This document shows positions 1 to 64,000 of a stretch of DNA of 64,000 bases, one piece after another. A model generated the notes under the pieces. It did not search any database and was not told the origin of the DNA. It saw only the letters and a list, made by a program, of their open reading frames with translations. A program made the translations under genes and the position numbers. Every line of letters begins with the position of its first letter. The stretch's first letter is position 1. Source of the stretch: Medicago truncatula (Eukaryota; Streptophyta; Magnoliopsida; Fabales; Fabaceae); assembly GCF_003473485.1 (NCBI RefSeq), contig NC_053044.1, positions 28,834,091 to 28,898,090 of the forward strand. The letters run 5' to 3'.

Positions 1-1219
1 ATTGAGGTTATCATGACATGTAAATATCATTTTACTGCAGAGTCTAAACAAGTCCTTCTCTAACAAAAAATGAGGAAGTTCATCCCATCAAATATTACCA
101 ACAACAGAATGATCGTGGATTGCTAACTTATTTGCACAAATATTACCTTTCCTGTAAAGATGAGACTGAACAATATTTAGATAACGCGTTAAACAAATTT
201 GTGAGTCAGGGTTTGCCAATGAACCTGATATTTCGAAAAAATAAACTTTATTTGGAATAATTAAAAGAGTTGTATTATTTGAACATCCATTTATATGACA
301 ACTTTTGAGACAACCAAAGTTTTACATAGAAAATAAGGTATTGGCACAAAAACAGAGAAAGTAAAAACATAATGTGAGTATGAGAGACAAAGTTGTAGCA
401 AAAGTTGTCAAAAATAATTGTTCAAATATCATTTCTCTTAGGTTTTTTCTAAATTACCTTTGAAGAATGGTGGGTAATTTACCCACCAACCAATGAAAAT
501 GAGCAATTTATTTGTGGGGTCAAGATAGTTCATAAATATGTGCTTATGTGGCTAATGTGTATTGGTTGGGGTAAATTACCCATCATTCTTTCATGGGTAG
601 CCTAGTTGCCACCTTTCTCTTATTAAAAAGAACGCCTTTGGAACGGGTTTTATAATTTGCATTTTCACCTTTTGCCATTTTGTTCTCAATTACACATATG
701 GTTTAAAAGAGGCCTCTTTCTCACTTATATCACATGTTGTCGTAGGTTGCATAAATTATCGAATTACTGCAATATCATCTTGCACCACTTATTATAAAAG
801 AGGCCTCTTTCTCACTGACAACACATTTTTTTTCAGATTATGTCATAGATTTTGATCAATTACGGAAACATGTAAAATGTTGGAATTTAGTTTCAAAAAA
901 TGTTTTTTTTATTAATATACATAATGGAAAATTCTATGACATAATCCTTCGCCTTCTATTTTATTCTCTACACAGTATACTCATGTGTTTTATAAAAGAA
1001 ATCATGATAGTTAACATTGGAAATTTCTATGACACGAGCTTGCGTCAAAACTGCATGCAGTGGACATATAAGTCCTAATTATTTATCTACTCCTATCAAC
1101 ATCTATCATATGCTTTAGTAAAATGGAAAAAAGGAGACTGTGTGCAGTAGAACATAACATTTGAAAATGCGTTTTCTTTGGTAATAAATTATTGATGTAG
1201 AAAACAAAGATATAATTAC
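1..1219. other. intron / 3' part of the cyclophilin gene, no coding sequence seen
   Basis: This stretch lies 3' of the last visible exon of the minus-strand cyclophilin gene. I looked on the minus strand for the expected C-terminal cyclophilin exon and did not find it, so it is probably intron and the final exon lies beyond base 1. A direct-repeat-like motif ending in CTCTTTCTCACT occurs near 712 and 803. Nothing else is recognisable. Confidence 0.5.
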
Positions 1220-2969
1220 CAGCTAGTTGTCACAGTTGTAATGAAAAATTGTGAACCATTGGTATCAGGACCAGCATTTGCCATTGATAAAAATCCTGTT
1301 GATATATACAGAAAATGACAAAAAAAAAAAAAAAAAAAAATCAGCCCCATCACGGATTCATTTGAACTTATGATTAGTAAACAACAAAGACAGATAGAAC
1401 ATTTACCTGGACCAGTGTGCTTTAGCTTGAAGTTCTCATCTGCAAACTTCTCTCCGTAAATTGATTCTCCGCCCATTCCATTGCCATGTGTAAAATCACC
1501 TCCTTGGATCATAAAGCTAGGGATGATCCTATGGAATGAGCTACCTTTGTAATGAAGAGGCTTTCCAGATTTACCAATCCCCTTTTCCCCTAATAATTTG
1601 ATACAAATAAAAGCAAAAATGAAAAATTATTTACATAATATATTCCAGTTTGTAAGATGAACGCAAAAACCTCATAAGTTCAGACAGTGATATCAGTATA
1701 TTAAATGTTATTAAGAAATGGAGGAAATTTTATTTTAGGCAAATATAAGTGAAAAGAAGCAAAATAACAGATATAATCCACCTGATAAACTTAAATATGT
1801 GTTCACAAGTAGACCTATCTAGTTCCAAGCCAACTGATAGGCATCGGTTCTTAAATCGTGTAAATTTATTTATATATGTATTACGCTTAAGAAGATGCAT
1901 ATAGAAAATGATTTAAACATATACTTCGGGCATATGATAAAATAAAATACACAGTAGCAGCAGAAACAAGCTCACCTGTGCAAAGAGCTCTGAAGTTTTC
2001 TGCAAAAAGGAACATCATAACAACGATTTAGATAAAGCTAATGATGTAATGTAAGAACCAATAATGTACAGAGTATTTGAAAACCTTACCTGCTGTTTTT
2101 GGAACTGTCTTCCCAAAAAGACCTATTACAACACGACCTGAAAAATCAAGAATATCAGAACCCATTACATACCAAACTAGAATTCCCTCATTTCACGTCA
2201 CTAACTCGCGTTTTCTCATTTACATAATAACTTCTAACAAATTCTTATAATTTACAATTTTCATACGAATTCCTCAATTAGAAGAATTAGCCTCTATACA
2301 AGCACACTTTTCATTTTAGCTAATATCACACTAAATCACTTCAATTAACCAAATAACAAATTTATTGAGTACACACTCATTTCGTCTGAAGATGTATCAA
2401 AATTGCAAATACACCGTCTCTTTTGTTTGTAATTAACCAAATTGAATAACGAAAAAACACATTTCTAAAATGACCAACCAAAGAGATACTCGAGGATGTA
2501 TTTGCAATCTCGATGCATTCATGAACTATATTTACAACACATTACCAAAAATGACTATTGAGGTTAAAAATCCAACACAAAATAATGATCTTAATAATTT
2601 ATCAGATGCATGAGATATGTTTAAGCTTAAAAACCTGCATCTTTTCCATCAATCTGAACATCAAAGTAAACCTTGTTTGTCACTTCCTTATCCTCTTTCG
2701 CCTTCTTTGCCTGCATTAATTAACAGAACAATCAACAACAAAAAAATCAAAAAGAAATTTTCACCAAACACAATTGCAAATTCAAAATCTAATCATAATA
2801 TATCATAATTAAGTATCGATCTTAATCTAAATGATGAACTAATTTCATGATATTAGAATAATTACAAAACTGAGATCAGATCAAGATAAAGAAAAATGGA
2901 AACCTGAATAAGAGATAGGGTTCCGAAGAGGAACAGAGAAAAGAGAAGCAACGACGTCGTTTTTGCCAT
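1220..2969 (-). CDS. secretory-pathway cyclophilin (peptidyl-prolyl cis-trans isomerase), 3'-partial
   Basis: Peptidyl-prolyl cis-trans isomerase that would catalyse proline isomerisation during folding in the ER/secretory pathway. Six minus-strand exons are visible: 2904-2969, 2635-2710, 2090-2137, 1976-1999, 1407-1590 and 1220-1295, all with GT-AG borders and matching phases (158 codons). Residues 1-22 form a hydrophobic signal peptide (starts [10 protein letters not shown]). The cyclophilin fold follows: [31 protein letters not shown], then the active-site block [15 protein letters not shown] with Arg92, Phe97, Met98 and Gln100, then [19 protein letters not shown]. About 40 C-terminal residues are missing because the gene leaves the window, not because of a break. 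The signal peptide places it with plant CYP19-4/CYP20-1 type proteins rather than cytosolic cyclophilins. The start is the first ATG in the signal-peptide exon. Family call very sure; exact orthologue unsure. Confidence 0.93.
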
Positions 2970-3068
2970 CAGTTTGTTTTGCTTTGCTTTGTTCTATGAT
3001 CGATCTCAGCGTTCGGTGTTAGAGTGACTGACTTAGTATGTGTGTGACGGGAGTAATGAATGCGTCAC

Positions 3069-3078
3069 TGTATATAGG
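3069..3078 (-). promoter_or_regulatory. putative TATA box of the cyclophilin gene
   Basis: On the minus strand a TATATA-containing motif lies about 100 bases upstream of the cyclophilin start codon at 2969, a normal spacing for a short 5' leader. Only motif and position support it. Confidence 0.4.
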
Positions 3079-3372
3079 AGCTTCTGTTTGCGTGGTTTGG
3101 ACTAATGGGAGTGTGACACGTAAGAATTATTTTTATCTAATTGGTTGATTAATTGGGCCTTGTTCGTAAACCCTCTTCTTGGGGAACTTTAGTTTTACTT
3201 CTTACAAAATTGCTCATTCTCACCCCAAACTTCTAAAATTAACCTCAATGCAAGTTAACTTTTGTTTGGTACCCGGCGTAAGTTAACTTTTGTTTGATAG
3301 AATTGTTTTTTTTCAAGCATCTAAACACTTGAACGTACTTTTTTCATAATATCAATTATCGGCTACCACTAC

Positions 3373-3736
3373 CAGGGGCAGATCTCTTTGGAGACCCTCA
3401 GATGCCATTGCACCCCCCAGTTTTAATATAAATTTCATATTATGCTTGATATATCAACAAGTGCGTGTTGTTTCGGTGGTTATGTGGTCCTTTAATGTAT
3501 AAAATGTTGTGTGTTCGATCCTTGGCACCCCCTCCCATTTTATAATTTTTAGCAAATTTTTCTTTTTTAATTCAAATAACAAGGTCCTGGTGGGTATCGA
3601 ACTAGCATCCCCATGCATTAATCATGCAAAATTACCACCACACCACTTAACAATGTTGCACATATTTTGAATTTGTTTAATATATATGTTTCAAATATTT
3701 GGCACCCCCGAAAAAAAAACTCAAGATCCGCCACTG
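3373..3736. mobile_element. hAT-type non-autonomous element with 8-bp target duplication
   Basis: The ends are imperfect inverted repeats (CAGGGGCAGATC at the left, GATCCGCCACTG at the right). The element is flanked by a perfect 8-bp direct repeat ACCACTAC at 3365-3372 and 3737-3744. An 8-bp duplication with CAG-type termini is the signature of hAT transposons. At 364 bp with no transposase frame it is a MITE. Start and end are set by the duplication. Confidence 0.82.
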
Positions 3737-3744
3737 ACCACTAC

Positions 3745-5079
3745 ATTCATTCACCCCCCTCATTCTTTCAATCATTCAATCAAAATCAAAATCAAATTGC
3801 ACCAAGCAGAAGTTAACCATCGCTTAAGTTCAGTACAAGTTAACTCAGGTTGGATACCGAGCGGAAGTAAACTTGCGTTGAGATTAATTTTGGATGTTTT
3901 GGATAAGAATGAGCAATTTTGAAAGGGAGAAGAGTGAAATTCCTTCTTAGATCCTCTGGGCCATTTGAGTTATCGAATACTCTATCTTGTCCGAATTAGG
4001 AAGAGAAAATTCAATTTTTAGATTCATTCAATAAATGATGTATCTAATTATAATATAGTTAAATACATCATTTATTAAATAAATATAAAAAGTAAAGTTT
4101 TTTTAATAATAGATACCAGAATAGTAAACGAATCGTTCGGAAGAATCAAGTTCGATTCTTAAGTGGAACAATTCTACGTCAGATTATTCTTACCTCATAG
4201 GCGAACTTCGAATTATCATAGCCTCTTTCCCTTGAGAACTGAAGAGTTATCTAATTTTTATTTTTTTTAATTTAAAGGATGGTTGATTTAACTTTTGGAA
4301 GGGGTAAAATTGATTTTAGAGAAGTTTGATGATTCGACTCAAAACATATGAAAAATTAGGGTGTGCATGGATGAAACCAGATGAAGTTTGTGTTTAATTA
4401 AGTTGTTGAATTTATATTGAATTATGTTGTTGAAATTGGTTTGGTTGAGTTATGTTGTTGTTCAGGTATGATGTGATATTATTTTTTGAAGGAGTATAAT
4501 GTGATGTAATGACATGTTGTTTTGGGTTCAAGATTATGCATGTTTTGGATTCTATAATTAGAAAAAGTCAAAATATACAATTGATTATATAATTTGAACG
4601 ATGGTAGAAAAATGATTTTGAAAGGCACGTAAAAAGTATAAAAAGTGGGAAAATTATTTTTTGCACATTTTGAATTTGACAGGTCAACCTATAGTGTTAG
4701 TCCATTTTGACCGATTTAATTTTTTTTAAGAAAAAAAAATTAAATCGGTTAAAATGGACTAATCAATTTATTTATACCACACATTCCCTAAAAAAAAGAA
4801 ATATTTATACCACACATGTGATTTATAAGATTTAAGTCTGTTTGATATGTAAGATAGCAAAACAAAATATAATAAAAGTATTATATCCTACTTAAATTAT
4901 GTTATTTGGTGCATCAATATGATTAGATAAATTAAACATATTATTAATTGTATCCTATTCTTTCTTTATTGTAATTCGTATTCTTATCTTTAATTTTTGG
5001 TGAGTATCATGATATCATTTTTCAAATCGATCGCTGGCAAAATCTTTCTTTATTTGCATTCATCTCTATGACCCCAACC
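3745..5079. other. AT-rich intergenic sequence
   Basis: No gene is seen. The only structure I can support is the hairpin at 4698-4762. The short frames here lack coding character. Confidence 0.5.
4698..4762. repeat. near-perfect 31-bp inverted repeat (hairpin)
   Basis: The left arm 4698-4728 and right arm 4731-4762 are reverse complements almost without mismatch (arm core TTAGTCCATTTTGACCGATT). The loop is only a few bases, so the transcript would fold into one long hairpin. It may be a small MITE or a small-RNA source; no target duplication was identified. Confidence 0.7.
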
Positions 5080-5092
5080 AAACTTCCACCTT

Positions 5093-6955
5093 AACCTTTT
5101 TTCACATGCAAAATCAACAAATAAGGCAATTAAAAAAACATTATTTCTCTCTCTAGAAACACTTTTCTCAGCCTTCTCTCTTACTTCCACTCACAACCGT
5201 ATTATCTTTTCCCCTCAAATCCAAAAACCACCATCCACCATGTAGATCTAGATGTGTGGTGGTGTGACGAGATTCTTCCAAAGATTCTCCGCATCACCGG
5301 TGTACTATGCAAATTTGCCGGCGGCGGTTGCTCAGTGGTCATTTTTTCAGATCTTCGTATTTTGGTACTAGTTGCTGACAATGTTCACATGGTGGTTCTT
5401 ATATATTGGGTGACTTTGCTCTTGTTTGGTCCCTAATCTTGTGGAGTTGTTGTTGTGAGTATTTGTTGGTGTTGTTCACAGTCTCTTTTCTTTTGATCTT
5501 GGGGTTTGTTTTTTCTTTACTCTTTTAATGTTGCTGCTGCAATTTCCATGGCCTAGTTGTTGTTTTAGAGACCTTCTTTGTAGACTTTGGGTTAGTGTGG
5601 GTTGTTCTCCTTGTATTTCTTAGGTGGTGTGTTTTCCCTCAATCATAGATTTTCTTGGTTTCTGCCATTCAAACCTTTAGTCTTTCATGGGGTCATCGTG
5701 AGTTTACAATGAGCGGCTATTGGTGTTGGCACCATAAGGGGTGGTTGTTGTGCTTTTGATGGTGTACGGATGGTGTGAGGCCTGCTGTGGTGGTGGATCT
5801 ATCACGGGATTCGTTTGGAGGTCTCTTATGAGGTGGTGGTGGTGGAGACATGGTGGTGGTGGTGGGTGGTGGTCCGGTTTCGCTACTGTTTTTCTGTTTT
5901 GTGTGGTGGTGTCGTGATGGTGTTGGTGGTGCCGACAAGTGTGATTCGATTCCTACGGCTGCAGGTGTGGCGATATCTCTTCCATTCATGATTAATCATC
6001 CTTCAACGGACTCCCGGATCGTTTGTCATCGTAAGGACCGTGGTGGTTGTGTTTGTTCATGCTGGTGGCCGTGGTGCTTTGGATTTTGCTTGTTTGTGGA
6101 TGGGAGCTATATAAAGGGGTGGTTGGTTTTGTTTAGGTGAGGAGGCGGGTGTTTTGTGGGTGGTGATTCATTTGGGAGGTTGCCTTTGTTACTCGGGTCC
6201 TTGTTCGTCGTCACTAGCTCTTGTTCGTGATTTTTAAGGTTGTTAAGGTGTTTAGGGTGTTTGGAGGAAGCGAGTCCCGTTGAGTTGTGCCTTTTCCTTT
6301 TGACCTGTTTGTTGTTTGCACCACTGTATATCATGTCGTTTGTCATTCTTTTTTGTGTGTTGGTTTCCGATGGGCCGGTTACTTTTGCTTCGAGAACGGG
6401 AGTCGGTGTCTAGCTGCAATTCTGTTTGGCGTGATTTGGTGTTTCTCTGGTGTACCGGGAGTGAAGGGTGCCCTTCTGATTTGGTCCTAAAGTCTGACGG
6501 GCCTATCACTTTTGATTCGAGATCGGGAGTTGGTTCTTTGGCTTAAGTTTTTGGTTTTAGGCTTTTTATGGTTTCTTTTGGTGGATCGGAGGTCGAGAGG
6601 TGGTGAAAGTTGAATGATCTTTCGGTTATGAGCTTTTCGGACGTGGCTCAGTTTTGGTGCTCAGGAAGTGGGGGTTATTTTTTAGGGGTGTTTTTATTTG
6701 GGGGTGAGTAGTGATGATGGATGGTTGGATATCGTTTTTCAGTGGTGGTTTCGTGATGGAGTATGTTTTATGTGGTGACATGTTATTTGGTGGGTGTGGT
6801 CCTCATGTGTGTTTTTAGGGTGTTTATTTTCGGGTGTTCCGTCTATATACTGCGCCTTTTGTTTGTATTCTTAGTTTCACCGATCTCTGTTCGTCTTGAA
6901 CAGGGATTAGGTTGTTTAATTAAATTTGCTGATTCAAAAAAAAAAAAAAAAAAAA
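5093..6955 (+). mobile_element. poly-A-tailed non-LTR retroposon with 13-bp target duplication
   Basis: The sequence ends in about 20 A residues (6936-6955) and is bracketed by a 13-bp direct repeat AAACTTCCACCTT at 5080-5092 and 6953-6965. A 3' poly-A plus a longish target-site duplication is the hallmark of LINE-machinery retroposition. The body is unusually G+T-rich on the plus strand (many GGTGGT runs around 5840-5900). It contains only short frames and no recognisable reverse transcriptase, so it is either a non-autonomous or decayed LINE or a retroposed transcript. Sequence 3' of the second repeat continues naturally from sequence 5' of the first. Confidence 0.72.
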
Positions 6956-6965
6956 CTTCCACCTT

Positions 6966-8479
6966 GCTTCCTCTCTTCTATGGCCGCCACCTCTCTCCCC
7001 TCGAGCCACCTTTTCTTCATCTGAACAAATAATGTTATCGTTCTTATTCATCCAAAACCCAAATTCCTATTACGTTTTTTTTTTCTTATATAAAATTATA
7101 AATCATTTGATCTTAATCGAAACACATGTTCGTATTCACTTGATAAAAACAAGCACTAACAATATCTCCCATGGTTGTTCATCCTTAACTTTCAGGTTGG
7201 GTTTGTCTAAAAGCGATTAGAAAAAACTTCTTTTGCATATAATTTGTCATCGATGAATTACTTATGATACATTATGAATATCTATTTTTAGAGTGTATAT
7301 CAAACACATAATAATACAAAATAATGGAATTATTTTTTTATTATGTTTGCATCAAACATATAACGGAATAAATGTCTATCATCTTACTATTTCATCCTAT
7401 GTTTATCTAACTCTATATAATATCATGTTTCTATCGTATCATGTACACGAAAGAGATCCATAACAAACACTCTCACTCTCTAGATATGAACGGTGGCTAC
7501 TTAGGAAAAATAAAATAAAATTAAGACTATTAAATTCATGTACATGTCTTGCAACACTTGTCAATGTGATGTGTGTACGTAGTAGATGTGAGAGATGGCA
7601 TGCAAATGCAATCACCTATCTGCAAATTTGCATATTATAAACCATCTATTTAAAATCGATTGTTTTTGCTTTAATTATACTAAGTTTAATCTTATATTGA
7701 AAAGATGCAGATTAATACTTATCGTCTCAATATATTGATTCGATTCCAAAGAAAACTAACCCCACCTCTCAACAAAAAAAATAAAAAAAGACAACTAACT
7801 CTAGATTATGGATAACTTCAAAAACAAAATGAAAAATATACTTCAGAATGGAAATAAAAAGTTATTAATGTTAATTAATTAAAAATGTGATTTTTTTTGA
7901 ACAAATAATTAAAAATGTGATTCTCTTTTTTACTCATTTAAAATATGATTATTAATTATCAATGCCAATTTTCATAGGAGCCAAATGGTACTTATAATAA
8001 AAAATAATATAAAAATGTAAACAACATTAAAACATCAACTAAAAAAGAAATGAGAGGACCGTAAATAAAGATAATTTAAACATATTTTTATTTATTAAAA
8101 AAAACATATTTTTATTTATTAAAAAAAAACATATTTTTATATAAAGCTATAAATGTACATATAAACAAATCCATAGAATTTATGTCTAACGGTTTACTTA
8201 CGGTCCCAACCCCCAGTCATATGAGTAGACCATGACCATAAGTACTATACCATATATGATATAGTTTACCTAACTTTAAAACTAGCCTTTTCTTTTTCTT
8301 TTTGACTAAACATTATATTATCTTTTATAATCTTGATAGAAATTATTTTTACAACCATGTATAGCATCATGTTTTCATGTTGCTTACAAGAAGAGAGATT
8401 CAGATAATAGTGTACATATAAGTACTATCCTTCTTTGGATCAATTTGAGAGTGTGATTTTATTTTATAATCAATAATCA
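6966..8479. other. AT-rich upstream region of the APD-like gene
   Basis: No coding sequence is recognisable. Two adjacent direct copies of a CATATTTTTATTTATTAAAA motif plus a partial third lie at about 8084-8140. The last few hundred bases presumably hold the promoter of the gene starting at 8480; no convincing TATA box was chosen. Confidence 0.45.
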
Positions 8480-11400
8480 ATGGAAGAAGAATCATGCCAC
8501 AAATCTCAAGCATCTGAGGAAGCTAAACATGAAGATTCAAATGAGAACCAACAAGAACAACTCAACACCAATCCTTATAGGGTCAACATTTCAATCACAA
8601 ATTCATTTATGAATTTCATGTTGGATGATATTTGGTCTTGCATTGTTGTGCTAGTGGTGTTTTGGCTCATTGGTTTGTACATACTAAACTTTGTTACTTT
8701 CTTCGTTAAAACTTTGGAGTCGGTTTATTTCTCTGGTTTTTTTTTTTTTAATTCAATATCCAACTTAAGGATTGACTAATCGGAAGGGTTCAATCCGACT
8801 GTTCAATTTATTTCATATTTTCTTAAGAGAAGAATTCATGAATTTTTTTTAAAATACATCATGAAAGTTTTTGAAAATTATAAAAATATATTTTTAGTTA
8901 CTATAAAATATAATTTAGTTCATCTTAATCTCTATAAATTTTTTTTTTTTTTATCAATTCTTGGTCCCTATCTATTTATAAAATTAGGACAAAAATCTTG
9001 ATACATTGTTTTTAGTGTTTTTGAAAATGTTGTCCTTATATTGTGGGAAATTGTCGTCAAATGGATTCCATGTTGTCCTTATAATTGTTCTAAGACTTTT
9101 GAATGTTTTAGAATCTCTTCTTTGGAAATGTAAGAAAAGTAACTTTCAAGTTTCAAGCATTTTTCATCTCCTTTCCACATTTTTCATCTCTTCTTGTTTT
9201 AGAATGAGCATGTTTCCATTGATTGATGAGTTTTTACTCTTCTCATAACTTCATATTCTTGTATAATGAAATAAAATTTTATTAAACATGTTAATGAATT
9301 TTTTATTAATTCTCCAATATTCTATACTAACAGCATCTGTAACTCTGGTTGTTGGTGTCCATGGATCTGTTAATTTACAATTGGGACCTTACTCCTCAAG
9401 CTTGATAGAAATCAACTCAGTCTTAATACAATCTATCAAGGTATTTAATTAATATTTGAACATTTTCTTATGGTATTTCTTACCAATTTAGATGTTTATG
9501 GTGTTGTTATTTTTATGTACTAATCTTTTATGACTAATTAACAGGTGGAACAAAATAATAAGCCAAAACCTGGTTTAATGCTTTATGGATTTGATCTTCC
9601 TCCTCCACTAGATGTTAAAATAAATTGGACTGAAATGTATGATGCAAATATACCAGCAAAATCTCAAGAGGCATGTTTTACTTTTGTAGTATTTATTTTA
9701 TTTTATTGTTTGTTGATTTTTTTATATGAATTTTGGATTTAGAGGTTTATATATTCTTATAAATGCATTTCATCTGGTTTTGCAGGAATGGATATTCTAC
9801 TTGAATAAAGGTTCCCAATTAAATGTTTTTTACAATGTTAAGTCCTTAGTTGCACCCTTATTCCTTGTAATTGCCAAAGGTACACTTTTTTATTTTATAT
9901 TTTACATCACAATTTATGTTCATTCTTCTCTCAAAAAATGTATGTTCATTCTATAATCTCTGCATACTTGTTTCACAGTTGAAAGGCCTTGTGATCCTTG
10001 ACATTGTAAAAACAATAATGATACACGGACACCTACATTTTGTACACCCCCAAAACACTTGGTTAATCACCTAAAACATACAGCTAATTCAGTTTAGTAG
10101 ATGGTTAATTCAATTCACAGTCAAAATTCTGGTTAATTTAACTGCATGAATTAACGACAATTTTTAACGTGGATTGAATTAACCATATTCTTAATTGAAT
10201 TAACAATATTTTTGCACCTGATTAATCAAGTGGCGCAGGTGTATGAAAAAATAGGTGTCCATGAAACATTCTTGTTGCAAAAATTTATGGTCAAATGCAA
10301 CTGATTACGATCGCAATCCAGTCGCAAGACATCAAGAACCTTGATGCAGGGCCATAATCTCAGAAATTTCTGAGAAACCTTTCATGTATTCTTACATTTA
10401 TTGCATGTGTACACATTTTTCTTGCTAATCTTTACATAAACGCAGGTAGAGAAAGCCTAATTAAGTGGAAAGAGGATCCATTATTCCCTAATGCAACATT
10501 GTATTGGAATAATATATATGGTAAAGTTACTTATAAAATAGTGTTATGTCTCTCATGCTAAACTTTGTTTTTTGATGTTATCATTTATATTTATTTTACT
10601 TACAGGAAGTGGAAGTATCTCACAGAAAATATCATATTCATCTACTTACTATGTGGCTATTGGCAATATGAAACCTCAAAATGTAAAGGTGATGTATGAA
10701 AACAATCAACACTCCACTCACATAAATATTAATACTCTTGATTCAACATCATATGGTATTAACGAAGCACTGACACTCTTCGGATTAGGTGTGTCTCGGT
10801 GTCGAACACGTGTCGGTGTCCAACACTGACACAACACCTATAACTACACTGAATTATATCATTTTCTCAAATTATTATCCGTGTTGGCGTGTTAGTGTCC
10901 GTGTCGTGTCTGGTGTTCGTGTTTCATAGTATTACACTACAACATGCAATGCACAATCTATTTTCATTATGAAGTAATAGTAAATTAAGATGTATAAGCT
11001 TATTGTAAGAACTTTTTTTAACTAGTTACGCATCAATATTTTTGTTTTAGGAGTTGTACATCAATAGTAAAGAGTTGTGATATAAATTATGTTATAGTAC
11101 TCTATACTAATATTAATGATTATTATTATTTTTCAATGTTATTGTATAACCAGGTAGAGTTGAAATTCATTGTAAATGCACTTCTCTACAATACAACTGG
11201 GTCTTATAAAAAATGTTCTCTGGATAATGGTTTATGTAGATTAAACCCTGCTCTTTCTGCAAACATAGCACTATTAACAACTCCTGGTCCTATTGAGGTA
11301 AATTGAGCTATATATATGTAATCCAATATATTTTTGTTTTGTTTATTTTTAGTGTCCATAAAGTTTTTCTTTTATTTACTAATTCTAAATGCTAGCATAT

Positions 11401-12658
11401 GCTTTATATAACTAGTCTATCTTTCAGGGTGCTTCAAAAAATGAATGGTTTGATGTAAATGTTTCTTATGAACCAAGATGGATCATATATTTTGCAGGAT
11501 TAGGTAACACAGATTTTTTGCTTTTTGAAGATAATTTAATTTATAAATATACTTAACCAAATTAGTGAATACTAACATATTTGAAATGTACATTATGCAA
11601 TAAAACAGGTGTGTTAATTGTGCAAATCTTATCCTCCATAAAATTCTACAAAACGTTCCTAACCAACAATGAAGAAAATGCAAGATTCGAACAAGTGGAA
11701 GTGATTTCAGAACGAGCTCCATTATTGTCTAGAAAAGATAGTGATAATTCAAGCTGGTGTTCATCTTATAATTCATTCTCCAGTGAAAATTCTGATGAAG
11801 GAAAGTCAATAATTGAAGGGGAAACAAGTAATCTTCAATGTTTATGTGTTATTTGCTTTGATGCCTCGAGAGATTGCTTTTTTCTTCCATGTGGCCATTT
11901 TGCAACATGCTATGCTTGTGGAACAAGGTAAAACACATTTTTTAAATTTCTTTAATTTATTTCAAGGTGGCCTAAAAGATATCAATTATAAAAGACTTAT
12001 ATACACTCCAATAATTTTTTTACACCAAGTGGTTCCAACATGTGGCCTAAAACATAGGGGTGGGTTAATAACCCAAAAAATCAAACCGAACTACTGAACT
12101 GAACAGAACTAAACAAAAAAAACTGAACCATTACTGACAGTTCCGAAACTGAATTGAAACAGTTCGGTTCGGTTCAAAACATTTCAGTTTGGTTCGAAAT
12201 AGTTCGGTTCGATTCAGAACAGTTCGGTTTTACCTTCTAAAATTCGATTTCGCTGTTTTTTTTATATATATTTTTTCAATAGCACCAATAATAATAGTTC
12301 AGTTTGGTTCAATTTGGAACAATTTAGTTCAGTTTAAAATGCAAACAGTACGATTCAGTTATTTTTAAATTTATCAAACAGTTTAGTTCGATTCGGTTCA
12401 GTTTTCATCCCGAACCGAGCCATGCCCACCCCTACCAAAACACATTTCATAGCTTTTTTTATTGAAAAATATATGTGCATAAATGAGAGTATTGCTTTAA
12501 CTTTAGTACACACATGCATGTAAAATCTGCGAAAGTTATGTACATTAATGTAGAGTTTAACGCCTATTATTTCTGTGTGTAGAATTGCTGAAGAAACTTG
12601 CAGTTGTCCCATTTGCAGAAGGAAATTGAAGAAAGTAAGAAAAATTTATATTGTGTAG
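8480..12658 (+). CDS. membrane-anchored RING-HC E3 ubiquitin ligase, APD type
   Basis: Probable E3 ubiquitin ligase of the plant APD (aberrant pollen development) family, acting at an endomembrane. Ten exons: 8480-8672, 9334-9440, 9545-9670, 9786-9879, 10446-10520, 10606-10688, 11154-11297, 11428-11503, 11609-11927, 12583-12658. Lengths sum to 1293 bp, an exact 430-aa frame. Residues about 50-73 form one membrane helix and about 293-312 a second. The segment between matches APD proteins ([32 protein letters not shown]). The C-terminal RING is C379-x2-C382-x11-C394-x-H396-x3-C400-x2-C403-x10-C414-x2-C417, a complete C3HC4 set. Intron 3 appears to start with GC rather than GT. Introns 4, 6 and 9 carry MITEs. 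No break is seen; the gene looks functional. Confidence 0.9.
10023..10262. mobile_element. MITE in intron 4 of the APD-like gene
   Basis: The left end ACACGGACACCTACATTTTG is an inverted match to the right end around 10241-10262 (GTATGAAAAAATAGGTGTCC). It lies wholly within intron 4. The superfamily is unclear because no clean target duplication was found. Confidence 0.6.
10764..10925. mobile_element. GACAC-rich MITE in intron 6 of the APD-like gene
   Basis: The ends GAAGCACTGACAC and GTGTTCGTGTTTC are imperfect inverted repeats. The interior is full of GTGTCGGTGTC/GACACGACAC words. The same vocabulary recurs at 48188-48310 and 49148-49240 in introns of the GT90 gene, so this appears to be one family. 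Confidence 0.6.
12055..12434. mobile_element. foldback MITE in intron 9 of the APD-like gene
   Basis: Terminal inverted repeats TAGGGGTGGG and CCCACCCCTA enclose a body made of repeated CGGTTCGGTTC/GAACCGAAC words on both strands. It lies within intron 9 and shares style with the larger element at 58468-59063. No clean target duplication is visible. Confidence 0.65.
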
Positions 12659-13766
12659 TTGAGACAGAAATTTGAATCTTGAGGATGAGCTTGAAAAATC
12701 GAGTTTTCTATGCAGAAATTCTAGCAAATTAGAATAGAATTCAGTGCAAGATCGAAAATGTGTGTCGAGAGAATTAGAATTTTAAGAGAGAAAATTGTAT
12801 TTCTTAAAATGATGGTTTGGTTCATTTCTTAGATGCTTTGGTGATATATAGGCATGAGTCATTATAAGAGAGAGCAATGGCAAAATATAAATAATGTAAA
12901 TTAATATATTAAAATACCAATTATGTAATAGTCTTGCTTATTGATTGCAAGCATTAAACAATAAGTATTTTTTTTTTGTTATCTTATCCACAATCAATAT
13001 AATCTTAAGTTAAAGGGTGCAAGAGTTATGATTTGTTCATAAACGTAACAGTTGATAGAAACAACAAATAAATACATTTTTTAGATTAGAATTCGTTAAC
13101 TACTTTCTTACATATCCTCGAGATCAGTTCTACATATTCTAGTTACAGTAAATATTTTCATTTGTTGCTCATCATACATTATTTATTCTTAAATAACGAC
13201 GAGAGATTTATCGTATTGTTTAAATGTTGATTCATCAATCACTTAATACAATACGATAACATTATCTATCAGATGGTACATGTAACTGTTAAACCTAAGT
13301 ATATCCCTAGAATTTCGCATATTTAACATGTGATTATCCTAGATCCAAATCTAAAAATCATTTTCCAATTTCAATCTAAAGTTTAAAGGATAAACACCGA
13401 TATTCATGAATAACTAGATTATATATAATGTCATGATCAAAAGAAATACATCAAAGTTAGTTAATTACATCTAACTCCAACAAAAGAAAGATTTAGCCAC
13501 TCATTGTAGCTTACGAGGAGTTGAGTGGTTCAACTGATCTGAGCTAAGGGATAAGGAGTTAGAGATCTTGGGTTCAAACTCGAAGACTTGCTCCATTGTA
13601 ATCTCATTATAATTTGCTCTCTTTCTCTCTCTAGTTTGATAATTGTGAATGAAATGCTTAAAAATGGCCGTCGTTTGGCTTAGAAAAATCAACTATCTTC
13701 CTGAATGGAATACTTAAAAATGGCAGTTGTTGGTCGTTGTTATGAAAGTTAGTAGAAATTCACTTA
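12659..13766. other. intergenic, possible degenerate LTR remnant
   Basis: No gene is seen. The stretch about 13080-13400 resembles in wording and order the body of the solo LTR at 44188-45498 (attempts to match: GTTAAC, CTCAAT, TAGAAT words). This may be an old relative but is too diverged for me to assert. A tRNA-like B-box word (GGGTTCAAACTC) lies near 13570. Confidence 0.3.
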
Positions 13767-14010
13767 GGGTGTATTTAGATGGAGATTTAGGAGGGGAAGG
13801 GAGGGGAGGGTTTACTTTTCATTTTTATATTACGAACACTAAGAAATGTTTTTTGAAGAGTTAACATATTAATATGATAAATGATCATATATAATACTTC
13901 AATCACACTTAATTTATTTTAGAAAAACATGTTATATAGTCCGTAATTTAAAAATGAAAGTTAAACCCTCCCCTCCCTTCTCCTCTTCAACCCTCAATCC
14001 AAACACACCC
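13767..14010. mobile_element. PIF/Harbinger-type MITE, TSD TTA
   Basis: The ends GGGTGTATTTAGATGGA and TCCAAACACACCC are inverted repeats. The inverted similarity extends inward (GGGAGGGGAGGGTTTA against TAAACCCTCCCCTCCC). TTA flanks both sides (13764-13766 and 14011-14013). A 3-bp TTA duplication with GGGTGTGTTTGG-like ends fits the PIF/Harbinger (Tourist) class. Confidence 0.8.
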
Positions 14011-14110
14011 TTAACAAATTTCTTGCTTGCTTAGAAAAATCAACTTTCTTCACCTTGAAGTAATTGTTAGCTGTGTAAATCACTTTTTAAACTGTCTTAA
14101 AATTCACTTA

Positions 14111-14232
14111 GAGTGTGTTTGGATGGGGAAATGTTTTGAGGGAATTCAACTACTTTGAGTTGAATTCAAATAATAGAATTCAACTTAAAGTAGTTGAATT
14201 CCGTCAAAACATTTCCCCATCCAAACACACTC
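14111..14232. mobile_element. 122-bp near-perfect foldback MITE, TSD TTA
   Basis: Both halves are almost exact reverse complements (GAGTGTGTTTGGATGGGGAA against TTCCCCATCCAAACACACTC). The centre is near 14172, and TTA flanks both ends (14108-14110, 14233-14235). Its termini match the element at 13767, so both belong to the same PIF/Harbinger-like family. Confidence 0.82.
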
Positions 14233-14235
14233 TTA

Positions 14236-14819
14236 GAGAATTGTGTCTGAAAATCTTAACAATCTTTCTCACTTGAAATTCGCTTAGTTCTTATGGTCTT
14301 GGCTTTAGTCACCTTCACTTCATTATCCATATTCTTCTAATGCTTGAAAAGAACAACTTTTGGATAGATTCACTTTTGGATAGATTCCTCCACTTGGTTC
14401 CATGATCCTTCCTACATGTGAAAACTACCAGACAAAAAGTAGTAAAATAGCTTTAAAAGCTTAGCAAAACAACTAAAGAAGCCCTAGTTAGAAATCTAAC
14501 CTATCATGTGTGTGTTAGTGTTGGTTTGTTGTGTGGGGTGTGAGTTGAAGGAGGTTTATTAAATTTGTTGGGTTTGTTGTCATGGAGGAAAAAGAAAGGT
14601 GACAATTTTTTTCTTCATTATTACATATGATTTGGAGTTTTTTTTAATAATTATTAATTTTTTGTTTATTTTGTAAAACAATGTTGACTCAGATGCCACA
14701 TCATGAAAACATACCTACTTAATGTGTCAAATCATCATTTTTACAAAGTCAGATGCTATGCAGATTAAAAATAGGAGATTCTTACATGACAAAGATATTT
14801 TTTTTTTATACAGGTAAAA
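14236..14819. other. intergenic, nothing recognised
   Basis: Low-complexity T-rich sequence with a short direct repeat (CTTTTGGATAGATTC, twice near 14370). No gene or element is supported. Confidence 0.45.
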
Positions 14820-15211
14820 AAATTACTCTTTCCATTTTTTTAAGGGCCATCTTATATTACTCTCCGATTAATGAAGTGAATTTTTTGAGTTTTTTATTTT
14901 TTATTGTACTCAGCAATAAATTTTTATTTTTTTGTGCACAAACTATCTCTTTTTCCAATAAACTTGATCTTAACAACTATTACATGGAATCAAATTTAGT
15001 TTCATGAACGTTTAAATTTTTACATGACAAAATGAACAAAGTTTGTTTAAAAAAAAACTTCATATAAAAAGAGAAATATTTGTAATTTTATTGAAAAGGA
15101 GTAAGTAGGAGTATTTGATAAAAAGTATTAATGACAAATTCTACCAATAAACTATCAAAATGATAGTTAAATAGAAACAACAAAATATACTCAAACGACA
15201 CTAAAAAATAA

Positions 15212-15301
15212 GGGGTAATTATGTTTTTGGTCCCTATAAATATGTAAACTTTTCGTTTTAGTACCTCTAAAATTTTCCTTCAACTTTATGTTTTTGGTTT
15301 G

Positions 15302-15393
<92 letters not shown>

Positions 15394-15656
15394 TACTACT
15401 TTTCACCCCATATGTGTGTGTTATATTCCTTATATTTATTTTTTCGGTTAAATATGTTTTAGTCCCTCTAAATTTTTTAAATATGTTTTCTGGAAAATTT
15501 ATTTAAAAATATGAATTCTACACATGAGTTTACTTTAAAAGAGGGGCCAAAAATGAAGATTGGAAATTTTATAGGGACTAAAAGTTGAAGGAAAATTTTA
15601 GAGGGACTAAAACGAAAAGTTGACATATTTATAGGGACCAAAAACATATTTAACCC
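15212..15656. mobile_element. MULE-type MITE complex with inverted host flank
   Basis: The left end GGGGTAATTATG and right end TATTTAACCC carry long inverted arms with the GGTCCCTATAAAT word shared by other legume elements here (45540, 55951, 62751). Units 2 and 3 are uninterrupted at the same place, giving an empty site. Inside, 15394-15444 is the reverse complement of the host flank 15661-15705. Another terminal-repeat copy starts at 15446, so the structure is compound. The 9-bp flanks are A-rich and only roughly repeated. Confidence 0.65.
15305..15390. repeat. (ATT)n microsatellite, about 28 units
   Basis: Uninterrupted ATT trinucleotide run on the plus strand. Homopolymer-like frames on both strands across it are artefacts of the repeat. 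Confidence 0.97.
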
Positions 15657-15703
15657 AAAAAAATCAACATAAGGAATATAACACACACATATGGGAGCGA
15701 AAA

Positions 15704-15704
<1 letters not shown>

Positions 15705-15758
<54 letters not shown>
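15705..15758. repeat. (AAT)n microsatellite, about 18 units
   Basis: AAT run forming the opposite-strand counterpart of the ATT run at 15305-15390. The two could pair as hairpin arms. Units 2 and 3 have only a short AATAATGATAATAAAT tract here, so the expansion is specific to unit 1. Confidence 0.95.
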
Positions 15759-15760
<2 letters not shown>

Positions 15761-16132
15761 CAAATCAAGCGATTTGACTCAAATAGTTAATGAGTTTCAC
15801 ACGAATATTATGGGTTTGATTCCTTGGTGAAAAAAACATAAAAAATAATTAATATAACTATGACTATTTCTTTTTTCATTCTAACCTCTAATTTTAGTTT
15901 ACGAAATCTTGTTATGGAGAGTTTAGTTGGAAAAACTAAGATTAAAAGTAACCAAAATATTGACAACAAATAACGTGTAGTATAACAAAATGTGTTAATT
16001 GATGTGTATATGTTGAGCAATATCAGCTAAATATCGAACATCACAGTTTTACAAGAATAAAAATAGTAAAGCAATTTATAGGTTAACAAATTAGAAAGAT
16101 TGTTATATAAGAGGACAAGGATTGACATGACA

Positions 16133-16140
16133 ATATATAA
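16133..16140 (+). promoter_or_regulatory. TATA box of GDSL copy 1
   Basis: ATATATAAAG lies 63 bases upstream of the ATG at 16203, at the same distance as in copy 2. Copy 1 has a second TATATAA motif at about 16103 that copy 2 lost with a 30-bp deletion between the two similar motifs. Confidence 0.6.
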
Positions 16141-16202
16141 AGCTGATTAATCCCATTTTTCAAGCATACTCTAATATAAATCCTTTTGTATCTTTTCATA
16201 AC

Positions 16203-17138
16203 ATGGTGATGATATTCATTATCTTTGTCATCACCTTCACATATGGTTTTTTAGAAAATGTTGTTTCAATTTCTAATGGCAATGAGATTTTTGTTCGGGA
16301 TGAGACATATGCAAATTCTTTACCTTACGAAGCCATCTTTAATTTTGGTGATTCTATAAGTGACACCGGAAATGATGCTGCATTCAGTAACAAAACTATG
16401 CCTGACAATAGTCCTTATGGCTCAACTTACTTCAAACATCCATCTGGACGTTTATCGAATGGACGATTGATCATAGATTTTATAGGTAATATCACTCTTC
16501 TTTTGTTCAATAAGATTTTCTAACATGAAAGTAAAAAAAAAAAAAAATGAAAATGCTAGAAAGTGGTATAACATGCTCTAGTTAATATAGTTTGTTAGAA
16601 TCGTTCAAAATTATTAAATCTTAATGTCAATATATTTAGGATTGAAAAATTTACAAGATTGTACTCATTTTAATTGTAGCTGAGGCATACGGATTACCAT
16701 TTTTGCCGGCATATATGAATGTCAACAATAGCCAAGTAGACATGAAGAAAGGAGTAAATTTTGCATTTTCAGGTGCTAGTGCACTTGAAAAGATTTATTT
16801 CGCTCGTCGTGGAATCATAGAACCACAAACAGATCATTCATTGAGTGTACAATTTGAGTGGTTTAAGAAACTAAAGTCATTCATGTGTAAAAGCAAAAAA
16901 GGTTTCATTATAACTCCCTACATATTTTGTTTGTTTTAAATATATAAATCTTCCTCATGAAATAACACAATTTTTGTTATGATGTGTGACAAAATGCACT
17001 AGCTACTTCAAAAAATCATTGTTTATAGTGGGAGAGATTGGTGGGAATGATGTTCTGCAGTATATCTCATCTAAAAAGTTTACAAAAATAAGAAAAGTTG
17101 TTCCCTATTTGGTTGAATCTATTACACATACCACCATC
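16203..17138 (+). pseudogene. GDSL esterase/lipase, copy 1, truncated
   Basis: Exon 1 (16203-16485), exon 2 (16680-16901) and exon 3 (16993-17138) align base for base with the intact copy at 29821. Block I FGDSISDTGN and the GGND block are present. Two lesions exist. The intron 2 acceptor reads ACAA where copies 2 and 3 have ACAG or GCAG, so exon 3 could not be joined normally. Exons 4 and 5, with the catalytic Asp/His, are absent: sequence jumps at 17260 into a retroelement LTR and resumes after it (25123) in the gene's 3' flank. Hence a pseudogene, despite an intact promoter and first exon. Most other differences from copy 2 are single bases, implying recent duplication. Confidence 0.92.
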
Positions 17139-17502
17139 GTATGTTATATCAATTTTAAGTACATGAATGTCTTCTTTAACCATAAAAACTAAGCTCAATT
17201 AAACATATGACTAAATGAATATTATTTTTGGATAAATGTAATAGTGATTTTTTTTTCTTTGATGAGTCATTTATATGCTATTTTAATATGCTTTTTAGTT
17301 TAGTTTTATTTAGAATTTATATAATTTTATATTAGTATTATTTCCTTTTTAGGATAGTTTACTTTAAATTGCAATTTATTATATTTCAGGGAAGAATATT
17401 GGATGGATTGAGTCTTGGAGCAAAAGAAAGGGATTTGGAGCAAATTGGACACGAAAATACGAAGATTGGGAAACAAAATATATCTCCCACAAGTCAGAAG
17501 CC

Positions 17503-17518
17503 TGGCACGGCCGTGCCA
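17503..17518. promoter_or_regulatory. U3 palindrome of the Athila-like LTR
   Basis: TGGCACGGCCGTGCCA reads identically on both strands. It lies in U3 upstream of the LTR TATA box. The 3' LTR has two derivatives at the same place (24123-24139 and 24144-24159) and the leader of ORF2 has three more (20944, 20965, 21021). Repetition at several places in one element suggests selection or amplification; a binding role is inference. Confidence 0.65.
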
Positions 17519-17635
17519 CCCTCCAGAAGACCTTTTGCTGCTTTTGCTTGGACTCCAAGCTATTCTATTTTGGCGCACAATCTACCGAGGAATATTCTTG
17601 GAATATACTTGCTTAGATTTTAAGTCAATTGTGTA

Positions 17636-17645
17636 CTATAAATAG
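17636..17645 (+). promoter_or_regulatory. TATA box of the Athila-like 5' LTR
   Basis: CTATAAATAG follows GTGTA and is conserved in the 3' LTR at about 24277. It would set transcription start about 30 bases downstream, near 17670. Confidence 0.65.
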
Positions 17646-18487
17646 AGTAGCTAGCCATCACAAATATTCGTCTTTACTTGGAATACAATAAGTGACAATT
17701 GCTTTTCTAAATAAAGTTCTTTTCCTTTCCTTTATTTTCCTGTCTTTTACTTTCATGCTTTCTCTCTTCTCCCCCATGTCTACGATGAACATGAGTGAGT
17801 AGACTTCTTCTTGTCTTGGGATTGTTGGATAAGTCTAAATGACATAATCCTAATCAAACCAAGCCCTAAGCCTTAATCTTATGTAACCCTAATTTCTTAT
17901 CTGAATTCACCGTCTTAACATGGATTAACCATTATCAAACTGTGGAAACGAAAGTGGAGGGTTTGATAATTGTTCGTCCATTATTCCAAATATCAATTCA
18001 TAAAACGAAAGTGGAGCTTTGATATTCGAACAAGTGAATTCAGACAAGGATTACAAAGTCAGCGAAATAGGTTTTGCAATCTTTGAGACATATAGTTTCG
18101 ATCTTCAAGGGAACTAATAACAATCAAGTCAGCGAAATAGGCTTGGTTGTTAGAGGAACCAAAATCCAATAGTAATCAAGTCAGCGAAATAGACTTGGTT
18201 TCTAGAGGAACTTAAGAGAAACTGTCTTGAGAAATTAGGTCTAACATAACATTATAAGCTTATGATTTTGGTTTGAGAAGGACTTGTTATTTAGATGAAA
18301 CCAACGATCCCAAGGCTCTTTTATTATATTGCTTTTTAACAGTTTAAAAACCCCCAACTTACAATTCTCTTCTCTCTTCTAATCATCTCTAAAGGTTAAT
18401 TAAATTGAACTACTCCCTGTCGGAACGATACTCTTTTATACTACTTCGGTAAGACCGTACACTTGCGGTTTTATCTCATCAAGTTTT

Positions 18488-18505
18488 TGGCGCCGCTGCC
18501 GGGGA
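18488..18505 (+). other. primer binding site (tRNA-Asp type)
   Basis: TGGCGCCGCTGCCGGGGA begins a few bases after the 5' LTR. It matches the complement of the plant tRNA-Asp 3' end except at one position. Athila/Tat-branch gypsy elements commonly use this primer. Confidence 0.78.
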
Positions 18506-18607
18506 GTAAACTAATTTAATTAAATCTTTCTTTGTGATTAGAACTCTCTTCTCTTTTCTCTTCCTCTTCTCATCTACTTTTCTTTCTTTTGTTTTACCAC
18601 TAACTTC

Positions 18608-20771
18608 TTGGGTTCTCGGTTTCTTATGCGAAGAAGTAAAAGTCTCGGAGAATTTATTCCTGAGATCGAAAGATTTTTGCATAAGAAAAAGAGAGAGGCA
18701 CAAAATAATACCGCTATGGCTGAACGTACTCTCAAAGAGTATACTACTCCTTCAACGGAAGAGCCACAAGCTATTATCGTGTACCCAACGGTTGCGGGTA
18801 ATAACTTCGAAATCAAGCCTGCACTACTCAATTTAGTGCAGCAAAACCAGTTTTCTGGATCACCCACTGAGGATCCAAATCTCCATATTTCTTCCTTCCT
18901 TAGACTCAGTGGCACCATAAAAGAGAACCAAGAAGCCGTAAGACTTCATCTCTTTCCCTTTTCCTTAAGGGATAGAGCTAGCGCTTGGTTCCATTCCCTA
19001 GAAGTCGGTTCCATTACTTCATGGGACGATATGAGGCGAGCATTCCTCGCCCGATTTTTCCCCCCATCTAAAACAGCTAAGCTTAGAGACCAAATTACGC
19101 GTTTCAATCAAAAAGATGGGGAGTCTCTCTATGAGGCGTGGGAGCGTTTCAAGGAAATGCTTAGACTTTGTCCCCACCATGGCCTAGAGAAGTGGCTTAT
19201 AGTCCACACGTTTTATAATGGCTTGTCATATACCACTAAAATGTCTGTTGATGCAGACGGAGGCTTATGCTTTGATTGAGGACATGGCTCAAAATCACTA
19301 TCAATGGACCAACGAAAGAGCCGTCACCACTCCTACTCCCTCTAAGAAAGAGGCAGGTATATACGAAGTCTCTGAATATAACCACCTTGCTGCTAAGGTT
19401 GAGGCATTAACACAAAAAATTGAAAAACTTAATGTTAATGCTGCCCAACCTTCCCCTGCATCCCCTACCTGTGAAGTCTGTGGTATAACTGGTCATACAG
19501 GTGTTGATTGTCAGTTAGGTAGTGCTGCCAATATTGAGCAACTGAATTACGCTCAATACAACCAAGGAATGAGGCCAAATCAAAATTTTTACAAAAATCC
19601 TCAAGGTTCCTATGGGCAAACAGCACCACCTGGCTATACAAACAACCAGAGAGTAGCTCAGAAATCTAGTTTGGAAATACTGTTGGAAAATTGCATGATG
19701 AATCAAAATAAACAACTTCAGGAGTTAAAAAACCAAACAGGATCTCTGAACGACTCTCTCTCCAAGCTCAATACCAAGGTTGATTCCATCGCCACACACA
19801 CCAAAATGCTTGAGACCCAAATCTCCCAAGTGGCCCAACAAGTGGCCATCTCTTCTCAAACACCAGGAGTCTTTCCTGGTCAAACTGAAACAAACACCAA
19901 AGCCCATGTCAATGCCATTTCTCTTGGGGGCAATAAGTTAGAAGAGACCATTACCAAAGCCAAAAGTGTCAAGGGAGAGAGTGTTAAGCTTCTAGGTGAG
20001 AAGAATGCGATAAAAACACCGCTTGATAAGAACAATACCCTTAATCCATTAAGGCTCACTAAGCTTAACTTGGAGGCCCAATTTGCTAATTTCCTAAACA
20101 TACTTAAAAGGATTTGCATTAAGATCCCCTTTGCTGAAGCTTTATCTCGTATGCCTCTATACGCCAAATTTTTAAGGGAAATTTTTTCAAAGAAAAAGGC
20201 TATAGATCACAAGGAAACGATAGCTTTAACTAGGGAAAGTAGTGCAATCGTCAAGAAGCAACCCCAAAAGCTTAGAGATCCAGGTAGTTTTGCCATCCCT
20301 TGTGTGATAGGAAAAGAAACCGTTGACAAGGCCTTGTGTGACTTAGGGGCTAGTGTAAGTTTGTTGCCTTTATCCCTCTTCAAAAGGATGGGAATAGGAG
20401 AGCTTAAACCGACCGAGATGATCTTAAAAATAGCAGATCGTTCTACTATCCCTCTAGCTGGCTACATTGAGGACATACCCGTCAAAATAGAAGGGATATA
20501 TATCCCGACTGATTTTGTAGTGGTCGACATAGAAGAGGACCATGATGTCCCAATAATCTTAGGACGACCCTTCCTAGCTACTGCAGGTGCTATAATAGAT
20601 GTTCAGAGTGGTAGGATAGTTTTTCAAGCAAGTGATGCAATGATTGGGTTCGAGCTGGAAAATGTTATGAAAGGTCCCGCTCTTTATTCTTGTAACATGA
20701 TTGAAGTACATAATGTGAAAGAACGCTTCCTAGCGTCAACTACACAATATGACATCTTTGATCCTTTCTAA
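18608..20771 (+). pseudogene. Athila-like gag-protease, frameshifted
   Basis: The gag part runs in frame from 18608 (a second candidate start is at 18716) to about 19250. It has the plant retrotransposon gag core with DRASAWFHSLEVGSITSWDD and ARFFPPSKTAKLRDQI. At about 19253, after SVDA, reading continues in another frame with TEAYALIEDMAQNHYQWTNE. Relatives have extra residues between these two parts, so a small deletion caused the frameshift. The second frame carries a knuckle-like CEVCGITGHTGVDC, a coiled region, and near the end a retropepsin-like domain with catalytic DLGAS (in place of DTG/DSG), then PIILGRPFLATAGAIIDV. It stops at 20771 before any reverse transcriptase. The whole is a broken capsid-protease gene. 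Confidence 0.85.
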
Positions 20772-20806
20772 GGACACTTTCTTAACGTCAAGCTAATGAC
20801 AATAAA

Positions 20807-20833
20807 CGAGCGCTTCGTGGGAGGCAACCCACG
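20807..20833 (+). other. conserved hairpin after the gag-protease frame
   Basis: GAGCGCTTCGTGGGAGGCAACCCACG contains the stem CGTGGG/CCCACG around AGGCAA. Athila-type elements carry a very similar GGGAGGCAACCC hairpin downstream of pol. Its presence right after the protease marks where RT-RNase H-integrase were removed. Confidence 0.65.
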
Positions 20834-20943
20834 CATTTAACTGCTTTTGTTTTTGTTTTTGTTTCTTTTAATTATTTTGTAGGTTATTGTCCGAGAAAAA
20901 TTCAAGAAAACAGAAAATTTTGAAGCCTCGCCCTCCAGAACCT

Positions 20944-21036
20944 TGGCACGGCCCGTGCTCACACTGGCACGGCCGTGCCAGACTCTCATGCACCAAACAA
21001 AAGGCCAAAGTCCAGAGTGTTGGCACGGCCGTGCCC
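20944..21036. repeat. three further copies of the 16-bp palindrome before ORF2
   Basis: TGGCACGGCCCGTGCT (20944), TGGCACGGCCGTGCCA (20965-20980, perfect) and TGGCACGGCCGTGCCC (21021-21036). They lie in the untranslated leader between hairpin and ORF2, directly before a full-consensus splice donor CAG|GTAAGT at 21042-21050. Confidence 0.8.
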
Positions 21037-21440
21037 GATCACAGGTAAGTATAACCTTACCTTTTGGACTTCTTCTTCCCTCACTCTCCAACACAAACTT
21101 CTCTCTACCTTCCACCTTCTCTCAAACCTCCATAACCATACAACTACAAACCTTCACAACCACCACCAAACCACACCCATTCACAAAATTTCTCCACCCA
21201 ATCAGTCACTAACACCATTCCAATCATAACCCACCATTCCAAAACAACTTTCATCCACCCCAACCAACATCACCCAAATTCGTAACCCTCCCTAACCTAA
21301 CCCAAAAACCATAAATTCTTCACCAACCTCCCTAACCCAACCCCAAAAACTCACCTAAACCTTCACCACAACACTAATCCAACCTTTTCCACCAAAACAA
21401 CCCTTACCCAAACCACCACACCAAAGGCAAGGTTAAGGCA

Positions 21441-22739
21441 ATGACTTCAAAGAGAAGTGGAAAGGAAGTTGCAAGCTCATCCGGAGGACCTCCCCCAAAG
21501 AAGAAAGCACAAGCCAAAAATCATGGCATCATCTTCCGGGACAACAAGCAAAGGGATAGGTACAAACTTCTAATCTCTAAACCTCTACAACCTTGCAGGT
21601 ACCCTGATAACCATGACATGAATAAGCTAGGTATTAAAGATAATGTGTTTAATCTGCTAGAAAGGTTAGGATGGGTTGATATGTTGAGACCTATGCGAGG
21701 GTATGAGAATTTCACCTATGAATTTTTAAGTTCTATTGTTTTTACGAAAGATAGGTTGAACTTTGATAACCCTAACCATAGAGTTTCTTTCCGGCTTTTG
21801 AATATTGATTACGAGATGTCTCTTCAGCACTTCTGTGATGAGATGGGCTTCGCAAATGCGGGGTTCATCCACGACTCTTGGGATCAAAATTTAAAACCGG
21901 TTGACTATCAACCCGCCGCCTTTTGGGAGCAAATCACCGGTCTTGACCAATTTAACACACATGCCAACAAAGCTAGCAACATTCACAACCCCGTACTTAG
22001 GTACCTTCAAAGGGTTATGGCTTGCACCATTAGGGGACGGAAAGAACTAGGGAACACTAGGAATGATGAACTCTTCATGCTTTGGGCTATGCTGCACAAC
22101 CAACCCATTAACACTTGTTTTTACTTGCTTGACTACCTTTCCCTTATAGGAAATAGGTCCGATAGTAGGGGAGAAATAGTAGTTGGTGGTATCATAACAT
22201 ACATAGCTGGGCGATTCGGTGTGAGTGAAGACCTAGGGATAAACAAGATCGAGGGTAACAATAGACTAAACATAGAAACTCTCATCTCTATGAATTTCAT
22301 AAAAACTCGAGTCCCCTTTGTCTATACACTCCAACTCAATGTGCCCATCTTGATTTTATTGCCTAACCCATCTCGAACTAACACCGAGGTGGAAGCAAAT
22401 TTGTTGTATGTTGATGATGACCCACATGTGCACATAGAACAGCATAATGAAGAAACAGAGGGTGCACACTTGCATCAAGAAGAGGAAGGTGCACAACTGC
22501 ACCATGATGAGGAACACCATGACCCTAATGAAGGTGAAACAAATGAAGATGCAAGATGAGCATGGATGACTACCGAGGTCGAAAGAATAAGCACCGAGCA
22601 ACAAAGGCAAGGTGTTGAACTCATGAGCATAAGACACGATGTCCAAAGGGGCAACCGCATATCCGAAGAAAATAACCAAATGCTTCGGAACATGATGCAC
22701 CACTTTCACCTCCAAGGTCCTCCATATGGACCTCAATGA
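21441..22739 (+). pseudogene. Athila ORF1-like protein with one internal stop
   Basis: A 372-residue frame (stop TGA at 22557-22559) continues in the same frame to a second stop at 22737-22739, giving 433 codons with one nonsense codon. The N terminus is basic (KRSGKEV, PPPKKKAQAK), like a nuclear targeting stretch. The body (ERLGWVDMLRPMRGYENFTY, VSFRLLNIDYEMSLQHFCDE) resembles the plant retrotransposon ORF1 family of Athila elements. The C terminus is acidic and His-rich, then a coiled-coil stretch after the stop (EVERISTEQQRQ). The function of this family is not known. If the stop is bypassed or recent, the longer protein may be the ancestral one. Confidence 0.75.
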
Positions 22740-23283
22740 TAAAAATGTGAGCTTTCCTCTTCCACTCTTCCCTTCTTTCTCTTTCTTCTTCTTCTTCTTC
22801 TTCTACCTCTCCTTCTCTTTTATTTTTCTTTTATCTTGAATCATTGAGGACAATGCTTCTCCCAAGTTTGGGGGGAGCCTAATAAAGTGTCTTTAGTCGT
22901 AGTGTTTCCAAACTCCCTTGAACTTTATTCTTTTGTTTTGTTTTATTGTAAAAGGCATAGTTAAGCAGCTAATTTTTATTGAAAAAAAATCATGACACAC
23001 AAATTTTCATTGTCTCCTCTTATTTTTTTGATTCTTGTACATGAAAGCAAACTCTTGTGTTTTAAGTCTTCTTGATATAACCACATCTTGTTTTAAAGTG
23101 AATAAAATGAGAAAAACACAAAGTTGCTTCCCTTGAGTAAATGTATGAATAGGTATTTTAAGGAAACGCGTTCTAATCTTAGTGGTGCATTAACCTTTAA
23201 AGATTCTCAAAGCGCCAGTAGTATAAGCGAGTATAAGGGAGTTCATAAAAATCCAAAAAGCCAAATAAATTCCAAGATCTCAT

Positions 23284-23493
23284 CACTGAATCTAGATTGG
23301 GGAAGGAGGTAGGCCCTCCGACTTCCTACGTGAAGGTGATTGTTATCTTGAGAAAAAACTTTAAAAAGCATCGTTGAAACTAGATTGGGGAAGGAGGTAG
23401 GCCCTCCGACTTCCTACGTAAAGACGATGTTTTAAGGGATACCATTGAATCTAGATTGGGGAAGGGGTAGGCCCTCCGACCTCCTACGTGAAA
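23284..23493 (+). repeat. three imperfect repeats with AGGTAGGCCCTCCGAC core
   Basis: The block CTAGATTGGGGAAGGAGGTA followed by GGCCCTCCGACTTCCTACGT occurs at about 23291, 23381 and 23450. Spacing is 70-90 bases, with small differences. Each block contains GTAGG...CCTAC complementarity and could form a short hairpin. It lies in the untranslated tail of the Athila-like element before the 3' LTR. Confidence 0.8.
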
Positions 23494-23864
23494 ATGTTGT
23501 TCCTTAAATAAAGAACTTAAAATGTGCATATGGCAAAGAACAAAGATTCTCAAATACTCCCATCTCTCTTATATGAATTGTGGAAGGAATCTTCCTTGGT
23601 TAGTTTAGTGCTAGGATTAGACCATGTTTCCTCATAATGCCTATCTTATACAGGAGCAAGAAAAGGGTTGGACTTCACACACACACTCACTTGAAACTTG
23701 ATCGTTGGGTAGAATAAAGATTTCAAGAAATACTTGAGTTTGTAATTAGTGTACATTTTGGATTTAAGCCCTTGAGGAGACATGTACTTTAATTTAATTG
23801 TCATTTGATTTAACTGTTGATGCTACTATGTTTATGCCTTTTGCTTGAGGACAAGCAAAGATTC

Positions 23865-23879
23865 AAGTATGGGGGAGTT
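23865..23879 (+). other. polypurine tract of the Athila-like element
   Basis: AAGTATGGGGGAGTT lies immediately before the 3' LTR, in the place where plus-strand priming occurs. Confidence 0.7.
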
Positions 23880-25122
23880 TGATGAGTCATTTATATGCTA
23901 TTTTAATATGCTTTTTAGTTTAGTTTTATTTAGATTTTATATAATTTTATATTAGTATTATTTCCTTTTTAGGATAGTTTACTTTAAATTGCAATTTATT
24001 ATATTTCAGGGAAGAATATTGGATGGATTGAGTCTTGGAGCAAAAGAAAGGGATTTGGAGCAAATTGGACACGAAAATACGAAGATTGGGAAACAAAATA
24101 TATCTCCCACAAGTCAGAAGCCTGGCACGGCCCGTGCTAGCCTTGGCACGGCTGTGCCACCCTCCAGAAGACCTTTTGCTGCTTTTGCTTGGACTCCAAG
24201 CTATTCTATTTTGGCGCACAATCTACCGAGGAATATTCTTGGAATATACTTGCTTAGATTTTAAGTCAATTGTGTACTATAAATAGAGTAGCTAGCCATC
24301 ACAAATATTCATCTTTACTTGGAATACAATAAGTGACAATTGCTTTTCTAAATAAAGTTCTTTTCCTTTCCTTTATTTTCCTGTCTTTTACTTTCATGCT
24401 TTCTCTCTTCTCCCCCATGTCTACGATGAACATGAGTGAGTAGACTTCTTCTTGTCTTGGGATTGTTGGATAAGTCTAAATGACATAATCCTAATCAAAC
24501 CAAGCCCTAAGCCTTAATCTTATGTAACCCTAATTTCTTATCTGAATTCACCGTCTTAACATGGATTAACCATTATCAAACTGTGGAAACGAAAGTGGAG
24601 GGTTTGATAATTGTTCGTCCATTATTCCAAATATCAATTCATAAAACGAAAGTGGAGCTTTGATATTCGAACAAGTGAATTCAGACAAGGATTGCAAAGT
24701 CAGCGAAATAGGCTTTGCAATCTTTGAGACATATAGTTTCGATCTTCAAGGGAACTAATAACAATCAAGTCAGCGAAATAGGCTTGGTTGTTAGAGGAAC
24801 CAAAATCCAATAGTAATCAAGTCAGCGAAATAGACTTGGTTGCTAGAGGAACTTAAGAGAAACTGTCTTGAGAAATTAGGTCTAACATAACATTATAAGC
24901 TTATGGTTTTGGTTTGAGAAGGACTTGTTATTTAGATGAAACCAACGATCCCAAGGCTCTTTTATTATATTGCTTTTTAACCGTTTAAAAACCCCCAACT
25001 TACAATTCTCTTCTCTCTTCTAATCATCTCTAAAGGTTAATTAAATTGAACTACTCTCTGTCGGAACGATACTCTTTTATACTACATCGGTAAGACCGTA
25101 CACTTGCGGTTTTATCTCATCA
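23880..25122 (+). repeat. 3' LTR of the Athila-like element
   Basis: 1243 bp. Nearly identical to the 5' LTR except for about ten substitutions and a 20-odd-bp insertion at 24133-24153 that doubles the U3 palindrome. The host sequence after it is the 3' flank of the GDSL gene (compare 31531 onward). Confidence 0.92.
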
Positions 25123-25883
25123 CACTTCATACATCATTTTACAAAAAGTGGTTGGATATAGTACAATGGGCTAGTCTCCTACAACCTGGAAATCAATTTC
25201 CGACTCTAGACCGAGAGATGTGCCTATATTTAGCATCCAACGGTGTTTTCAATATGATTTACCTTCAGCGGAGGAAACCTATGGAAGCTAAACAAATCAT
25301 AAGCAAAATATTAGTTTACTTTTCGCATGATCGATAATCTCATTGTGATTTGGTTCTTATCTCCAAAAAATAATTTATCATTGAAAATCGAATGAAATAT
25401 GTATTCTTCAATATTCTTTAAAAAATAATGTATTATGTGATATTCTTTATTTTTGGAATAATATAGATTTTTCTCCACTTTATCATAGTATATATCTTTG
25501 AAACTCAAAACAGTGAAGAACCTTGACCTATAAATTATGAATACCATACTTATCTACTATTACTTTCAAATTGTTGATTGTCATTACCAAATTTTCTACA
25601 TTCAGTTCTAAAATAAAATCATACCCACATTTATTTTATACTTGTTTTAGTTTTTCTAAAATAAAAAATTCATAATTATACGTGTTTTCATCCCCCTATC
25701 TATCTAGTAGAAAACTCTTATTTTTTGAACAAACATTTAGGACGACAAAAATTAGTTGTCTTTTAAATATATTCTCACTCATGTTTAGTCATATCCTCAA
25801 TAATGGTGAAAATGAGATTGGTCATATCTACATAAAAGCATTTTATCATAACATATATCACATTTATATCAAGTAGCACATAA

Positions 25884-26560
25884 AACTACTAGAAAATTTG
25901 GTTTTAGCGACGATTGGAATCCGTTCCCAAATAGGCTACATTCCGTCGCAAATGTTTTTCTGACAGATTTTGCGACGCAGACAATATCCGTCGTAATATT
26001 GGGGGTCAGAAAAAGTTAGCGAGGAAAAATCAAATCGGTCACTATTTCGGAAGGTTTACATTTAGTCACAAACATCAAAACTCCGATGCTAAATCTCTCT
26101 TAATATGGATATTTGAAACACAATATTCATCACAAATAATTGGTGCAACAAATATCTGTCACAATTTTCTGAGGTAAAAAAATTGTTGCAAATTTCTGAG
26201 AGAATATCCCCGCTGTTAAATTTTTGCGAATTTGATTAGCATCGCAGTGAAGGCTGGCGCTATTCTGCATGACAAAAATTTGCGGCTTTTAGATTTTCCG
26301 TCGCAAATATGTTTTTTTTGTTTTGCCTTAAAATTAGTTTAGGGAATTTCTCAATTCTTTCTGAAAGCACTTTTGGAATATAAGACAAGGTGAACCACAA
26401 ATATCAAAACTTTGAAGAAAACAAAATACGATAAAAATCACATTAATAATTGTTGAAAAACCTTTTTGGTTGCGTTCACAAGAATCACAGTACTTATCTT
26501 TTGTATCAAAATATATTGAAATAATTACTAAATAATATTAACCATCTGAATTTGATCAAC
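25884..26560. mobile_element. CACTA-type transposon end, unit 1
   Basis: The terminus ACTACTAGAAAATTTGG (unit 2 has CACTACTAGAAAATTTGG) is followed by many subterminal words of the type TTTGCGACG, CCGTCGCAAAT and GCGACGCAGAC in both orientations. This is typical of En/Spm-CACTA ends. The first C of CACTA is mutated here. The inner limit, where LINE sequence begins, is approximate. Confidence 0.7.
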
Positions 26561-26564
26561 AATC

Positions 26565-28826
26565 CATATGATCTTTGGTCTAAGGTCCTCTATAATTAGT
26601 ATGGAAGGAACAATGACCTTAGGATTACTATGAATTCTCAACCATATGATTCTCTTTTGGAATGCATTATCAGACATATGAGAAAATTTTCAGCATAATA
26701 TTATGTGGCAGTTGGGCGACGGGAACAACATCAATTTTTGGCTGGATAAATGGACCCCAAGTGGCACCTCTCTTATGTCCATCACTAATCAGACAAATAT
26801 TGACACAACCTTTTCTGTTAAGGATGTGGTAACCCCTTCAGGAGATTGGGATTATAATTTTATTACTTCTAAGTTACTGTCTGTAACAGCCCGTTTTTCG
26901 CTAGAATTATTTTTATTTAATTATTATGTATGTTTATATGTGCTTGTATGTGCTTAATTGCCTCTGTGTGTATTTTATTCGGGATTAGTGGATTTTGGCT
27001 TAAGAAGGGTATTTTAGTCATTTTAGACCCAACCGTATTTTGATCATTTGATGAGCAAGGGTAAATTAGTCTTTTGTTAAGATAATTATTTTGAGCGTTT
27101 TAAGTGGGAATAATTATTTTGTTAAGATAATTTGTTATTTATGATGGTGTTGTAGCTATAGATTGTATGAATTTAATCATGTTTGTTTACTTTCATATGA
27201 TTATATTTAATTGTGAATTACGAACTAACCCCCAGTGGTCGTTTGGTTGACTGCTTACCTTATTCATATGGATGGGTAGACGACGTACATGATTAGTCGC
27301 TTTTCTTATTGAGTATGCTTGGAGGATAGCTTTGGTCGGAGCTACCTCGTTTACCGTTTTGATGTCGTATTTCCTAGGGGTCGATCTAGATGTTTTATTA
27401 TTATATATCTGTTGGGGATTTTTGAGACTATGTAGTACTATGAGTTGTATGATGACATGGTTACTTGGTGACTTATTTTATTATGGTTGACTGGTGTGAT
27501 GATTATTGTTATTCGATGGAGAGATTTATTATTATTCCGCTGCGATGTTTTGAGAAAAATTTTGTGCATGCTTAATGAATCAGAGGCAATGTAACATCTA
27601 AATTCTATATGATTGAATTATTTGCGTAAATTATTGCTTTTAGAGTTTAAGGTGTTACACCGTCTACCTTTGCTTTTCAGGTCATCGCCCTCCCAGCTCC
27701 TAACTACACGGACGGACCTGACAATACTGTTTGGGGAGGAACCAACACTAGGAAATTCACAATTCAAAGTGCCTATGAATCTCTAAACAATAGAGCTCAG
27801 TCTATCGAGGGAGAATGGAAGGCCTTGTGGAGTTGGAAAGGCCCTCATAGAATTCAAACTTTTATGTGGATGGCGGCTCATGAGTGACTTCTCGCTAATT
27901 ATCGTAGGAGCAAATAGGGTGTCGGAATATCTACCACATGCTCTGGATGTGATAAAAACAATGAAACCACTATTCATGTTTTGCGGGATTGCCCTATAGC
28001 AACACAAACTTGGATAAGGTTAGTCCCTTCAAATCAAATCTCTAATTTTTTTTCATTTAACTGCAGGATTGGATCTTCGAGAATATCAATCATCAGCTGC
28101 ATGGTATTCAGAATAAAAACTGGAGAACAACTATTTTAGTGGTTTGCAGGCACATATGGATGTGGAGGGAGGAACAAAACTGTTTTTTAGGATGATTTTC
28201 GTCGTCCGACTGACCCAATGTATGCTATTCCCAAAATGGTTGAAGACATTGATAACTACTCCCACCATCCTGTGAAAACTCACCAACACGATACTATTTT
28301 TATTGGTTGGTAAAGATCTCAGGACGGGTAGGCTAAGCTTAATTGTGATGAAGCATACAAGGAATCCTTGGGTCTAGCCGGTTGTGGTGGTCTATTTTGG
28401 AACTCAGATGGTAGATGGCTTAAAGGGTACACTCGCAAAATCGAAAATTGTGACGCGCTTTGGGCTGAAATGTGGGAAATGTACTTGGGAATGCAGTTTG
28501 CTTAGAGACATGGTTTCCACCATCTTCAAGTGGAAAGTGACTCAAAAACTATGGTTGACATGATCACAGGGAAAATTAATATCAATGGCAATTCGTCCAC
28601 CTTGGTGCGCCGTATACATGAGCTCTTAAAGTTGAATTGGCTGGTGCATTTCAATCATACATGGCGAGAAGGAAACACGAGTGCTGATTGGGTACCTAAT
28701 CTTAATTTTTCTATATACTATTTTAACATTCATGTTATGGATACACCTCCTAGTGAGGTCTCTAGCCTCCTTTTTTATGACATTTATGGGGCTAGCATTC
28801 CTAGAAACATTCATGTAACTTTGTAG
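26565..28826 (+). pseudogene. LINE reverse-transcriptase C-terminal part (zf-RVT + RNase H), unit 1
   Basis: Translated in pieces this gives the C-terminal half of a plant non-LTR retrotransposon polyprotein. The zinc-binding part includes NINFWLDKWTPSG, then (after the solo LTR at 26882-27659) KALWSWKGPHRIQTFMWMAA and CSGCDKNNETTIHVLRDCP. The RNase H part includes LNCDEAYKESLGLAGCGGLF, LQVESDSKTMVDMI and HTWREGNTSADW with the acidic and His positions. Several stops are present, most shared with unit 2 and so older than the duplication. The reverse transcriptase itself is absent. No function is expected. Confidence 0.85.
26882..27659. mobile_element. solo LTR inside the LINE, unit 1
   Basis: Starts TGTAACAGCCCG and ends GGTGTTACA, the termini of many chromovirus-type gypsy LTRs. 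Target duplication CTGTC / CCGTC (26877-26881 and 27660-27664), with one base changed on the left. At 778 bp it is shorter than the unit 2 copy because about 250 bases in the middle and a 12-base piece are deleted. Confidence 0.85.
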
Positions 28827-29344
28827 TTCTTTTCGTTTTCTGTACGTCAGCCCTCTTTTATTACCCAAAATTTTTTACTCTTTCCATTTCTTTTTGAGTG
28901 TCATCTTATATTACTCAGATTAATTAAGTGATTTTTTTGAGTTTTTTTTTATTCTAATGTACCTTCATTTTAATTCACCAATATTTTTTGTGTGTGTGTA
29001 TAAAGAGTCTCTTTTTCCAATAAACATGATCTTAACTATTATAGGGAATCAAATTTAGTTTTATGGAAGTTTAAGTTTTTACATAACAAAAACAAACGAA
29101 CTTTGTTTAAAAGAAGCTTTGTATAAAAAGAAAATTATTTTTAGTTTTATTAAAAAGGAGTAAGTAGGTGTAATTGAGAAAAAAGTATCAACGACAAATT
29201 ATACCAATAAACTATCAAAATGGCAGCTAAATAGAAACAACAAAAATATACTCAAACGACACTAAAAATAAACATAAGGAATATAACACACACATATGGT
29301 GTGGGCGAAAAGCACTTTTAATAATGATAATAAATAAACCAAAC

Positions 29345-29415
29345 GATTGAAATCAAGTAGTTACTGAGCTTCACACGAATAATATGTGTTTGATTCCTGG
29401 TGAAAAAAAAAACAT
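29345..29415 (+). repeat. tRNA-like SINE remnant (in all three units)
   Basis: AGTAGTTACTGAG resembles an A box and GTGTTTGATTCCTGG a B box, followed by an A-rich run. Equivalent sequence is at 15777-15840 and 36035-36105. It does not fold as a tRNA, so a SINE fragment is more likely. Confidence 0.4.
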
Positions 29416-29750
29416 AAAAAGATAATTAATATAACTATGACTATTTCTTTTATCAATATTTTTATTATAAAATATTTCATATTCATAACATCTATGTGGA
29501 AATATTTAATAAGGAATAAAGTCATTATGACCTCTAATTTTAGTTTACAAAATCTTGTTATAGAGAGTTTTGTTGGAAAAACCAAGATTATAAGTAACCA
29601 AAATATTGACAACAAATAATGTAAAGCATAACAAAAACGTGTTAATTGATGTGTAAATGTTGAACAATATCAGCTAAATATCGAACATCACAGTTTTACA
29701 AGAATAAAAATAGTAAAGCGGTTTATAGGTTAACAAATTAGAAAGATTGT

Positions 29751-29758
29751 TATATAAA
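29751..29758 (+). promoter_or_regulatory. TATA box of GDSL copy 2
   Basis: TATATAAAG lies 63 bases before the ATG at 29821. Relative to unit 1 about 30 bases between two TATATA words are deleted, leaving one TATA box. Confidence 0.65.
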
Positions 29759-29820
29759 GCTGATTAATTTCATTTTTCAAGCATATTCTAATATCAATCC
29801 TTTTTGTATTTTTTCATAAC

Positions 29821-31509
29821 ATGGTGATGATATTCATTATCTTTGCCATCACCTTCACATATTGTTTTTTAGGAAATGTTGTTTCAATTTCTAATGGCAA
29901 TGAGATTTTTGTTCGAGATGAGATATATGCCAATTCTTTACCTTACGAAGCCATCTTTAATTTTGGTGATTCTATAAGTGACACCGGAAATGCTGCTGCA
30001 TTCAGTAACAAAACTATGCCTGACAATAGTCCTTATGGCTCAACTTACTTCAAACATCCATCTGGACGTTTATCGAATGGACGACTGATCATAGATTTTA
30101 TAGGTAATATTACTCTTCTTTTGTTCGATAAGATTTTCTAACATGAAAGTAAAAAAAGAAAAAATATGAAAATGCTAGAAAGTGGTATAACATGCTCTAG
30201 TTAATATAGTTTGTTAGAATCGTTCCAAATTATTAAATCTTAATGTTAATATATTTATGATTGAAAAATTTACAACATTGTACTCATTTTAATTGTAGCT
30301 GAGGCATATGGATTACCATTTTTGCCGGCATATATGAATGTCAACAATAGCCAAGAAGACATGAAGAAAGGAGTAAATTTTGCATTTTCAGGTGCTAGTG
30401 CACTTAAAAAGATTTATTTCGCTCGTCGTGGAATCATAGAACCACAAACAGATCATTCATTGAGTGTGCAATTTGAGTGGTTTAAGAAACTAAAGCCATT
30501 CATGTGTAAAAGCAAAAAAGGTTTCATTATAACTCCCTACATATTTTGTTTGTTTTAAATATATAAATCTTCCTCATGAAATAACACAATTTTTGTTATG
30601 ATGTGTGACAGAATGCACTAGCTACTTCAAAAAATCATTGTTTATAGTGGGAGAGATTGGTGGGAATGATGTTCTACAGTATATCTCATCTAAAAAGTTT
30701 AAAAAAATAAGAAAAGTTGTTCCCTATTTGGTTGAATCTATTACACATACCACCATCGTATGTTTTATCAACTTTAAGTACTTGAATGTCTTCTTTAACC
30801 ATAAAAACTAAGCTCCATTAAATATATGACAAAATGAATATTATTCTTGGCTAAATGTAATAGTGATTTTTTTCTTCTATTTTTTTTTTATCTTCAGTCA
30901 TTAATCAAAGAAGGAGCCGTGGAGCTAGTGATTCCTGGAAACTTTCCAATTGGGTGTAATGCTGGAGTGTTGACAAATGTGATTAGTACGAAGAAAGAAG
31001 ACTATGATGAACTTGGGTGCCTGATAGCTTACAATGCTTTCGCCGAATACTACAATGAACAACTTAAAAATTCTATAGAGACATTAAGACATAAATACCC
31101 TCAAGCTAAGATAATATATTTTGACTACTACAACAATCTCAAACGTTTATATCAAACACCACAACAATATGGTGTGTTGAGTTACTATTATATTTTCTTG
31201 TTTATTTTACCATAATTTATTTTTGTCAAATTCATTAAACGTCATTTTATGTAAATTAATGATGCAGGTTTTATTTCTGATAAGGAAGAGATTTTGAAAG
31301 CATGTTGTGGAGGAAGTGGACCATACCATGTTAATCTTGAAATATTTTGTGGAACGGGTAGCTCAACAGTTTGCCCCGACCCTTCAAAATATATAAATTG
31401 GGATGGCTCACACTTAACTGAAGCATCATATAAGTTAATAGCAAAGGGACTAGTTGAAGGCCCTTTTGCAAATCCTTCCCTTAAAACTCCTCTTTTCAAT
31501 ATAGCTTAG
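29821..31509 (+). CDS. GDSL esterase/lipase (SGNH hydrolase), the intact copy
   Basis: Secreted serine hydrolase acting on ester substrates, extracellular by its signal peptide (residues 1 to about 24); the substrate cannot be told. Five exons: 29821-30103, 30299-30520, 30612-30757, 30898-31171, 31268-31509, total 1167 bp, 388 aa, all GT-AG with matching phases. Block I FGDSISDTGN has the catalytic Ser51; block III GGND has Asn187; Asp354 and His357 lie in WDGSHLTE. All SGNH residues are thus present, and length is normal for plant GDSL proteins. Copies 1 and 3 of the same tandem array are broken, making this the only one likely to be active. The start is the first ATG of the signal peptide, with a TATA box 63 bases upstream. 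Confidence 0.93.
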
Positions 31510-32293
31510 AATTGGTGAAGAAAAAAGTTGCACTTCATACATCATTTTACCAAAAGTGGTTGGATATAGTACAATGGGCTAGTTCCTACAACATGGAAAT
31601 CAATGTTCGAATCTAGACCGAGAGATGTGCCTATATTTAGCATCCAACGGTGTTTTCAATATGATTTACCTTCAGCGGAGGAAACCTATGGAAGCTAAAC
31701 AAATCATAAGCAAAATATTAGTTTACTTTTCGCATGATTGATAATCTCATTGTGATTTGGTTCGTATCTCCAAAAAATAATTTATCATTGAAAATCGAAT
31801 GAAATATGTATTCTTCAATATTCTTTAAAAAGTAATGTATTATGTGATATTCTTTATTTTTGGAATAATATAGATTTTTCTCCACTTTATCATAATATAT
31901 CTTTGAAACTCAAAACAGTGAAGAACCTTGACCTATAAATTATGAATACCGTGCTTATCTACTATTACTTTCAAATTGTTGATTGTCATTACCAAATTTT
32001 CTACATTGAGTTCTAAAATAAAATCATACCCACATTTATTTTATATACTTGTTTTAGTTTCTCTGAAATAAAATATTAATAATTATACATGTTTCTCTCC
32101 CCCTATCTATCTAGTAGAAAACTCTTTTATTTTTTGAACAAACATTTAGGACGACAAAAATTAGTTGTCTTTTAAAATATATTCTCACTCATGTTTAGTC
32201 ATATCCTCAATAATGGTGAAAATGAGATTGGTCATATCTACATAAAAGCATTTTATCATAACATATATCACATTTATATCAAGTAGCACATAA

Positions 32294-32985
32294 CACTACT
32301 AGAAAATTTGGTTTTAGCGACGATCGGAATCCGTTCCCAAATAGGCTACATTCCGGCGCAAATGTTTTTCTGACAGGTTTTGCGACGCAGACAATATCCG
32401 TCGTAATATTGGGGGTCGGAAAAACATCTTTCACAATTTATTATTGCGACGCAGACAATATCCGTCGTAATATTCGGAAGGTTTACATTTAGTCACAAAC
32501 ATCAAAACTCCGATGCTAAATCTCTCTTAATATGGATATTTGAAACACAGATACTCGTCACTGATAATTGGTGCAATAAATATCTATCACAATTTTCTGA
32601 GGTAAAAAAACTGTTGCAAATTTCTGAGAGAATACTCCCGTTGTTAAATTTCTGCGAATTTGATTAGCATCGCAGAGAAGGCCGACACTACTCTGCAAGA
32701 CAAAAATTTGCGGCTTTTAGATTTTCCGTCGCAAATAATTTTTTTTTGTTTTGCCTTAAAATTAGTTTAGGGAATTTCTCAATTCTTTCTCAAAACACTT
32801 TTGGAATATAAGACAAGGTGAACCACAAATATCACAACTTTTAAGAAAACATAATACGATAAAAATCACATTGATAATTGTTGAAAAACCTTTTTGGTTG
32901 CGTTCACAAGAATCACACTACTTATCTTTTGCTTCAAAATATATTGAAATAATTACTAAATAGTATTAACCATATGAATTTGATC
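32294..32985. mobile_element. CACTA-type transposon end, unit 2
   Basis: Terminus CACTACTAGAAAATTTGG, with subterminal GCGACG and CGTCGCAAAT repeats in both orientations. The CACTA start is intact here, unlike units 1 and 3. A short direct duplication of TTGCGACGCAGACAATATCC (about 32379 and 32445) is specific to this unit. The inner border with LINE sequence is approximate. Confidence 0.72.
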
Positions 32986-32989
32986 AACA

Positions 32990-35514
32990 ATCCAGATGAT
33001 CTTTGGTCTAAGGTCCTCTATTATTAGTATGGAAGGAACAATGACCTTAGGATTACTATCAATTCTCAACCATATGATTCTCCTTTGGAATACATTATCA
33101 GACATATGGGAAAATTTTCAGCAGAATATTATGTGGCAGTTGGGCGACGGGAACAGCATCAATTTTGGCTAAATAAATGGACCCCAAGTGGCACCTCTCT
33201 TATGTCCATCACTAATCAGACTAATATTGACACAACCTTTTCTGTTAAGGATGTGGTAACCCCTTCAGGAGATTGGGATTCTAATTTTATTACTTCTAAG
33301 TTACCGTCTGTAACAGCCCGTTTTTCGCTAGAATTATTTTTATTTAATTATTATGTATGTTTATATGTGCTTGTATGTGCTTAATTGCCTCTGTATGTAT
33401 TTTATTCGGGATTAGTGGATTTTGGCTTAAGAAGGGTATTTTAGTCATTTTAGACCCAACCGGATTTTGATCATTTGATGAGAAAGGGTAAATTAGTCTT
33501 TTGTTAAGATAATTATTTTGAGCGTTTTAAGTGGGAATAATTATTTTTATGAAGTTACTAGTGAGTTGGGGTAATTAATTAGAGATAGTAATTATTCATT
33601 ATTTTGACGGTTTAAGTGTGTAGTAACCTTCGTGAATTAGTTGGTAAGAATATTGAGCTCGTTAAGGCAACTAGAGGTTAAGCTCATTTATATAGTGACT
33701 ATATAAACAGTCTTGTGAACATGTTGGTGAAACGTCGATGAATAATTGTATTGGTGAAATTTGGTGAATGTGTGTAGGTGTGAACATGTAATTACGTATT
33801 TCTAGGTTTGTTATTTATGATGGTGTTGTAGCTATAGATTGTATGAATTTAATCATGTTTGTTTACTTTCATATGATTATATTTAATTGTGAATTACGAA
33901 CTAACCCCCAGTGGTCGTTTGGTTGACTGCCTACCTTATTCATATGGATGGGTAGACGGCGTACATGATTAGTCGCTTTTCTTGGTGAGTATGCTTGGAG
34001 GATAGCTTTGGTCGGAGCTACCTCATTTACCGTTTTGATGTCGTATTTCCTAGGGCTCTGATTAGGGGTCGATCTAGATGTTTTATTATTATATATCTGT
34101 TGGGGATTTTTGAGACTATGTAGTACTATGAGTTGTATGATGACATGGTTACTTGGTGACTTATTTTATTATGGTTGACTGGTGTGATGATTATTGTTAT
34201 TCGATGGAGAGATTTATTATTATTCCGCTGCGATGTTTTGAGAAAAATTTTGTGCATGCTTAATGAATCAGAGGCAATGTAACATCTAAATTCTATATGA
34301 TTGAATTATTTGCGTAAATTATTGCTTTTAGAGTTTAAGGTGTTACACCGTCTACCTTTGCTTTTCAGGTCATCGCCCTCCCAGCTCCTAACTACACGGA
34401 CGGACCTGACAATACTGTTTGGGGAGGAACCAACACTAGGAAATTCACAATTCAAAGTGCCTATGAATCTCTAAACAATAGAGCTCAGTCTATCGAGGGA
34501 GAATGGAAGGCCTTGTGGAGTTGGAAAGGCCCTCATAGAATTCAAACTTTTATGTGGATGGCGGCTCATGAGCGACTTCTCGCTAATTATCGTAGGAGCA
34601 AATGGGGTGTCGGAATATCTACCACATGCTCTGGATGTGATAAAAACAATGAAACCACTATTCATGTTTTGCGGGATTTCCCTATAGCAACACAAACTTG
34701 GATAAGGTTAGTCCCTTCAAATCAAATCTCTAATTTTTTTTCATTTAACTGCAGGATTGGATCTTCGAGAATATCAATCATCAGCTGCATGGTATTCAGA
34801 ATAAAAACTGGAGAACAACTATTTTAGTGGTTTGCAGGCACATATGGATGTGGAGGGAGGAACAAAACTGTTTTTTAGGATGATTTTCGTCGTCCGACTG
34901 ACCCAATGTATGCTATTCCCAAAATGGTTGAAGACATTGATAACTACTCCCACCATCCTGTGAAAACTCACCAACACGATACTATTTTTATTGGTTGGTA
35001 AAGATCTCAGGACGGGTAGGCTAAGCTTAATTGTGATGAAGCATACAAGGAATCCTTGGGTCTAGCCGGTTGTGGTGGTCTATTTTGGAACTCAGATGGT
35101 AGATGGCTTAAAGGGTACACTCGCAAAATCGAAAATTGTGACGCGCTTTGGGCTGAAATGTGGGAAATGTACTTGGGAATGCAGTTTGCTTAGAGACATG
35201 GTTTCCACCATCTTCAAGTGGAAAGTGACTCAAAAACTATGGTTGACATGATCACAGGGAAAATTAATATCAATGGCAATTCGTCCACCTTGGTGCGCCG
35301 TATACATGAGCTCTTAAAGTTGAATTGGCTGGTGCATTTCAATCATACATGGCGAGAAGGAAACACGAGTGCTGATTGGGTACCTAATCTTAATTTTTCT
35401 ATATACTATTTTAACATTCATGTTATGGATACACCTCCTAGTGAGGTCTCTAGCCTCCTTTTTTATGACATTTATGGGGCTAGCATTCCTAGAAACATTC
35501 ATGTAACTTTGTAG
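32990..35514 (+). pseudogene. LINE zf-RVT + RNase H remnant, unit 2
   Basis: Same content as in unit 1: zinc-binding segment, solo LTR interruption at 33309-34347, then RNase H with LQVESDSKTMVDMI and HTWREGNTSADW. A stop in unit 1 (TGA after MAAHE, TAG after RRSK) is a sense codon here (CGA, TGG), so unit 2 has decayed less. Shared stops such as the one before RHGFHHLQ show that the source was already dead before duplication. Confidence 0.85.
33309..34347. mobile_element. solo LTR inside the LINE, unit 2, TSD CCGTC
   Basis: 1039 bp, TGTAACAGCCCG...GGTGTTACA, flanked by a perfect 5-bp duplication CCGTC at 33304-33308 and 34348-34352. It is the full-length version of the unit 1 solo LTR, so insertion preceded duplication of the segment. 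Confidence 0.9.
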
Positions 35515-35562
35515 TTCTTTTCGTTTTCTGTACGTCAGCCCTCTTTTATTACCCAAATTTTT

Positions 35563-38500
35563 TTACTCTTTCCATTTCTTTTTGAGTGTCATCTTATATT
35601 ACTCCAATTAATTAAGTGATTTTTTTGAGTTTTTTTTTTATTCTATTGTACCTTCATTTTAATTCACCAATATTTTTTTTTGTGTGTATAAAGAGTCTCT
35701 TTTTCCAATAAACATGATCTTAACTATTATTATAGGGAATCAAATTTAGTTTTATGGAAGTTTAAGTTTTTACATAACAAAAACAAACGAACTTTGTTTA
35801 AAAGAAGCTTTGTATAAAAAGAAAATTATTTTTAGTTTTATTAAAAAGGAGTAACTAGGTGTAATTGAGAAAAAAGTATCAACGACAAATTATACCAATA
35901 AACTATCAAAATGGCAGCTAAATAGAAACAACAAAAATATACTCAAACGACACTAAAAATAAACATAAGGAATATAACACACACATATGGTGTGGGCGAA
36001 AAGCACTTTTAATAATGATAATAAATAAACCAAACGATTGAAATCAAGTAGTTACTGAGCTTCACACGAATAATATGTGTTTGATTCCTGGTGAAAAAAA
36101 AAACATAAAAAGATAATTAATATAACTATGACTATTTCTTTTATCATTATTTTTATTATAAAATATTTCATATTCATAACATCTATGTGGAAATATTTAA
36201 TAAGGAATAAAGTCATTATGACCTCTAATTTTAGTTTACAAAATCTTGTTATAGAGAGTTTTGTTGGAAAAACCAAGATTATAAGTAACCAAAATATTGA
36301 CAACAATAGCCAAGAAGACATGAAGAAAGGAGTAAATTTTGCATTTTCAGGTGCTAGTGCACTTAAAAAGATTTATTTCGCTCGTCGTGGAATCATAGAA
36401 CCACAAACAGATCATTCATTGAGTGTGCAATTTGAGTGGTTTAAGAAACTAAAGCCATTCATGTGTAAAAGCAAAAAAGGTTTCATTATAACTCCCTACA
36501 TATTTTGTTTGTTTTAAATATATAAATCTTCCTCATGAAATAACACAATTTTTGTTATGATGTGTGGCAGAATGCACTAGCTACTTCAAAAAATCATTGT
36601 TTATAGTGGGAGAGATTGGTGGGAATGATGTTCTACAGTATATCTCATCTAAAAAGTTTACAAAAATAAGAAAAGTTGTTCCCTATTTGGTTGAATCAAT
36701 TACACATACCACCATCGTATGTTATATCAACTTTAAGTACTTGAATGTCTTCTTTAACCATAAAAACTAAGCTCCATTAAATATATGACAAAATGAATAT
36801 TATTCTTGGCTAAATGTAATAGTGATTTTTTTCTTCTATTTTTTTTATCTTCAGTCATTAATCAAAGAAGGAGCCGTGGAGCTAGTGATTCCTGGAAACT
36901 TTCCAATTGGGTGTAATGCTGGTGTGTTGACAAATTTGATTAGTACGAAGAAAGAAGACTATGATGAACTTGGGTGCCTGATAGCTTACAATGCTTTCGC
37001 CGAATACTACAATGAACAACTTAAAAATTCTATAGAGACATTAAGACATAAATACCCTCAAGCTAAGATAATATATTTTGACTACTACAACAATCTCAAA
37101 CGTTTATATCAAACACCACAGCAATATGGTGTGTTGAGTTACTATTATATTTTCTTGTTTATTTTACCATAATTTATTTTTGTCAAATTCATTAAACGTC
37201 ATTTTATGTAAATTAATGATGCAGGTTTTATTTCTGATAAGGAAGAGATTTTGAAAGCATGTTGTGGAGGAAGTGGACCATACCATGTTAATCTTGAAAT
37301 ATTTTGTGGAACGGGTAGCTCAACAGTTTGCCCCGACCCTTCAAAATATATAAATTGGGATGGCTCACACTTAACTGAAGCATCATATAAGTTAATAGCA
37401 AAGGGACTAGTTGAAGGCCCTTTTGCAAATCCTTCCCTTAAAACTCCTCTTTTCAATATAGCTTAGAATTGGTTAAGAAAAAAGTTGCACTTCATACATC
37501 ATTTTACCAAAAGTGGTTGGATATAGTAGTACAATGGGCTAGTCTCCTACAACATGGAAATCAATGTTCGAATCTAGACCGAGAGATGTGCCTATATTGA
37601 GTATCAAAGAGTGTTTTCAATATGATTTACCTTCAGCGGAGGAAACCTATGGAAGCTAAAACAAATCATGAAGAAAATATTACTTTACTTTTCGCATGAT
37701 ATGTAATCTCATTGTGATTTAGTTCTTTACTCCAAATATAATTTATGAATAACATGCTTATCTACTACTATTACTTTCAAATTGTTGATTGTCATTACCA
37801 AATTTTATACATTCAATTCTAAAATAAAATCATACACACATTTATTTTATACTTGTTTTGGCTTTTCTAAATTAAAAAATTAATAATTATACGTGTTGCT
37901 CTCCCCGATCTATCTAGTTGAAAATTCTTCTATTTTTTGAACAAACCTTTAGGACGTCACAAAATTAGTTGTTTTTTAAATATATTCACTCATGTTTAGT
38001 CATATCCTCAATAATGGTGAAAATGAGATTGGACATTTCTACATAAAAGCATTATATCATAACATATATCACATTTATATCAAGTAGCACATAAGAATAC
38101 TAGAAAATTCGATTTTAGCGACGGCTGGCATCTGTAGCAAATGAGGCTACCTACAATCCGCCGAAGAGGTTTTTCTGACGGATTTTGCAACACAGACAAA
38201 ATCCATGGTAATATTGGGGGTCGGAGAAAGTTAGTGAGGGAAAATCAAATCTGCACTCTCTGGGGCGGTTTTCATTTGGTCGCAAACAGCAAAACTCCAA
38301 CGCTAAACCTCCCTTAATATGGATATTTGAAACCGAGATTTTCGTCACAAAATTTCAACGCAATAAATATCCGTCACAAATTTCTAAGGGAAAAAATTGT
38401 TGCCAATTTCTGAGAGAATAGTCCCGTTGCTAAATTTCTGCGAATTTGATTAGTGTCACAGTTAAGGCCGACGCTACATTGAAAGACAAAAATTTTGCCA

Positions 38501-38755
38501 CTTTTAGATTTTTTGTTGCAAATAGTATTTGTTTTTTCTTCCTTAAAATTAGTTTAGGAAATTTCTCAATTCTTTCTCAAAACACTTTTGAAATATAAGA
38601 CAAGGTGAACCACAAATATCAAAACTTTTAAGAAAACAAAATACGATAAAAATCACATTCATATTTTATAAAAAACTTTTTCGGTTGCATTCACAAGAAT
38701 AACACTACTTTTCTTTTGCATCAAAATATATTAAAATAATTACTAATAGTATTAT
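35563..38755 (+). repeat. tandem segment, unit 3 (partial)
   Basis: Matches units 1 and 2 from the ACTCTTTCCATTTC word through the GDSL gene and its 3' flank into the CACTA end. It then diverges near 38755, where the LINE part is absent. A deletion of about 740 bases removes the GDSL promoter, exon 1 and intron 1. The 3' flank is more diverged than between units 1 and 2, so unit 3 split off first or evolved separately. Confidence 0.85.
36128..37466 (+). pseudogene. GDSL copy 3, exon 1 lost, chimeric frame
   Basis: Exon 1 with signal peptide and catalytic Ser is gone. The deletion joins upstream sequence to the middle of exon 2 at about 36302-36308, at a CAACAA word present at both ancestral borders. 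The rest of exon 2 (to 36479), exon 3 (36571-36716), exon 4 (36855-37128) and exon 5 (37225-37466) are open with normal splice sites. The upstream ATG at 36128 is in frame with exon 2, and the whole model closes at 1014 bp (337 aa). The product would lack block I, so it cannot be an ordinary GDSL enzyme. Without the old promoter, expression is doubtful. Called a pseudogene, with a chimeric gene as the alternative. Confidence 0.85.
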
Positions 38756-38849
38756 AACATTTACTTGAAAGTAAAAGTTATATTCAAATTCTCAAAATAA
38801 TAGGATAAATAATCAAGTAGGTGGACACTGATGTTGATCCTAACTCGAA

Positions 38850-39925
38850 GGATGATGTCGATAAGGAGGTAGATGTGAATGACCTTGTGAAAAAACTCCA
38901 TGAATTTCAGGAACTGCTATCGGAGCAAACGTTAATCCTCCTGTGACTGCTCTCGAACTAAACGTGACTCCTCCTGTGATGCACAAATCAATTCCTCATT
39001 AGTCTTCAGCCGCTCCTTGAGTTCCATGTTTTCAGCTGACATTTTAGATATTGCAGTCCTCATATGCTCATATTCAGATGGTGAGATAACGTCAGATGAT
39101 CTGGATGAAGAAGGCTCGTATTTTCCTGCCTTTACTCCCAAACCATATATGCGTCCTTTCTTGTTGACTACTCCAACTACGTCTAAGAAGATGAAGTTCT
39201 CTGACTGATGGTCATTAGACACATCATCCCGCTCTGTTTACTGTGAGTTCCTTTCAAAAATCCATCTTTCATATTCATCCTACAAAATTAGAGTTCGTCT
39301 TAATTCTTACGTACAAAAATATGAAATTAAATTAATTATTACAATTACCTTAATTAAATTCATACATAAACCAACCAATAACAACTTAAACAAATTAAAA
39401 CTAGCTTTTAATTAATAACTAAGTTATCATGACTTCTTTCCAAGTGAAGAAACATAAGATTATCATGTTCAAATGTCAGAGAACCTGATAAACAATAATA
39501 AGCACGCATAACATTAAAACTATAGCACAAAAGCAGGCAACATAAAATAACATACATGATTAGATAACAAAAAAAAAAATTATAGCACATGATGACAGAG
39601 TTATAGTATAGAAGCATGCATCAATACAGATGACGACAATTATAAATACTAAATTTAAAGCATTTCCAATTACCTTGACTATCCACCAGCATACCAAGTC
39701 CACATAAGGATATAACTAATTCTAAAAAAAAGTTCAATTGTTTTATGTTTATTTGACAAAAGACTAGAAATGATAATCTCATTGAATTGTAACTTACAAC
39801 AACCATCTGAGATTTGGAGAATACCCACTTTGATGGATCACCTTTCATTTTGTGTGTCTTTTGATACACCTCCCAGCAGCTTGGAGTCATGTTTGAATCA
39901 GTTTTCTATAGTACAAAATAAATAG

Positions 39926-39961
<36 letters not shown>

Positions 39962-40310
39962 TTAAATCACTGTGCTTTACTGCAAATATAATTTGTTTAC
40001 TTACTAATCTTTTAGAATGCTCGGCAGTTAATTAGAATTGACCCAAAAGTGTGCAATGGACCATCAGAGAATCTTCTATTTTGCTTATTAACTTCTGCCC
40101 TGTCCTTCCATTTACTATCTTCCCAATTTTGTTCCAATTTTTCACGCAATTCAATAGGGATCCATTCGCCTTTGTCTATTCCTTTTCGTACCCGATACAA
40201 TGTATTTTGGTACCCATTAGACGCCTTATGATAATAAGTCTCCTTTATATCTTGTTCATGCTCAGGAAACCACTTATATATCCTCTGCAATACAAGCAAT
40301 GTAAATAATA
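38850..40310 (-). pseudogene. plant En/Spm (Ptta-type) transposase remnant
   Basis: Minus-strand exons. At 40299-40012: YKWFPEHEQDIKETYYHKAS, NRRFSDGPLHTFGSI, after which the expected TAEHSKRL is in another frame (frameshift), followed by a donor GTAAGT at about 40000. At 39890-39790: SCWEVYQKTHKMKGDPSKWV, the usual KTH-K-KG motif of this family. At 39250-38850: a Gly/Ser linker, then a coiled coil (EHMRTAISKMSAENMELKER). This order fits the C-terminal half of the plant transposase Ptta/En/Spm family. Frameshift and missing N-terminal part make it non-functional. Confidence 0.72.
39927..39962. repeat. (ATT)n microsatellite, about 12 units
   Basis: ATT trinucleotide run inside the CACTA remnant, between transposase exons. 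Confidence 0.9.
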
Positions 40311-40478
40311 TAGGATAAATTGAACATCAAACTAGGAGCTGCAAAGCAATTGAACCCGTAGGACTTACACCGCAAATATTGTACCTTCTTTTCAATATTA
40401 ACTACTAGACTAATAGAATACCTTGCCTCCACATTTTGTAAGAGGAATTAGTGGTGGAACTAAATTTTAGTTGAGAAC

Positions 40479-40921
40479 TGTTGCAAATTCGATGAGAAAA
40501 CTCACACCAATAACAAACTTTATGTGTGGAGCAAGTGATAATCAGACAACCAAAATCAAAGTGTATGGAACAATTGTAAACACAAGCCAAAAGTAGAAAA
40601 CATCAACGAGAGAAAAGGAAGAGAGAACACAAAAGAACTTTTTGACCCAGTTCGGTCCAAATTGACCTAGTCTGGGGGAGAGAGCAGCCCTCCGTTTCAC
40701 TATATGACGAGTAACGTTACAAAAGAGATATCAATGGGTTACAAGAATAAGTCTCCCGCCTAATTCTACCCAAAGTCCCAGCCTCTTCTCGTAACCAAGA
40801 GACTCAATCCTAATAGTGTTTCCCAAGGTGAATCAACCCTCAAAACCTAGTGTTTGTTCCAAAGAGACAAACTCTATACAAACCCTAGTTTTGTTGTTGC
40901 CTTTCTAAACCCTTGTTTCAG

Positions 40922-40957
<36 letters not shown>

Positions 40958-41198
40958 GTTTGCTCTGATACAAGGTCTATATTTATAGTGAAAGTAATCC
41001 CTTAAAAAACTGAAACAAATCTTCAATAAAAATACGTTTTATTTTTATCTTTAATCGCACTATCGTGGCACAATTCGATCCAATCGTGGCACAATTTTTT
41101 CAGTGATTGCTCCAGAATCTTGCTTCAACAATCGTTGCACGAAGCTTCTCCATCGTGGCACGATTCTTCAGAATTCTGATTTTAAGTTAACTCTCACA
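40479..41198 (-). repeat. LTR of the copia element (3' LTR by orientation)
   Basis: 720 bp. Contains a (CT)n run at 40924-40954 and, on the minus strand, a TATA box ACTATAAATATAGAC at 40975-40989. Four 13-bp imperfect palindromes of ATCGTGGCACGAT type lie at 41062, 41083, 41131 and 41152. Confidence 0.92.
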
Positions 41199-41339
41199 AT
41201 TCTCCACCTTGACTTCAAATCAGTGATGATGCCAATCATCAACCTCCTTGCTGCTCTTTCCCTTGCTTCCCACTAATCCAAGTAGCTCCACAAGTTTACA
41301 CCTCTTAACCCCTTCAGCCCTCGAAATGTCTTCCGCCTT

Positions 41340-41505
41340 CTCGAAGGTCCTTGCAGTCCAACTACACTAGGAGTTTTAGGTAGTCCCACAAGCATTCACC
41401 TTAACCTCTTCAGCCATCGGAACGTCTTCTGTCTTCTCGAAGAGTCCTTGCAGTCCAACTACACTAGGAGTTTTAGGTAGTCCCACAAGCATTCACCATA
41501 ACATC
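41340..41505. repeat. internal direct repeat of the copia element
   Basis: The word TCCTTGCAGTCCAACTACAC and the bases after it occur at about 41348 and 41446, roughly 55 bases each, with near identity. Located between the LTR and gag remnant, no coding frame. Confidence 0.75.
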
Positions 41506-41855
41506 TTCAACGCAGGACATCTCCCGCTTCCTTGAAGGTCACCTTGCATCCAATCACCCTTGGCCTTCTTTTAGAGTAATCCCGCAAGCCGTGCTATACA
41601 TTCTTCAACCTCATGAAGAAATCCCTTGCTCGCCATAGAGCATAGCACCCAAGGTCCTTCATAGTTGTACCATTACCGTTGTGTTCAACTCCACCTCATG
41701 CTGAGCGTACTCTACCTCAACTAGAAAATGCGTACATCCCACTATGTCTTCAACCTTTAAACTCCACCTCAACAGGTAGATCATGAGTATTCTTACCACC
41801 GCCTCTCCAGGCTGATGTTGAGTGTTTAACGTCTCTCCAGACGATCACCGTTCCA

Positions 41856-42350
41856 CTAGGCATCAAGCCCAAGGTGAGACACATCACCTTCTTCATCCTC
41901 CAAACAACACCACACCATCAGAGCACCCGCATCCTCAAGACGCAACTTAATGTTCTCCAAATCACCAATGATTTTGTTGAACTCCACAAGTAGCCCCATG
42001 ATAGCCTTTGACTTTACCATCTTGAATGAGTAAAGTTGTTGCTTTAGGACTTTCCGATGAGCCAAAGACTTTGTCATATACAAATATTCAAACTTTGACC
42101 ACATCGATGTCGCGGTTGTTTCCTTTGCTGCTTCTCTCGAAACTTTATACCCGAGGCACAAGACAATGGCACTCCTGGCCTTGTCCACCATCTCGGTGTT
42201 CTCCGCTCGTGACATGGTGACCGGTAACGAACCTTCACCCTTCAAAGCTTTCTCACACTTCTGCTGTATTAACAATGCTTCCATCTTTACCTTCCATAAC
42301 CCAAAATCGTTATCTCCGGTGAACTTCTCAATATCCCACTTCGAACCCAT
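41856..42350 (-). pseudogene. Ty1/copia gag remnant
   Basis: A 164-residue frame beginning MGSKWDIEKFTGDNDFGLWK just after the primer site. It is typical of plant copia gag: the F-x-G-x-N/D-F-x-x-W motif, then ALKGEGSLP and MWSKFEYLYMTKSLAHRKVL, then QQLYSFKMVKSKAIMGLLVE. It stops before a zinc knuckle or protease. With no pol in the element it is at most a capsid-like fragment. Confidence 0.85.
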
Positions 42351-42395
42351 GATACTTGATTATCCTTTGACCTTTGCCCCACGGTGGGCGCCAAT

Positions 42396-42836
42396 TGTTG
42401 CGAATTCGATGAGAAAACTCACACCAATAACAAACTTGATGTGTGGAGCAAGTGATAATCAGGAAACCAAAATCAAAGTGTATGGAACAATTATAAACAC
42501 AAGCCAACAGTAGAAAACAACAGCAAGAGAAAAGGAAGAGAGAACACAGAAGAATTTGTTGACCCAGTTCGGTCCAAATTGACCTAGTCTGGGGGAGAGA
42601 GCAGCCCTCCGTTTCACTATATGATGAGTAACGTTACAAAAGAGATATCAACGGGTTACAAGAATAAGTCTCCCGCCTAATTCTACCCAAAGTCCCAGCC
42701 TCTTCCCGTAACCAAGAGACTCAATCCTAATAGTGTTTCCCAAGGTGAATCAACCCTCAAAACCTAGTGTTTGTTCCAAAGAGACAAACTCTATACAAAC
42801 CCTAGTTTTGTTGTTGCCTTTCTAAACCCTTGTTTC

Positions 42837-42896
<60 letters not shown>

Positions 42897-43137
42897 GTTT
42901 GCTCTGATACAAGGTCTATATTTATAGTGAAAGTAATCCCTTAAAAAACTGAAACAAATCTTCAATAAAAATACGTTTTATTTTTATCTTCAATCGCACC
43001 ATCGTGGCACAATTCGATCCAATCATGGCACGATTTTTCCAGTGATTGCTCCAGAATTTTTCTTCAACAATCGTGGCACGAAGCTTCTCCATCGTGGCAC
43101 GATTCATCAGAATTCTGATTTTAAGTTAACTCTCACA
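42396..43137 (-). repeat. LTR of the copia element (5' LTR by orientation)
   Basis: 742 bp, nearly identical to the other LTR. The length gap is mostly the longer (CT)n run at 42839-42892. TATA on the minus strand at 42914-42928. Palindromes at 43001, 43022, 43070 and 43091, the last (ATCGTGGCACGAT) a full palindrome around its central base. Confidence 0.92.
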
Positions 43138-43142
43138 AGAAC

Positions 43143-44182
43143 GAAGATATACATTGTTTTATTCGTGAAACTTATATACAAATTAACATAGATATACAGT
43201 TTTGTATCTGTGGCATGTAAACAATTTTATAACAGCGAAGTACACGACTTCTTAAGTGACAGAACTAACATTGAGAATTCCGAACATAAGTTTTAGGAAG
43301 ATCAAATAATATAGGCGACTAAGGACAGACCATAATAAAGGCGGACTTTCTAACAATCATCGATCTTATAAGTTATGTCGGATGTTTTGTCTTGGCTAGA
43401 CATTATTTGTACTTTTTGAACAACTCTAGTCATGTTTCTCAATTTATAGGTTTGGATTTCCATGGAAAAAAGTGAAGGAGTGTCTTCACTCGATATGGAT
43501 GATTTGTTTGCTCATTATTTTGAAACAACATAACTAATTGTTTTAGGCAGCCAAAATAAGCTTAAATGTACACTTGTTGATAAAGATTTGGTATGATCTA
43601 AGATTAAAAATAAATCTAAGGATTTCTCTTACAATTATTGTCAATGAAATACTCAACCGCTTAGGTGAGGTGTGCATGCTACTAAATTTTGATTTATTTT
43701 ATTTTATTGGGTTATTAGCACCGTTATGTTTTGATGTCTTTTGTTTCTTGACTTTATAACTTTTCAATCTTAGCACTTCTTGTGCTTTGATTGTTTTATT
43801 TTATCTAATTATATTTTAGCCTCTTCAAAGAAAAATATTGATTGACGAAAGTATAACAAAATAACCAAGTTGAAAAATATAAATTAATTATCACATATGT
43901 AAAAATCATTGTCCAAAAATGATTGTCATTTTTAGTTTTTAATGTGATATTAATTATTGTGTTTTTCATTGTTCCCTTTAATTAATATTACGAGAATCAC
44001 TTACAATTTATTATTCTTCACTTCATGTTTAACACAATAACTAAAATCACAATTGAGTAAAATCACAATTTTTTTGCGTTCAACATTTTTTTAATTTTTG
44101 TAAAATGATCAAATGCGATGATTATTGTGGGGCGGAGAAAGTATTCCATATAGTCTCATACATAAACAAAGATTTTTTTTAG
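43143..44182. other. AT-rich intergenic, no feature recognised
   Basis: Between the copia element and the solo LTR. No frame with coding character and no clear repeat. Confidence 0.45.
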
Positions 44183-44187
44183 ATTCA

Positions 44188-45498
44188 TGATGAAGTATTT
44201 TTCTATCAATTAAAAGTAAGTATTTATATATCGTCTCCTCAGCGACTAGTGTGATACCATACACCGTTCAACATCGATTATCATTTTAAGTTAAGGATTA
44301 ATTGGTTGTTTGTTGTAAAAACTACGTCAACTAAAATACGAGAATAAAAATGGAGAGTAATAAGGCGTAAAATCGTTGGAATTAGAGTTCGTTAACCAAG
44401 CGTCGAATATAACCTAATGATCACATATACGGATTCTACCTTTTTACCGATACTATCACATATCACTCAACAACATCATTCATGTCTAAATGATATTGTG
44501 AGATCAATCGTATCGTTTAATCGATGATTTCTCAATCTTTTAAAAGATCTGAAAGCTTTAAGTTCGGATACTTTGTGTGATTATCAAAACATCAACCCTA
44601 TGTCTAGAATCATGCATTGTTTTGATAGATGAATATTCTAAACCTAGATTCAAAAGTATTTCTCAATAGCATTTAAATCAAAAATAAGAATGGAATGCAA
44701 GAATAAACTCAATATCTTGTAAATTGCTAGAATCATATATTCAAAAGATCAAAAGATTACATTCTAAGTTTGATCAAGTACCTCTAATCCCAACTAAGAA
44801 GATTTAGTTGATCATTGTCATGATAACATTACAAAAGTGGAAGAAAAGATGAAGATCCATGCTAAGAGCTTGATTTCTCAAAGTTTCTTGATGAATCCAC
44901 ACTCAATCACTCTTGCCATATGAAGAACAACTATTTTCACCCTATTCTCTCACTAAAGTAATGATAAGATGTGTTTTGAAATGAGGGAATGAGCTTTTAT
45001 ACTTCTGCAGAATTTTACATTCTCACCAGGAAGAATTTGTTCACCATGGCGAGCTGACTTTTCTTTGCTAGTGGGTTTTTGCCACGTCATCCTCCAGTTG
45101 TTCCAAACCGCCTTAGCTCGCTAGGCATGATTTTTTTCACCATGGCGAACTCTGAACTTCAAAAACATGGTCTCTGGAATCACTTCTCGCCATCTTGCTC
45201 GCCTTTCCTTCGCTATGGCGAACTTGAGTGCGAGCTGGAAGCTGACATTCTGGAACTCATTCACGCCATGGTGACAAATTTCGCTATGGCGAAATTTCCT
45301 TTGCTCCTCTATTGATGTTTCTTTCTTTCGTTCTTGTCTTGTTCATTCTTTTCCTGCACAATTGGATCAAATAAGACATAAAAAGCATAAGAAGACATTT
45401 TCTTACATTTTCATAGTTTTTCCTCAAATAACTTGTGAAACAAATAATCAAAAGTGCTTAATATATATCCAATATTTACTACTTTCTAGCACTTAACA
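44188..45498 (-). mobile_element. solo LTR with U3 palindromes, TSD ATTCA
   Basis: 1311 bp, on the minus strand starting TGTTAAGTGCTAG and ending CTTCATCA. A perfect 5-bp duplication ATTCA flanks it (44183-44187 and 45499-45503). On the minus strand a TATA box GTATAAAAGC lies at about 44993-45003. Upstream of it five palindromes of the type TTCGCCATGGCGAA lie at 45040, 45136, 45209, 45261 and 45280. No internal region or second LTR is present, hence a solo LTR, likely gypsy (Athila/Tat-like in layout). Confidence 0.85.
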
Positions 45499-45706
45499 AT
45501 TCATTGAACAACTAATATATCTGATCTATATTAGAACAAGGGTTAAATAAGTTTTTCGTCCCTATAATTATAACATATTTTGATTTTGGTCCTTATAAAA
45601 TAAAACGAGGTGTTTTCATCCTCACAAATTTTGTTGTTTTGTTTTTGGTCCCTAACGAAAATAATTTTGACGTGTTCTTGACATTTTTTGAATATACTAT
45701 AAGGTG

Positions 45707-46361
45707 AATCCCTTTCCTCCAGCATCTCTCTTCTTTCTCATTTCTCCCACCTTTGAGTTTCCAATATGCAGTTTTTATATCACCGTCACACCTTCCATTC
45801 ACTAAAAATTAATTCACTGTCACTTTTTCAAATCAAAAAATATTTTGTTAATTAAAATTTCAGTCGAGATGATTGATAAAGGAAACATTTTAGATCTAAA
45901 ACAAACAACAAAAATTTCTTAAAATAATTTCAAAAATGCTTTCTCTATTGTTGGAAACGTTAATTGTTAGATCTTAATGTTGAATATGGTATCTATGAAA
46001 CCATTAAAAATGTCTTTTGTTACAAAACTCTGCAACGACCAATTTCAAATGCCATTAATTGAAGCAATTTTTTAAGCAACTCTTTTTTATAAAACAAAAT
46101 TAAATAATTCAATAATATTTCCATGCTGGTGGTAAGATATGATGGCGATAGTAAGAAAAAAATGTTTGCTGCAGAAGTGCAGAGGTAGGAATGAGATTGA
46201 GAAGTTATGGAAAGAGTGGAACTGTGAAAGATAGGAGAGAAACAAATCTAATGTATAAAGTGCATATTAAAATCAATACACTTTAGTGATCCAATGGTTC
46301 ATAATTATTATTTAAATTGGTCCACCGGTGAACCACTTATATGATGGTTCACTCTAGAATC
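45707..46361. repeat. 655-bp direct repeat, copy 1
   Basis: Aligned without gaps with 46496-47150 at a constant offset of 789 bases, differing at about five positions by eye. Begins AATCCCTTTCCTCC, ends CTCTAGAATC. No TG...CA termini, so not an LTR pair. Confidence 0.92.
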
Positions 46362-46495
46362 AATTCTAAGGTGAACCACCAATTAAGTGATTCATCGGTG
46401 GACCACCTTCATACACCGTTAGATTTATTTCATAAATAATCGAAGGTCTAGATCAGTTAAAAATAAAAACAGTAACATATAAAACTTGCTCATGC

Positions 46496-47150
46496 AATCC
46501 CTTTCCTCCAGCATCTCTCTTCTTTCTCATTTCTCCCACCTTTGAGTTTCCAATATGCAGTTTTTATATCACCGTCACACCTTCCATTCACTAAAAATTA
46601 ATTCACTGTCACTTTTTCAAATCAAAAAATATTTTGTTGATTAAAATTTCAGTCGAGATGATTGATAAAGGAAACATTTTAGATCTAAAACAAACAACAA
46701 AAATTTCTTAAAATAATTTCAAAAATGCTTTCTCTATTGTTGGAAACGTTAATTGTTAGATCTTAATGTTGAATATGGTATCTATGAAACCATTAAAAAT
46801 GTCTTTTGTTACAAAACTCTGCAACGACCAATTTCAAATGCCATTAATTGAAGCAATTTTTTAAGCAACTCTTTTTTATAAAACAAAATTAAATAATTCA
46901 ATAATATTTCCATGCTGGTGGTAAGATATGATGGCGATAGTAAGAAAAAAATGTTTGCTGCAGAAGTGCAGAGGTAGGAATGAGATTGAGAAGTTATGGA
47001 AAGAGTGGAACTGTGGAAGATAGGAGAGAAACAAATCTAATGTATAAAGTGCATATTAGAATCTATACACTTTAGTGATCCAATGGTTCATAATTATTAT
47101 TTAAATTGGTCCACCGATGAACCACTTATATGATGGTTCACTCTAGAATC
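46496..47150. repeat. 655-bp direct repeat, copy 2
   Basis: Second copy of the block at 45707-46361, separated from it by 134 bases of unique sequence. The very low divergence implies a recent duplication within the TIR element. Confidence 0.92.
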
Positions 47151-48010
47151 CACCATAATATAAACATAAATAGTTGAACATAATAAACAGATATAACATG
47201 AACACATTTTGAATAGAAAAGATTCATAATCTTGACATTTATATTAACAAAAATTGACCATTAGAGACCAAAAACAAAATAAAAAATAATTGTGAGAATG
47301 AAAACATTTTGTTTAATTTTTTAGGCACTAAAATCAAAATTCGCTATATTTTTAATTTAAGGACAAAATACTTATTTAACCCTTAAAACTATATACATTA
47401 ATTATTCAATAAATTTAGATCGAATACGTCAATTATTCAATAAATTAAAACTATAAAACTGAAGAAATTAAGATTTAATTACAATTAAACAAAGTTTATA
47501 TCATCCATAACAGCCTAAATCCAAAGATGGAGTGAAAAACCATCATTCCAATTCCCAACTTCCAAATGGCTTTGATTACCGTAAATTTGGAGAGAAAAAT
47601 TTGCACAACGCCAATTCAAGTTAACCCGTATTTCACTGCGTCATGTCTTGTTTACCATGTGATAGTAAAATTTCCAAATCAAGTAAATTATATTCAACTC
47701 CACTTCTTCTCTCTCATGCAATTATCACCACGTTTCACACCAAGACAAAAACCAAAAAGCCAAAACTTTTTCTTTTCAATTCCTCAACAAAAACATCATC
47801 ATCATAATAACCTCAATCTCAACTTTTCACAGCATTTTTCACACACGTGGTCTCCACCATCATGTGAAATGAGTGTCCTTATGTTTCTAAATCATGACTC
47901 TACCACCACTTCTTCTCAATCTTTTACAACAACATTTAGTAACATAACAAAATGTGTTACCAAACTCAAAAGACACTTTCTTCATTGTTTCTGATTTTTC
48001 TTCTTCTACA

Positions 48011-51000
48011 ATGGCACATTCTTCTAAACACACTCCTCGTACCCCTACTTATCTCTTACCTTGTGTCATTGCTCTCTCTTTCTTCTCTCTCACAGCACTT
48101 CTTCTCTACAAGGTTCTCTCTTTCCTTCTTTTTTCCACACCCCATCACCAACCCACTTCTCAATTTCCCTTCAATCGTCAAACTATGAAACACTGACACA
48201 GACACAAACATGTATGGTCATTTGACACGACACTACATTGACATATGTATATAGGAATAATTTGAAGGAAAAAAAATTCAACATAATTACATGTATCAGT
48301 GTCGTGTCAGATACCAGTTGGTGCTAGGAGCTTTCAAATTCTATCATTGTTTTTGCTGTCTAACTATTTTTTTTCTTCTTTGTGTAATTTCATCAAACAG
48401 GTGGATGATGTAGCTAGCAGAACTGGAACAGTGGTTGGTCACAACCTAGAACCAACGCCATGGCATGTTTTCCCTACCAAATCCTTTGATGAAGAGACTC
48501 GACAGAGCCGAGCCTACAAAATTATACAATGCTCTTATCTCACATGTGGTTCTGCAGACTCTGGCGGCAAAACAGGACCTAGTTTTGCCGCCAAAGATGC
48601 AAAACAACAAAATTGTCCTGATTTCTTCCGGGCGATCCGGAAGGATCTGGAGCCATGGAAGAAAACAAAGATTTCTAAAGGGCATTTGGTGGAAGCACAA
48701 AAGTATGCTGCATTTAGAGTGGTGATTGTTGGGGGGAAGTTGTTTGTGGATTGGTATTATGCTTGTGTTCAAAGTAGGGCTATGTTTACTGTTTGGAGTT
48801 TGTTGCAGCTTTTGAGAAGGTATCCTGGGTTGGTACCTGATGTGGATTTGATGTTTGATTGCATGGATAAGCCTAGTATTAACAAAACAGAACATGCTTC
48901 AATGCCTTTGCCATTGTTTCGTTATTGTACCACAAAGGGACACTTTGATATTCCTTTTCCTGATTGGTCCTTCTGGGGATGGTAAGATCTCAATTGGGTT
49001 TCTCTCAAAATGTTACCTTTTCATCAATTTTTCATTGCCTTGTTTACTCTTTAATATTAAGTGTTATTTGATTTGATTGGACATTATGTTCTTGACTCAT
49101 TGAAATTCAATGATATATTAATATCAATTATGGAGCATTGGCATAGATATGGACATCAGACACGACACTGACAATAATAAGTAGACATTGGTAATAATTT
49201 TCGAAAACTAGATGTAACCACGTGTGTTGGTGTTCAATCTAAATTCTTGGTGCTACATTGATATGAATATATTTGATAGACAAGATCAATTTTTGGACTA
49301 GGATTGATGTGCATCACCTATGTAACGTTGACGTTTGAATTAACTCCTTTAAAGTGAGCAATTTACATTAGAGGAAAGTAAGTAATCTCAATTGTAGATG
49401 AATAAATCATTAGTCTACATTTCAATATATTCACAGTTTGTTATGCATGTGTAGTTAATATCGACCATTAATATTTATTGATGTTTAGAATTACTTACTT
49501 TATCCTATAAATCGAATGACTAATTTTGAATGAATCAAATGAGGGTTTGTTGTTTGTTTTGATGATTTGTGTGCTGTTTTGATGATGTAATTGTGTTGAA
49601 CATTTGTTGGTCAGGCCAGAGATAAACATACGACCTTGGCAAGAAGAGTTCCCAGATATTAAACAAGGTGCTCAAGTTGTCAGTTGGAAAAATAAGAATC
49701 CGCTAGCATACTGGAAAGGAAATCCAGATGTTGCATCTCCTCTTCGTACCGAATTACTTACTTGCAATGATTCTATGAAGTGGGGAGCAGAAATTATGCG
49801 TCAGGTTGAATGCAATGGCCTTTCACAAATTGGACATTAATCGATCTTTGTAATTTCAATATGCTTTATGTACCAAACTTTAGTTGTCTGATGTATATTT
49901 TGATATGCATTGCAGGATTGGGATGCAGCTGCTAGAAGTGGCTTTCAGGAATCAAAACTTTCAAAACAGTGTAATCACAGGCAAGCAACTTACTGTCTTT
50001 GTCTTAGAGAATTACTCAAAACTCAAAATTACACCTACCGAATAACATGGATTATAATGCTCACAAAATATACATGGACTGTTTTGCTCAGTTAAGACGA
50101 CAATGCTTAATTATATATGGCTTAATTGCTATTTTGGTTCTCCTATTTTCACTAGCTCATATAATTGGTCCCCCTCCTGTTCTTAAAATACACTTTTTTG
50201 GTCCCTCACTCAGATTTTAGACCCAAAAGTGGTGATGACAGAAGTTTTTATTGACGTTAAATGAAACCTGTTGGTGTGGAATTGTCCAGGTGGATTCATA
50301 ATTTCTCTATCATCTGAATTTGCAACATAATCCTCATCTTCTTCACTTACATATCATCTCATCTCCTCTTCACCAGCTCCCATTCCCTCATCTGGATGAT
50401 TCTACACCGGCAAGTTCTATGCCACATCAATAGCATCACCACTCTTGGGTCAAAAAACTTGAGTGAGGGACCAAAAATCCAGATTTAAAATATGGAGGAC
50501 CAATTCCGTAAACGAGTGAAAATATGTGGACCAAAATTGCAGTTAAGCCATATATACAAAGAAGATCAAATTAAATTTAGAAGTTACAGTGATTTGGGAT
50601 GTTATTTGGTTACATCTTCAAGTTTTATTTTATAAAGTAGTTTTATATTGATCATGTTTTATACGATGCTGCTGATTGTTGTCCTTTGTTTCCCACTCTT
50701 TTGATTTATTTTTCCACCAGATATAAGATCTATGCTGAAGGGTATGCATGGTCTGTGAGTTTGAAATATATTCTCTCATGTGGTTCTGTGGCACTAATTA
50801 TACGGCCGCAGTATGAAGATTTTTTCACACGTGGTCTTGTTCCACTACAAAACTTTTTACCAGTTGATCCTCTAGATCTATGTCCATCTATAAAGCGCAA
50901 TGTAGACTGGGGAAACAAGCACCCAAAAGAGGTATTGGTTTACTCATTTTTGTATATTCCTGTCATTTAGTTTTGATCCATGTGGACCAATATAGTTCTA

Positions 51001-52084
51001 TTCTGTGTCTACTATTTATACCCGGTGTCTTATAAAAACCTGCTCAAAACTCTTGTATTTATAAAAGAAACCATAATAAAAAATGTAAGATGTTGCAAAG
51101 TCTGACAAAATTAACAAATTCTTGAAGCGAGACGATAGAACATCGAGGTTAAGATCAAGTTCCTTGTCAAATGTTTAGCATTGTATGTTAAAAATTATAA
51201 ACTTGTTCATTTTGTGTAGTTGAATTTGCCAGTCGAAATGAATGTTTTTATTTCAATTATTCAAAATGAATGTGATATGATATATTTTCAATATATAAGG
51301 AAAAACATGGTTATTATTAGGTGTGACATTTGACCACAACATTCATGAGCCTAAAAGGTTTGTTTAGGTTGGCTTATTTGAGTTTATCTATTGACATAAG
51401 CACTTATGAGACTTCTTGAGAGAGCTTATGATATTTCCATAAGCTTTCCAAGCTAGCTTGTGTAAACAACTTATAACTTAAATAAAAACAGTTTTATTTT
51501 ATTTCACCTTTTGTAATAGAAATAATAGATAGGTATTTATATGATAAGCACTTATGCTATAAGCGGTTAATTGAGTTGTTTAACCAAACAAGACCCTAAT
51601 GGTATAATAGAATTTAGTGTGATGGTACTATAAATACATAGAAAATGCAATGCCATGAAACATAGCTGATCCTAGTTTGATTACTCTATGTTAGTCACCT
51701 ATCAATTTTATACTGCAAGTCACCTAAAGTTTTTTTCAATTATTGAACTTTTCTTTGTAATTAGATTTCTGTGAGAAGTACATTACCAATGAATTTGATT
51801 AACTATGTAGTTGCTTTTATATTGTTATACAGGCTGCAGCGTTGGGGAAAAGAGGACAAGATTATATGGAAAGCTTGAACATAGATCGAATTTATGATTA
51901 CATGTTCCACCTTATCTCGGAATACTCAAAACTTCTCGACTTCAAGCCTGCTTTACCTTCAACTGCCTTGGTGGTTTGCGAGGAATCCGTTCTTTGCTTT
52001 GCTGATGAGAAGCAGAGGTCATTCCTTAGTAGATCAACTGTCTCCCCTTCACAAACCCCTCCGTGTACTCTGAAACCTGCATAG
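48011..52084 (+). CDS. GT90/CAP10-domain O-glucosyltransferase-like protein
   Basis: Type II membrane glycosyltransferase of the CAP10/Rumi (GT90, DUF821) family, presumably in ER or Golgi; the plant substrate is not established. Six exons: 48011-48112, 48401-48981, 49615-49804, 49916-49980, 50721-50931, 51833-52084; total 1401 bp, 466 aa, phases closing exactly. Residues about 15-34 are a signal anchor. The catalytic domain includes FDCMDKP, FPDWSFWGWPEINIRPW, NPLAYWKGNP, CNHRYKIYAEGYAWSVSLKY and CGSVALIIRPQYEDFFTRGL, as in family members. Intron 4 begins with GC (CACAG then GCAAGC). Introns 1, 2, 4 and 5 carry MITEs. The start is the first ATG before the signal anchor. No break is seen. Confidence 0.92.
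48188..48310. mobile_element. GACAC-family MITE in intron 1 of the GT90 gene
   Basis: The left CACTGACACAGACACAAAC and right ATCAGTGTCGTGTCAG are inverted. Interior GACACGACAC words match the MITE in the APD-like gene intron 6. Confidence 0.55.
49148..49240. mobile_element. GACAC-family MITE remnant in intron 2 of the GT90 gene
   Basis: GGACATCAGACACGACACTG at the left and CGTGTGTTGGTGTTCAATC at the right are inverted-like, of the same vocabulary as 48188 and 10764. Degenerate. Confidence 0.5.
50119..50549. mobile_element. TIR element in intron 4 of the GT90 gene
   Basis: The ends GGCTTAATTGC and GCAGTTAAGCC are inverted. Arms extend with the TTTTGGTCC / GGACCAAAA word typical of the MULE-like MITEs of this window. 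The AT-rich flanks do not show a clean 9-bp duplication. Confidence 0.68.
51353..51597. mobile_element. MITE in intron 5 of the GT90 gene
   Basis: Imperfect inverted ends (AAAGGTTTGTTTAGGTTGGC and AACCAAACAAGACCCTA) enclose repeated AAGCACTTATG words in both orientations. The look is that of common hAT-like MITEs of legumes; no clean duplication. Confidence 0.5.
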
Positions 52085-52726
52085 AGCGAGTGATCATACC
52101 TGTATTTTGGTGCACAAAAATACTAAACTAAAGATGTAGAAGTTCTAATATCCAAGAACATGAAATGACAGTGAACTGGCATATGCTACAGTGAGCGCCA
52201 TTGTTAGTATTAAAAGAAAAAGTTGGTTATTACATGTAAATTTATAGTGCCTTGTAGGTAATCATTTAAAAGATGTTGCTTTTGTAATAGTCATCATCAT
52301 TTAATAGAGCATACATTGCGGGAATTCTCATTTTCATTTCCTTCCATAGTCATTTTTTCTGTTACTCTCCACTCGACCCCTCCTCGTGATCCTCCTCCTC
52401 CTCGTTCATCATCATTACTACAATACAACAAATTAAGACAAATCAGTTTGAGCCAATTATGTTGTAACTTCAGTAAAATTCTAGCAGGGAATGATAAGTG
52501 TTATAAACCTTGGGGTAAGGGGTACGGGGTTCGATTATTCCTGATGAAAAAAGTATACGCTTCTATGCTTCTCATCATAATGGGGATGTTTGATTTGAGT
52601 ATCTTTAGGCTCAACAACCACACACAGAAGAATTAATACTTAATGGATATGAGAAGAATTAATACTTAATGGATATGAGTTCAAAATTAGGCAAATGAAT
52701 GGGTGTGTTAAGAAACTTATTATTGA

Positions 52727-52824
52727 TTTTTTTTTTTTTTGTGGTGGTTGGGTTTGAATCCCAGACCCTGCACATATTATACACTGTCCTTACCTATTGA
52801 GCTAAGTTCAGAAGAACATTATTA
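52727..52824 (-). mobile_element. tRNA-derived SINE with poly-A, TSD TTATTATTGA
   Basis: On the minus strand: an A-box-like TTAGCTCAATAGGTA, a B-box-like GGGATTCAAACCC, then a poly-A run (poly-T at 52727-52740 on plus). Direct repeats TTATTATTGA at 52717-52726 and 52825-52834 flank it. The area is AT-rich, so the duplication could be partly chance. Confidence 0.65.
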
Positions 52825-53008
52825 TTATTATTGAATATTCCTAAGACAAATAGTGTATTCAACTTTTTAAATGTCTAAATATTATTATTTTTTAGGCCAA
52901 ATGCTATGACACAAAAAGAGACATTTTCTAAAAACTTAAAACATTAGGTATATATGGCTCACCTCTTTTATACATCCAACATTTTATCCAATCATAGGTA
53001 ATCTGTGA

Positions 53009-53614
53009 AGCCTCGATACTTCAATGGATGATATATTGTATCCTCTGCGTATCCTGCACCGATACCTGCCTGATACTTCCTAATACGTATCAGGAGAGTA
53101 TCCGAAGATTAAATTTTATTTTATTTTTAAAATAATTATCCGATACTTCCCGATACGTATCAGGAGAGTATCCGATAATTATCCTGCACTGATGTCTGCC
53201 CCGATACTTCCCAATTAATGTTTACTAAAATAACTTAACTCTTGAGTACTTATGTGTTTTTTTTTTTTATATAGTGTTTTTTATTTTTTATCGATATAGT
53301 ATAACACTAACAATGTTCCTTTTGGATATAGTATAGCACTGACGGTGCTCTTTTTGGGATATATTGTGTTTGTAATTGACTAATCATCACTCTCTTAATC
53401 GTCAATATTATTTATATTTATGTTGATGTCCTACGAGCCTATGACTGATTTCTTTTGTTTGTTAATATATTTACATATTAAAAAATGGTTATAATTATAT
53501 TGTACATTTGATGATATAATTTTTTTATTAACGTATCCCAGCCGACTCGTATCTTGATTTTTGAAATTTTTCCGTATCGGTACAGTATCGTATCTTGTAT
53601 CCGGGCTTTATAGT
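53009..53614. mobile_element. foldback element with GTATC-rich arms
   Basis: The left AAGCCTCGATAC and right GTATCCGGGCTT are inverted, with many ATACGTATCAGG/CCTGATAC words inside. A repeated AGGTAAT..TGTGA lies just outside both ends (52996 and 53615), a possible target duplication. Class uncertain. Confidence 0.5.
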
Positions 53615-53618
53615 AGGT

Positions 53619-55290
53619 AATGTGAGACTTAATCATTGACAATTGAAACCCAACAAAAATTATCACTTTTGGTTTTCTTAACATATACTCTAAATCATTT
53701 ACAATGTTAGTCCATTAATAGAGACTCTTTAAATGGACCTCACGTGTACACGTCATTTATTTATAATTTTTTAATGAAAGTACCTATTAAGGATTCAAAG
53801 ACTCCAATGACAATACACTAATAAGAACTTCAATTAAAAGTACTTAAATAAGTCTCACCAACTTTACATTATTATACAAAAATAATTTATTATTTCTTTT
53901 GCAAGTGGGACAAACCGGAACATATTTTATTACTTCTTTTACACGTGGGATCCGTTAGTTGTCGATGAGAGAGAGGGTTCGTATATAGCTGTCCGTTACT
54001 TAATAAATGCTCATTTTTTCTTGCTCCAATGAGATCCTTAATAGAGAGTGATTCTTGTTAAGGAAAGAATCTATTTTAAAGATTCTCTAAGAACACGAGT
54101 TAGCTAGACCCTATCCTACACGCAAACAAGGGTGCTTGTAGACCCGTTTTCAAAAATCTTTGACCCACCATGTCTAGTGTGGTTTCATATTACTAAGGGA
54201 GAGATATTACATGTGTTTTGAAGTTTCTATTCACCTTCCTCTAAAAATAATCAAAATCTGTCGACCTTAGAAATCTTGAAACAAAATTGTCTTGACCTTT
54301 TATGTAGATTTGAACGTTACGACGAATAAACAAAATTGTATCATTGAGATTATTCTTAATTTTTTTTTTAACTCTTTGATTCCTAAGGAAATGTAAGATA
54401 AGTAATTTAGAGTTCGACCAAGAAGTAAGTAAAAAAATTAATTTAATCTTGAATCAAACTTTTAGGTTCATTAAAACGATTCGTCGTGAAATTCATTAAC
54501 CAATTAAGCCGAATTACTTAGTTGTATTTTAGAGAATTTAAGATCACAATATCTTATAGGAGAATATTACATTCTTAATTTCTTTTCATTAACTTTTTTA
54601 TGAGTTCTTTTTATTATTACTGATACTGGTGGAAAGATTGGACACTTACGTGCACTGTCTTTCTGATTTTTTATTTTTTTTTTGCATTAATATTTATAAA
54701 TTATGAATAATAACTTTTTTTGGAATTTCGCTTTTGAATAAAATTACAAATATAAATATTTGTGACATTCAAATTATAGCAAATCCAATAAATTATATTT
54801 ACCTACGTTTTCAATATGTTTAGAGTATTCCAGAAAATAAATATTTTAGAGTATTCCAAAAGAAAAAAAAATACATCAAATGTAACAAAATTTATTAGTA
54901 TGAATCAAATTTTTTTTTGTTAAACAGACAAAATGATAACCGTTATTTGAAAAACACATAAAAAAAAGTCATCATTTCTCTTTTTTTTTTTTTTTAAAAG
55001 AAATGTTATCTTCTGCCCTAAAGACATAAGTTAAGAATCTAAATGTAGAAGTTATTTCATGGATTCATTTAATATCTTAAAAGTTTTAAATGTTATTTTT
55101 TTCAATTTAAAACCTCTGTTGTAATTTTATTTTTAGATTATTAACTTATTCTCTAAGGATATAAGTTAGCCTAACTTTAATTTAATGATAAGATTTTTCA
55201 AAAGATATTTTATGATGAGATATTTTTTTGGTTATTTAATGATGAGATTTATTGATCCAATTATTAAAACTAGTTTGTATATGATGCAAC
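53619..55290. other. AT-rich intergenic, nothing firmly recognised
   Basis: Long AT-rich stretch between foldback element and SINE remnant. No gene-like frame. Some CTCTTTAA/AGAGACTC words near 53720-54080 hint at an old inverted element, but I could not define ends. Confidence 0.4.
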
Positions 55291-55295
55291 TCATT

Positions 55296-55380
55296 TGTGA
55301 ATTAGTCCAAGTGGTAAGAGTTTTGGGTCTCTTAAACATGTGTTTATGAGTTTGTTTCGTGGTCCATGCGTATGAGAGAG
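55296..55380 (+). repeat. truncated SINE-like sequence
   Basis: An A-box-like TAGTCCAAGTGGTAAGAG is followed by GGTCCATGCGTATGAGAG, the layout of legume tRNA-derived SINEs, with a degenerate B box. It ends just before an (AT)n run. Confidence 0.45.
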
Positions 55381-55411
55381 AAAAATCGATTGAAAAGGAA
55401 GAAAGTGGTTA

Positions 55412-55412
<1 letters not shown>

Positions 55413-55457
<45 letters not shown>
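55413..55457. repeat. (AT)n microsatellite, about 22 units
   Basis: Pure dinucleotide run. The Tyr-Ile repeat frames on the minus strand come from it. Confidence 0.97.
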
Positions 55458-55461
<4 letters not shown>

Positions 55462-55830
55462 AATAATAAAATTGGTGTTTGGCAAACCTGAAGAAGGAAA
55501 AATGTTAGATGAAAAGAAGGTTTGGGGTTTCTGCTTATGTTCAAAATATGTAAATATGGGATTAATGAAAATTTATTTAATTATAGTTAACATTTGCATT
55601 ATAATATGTTGCTAAAAGATAACATAATAATTAATCGAATCTTTTTTTTTTTTAAAAAAAAAAAAAATAATCGAATCTTTTTTTCCTAAAACATAAAAAC
55701 TAATTGAATAACATAGTGCTAAAAGATTAGTAATAACTAATTGAAGCTTCTTTTCCTAAAAACAAATAAACAAATTGAAGTCTTTTAATTATAAAATAAG
55801 ATCGTATATGTAAATTTTGTTGAAAGTATT

Positions 55831-56565
55831 ATGTATAGTTTGTTGAAATATTTCTGCTACATAAAATATTAGAAATTCAATAACAGTTTAAAGAAAATAT
55901 CAAGTAGATAAGATCAAAATGTTGTTGAGATATTTATGTTAAATAAAATAGGGTTAATTAAGTTTTTAGTCTCTATAAATATTCACAGTTTTATTTTTAG
56001 TCCATATAAAATAAAATCACACCTTTTAGTCCCTGTGAATTTTTCCTTAAGCATTTTAGGGACAAAAAATGTTGATGGAAATTTTTTATAGGGACTAAAA
56101 ATGCTAATGGAAAAATTTTATAGGGACTGAAAATGCTGATGCAAAATTCTATAAGGACTAAAAAGTGTGATTTTATTTTATAGGGATTAAAAATAAAATT
56201 ATGAATATTTACAAGGATCATTTACTTAACTAACTCAATAAAATATTGGTTTTTAAAAATAGAAAAAATAATAAAAGTATTGAGAATGAATGTGGAAGTG
56301 ACACGTGACATAAAAAACCTTACTTTATATATATACCATTGATTGATTGATTGATGTGTAGTTTGTTGAAATATTTCTCCTACATGAAATATTAGAAATT
56401 CAATAAAAATTTAAAGAAAATACTGAGTGCATAAGATCAAAAGTTTGTTGAGATATTTATGTTAAATAAAATATTGGTTTTTAAAAATAGAAAGAATAAT
56501 AAAAATATTGAGAATGAATGTGGAAGTGACACATAACATAAAAAACCTTACTTTTATATATATTT
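55831..56565. repeat. tandem duplication of about 210 bp, one copy with a MITE
   Basis: Copy A (55831-56330) and copy B (56356-56565) share TTTGTTGAAATATTTCT..., ATTGAGAATGAATGTGG and GACATAAAAAACCTTAC in the same order. Copy A is longer only because a 286-bp MITE (55951-56236) plus a 9-bp duplication sits in it; copy B has the uninterrupted site. Confidence 0.88.
55951..56236. mobile_element. MULE-type MITE, TSD AATAAAATA, with internal empty site
   Basis: Left GGGTTAATTAAGT and right ACTTAACTAACTC, long inverted arms with the TTTTAGTCCCTGT word. A perfect 9-bp duplication AATAAAATA at 55942-55950 and 56237-56245. The neighbouring tandem copy at about 56468 has a single AATAAAATA, i.e. the pre-insertion site. 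Confidence 0.9.
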
Positions 56566-56579
56566 ATGGTATACCATCT

Positions 56580-56992
56580 ATTACTTAAACTTCAAGGAAC
56601 AATAGAGTCATTATCAAAAGCCAAAACCACTGGCCTAGAATCAGTTTTCAACCATAAATCAGTCTCGTCATGTATTTATATGTAGTATATGATAATTTAT
56701 TTATTTTTTAAAATTCTTTAGTAGCCTTCTTCCAAAAAAAATCTTCAGTAGCCTAAAATTATTTTATGAGTTTTTCTAACCTATTCAACATTGCAAGTAA
56801 TTGTATTTTCCCTCCATCTCTCACCTCTATTAACTACTCTATTTATTATATTTTGTGAAAATTTGATTAATCATCTTCTAAACACAGTTCAATGTGTAGT
56901 TGAACTTTTTTCTTTCGGTATTTTTTCCTTTTGCATTAGAATTTTTTCTGAAGGATATGGCAAGTTCCCGAAACTCATCCGGTTGTTTTAGA
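56580..56992. other. intergenic, nothing recognised
   Basis: AT-rich sequence without gene-like frames or clear repeats. Confidence 0.4.
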
Positions 56993-58455
56993 GCATGTTT
57001 GACCCTCCTTATTTTTCACTTCTCTTCTACTTTTAAGGAGAAGTAGGGCCAAACACAATTTTAATAAAGTTATTAATAATAGAAGTATCTTTTTTGGAAG
57101 GAAAGAAATCAAATAGAAGCAACTTTTAAAATAAGATGTAAAATTGAACTTTTGACCAACTTTTCGGAGCTATTGTTCACTGCCCACACATCGATTCCCG
57201 CAGAAACCAATTTTTATTTTTTATTTTTATTTTTTGGCACTGTTCCCGCTGATTTTAATTTTCTTTTCAAGTATACCCGCCAAAACACATAACCTAATTG
57301 TATATATTCTGATCCAACTTTCTCCTCCATTCATTCTCTGTTGTTTGCCGCTGCGGTCGCTGTCTAGTGCAGGTACAACATTTTAATATTTGATTCTCAT
57401 AATTCTTATTAATTTTTTTGTCCTTTGTTCATTTGTTAGTTTACTTTATGCATTTTATGTGGATACGTATGTACGTTTGTGTTTCAGTGCCTATCATGAT
57501 CAGCTTTTGACCTTTAAATAATATTAGCAATATTGTTAAATCTGATTGTTATGTCCATTTGTTTAACAGCCAGCATTTTATTTTGTACATCTGATCTGAT
57601 TGTTATATTCTTTTGTTTATTTATCATGATCAAACTAGTATTGTAGTATTAATTTCTATTACTATTAATCTTCCAGTAGCATTATTAGCTTGCCTTTTGA
57701 CGTTTATGCAATTGGTTATTATTAGCTTGCGTTTTGTCTTTTAGTGTTAATTTGATTGTTATGCATACCTCAATTTAAATTTATTTATGAATTATGTACT
57801 TTAGTATTAATTTGATTATATGTACCCAATTAAAATATTAGTTTGGTAATGTCATTGTTTACGGATGTCTTCTAATTAGATCAATGAACATTCAAGAAAA
57901 GTTAAAAAAAGAAAATGCATGTTTTATAAAATATGTTATGGGGCAGCAATGATTGCATATGACTATCACATGAAGTACTTACTGAAAAGCAAGGTAATAG
58001 ATTTCTTTATTCTCATGGATGGACTTGGGTTCGAGAAACTCTTAACACCCCAGGTGAAAGTTACAATATGTTTAGAATGGAAACTCATGCTGTATTGAAA
58101 CTTGAAAAGTTGTTAGTGAGGAAGGGATGGTTGCACCCATCAAGATGTTTATAATTTTTCATTTGCTCTAAAAAAATCAGGTCTTTACAAGATTTTAAAT
58201 TTTATAAAAAAATGTCTTTTATTTTATTTATGAGAATTTATAATAAAATCTCAAAACTCTTTTAAAAATATTTTACCAAACAGATTTCAACTTTTTTTTT
58301 TTTGACAAGAACAGATTTCAACTTAAAAGTACTAATTAAGTTGGAAAAAACACCAAATACCAAACAACTTTAACTTTAACTTTAAAGTTGTAATTTTCAA
58401 TTTTATTCTAAAAGTAACTTTAAGACCTCAAATAAGTAGAGCCAAACGCACCCTA
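56993..58455 (+). mobile_element. possible PIF/Harbinger-derived element
   Basis: The left GAGCATGTTTGACCC and right GAGCCAAACGCACCC form weak inverted ends of the GGGTGTGTTTGG type, and a PIF-like transposase fragment lies inside (58020-58154). The left flank is TTA and the right TAA, so the duplication is not clean. A promoter-like stretch with TATATATT at about 57300 and a G+C-richer leader (57340-57372, ending GTGCAG then GTACAAC) is also inside. Confidence 0.4.
58020..58154 (+). pseudogene. PIF/Harbinger transposase N-terminal fragment
   Basis: 45 codons including the stop read WTWVRETLNTPGESYNMFRM then VLKLEKLLVRKGWLHPSRCL and stop. The W-V-x-x-x-L...C/Y-x-x-FRM pattern is that of the start of plant PIF/ALP1-like transposase proteins. 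Upstream (57884-57990) is degenerate sequence of the same type. Far too short to function. Confidence 0.55.
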
Positions 58456-58467
58456 ATGTGCCAGCTA

Positions 58468-59063
58468 GGGGAGTTCAAATTCAAACCGATCTAAACTAAA
58501 ACCGCAAACTGATCCAAAAAAACCGAAAACCGCAAAAAATCGAATATTTTTGGATGTGTTTGGATGTTGTTTTGAAAAAAACCGCTATGATCGGTTCGGA
58601 CTTCAGATAACCTTTTCAAAACCGAACCAAACCGAACCGAACCGCAAAAGTAGATTTTAATTCTTATTTATTATTTTATTAATATTATATATTGCATTAA
58701 TTTAATCTATATTATTACTACTTCATCTATTTCAAATATAATCAATCATTTTCATTGTGTAATGTTAATTTTTTTAATACATTTCTTGTCAAAAAAAACT
58801 TTTTTAATACATTTGTGTTATATTTTGTATCAAACCTATTATTTTTCTATGCATGTGTAATATTAATATTAATAAAAAAAAATTAAATGTTGCACTTTGG
58901 ATGTCCAAAAATTGATCCAAAATAAACCGCATATATTTGGACCGGACCGGATCGGATTTTTTTAGAATAATCATCCAAACCGAACCGAACCGCACATGAT
59001 TTTTATTTTAGATCGGTTCACTTTTCCCCTCAAAATCGATCCAAACCGAACCGCGAACACCCC
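58468..59063. mobile_element. MITE-like element with AACCGAACC words, 10-bp TSD
   Basis: The left GGGGAGTTCAAATTC and right CGCGAACACCCC give short inverted ends (GGGG-GTTC). The flanks GTGCCAGCTA (58458-58467) and GTGACAGCTA (59064-59073) match at nine of ten positions. The body is full of AACCGAACCGAACCG words, like the element in the APD-like gene intron 9. Confidence 0.7.
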
Positions 59064-59073
59064 GTGACAGCTA

Positions 59074-60562
59074 TACCACATTTTTCTCATATGTTCTCAA
59101 CTAATTCCTTATTTACGATTTCATCGAGTCACACAAGCATATTTACGTTTTTTTATTTTTTGTTGAGGAAAGCATATTTACGTTTTTCTTAGACACGCAC
59201 AAACACTACTTGAATTTGTTATTTTTTGGGACACTACTTGAATTTGTTGCTACTATCTAAATTTTTGGAGTTAAATTTGTTCTGACTTCTATATCTAACT
59301 AAATTTTCTACTTAAAAACAAATCCAAATAATTTTTCACGGCACCCTTCTACAAAGAAATATCGTTCCATTTAATTCATGGATAGTTCTCCATGCACTAT
59401 TATACTTATTACCAGATGTAATTCATGGAGTATTATATAGTCATAAAAAAAAAATAGAAAGATTAATAGGATAGAGAGAATTACCATTTTTCAAGAAAAT
59501 GATAATTAATATAATAGTTTTTGTTAAAAAAAATGGTACATTTATTGTACTTTATCCTATGCAATGTTGCATAGGTAGAAAAACCCTTATTTTGATATTC
59601 TATAGACAAAATTAATTTAAGATTTAAATTTCCTTCAAAATGATTAAATATTAAAAATTAACATAACATCAAATGATTAAAAATTAACATAACATCGAAT
59701 AATTGAATTTCAATAATCCAAAAAAAAAACTTCAAAATATTAGAGTTCAAGTTTTCTTTTTCTACCTACAACACTAACAATTGCACAGAAATCGAGAAGC
59801 ATACATTAACGTGTTCTTTCACAGAGAAAAAAAAACATACATTAACGTGTTTTCAACTTTTCATAACTTTATTTGTCAAAAAAAAACTTTTCATAACTTT
59901 AGTTTAGGATCGGTCAATTCCTCCTGGTACATTTGCGCGTGACTCCATATAAAAAAAAGTATATTTTTTTTACTATGTACGGGTTCGAACCCAATCTGCA
60001 TATTATATGCATTGTTTTTTACTACCTGAGTTAAGTTTAAGAGACAAAAAAACAAAAAGTAGAATAATATTTTCCTTAACATTAATATTGTGTAAACATC
60101 CAAAAATAATAATTCTTTCACATTAAACAATATCGGTATTTTTGTACGTTTCCTTCGACAATATCGACATTTGTTATTAAGATCCTAAAAAGTATTTTTT
60201 TTATTTTTTTTGTATTGCTATTGAGGGTCCTAGCTCCCATATATCTTTTAAATTAAAAAGTTTGTTTTATGTGTAAATTAAGAAGTTATTCATAAGAAAA
60301 TTCTAAATTAAGAAGTTTTGTTGAGGTATAAATTAAGATGTTATTCACACAAAAAAAAAAAAAAACAATTTACAATGCATTAAATATATACATTTTCATA
60401 AAATATTACTATCATTTATGTTTTTTTTTTTTTGAAAGGATCATTAAGTTTTTCATAAAAAAAAAAATAGTCTTTCTTCGGAACTTTCTTGGAGCTTTCG
60501 TCCGAAATCAAATGAGAATACATGGCTTCTCAAGAAAAGCCGAAATGGCTATCACATAACAA
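59074..60562. other. upstream region of the Exo70J-like gene
   Basis: Mostly AT-rich. Holds a small direct repeat (ATTAAAAATTAACATAACAT twice at about 59648-59692), a SINE remnant (59965-60045) and an in-frame but stop-terminated upstream frame (60338-60559). No clear TATA box chosen. Confidence 0.45.
59965..60045 (-). repeat. SINE remnant, same family as 52727
   Basis: On the minus strand TTAACTCAGGTAGTA (A box) and GGGTTCGAACCC (perfect B-box-like), then A-rich sequence; TGCATATAATATGCAGATTG between them is a short inverted word also present in the SINE at 52727 in altered form. Confidence 0.55.
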
Positions 60563-62650
60563 ATGTCTGCCAAAGCAATTTTAATTTATCACCTAAGAGA
60601 GAAGATGATGCCAATACTGATCCAAATTCTGAGATGGCTGATGCAGGAAAAAGTATGGAGATTTGTTGGTTTTGCTTCAGCTATTGTTGGACTAGTCTGT
60701 TATGCTCTCAGCTCTTCATTTAATTATCTGTTTGGTGAGTGGAACTTGTCAAAGATAATTCTTTACAGTGTTATAAGTTTCATAATCTGTCTTATGATTT
60801 TGTATCCAAAGGTATGGCAATCATCCAGAGGTCTGAAGTTCAAAGCTCATACCGCCTTTTTTGTTTTGACCCTCACCTCAGTTTATTCTTTTATATATGA
60901 TAAAGTGGTGAATGAGAAACCAGATGCTTATAGCCTCATTTCATGTGCTGCCTTTGCTATCATGTCACTCAGTTTGTCGAGACAAACTGAGAGACAAACT
61001 CAGTGTGGATTTGAAGTTGATCTTCTTTATTTTTTTCTTGGATGTCTAATTGTGCAACTCATGAAGGTAAAATTGCAGTTAGCTGTTGTTGGAGTTGGTT
61101 TCAGCTATTTCGTTATCATTTTTCGCTCTGCCTTTTCTTCTTCAGCAGCAAGAAACGGTTATGCTGGGCTCCCGAGTGAAAATTCAGTAGTCGTTGAAGT
61201 GGACTCACTACTTACGAGGACACTTCAGCTGGAAAATCCGAATCTAATGGACATGATTTTAGAGCTGGTGAAAAAATATCGTGAAGAAAAAACACGACGA
61301 ATTTTTATTCAATGGAAACTATTGGAGCCCAATCATGCTATCATGACGGATCCGATTCCATCGGGAAAGATCAACGACATTCGTGAAATTGCAAAGTTGA
61401 TGGTTGGTGCAAGAGTTGAAGAGGAGTTCACCAACAAGTACATCAGTAACCGCAGGGGATTTTTGCAAGAACTCCTAATTAATAAATTGTTGGGTTTGCA
61501 AGATATCAACATCGATGACGACAATGTGAAATATGCAGAGACGATGGCTAAGAATTGGAGCATTGCTTTTGATGCCGCTCTCTGTATATTATTTCCAATT
61601 GAACAAAGACTTTGTGACCTTGTCTTTTCCGGTATCTCTTCTACCGCTGCTCGTTGTTTCACGGATATTTGCGAAGAAGCCATATGTCAGATGCTGAATT
61701 TTGCCCTTGCAGTTACCGATGGAAGGCCCTCAGCATGGCGTTTGCTCAATATAATTGAAATATATCGGTCATTGTCTCATTTTGGACCGAAATATCAATC
61801 ATGGTTTCCTGATTCGTTGGTGACAAAAGTGATAGCCACCCTTAAGAGGTTAGGAGAAACAAGCAGAGACCTTTTCATGGAATTGGATAATCTAACTTTT
61901 TATGTCCCAATAGCGAAGCAAGTTTCTCCGGCATATGGCCTCTATCATCCAATCACAGACCATGTCACAGACTACCTCGATTCTATTCATTGCTCACAGA
62001 AGATGCTGGAGGAAATTTTATCAAAATACCCCAAGGTTGTTGCTTCTGAAGTGACAACTTCTTGTTCATTTACAGCGCAGATTAAAAGGATGATAGCACT
62101 GTTAGAGACAGAATTGATAGCTAAGTCTAAAAACTACAAGTACCCTGCTATGCAGCATCTTTTCATGATGAATAATAGGAAACGCATAGAACAAATGTTA
62201 AATAAGATACACTGGAATTCTAGCTTCTATATCGGTGATGATTGGTTTCCAGAAAACCAAGCAAAAATCCAACAACACATTGAGCTTTATCATAGAAACT
62301 CGTGGAGTAAGGTGATCAGGTTTCTCAAGGTTGACAGCAATGAGTTGGGTGTTACACAAGAGTCATTGATAGACAAGCTCAATTTGTTCAACATACACTT
62401 CGAGGAGATTTGTAGTGAACAATCCATGTGGCTTGTTTATGATAAAGAGCTTAGAAAAGAAGTAATAGAGTCTGTGGAAAACACTTTGCTACCAGCATAC
62501 GGAATCTTCATGGGAAAGTTTCAGGATTTTCTTGGCAACCACGCCTACAAATATATTGAATATGGACTATTTGAGATTCAAGATCGACTCAGCCATTTGT
62601 TTCTGGTAAACAGTAAAGATGATTCATTTGTTTCGGGTGGATTATTATAA
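60563..62650 (+). CDS. Exo70J-type exocyst subunit-like protein with N-terminal membrane domain
   Basis: A single-exon frame of 695 aa. The C-terminal two thirds is an Exo70 domain: ARVEEEFTNKYISNRRGFLQ, SIAFDAALCILFPIEQRLCD, EIYRSLSHFGPKYQSWFPDS, and the ending LGNHAYKYIEYGLFEIQDRL, which is characteristic. Exo70 proteins tether secretory vesicles to membranes and bind phosphoinositides. The first about 190 residues are unlike canonical Exo70: five or six hydrophobic segments (around residues 33-55, 62-82, 93-111, 122-138, 152-186). An N-terminal membrane domain is known for the legume-specific Exo70J group, so that is the best assignment. Start: 60563 is the longest; Met15 or Met16 (60605, 60608), beginning MMPILIQILRWLMQ, is equally plausible and closer to relatives. 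An in-frame stop at 60557-60559 excludes extension upstream. Confidence 0.9.
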   Translation: MSAKAILIYHLREKMMPILIQILRWLMQEKVWRFVGFASAIVGLVCYALSSSFNYLFGEWNLSKIILYSVISFIICLMILYPKVWQSSRGLKFKAHTAFFVLTLTSVYSFIYDKVVNEKPDAYSLISCAAFAIMSLSLSRQTERQTQCGFEVDLLYFFLGCLIVQLMKVKLQLAVVGVGFSYFVIIFRSAFSSSAARNGYAGLPSENSVVVEVDSLLTRTLQLENPNLMDMILELVKKYREEKTRRIFIQWKLLEPNHAIMTDPIPSGKINDIREIAKLMVGARVEEEFTNKYISNRRGFLQELLINKLLGLQDINIDDDNVKYAETMAKNWSIAFDAALCILFPIEQRLCDLVFSGISSTAARCFTDICEEAICQMLNFALAVTDGRPSAWRLLNIIEIYRSLSHFGPKYQSWFPDSLVTKVIATLKRLGETSRDLFMELDNLTFYVPIAKQVSPAYGLYHPITDHVTDYLDSIHCSQKMLEEILSKYPKVVASEVTTSCSFTAQIKRMIALLETELIAKSKNYKYPAMQHLFMMNNRKRIEQMLNKIHWNSSFYIGDDWFPENQAKIQQHIELYHRNSWSKVIRFLKVDSNELGVTQESLIDKLNLFNIHFEEICSEQSMWLVYDKELRKEVIESVENTLLPAYGIFMGKFQDFLGNHAYKYIEYGLFEIQDRLSHLFLVNSKDDSFVSGGLL

Positions 62651-62750
62651 TTTTGGGGAAACATATTAGATCTCAAAATATTAGAATGTATTGTTATTGT
62701 TAATTCTAATTATGTGATCAAAATAGTATTAGAGTTGATTGAGATTATTA

Positions 62751-63111
62751 GGCTCAAATATGGTTTTAGTCCCTGCAAATATGTCTCGTTTTGATTTTAG
62801 TCCCTGTAAAAAAAAAATTTGATATTGGTTCCTGCAAAATTTTTTGTTTTTGAAAATAGTCCCTGGAGGGACTATTTTCAAAAACAAAAAATTTTGCAGG
62901 GACCTTTTTTAAAAACAAAATATTTTGCAGGGACCAAAAACTACAAAATTGGTTCAGTTATAATGTGCCACGTATACAGATCATCACAAAAGTGGAGTCA
63001 GAGACTATTTTCAAAAATAAAAAATTTTGCAGACCAAAAACAATTTTTTTTTTTACAGGGACTAAAACCAAAACGAGGCATATTTGCAGGGACTAAAACC
63101 ATATTTTAGCC
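62751..63111. mobile_element. MULE-type MITE, TSD AGATTATTA
   Basis: The ends GGCTCAAATATGG and CCATATTTTAGCC start long inverted arms (GGTTTTAGTCCCTGCAAATA). A perfect 9-bp duplication AGATTATTA flanks it (62742-62750 and 63112-63120). It lies 100 bp 3' of the Exo70J-like stop codon and may contribute to that gene's 3' end. Confidence 0.9.
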
Positions 63112-63124
63112 AGATTATTATTAT

Positions 63125-63950
63125 TAGAGTTTTTCTAGTTGCACCCTAGTTAATCATGGTTGCACCCCAAAATGACAAGATTACCCTTTCATAAAATTTG
63201 ATTTTCAAAAAGCCTATTCCTTCTTTTTTGGTTACACCCCAAAACCCTTCTTCCAAAACCATAATTCTCCAATCGATCGATGGTGTTCTGCGAAGATTTT
63301 CAAAACCATATTTTCTCACGTCCATTCATGATTTCAAAGAAAATTCGAAGCAAATCAGGTTAGCAAGTGTTGTTCTTCAATCGATTGTGTTTTTCTTTTT
63401 ATGGGTTCTCAGTTCTGATTTTGTGTTTTCCTTGTTCTGCGATTCACAGTTCTGCGATTTTGTAAACTCAGTTTAAGTAGGTTCATGTAAACTCAGTTTA
63501 AGTAGGTTCATGTTAACTCAATCTAAGTAGGTTCATGTAAACTCAGTTTAAGTAGGTTCATGTAAACTAAGTTTACATGAACCTACTTAAACTGAATTTA
63601 AGTTAACCTTGCCAATGTAAATTAAAACCGTAATCGTACAGTGCATCATTGCAGTTGAAGGAAAAAAATTGAAACTAGCAAATAGAAGAAGAAATTCACT
63701 TACTTATATCCAATTGAGTATGGATGAAAAATATTTTGATTCACTCTTTAATTTTCATGGAGATTGATATTGAACATCAAATTGTTTGATCGATCGCTTT
63801 GTGGGGTGAAAGAGGGTGAAACTCACTGACAATGAATAAAATTAGGGTTTTAAGAAAATTTATATAAAAAGGTAATTTTGGTATTATAAAAAAATTTTAA
63901 GAAAATTTGGGTGTAACCAGAAAAATATGGGGTGTAAATAAAAAAACTCT
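63125..63950. mobile_element. TIR element with GTTGCACCC ends and internal tandem repeats
   Basis: Left TAGAGTTTTTCTAGTTGCAC and the reverse complement of the right end (AAGAGTTTTTTTATTTACAC) match over about 80 bp with gaps. TATTATTAT lies at both flanks (63116-63124, 63951-63959), probably a 9-bp duplication but in an ATT tract. No transposase frame. Contains the 25-bp repeats at 63461. Confidence 0.65.
63461..63610. repeat. four 25-bp tandem repeats followed by an inverted copy
   Basis: TGTAAACTCAGTTTAAGTAG plus GTTCA repeats at 63461, 63486, 63511 (variant) and 63536. A fifth partial copy at 63561 turns into its own reverse complement (TACATGAACCTACTTAAACT, about 63574-63593). The array can fold into a hairpin. 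No spacer sequence, so not CRISPR. Confidence 0.92.
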
Positions 63951-64000
63951 TATTATTATGAAGCGAAGCCGATAATGAGTGAATGCGGAAGGCTTTATGC

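What the first reader, a model, noticed from the sequence alone, without database searches (positions are those of the whole stretch)
17503..45293. Three unrelated LTR types carry different palindromes of the same format just upstream of their TATA boxes
Athila-like LTR: TGGCACGGCCGTGCCA, 120 bp upstream of TATA. Copia LTR: four ATCGTGGCACGAT-type 13-mers, 75-175 bp upstream of TATA. Solo LTR at 44188: five TTCGCCATGGCGAA-type 14-mers, 35-290 bp upstream of TATA. The motifs differ in sequence but share length (13-16 bp), dyad symmetry, irregular clustering and position in U3. This looks like convergent use of dimeric binding sites (activator capture, or targets of a diversifying host or element factor) rather than shared ancestry. 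I know of no named system that describes this. The positions are observed; the function is inference.
Basis: partly seen in the sequence, partly recalled or inferred. Interest (0 to 1): 0.85.

Follow-up and report, generated by a model that had tools for sequence, protein, structure and literature searches.

The report
Paired palindromes in retrotransposon promoters
Several families of jumping genes in this legume carry short mirror-symmetric DNA sites in front of their promoters, often in pairs about 21 bases (two turns of the helix) apart, and related families spell the sites differently at matching positions, which suggests a dimeric protein whose target differs from family to family.

Summary
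The palindromes are real and above chance. (1) The solo LTR is homologous to LTRs with the Asp-type (Athila) primer site, and the copia LTR shares a ~108-bp four-site cassette with a gypsy LTR (L132). (2) A named precedent exists: Sirevirus "RM boxes" (PMC2829016), palindromes upstream of TATA plus a second cluster 5' of ENV. The window's Athila element has the same plan: sites in U3 and a cluster (20946-21035) before a TATAA and the ATHILA ORF. (3) Apparently new: sites often lie in pairs ~21 bp apart. A genome pattern search allowing spacings of 12-42 bp listed 58 places: 54 at 21, the rest at 19-20, with 23 different spacers. (4) Homologous LTRs keep site positions but differ in site cores at most of them. 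(5) 20 Met-primed stretches show no excess. Best reading: paired dimer-binding sites of a promoter-proximal module whose specificity turns over. The factor is unidentified, binding is untested, and RNA hairpins remain a rival. Constraint beyond flanks is clear only in the internal Athila cluster; two of five covariation measures do not exceed shuffles.

The parts
17260..18481 (+). 5' LTR of the Athila-like element (TGATGAG...CTCATCA)
   Evidence: 99.3% identical to the 3' LTR (1212 of 1221 aligned bases)
17503..17518 (.). dyad TGGCACGGCCGTGCCA (a single unit here)
17637..17645 (+). TATA box of the 5' LTR
   Evidence: read from the sequence
18608..20771 (+). gag (PF03732) and protease-like ORFs (18608-19279, 19218-20771); protease matches are below the curated cut-offs
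20946..20958 (.). internal dyad 1, GCACGGCCCGTGC
20964..20981 (.). internal dyad 2, centre 20.5 bp from dyad 1
   Evidence: 21 copies aligned
21022..21035 (.). internal dyad 3; 12 of 21 aligned copies carry a further unit just upstream of it (20.5 bp in L095)
21050..21054 (+). TATAA just downstream of the internal cluster, present in 19 of 21 copies (putative internal promoter, inferred)
21441..22559 (+). ATHILA ORF (PF03078, E 2.4e-25), in the env position
23880..25122 (+). 3' LTR of the Athila-like element
24125..24137 (.). 3' LTR dyad unit 1
24144..24159 (.). 3' LTR dyad unit 2 (one mismatch), 20.5 bp from unit 1
40477..41199 (-). 3' LTR of the copia-gag element (boundaries within about 3 bp)
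41062..41164 (-). four ATCGTGGCACGAT-type dyads (41062, 41083, 41131, 41152), start-to-start 21-48-21
40977..40987 (-). TATA box of the 3' copia LTR
   Evidence: read from the sequence
41856..42350 (-). copia-type gag ORF (PF14223)
42394..43139 (-). 5' LTR of the copia-gag element (boundaries within about 3 bp); 96.4% identical to the 3' LTR (697 of 723)
43001..43103 (-). four dyads (43001, 43022, 43070, 43091), spacing 21-48-21
42916..42926 (-). TATA box of the 5' copia LTR
   Evidence: read from the sequence
44188..45498 (-). solo LTR of the TCGCC family
45040..45293 (-). five TCGCCATGGCGA-type sites (45040, 45136, 45209, 45261, 45280), all imperfect in this copy
44993..45001 (-). TATA box of the solo LTR
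   Evidence: read from the sequence

Best explanation
The palindromes are binding sites for a dimeric DNA-binding protein. They often form pairs two helical turns apart (centre to centre about 21 bp), so that two dimers sit on the same face of the helix and can bind cooperatively. One to three pairs lie upstream of the TATA box in U3, and in Athila-type elements a further cluster lies inside. In the window's element this precedes a kept TATAA and the ATHILA ORF, so the module probably regulates two promoters of one element. The recognised spelling differs between families; between homologous LTRs it differs at most sites while positions are kept, and it can be passed as a cassette to a copia-gag LTR. 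Shown: presence, pairing, positional conservation, two-sided differences at the -50 site of one family, the same dyad in LTR and interior of the window's Athila element. Inferred: protein binding, cooperativity, promoter control, direction of cassette transfer. The factor is unidentified; I put a host transcription factor and an element-encoded factor at about equal odds.
For: Spacing: genome pattern ATCGTGSCACGAT-N{0,30}-TCGTGSCACGA gave 232+241 hits, control 0; of the 58 places in the truncated listing 54 are at 21 bp, 2 at 20 and 2 at 19, none elsewhere in 12-42; 53 shown with letters have 23 distinct spacers in 7 loose clusters. In nine representative regions 18 of 35 adjacent spacings are 19.5-22 bp, random placement 2.0 +/- 1.4, largest 9 in 20,000 (the nine are not independent). 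L132 and L138 keep the same six-site plan (21-48-22-52-21 and 20-49-21-53-20) with different cores; L128 and L138 are homologous (63% over 553 bp) with different cores at aligned positions. At the -50 site of the TCGCC family the outermost pair is Watson-Crick in 20 of 24 rows vs 7.6 expected, in three types; covariation score 0.290 vs 0.124 +/- 0.025 shuffled (0 of 500), at most 0.110 when slid. The window element's interior carries the same dyad as its U3; by coordinates the L132 element has its own dyad in both places. Internal Athila sites: identity 0.978 vs 0.877 outside, 3 of 221 shifts as high. Dyad excess in Asp-primed but not Met-primed stretches. In the Athila and TCGCC groups a pair joins one even and one odd dyad, each symmetric by itself.
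Against: No binding or expression data. No constraint beyond flanks in the copia family (0.915 vs 0.910, 99 of 193 shifts as high); weak and not significant in the TCGCC family (0.775 vs 0.714, 30 of 168) and the Athila U3 (0.988 vs 0.962, 25 of 258). In one search two of five measures do not exceed shuffles (pairs with a two-sided change 3 vs 2.4, 202 of 500; further pair types 10 vs 8.8, 130 of 500), and those are the two that the tool calls robust to relatedness. At the -146 site the outermost pair is Watson-Crick in only 10 of 26 vs 6.8 expected, the next in 15 of 26 vs 8.6. The families are related, so spacing counts are not independent events. Paired palindromes also fold into RNA hairpins (z -1.6 to -4.65). 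Not every site differs: the -31 and -125 sites of the TCGCC family look alike in both groups. Two Athila copies in the sample (L129, L137) lack the sites, read by eye. Spacings of about 30 and 50 bp also recur among CTCGCCATGGCGAG sites, and the window's solo copy has no 21-bp pair.
Confidence: 0.58

Rival explanations
1. RNA or DNA hairpins: two neighbouring palindromes pair with each other to make a 12-16 bp stem with a short loop, which feeds the host small-RNA pathway (as argued for maize Sirevirus palindromes) or serves the element's RNA. The 21-bp spacing would then be a loop-size constraint.
For: Folding of seven stretches: z -1.62 to -4.65, mostly with stems between neighbouring sites; the copia stretch, whose pairs have the same orientation, has z -2.90. 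Sirevirus palindromes are described as small-RNA hotspots (passages of PMC5311732, and PMC10760457).
Against: Hairpins would favour opposite orientation of odd-centred sites, but 35 of 53 listed pairs have the same orientation and 18 the opposite. The same-orientation pair of L138 that was folded does poorly (z -1.62) yet keeps the spacing. Internal symmetry of single sites is not needed for a two-site hairpin. Within sites, A.C mismatches (26) are not rarer than G.U wobbles (18) over sites -50 and -146 of 24 LTRs (at -146 alone 6 vs 9, so weak).
Confidence: 0.22
2. Mutational origin without function: replication or reverse-transcription template switching perfects quasi-palindromes and copies ~21-bp units, and copies inherit them.
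For: Unit number changes: the window's Athila element has one unit in one LTR and two in the other although the LTRs are 99.3% identical; 21 internal clusters have three (10), four (10) or two (1) GGCACGG strings. No excess constraint in the copia family.
Against: Tandem copying would copy spacers too, but spacers differ while spacing stays at 19-21. Dyad excess in the Asp-primed sample, none in the Met-primed one. In the internal cluster the spacer between units 2 and 3 diverged (0.763) while sites did not (0.978).
Confidence: 0.1
3. Ordinary host transcription-factor sites captured independently by each family, with no coevolution (overlaps with the best explanation on protein binding, so the odds do not sum to one).
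For: Symmetric, clustered, upstream of TATA, as in Tnt1 box I (cited in PMC2829016). The same 13-mer in a gypsy and a copia-gag LTR fits a common host factor.
Against: Site plans are kept while most cores differ between homologous LTRs, which independent capture does not explain simply.
Confidence: 0.3

Closest known systems
Sirevirus RM boxes (Bousios et al. 2010, PMC2829016; abstract and passages, the section on the motif, and the first part of the discussion seen)
   Same: Repeated palindromes, mostly different from element to element, in the LTR upstream of TATA, plus a second cluster 5' of the envelope-position gene.
   Different: Here in Ty3/gypsy Athila-type LTRs and a copia-gag element; fewer copies in the window element; no general CGG-CCG core; ~21-bp pairing, which the parts seen do not mention. 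The paper calls the motif Sirevirus-specific.
Maize Sirevirus LTR palindromes and host epigenetic response (Bousios et al. 2016, Genome Res 26:226; not held, known only through passages of PMC5311732 and PMC10760457)
   Same: Variable palindromes in the LTR regulatory region.
   Different: Small-RNA role not testable here; other superfamily and other plant group.
VANC targets of VANDAL elements, Arabidopsis (PMC5735166; abstract and passages seen)
   Same: Short non-coding motifs that differ between related elements, also found in an element unrelated to VANDAL (AT9TSD1).
   Different: DNA transposons (recalled), tandem-repeat motifs, element-encoded protein known; here dispersed paired dyads and no protein shown.

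Membership tests
Sirevirus RM boxes | palindromic motif repeated upstream of TATA in the LTR | tested here: met
   the Athila 5' LTR has a single unit
Sirevirus RM boxes | further cluster 5' of the ENV-position gene | tested here: met
   window 20946-21035 before the PF03078 ORF; for L132 by position only, about 5.8 kb after the primer site, no gene seen there
Sirevirus RM boxes | at least eight copies per element (3' LTR plus linker) | tested here: not met
   window Athila: 2 in the 3' LTR and 3 internal
Sirevirus RM boxes | CGG-CCG core | tested here: not met
   present in GGCACGGCCGTGCC, absent from ATCGTGCCACGAT and TCGCCATGGCGA (read from the motifs)
Sirevirus RM boxes | carried by a Sirevirus (Ty1/copia) | tested here: not met
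   PF03732 gag and PF03078 in the window Athila element; PF03732 gag in the L132 element. The window copia-gag element was not tested for Sirevirus features.
Sirevirus RM boxes | sites form a CpG island | not tested
   -
Athila (Ty3/gypsy) | gag of the Ty3 type, Asp-type primer site, ATHILA ORF | tested here: met
   window element; the primer-site name is recalled. For the solo LTR only the primer-site class of its relative L139 is known.
VANDAL/VANC system | motifs that differ between related elements | tested here: met
VANDAL/VANC system | motifs in tandem repeats | tested here: not met
   spacers differ
VANDAL/VANC system | element-encoded sequence-specific anti-silencing protein | not testable with these tools
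   ATHILA ORF model (mean pLDDT 69.7) has no match at E <= 0.001

The most novel reading that the evidence does not exclude
Athila-type retrotransposons encode (perhaps in the ATHILA ORF, whose own upstream region carries the sites) a family-private dimeric DNA-binding protein that binds paired 21-bp-spaced dyads at both the LTR and an internal promoter, to activate or un-silence its own family. Protein and sites coevolve, so families become insulated from one another, and non-autonomous copia-gag elements parasitise it by acquiring the cassette: a VANC-like system in LTR retrotransposons.
Probability: 0.22. Interest if true: 0.88.

Novelty: new variant of a known kind. Interest (0 to 1): 0.62.

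Why it matters
It extends a feature described as specific to one copia genus to a gypsy lineage, adds a geometric rule (two helical turns), and shows homologous LTRs whose sites are spelled differently at most positions. That makes a long-standing question testable with short synthetic sites: do plant retrotransposons depend on host factors, or do they carry their own coevolving regulators?

Tried and rejected
Chance palindromes: rejected. Three wholly unrelated LTRs: rejected. Irregular spacing: rejected for most families. Copia sites under stronger constraint than flanks: tested, not found. A first conservation count that treated gaps as differences was dominated by unit gain and loss and showed no excess in the sites; it was redone on substitutions only. 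ATHILA ORF as a recognisable DNA-binding fold: AlphaFold2 model, no match at E <= 0.001 in PDB or BFVD. Intrasite RNA pairing: A.C versus G.U counts do not favour it, weakly. Literature search for five exact motifs: no paper. A concordance test between sites -50 and -146 (32 of 48 vs 15.5, 0 of 20,000 permutations) is confounded by relatedness and is not leaned on.

Rows dropped before counts: one search found 29 rows with the anchor; site -50 was counted on 24 and site -146 on 26 that scored at least 8 of 12. Of the five left out at -50, three (L034, L036, L064) belong to other families and two (L067, L069) are weak sites. One search used the 17 distinct rows of those 24. One search used 21 of 21 internal copies, 30 of 30 copia, 27 of 30 Athila U3 and 18 TCGCC-family rows (window plus 17 of 20 loci). 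One search folded seven stretches of my choice.
Full report
What is there. The Athila-like element (LTRs 17260-18481 and 23880-25122, 99.3% identical over 1221 aligned bases) has TGGCACGGCCGTGCCA in the 5' LTR and two units in the 3' LTR, and the same palindrome three times inside, at 20946-21035. The copia-gag element (minus strand) has four sites in each LTR, one of four perfect. The solo LTR (minus strand, 44188-45498) has five imperfect sites. Against shuffles of the stretch upstream of TATA, four of five LTRs have more quasi-dyads than expected at P 0.001-0.023 and one at P 0.075. Genome-wide, exact sites far exceed their reversed controls: 6277 vs 0, 1851 vs 2, 16 vs 0; one type, GTCGCCATGGCGAC, is rare (2 vs 1).

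Families. The Athila-like element carries Ty3-type gag (PF03732) and, in the env position, an ATHILA ORF (PF03078, E 2.4e-25); the copia-gag element has PF14223. No pol ORF of 150 residues or more is listed between the window element's LTRs. The solo LTR aligns over about 740 bp (60%) with L139, an LTR found by its Asp-type primer site. The copia LTR shares a 108-bp stretch (69%, E 3e-11 in a two-sequence comparison) holding four sites with L132, whose element encodes a PF03732 gag; the other matches between these two LTRs are again site pairs or short and low-scoring. So the three window LTRs are not three independent origins.

Sample by primer site. From primer-site patterns (first part of each listing, chosen by hand) I took 20 Asp-primed and 20 Met-primed places and fetched upstream stretches. 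Perfect dyads over the whole stretches: Asp 34 vs 11.7 +/- 3.5 in shuffles (largest 22 of 200); Met 14 vs 12.7 +/- 3.3. In the Asp set 12 of 20 carry a perfect dyad of one of the site types; three more (L128, L138, L141) carry near-dyads such as ATCGTGCTCCGAT and ATCGGCCACCGAT, read by eye; five of 20 have none (L129, L131, L134, L136, L137), of which L131 looks like coding sequence rather than U3.

Pairing. Sites often lie in pairs about 21 bp apart: copia 21-48-21; L132 21-48-22-52-21; L138 20-49-21-53-20; L128 one pair at 20 among four detected sites; Athila 20.5; TCGCC family 19.5-21.5 in L083, L084 and L139. 18 of 35 adjacent spacings fall in 19.5-22 bp, random placement 2.0 +/- 1.4. The representatives are partly homologous, so the stronger test is the genome pattern with a free gap of 0-30: 58 places could be read from the truncated listing of 473 hits on both strands, all on two chromosomes; 54 at 21 bp, 2 at 20, 2 at 19. 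Five of the 58 were listed without letters and count for spacing only; the other 53 have 23 distinct spacers in 7 loose clusters. Many of these are copies of a few families. Against a universal rule: CTCGCCATGGCGAG sites also recur at about 30 and 50 bp, and the window's solo copy has only an 18-bp pair.

Changes of spelling. L128 and L138 are homologous LTRs (63% over 553 bp) whose sites align but carry different cores; at up to three mismatches four sites were found in L128 against six in L138. L132 and L138 share the six-site plan with cores that differ at two of 13 bases. In the TCGCC family the outermost pair of the -50 site is Watson-Crick in 20 of 24 rows vs 7.6 expected, in three types (GC 7, TA 7, AT 6); at the -146 site only 10 of 26 vs 6.8, with the next pair 15 of 26 vs 8.6. 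On 17 distinct rows the covariation score is 0.290 vs 0.124 +/- 0.025 (0 of 500 shuffles; at most 0.110 when slid), but the number of pairs with a two-sided change (3 vs 2.4) and of further pair types (10 vs 8.8) do not exceed shuffles, so relatedness may explain part of it. A tree of the flanking sequence shows the site type following clades, with L070 and L074 holding the GC type at -50 and another type at -146, so the two sites did not switch at one step. Not all sites follow: those at -31 and -125 look alike in both groups.

Interior. In 20 other copies and the window the internal dyads are nearly invariant (0.978) while the spacer between units 2 and 3 has diverged (0.763; outside overall 0.877; 3 of 221 shifts as high). 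A TATAA about 15 bp after the last dyad is present in 19 of 21, a GTAAGT splice-donor-like string in only 7 of 21. By coordinates, the L132 element has pairs of its own, different, palindrome inside (C1:17229819 and 17230013) as well as in its LTRs, and a second element (C2:19043981-19058059) has one inside at 19050892; they lie about 5.8-6.0 kb after the primer sites. I could not fetch these interiors.

Results against. Copia sites are no more conserved than their flanks (0.915 vs 0.910, 99 of 193 shifts as high); Athila U3 and TCGCC differences are in the right direction but not significant by shifts (25 of 258, 30 of 168), and CpG columns of TCGCC sites are less conserved than the four outside (0.766 vs 0.846). 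Paired palindromes form RNA hairpins (z -1.62 to -4.65 in seven stretches). The ATHILA ORF model gives no fold match, so DNA binding by it is a guess.

Mechanism and rivals. Symmetry of each site, constant helical phase with free spacer sequence, and position before TATA-like boxes fit paired dimer sites best (0.58). I lowered this from 0.62, the hairpin rival rose from 0.20 to 0.22 and interest fell from 0.63 to 0.62 on re-checking, because two covariation measures and the copia hairpin score (z -2.90) had been left out. Hairpins are the main structural rival: they do not need each site to be symmetric, and 35 of 53 pairs have the orientation that gives a central mismatch. Even-plus-odd dyad pairs (Athila, TCGCC) also fit protein sites better.

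Known. The Sirevirus RM boxes are the named precedent, including the cluster before ENV (PMC2829016: abstract and passages, the motif section, first part of the discussion). That paper reports them as absent from classic copia elements. The listings seen showed no report of them in Athila, which is not proof of absence. The 2016 Sirevirus paper was not held. VANC targets (PMC5735166, passages) are the closest case of motifs that differ between related elements.

Noticed in passing
17503-17518 versus 24125-24159: The two LTRs of one young element differ in palindrome number (one versus two units), so a unit was probably lost or gained after insertion.
   Followed up: partly
41200-42393: Short copia-gag element with a 1.2-kb interior and a primer-site region beginning TTGGCGCCCACCGTGGGGC; it looks non-autonomous and its primer tRNA was not determined.
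   Followed up: no
45707-47150: A direct tandem duplication with a period of 789 bp, near identical (300-bp reference copies 100%).
   Followed up: partly
468-581 and 706-810: Two GGGTAA(T/A)TTACCC-like palindromes and two copies of AAAGAGGCCTCTTT 91 bp apart, in a stretch not recognised as an LTR.
   Followed up: partly
63463-63595: A 53-bp perfect inverted repeat (63543-63595) with three TAAACTCAGTTTA copies beside or overlapping it.
   Followed up: no
25159-38637: Large repeated blocks about 5.8-6.7 kb apart (68-100% identical), a local multi-copy region that was not analysed.
   Followed up: no
48299-48985: ORF with a glycosyltransferase family 90 domain (PF05686, E 1.9e-49), perhaps a host gene exon.
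   Followed up: no
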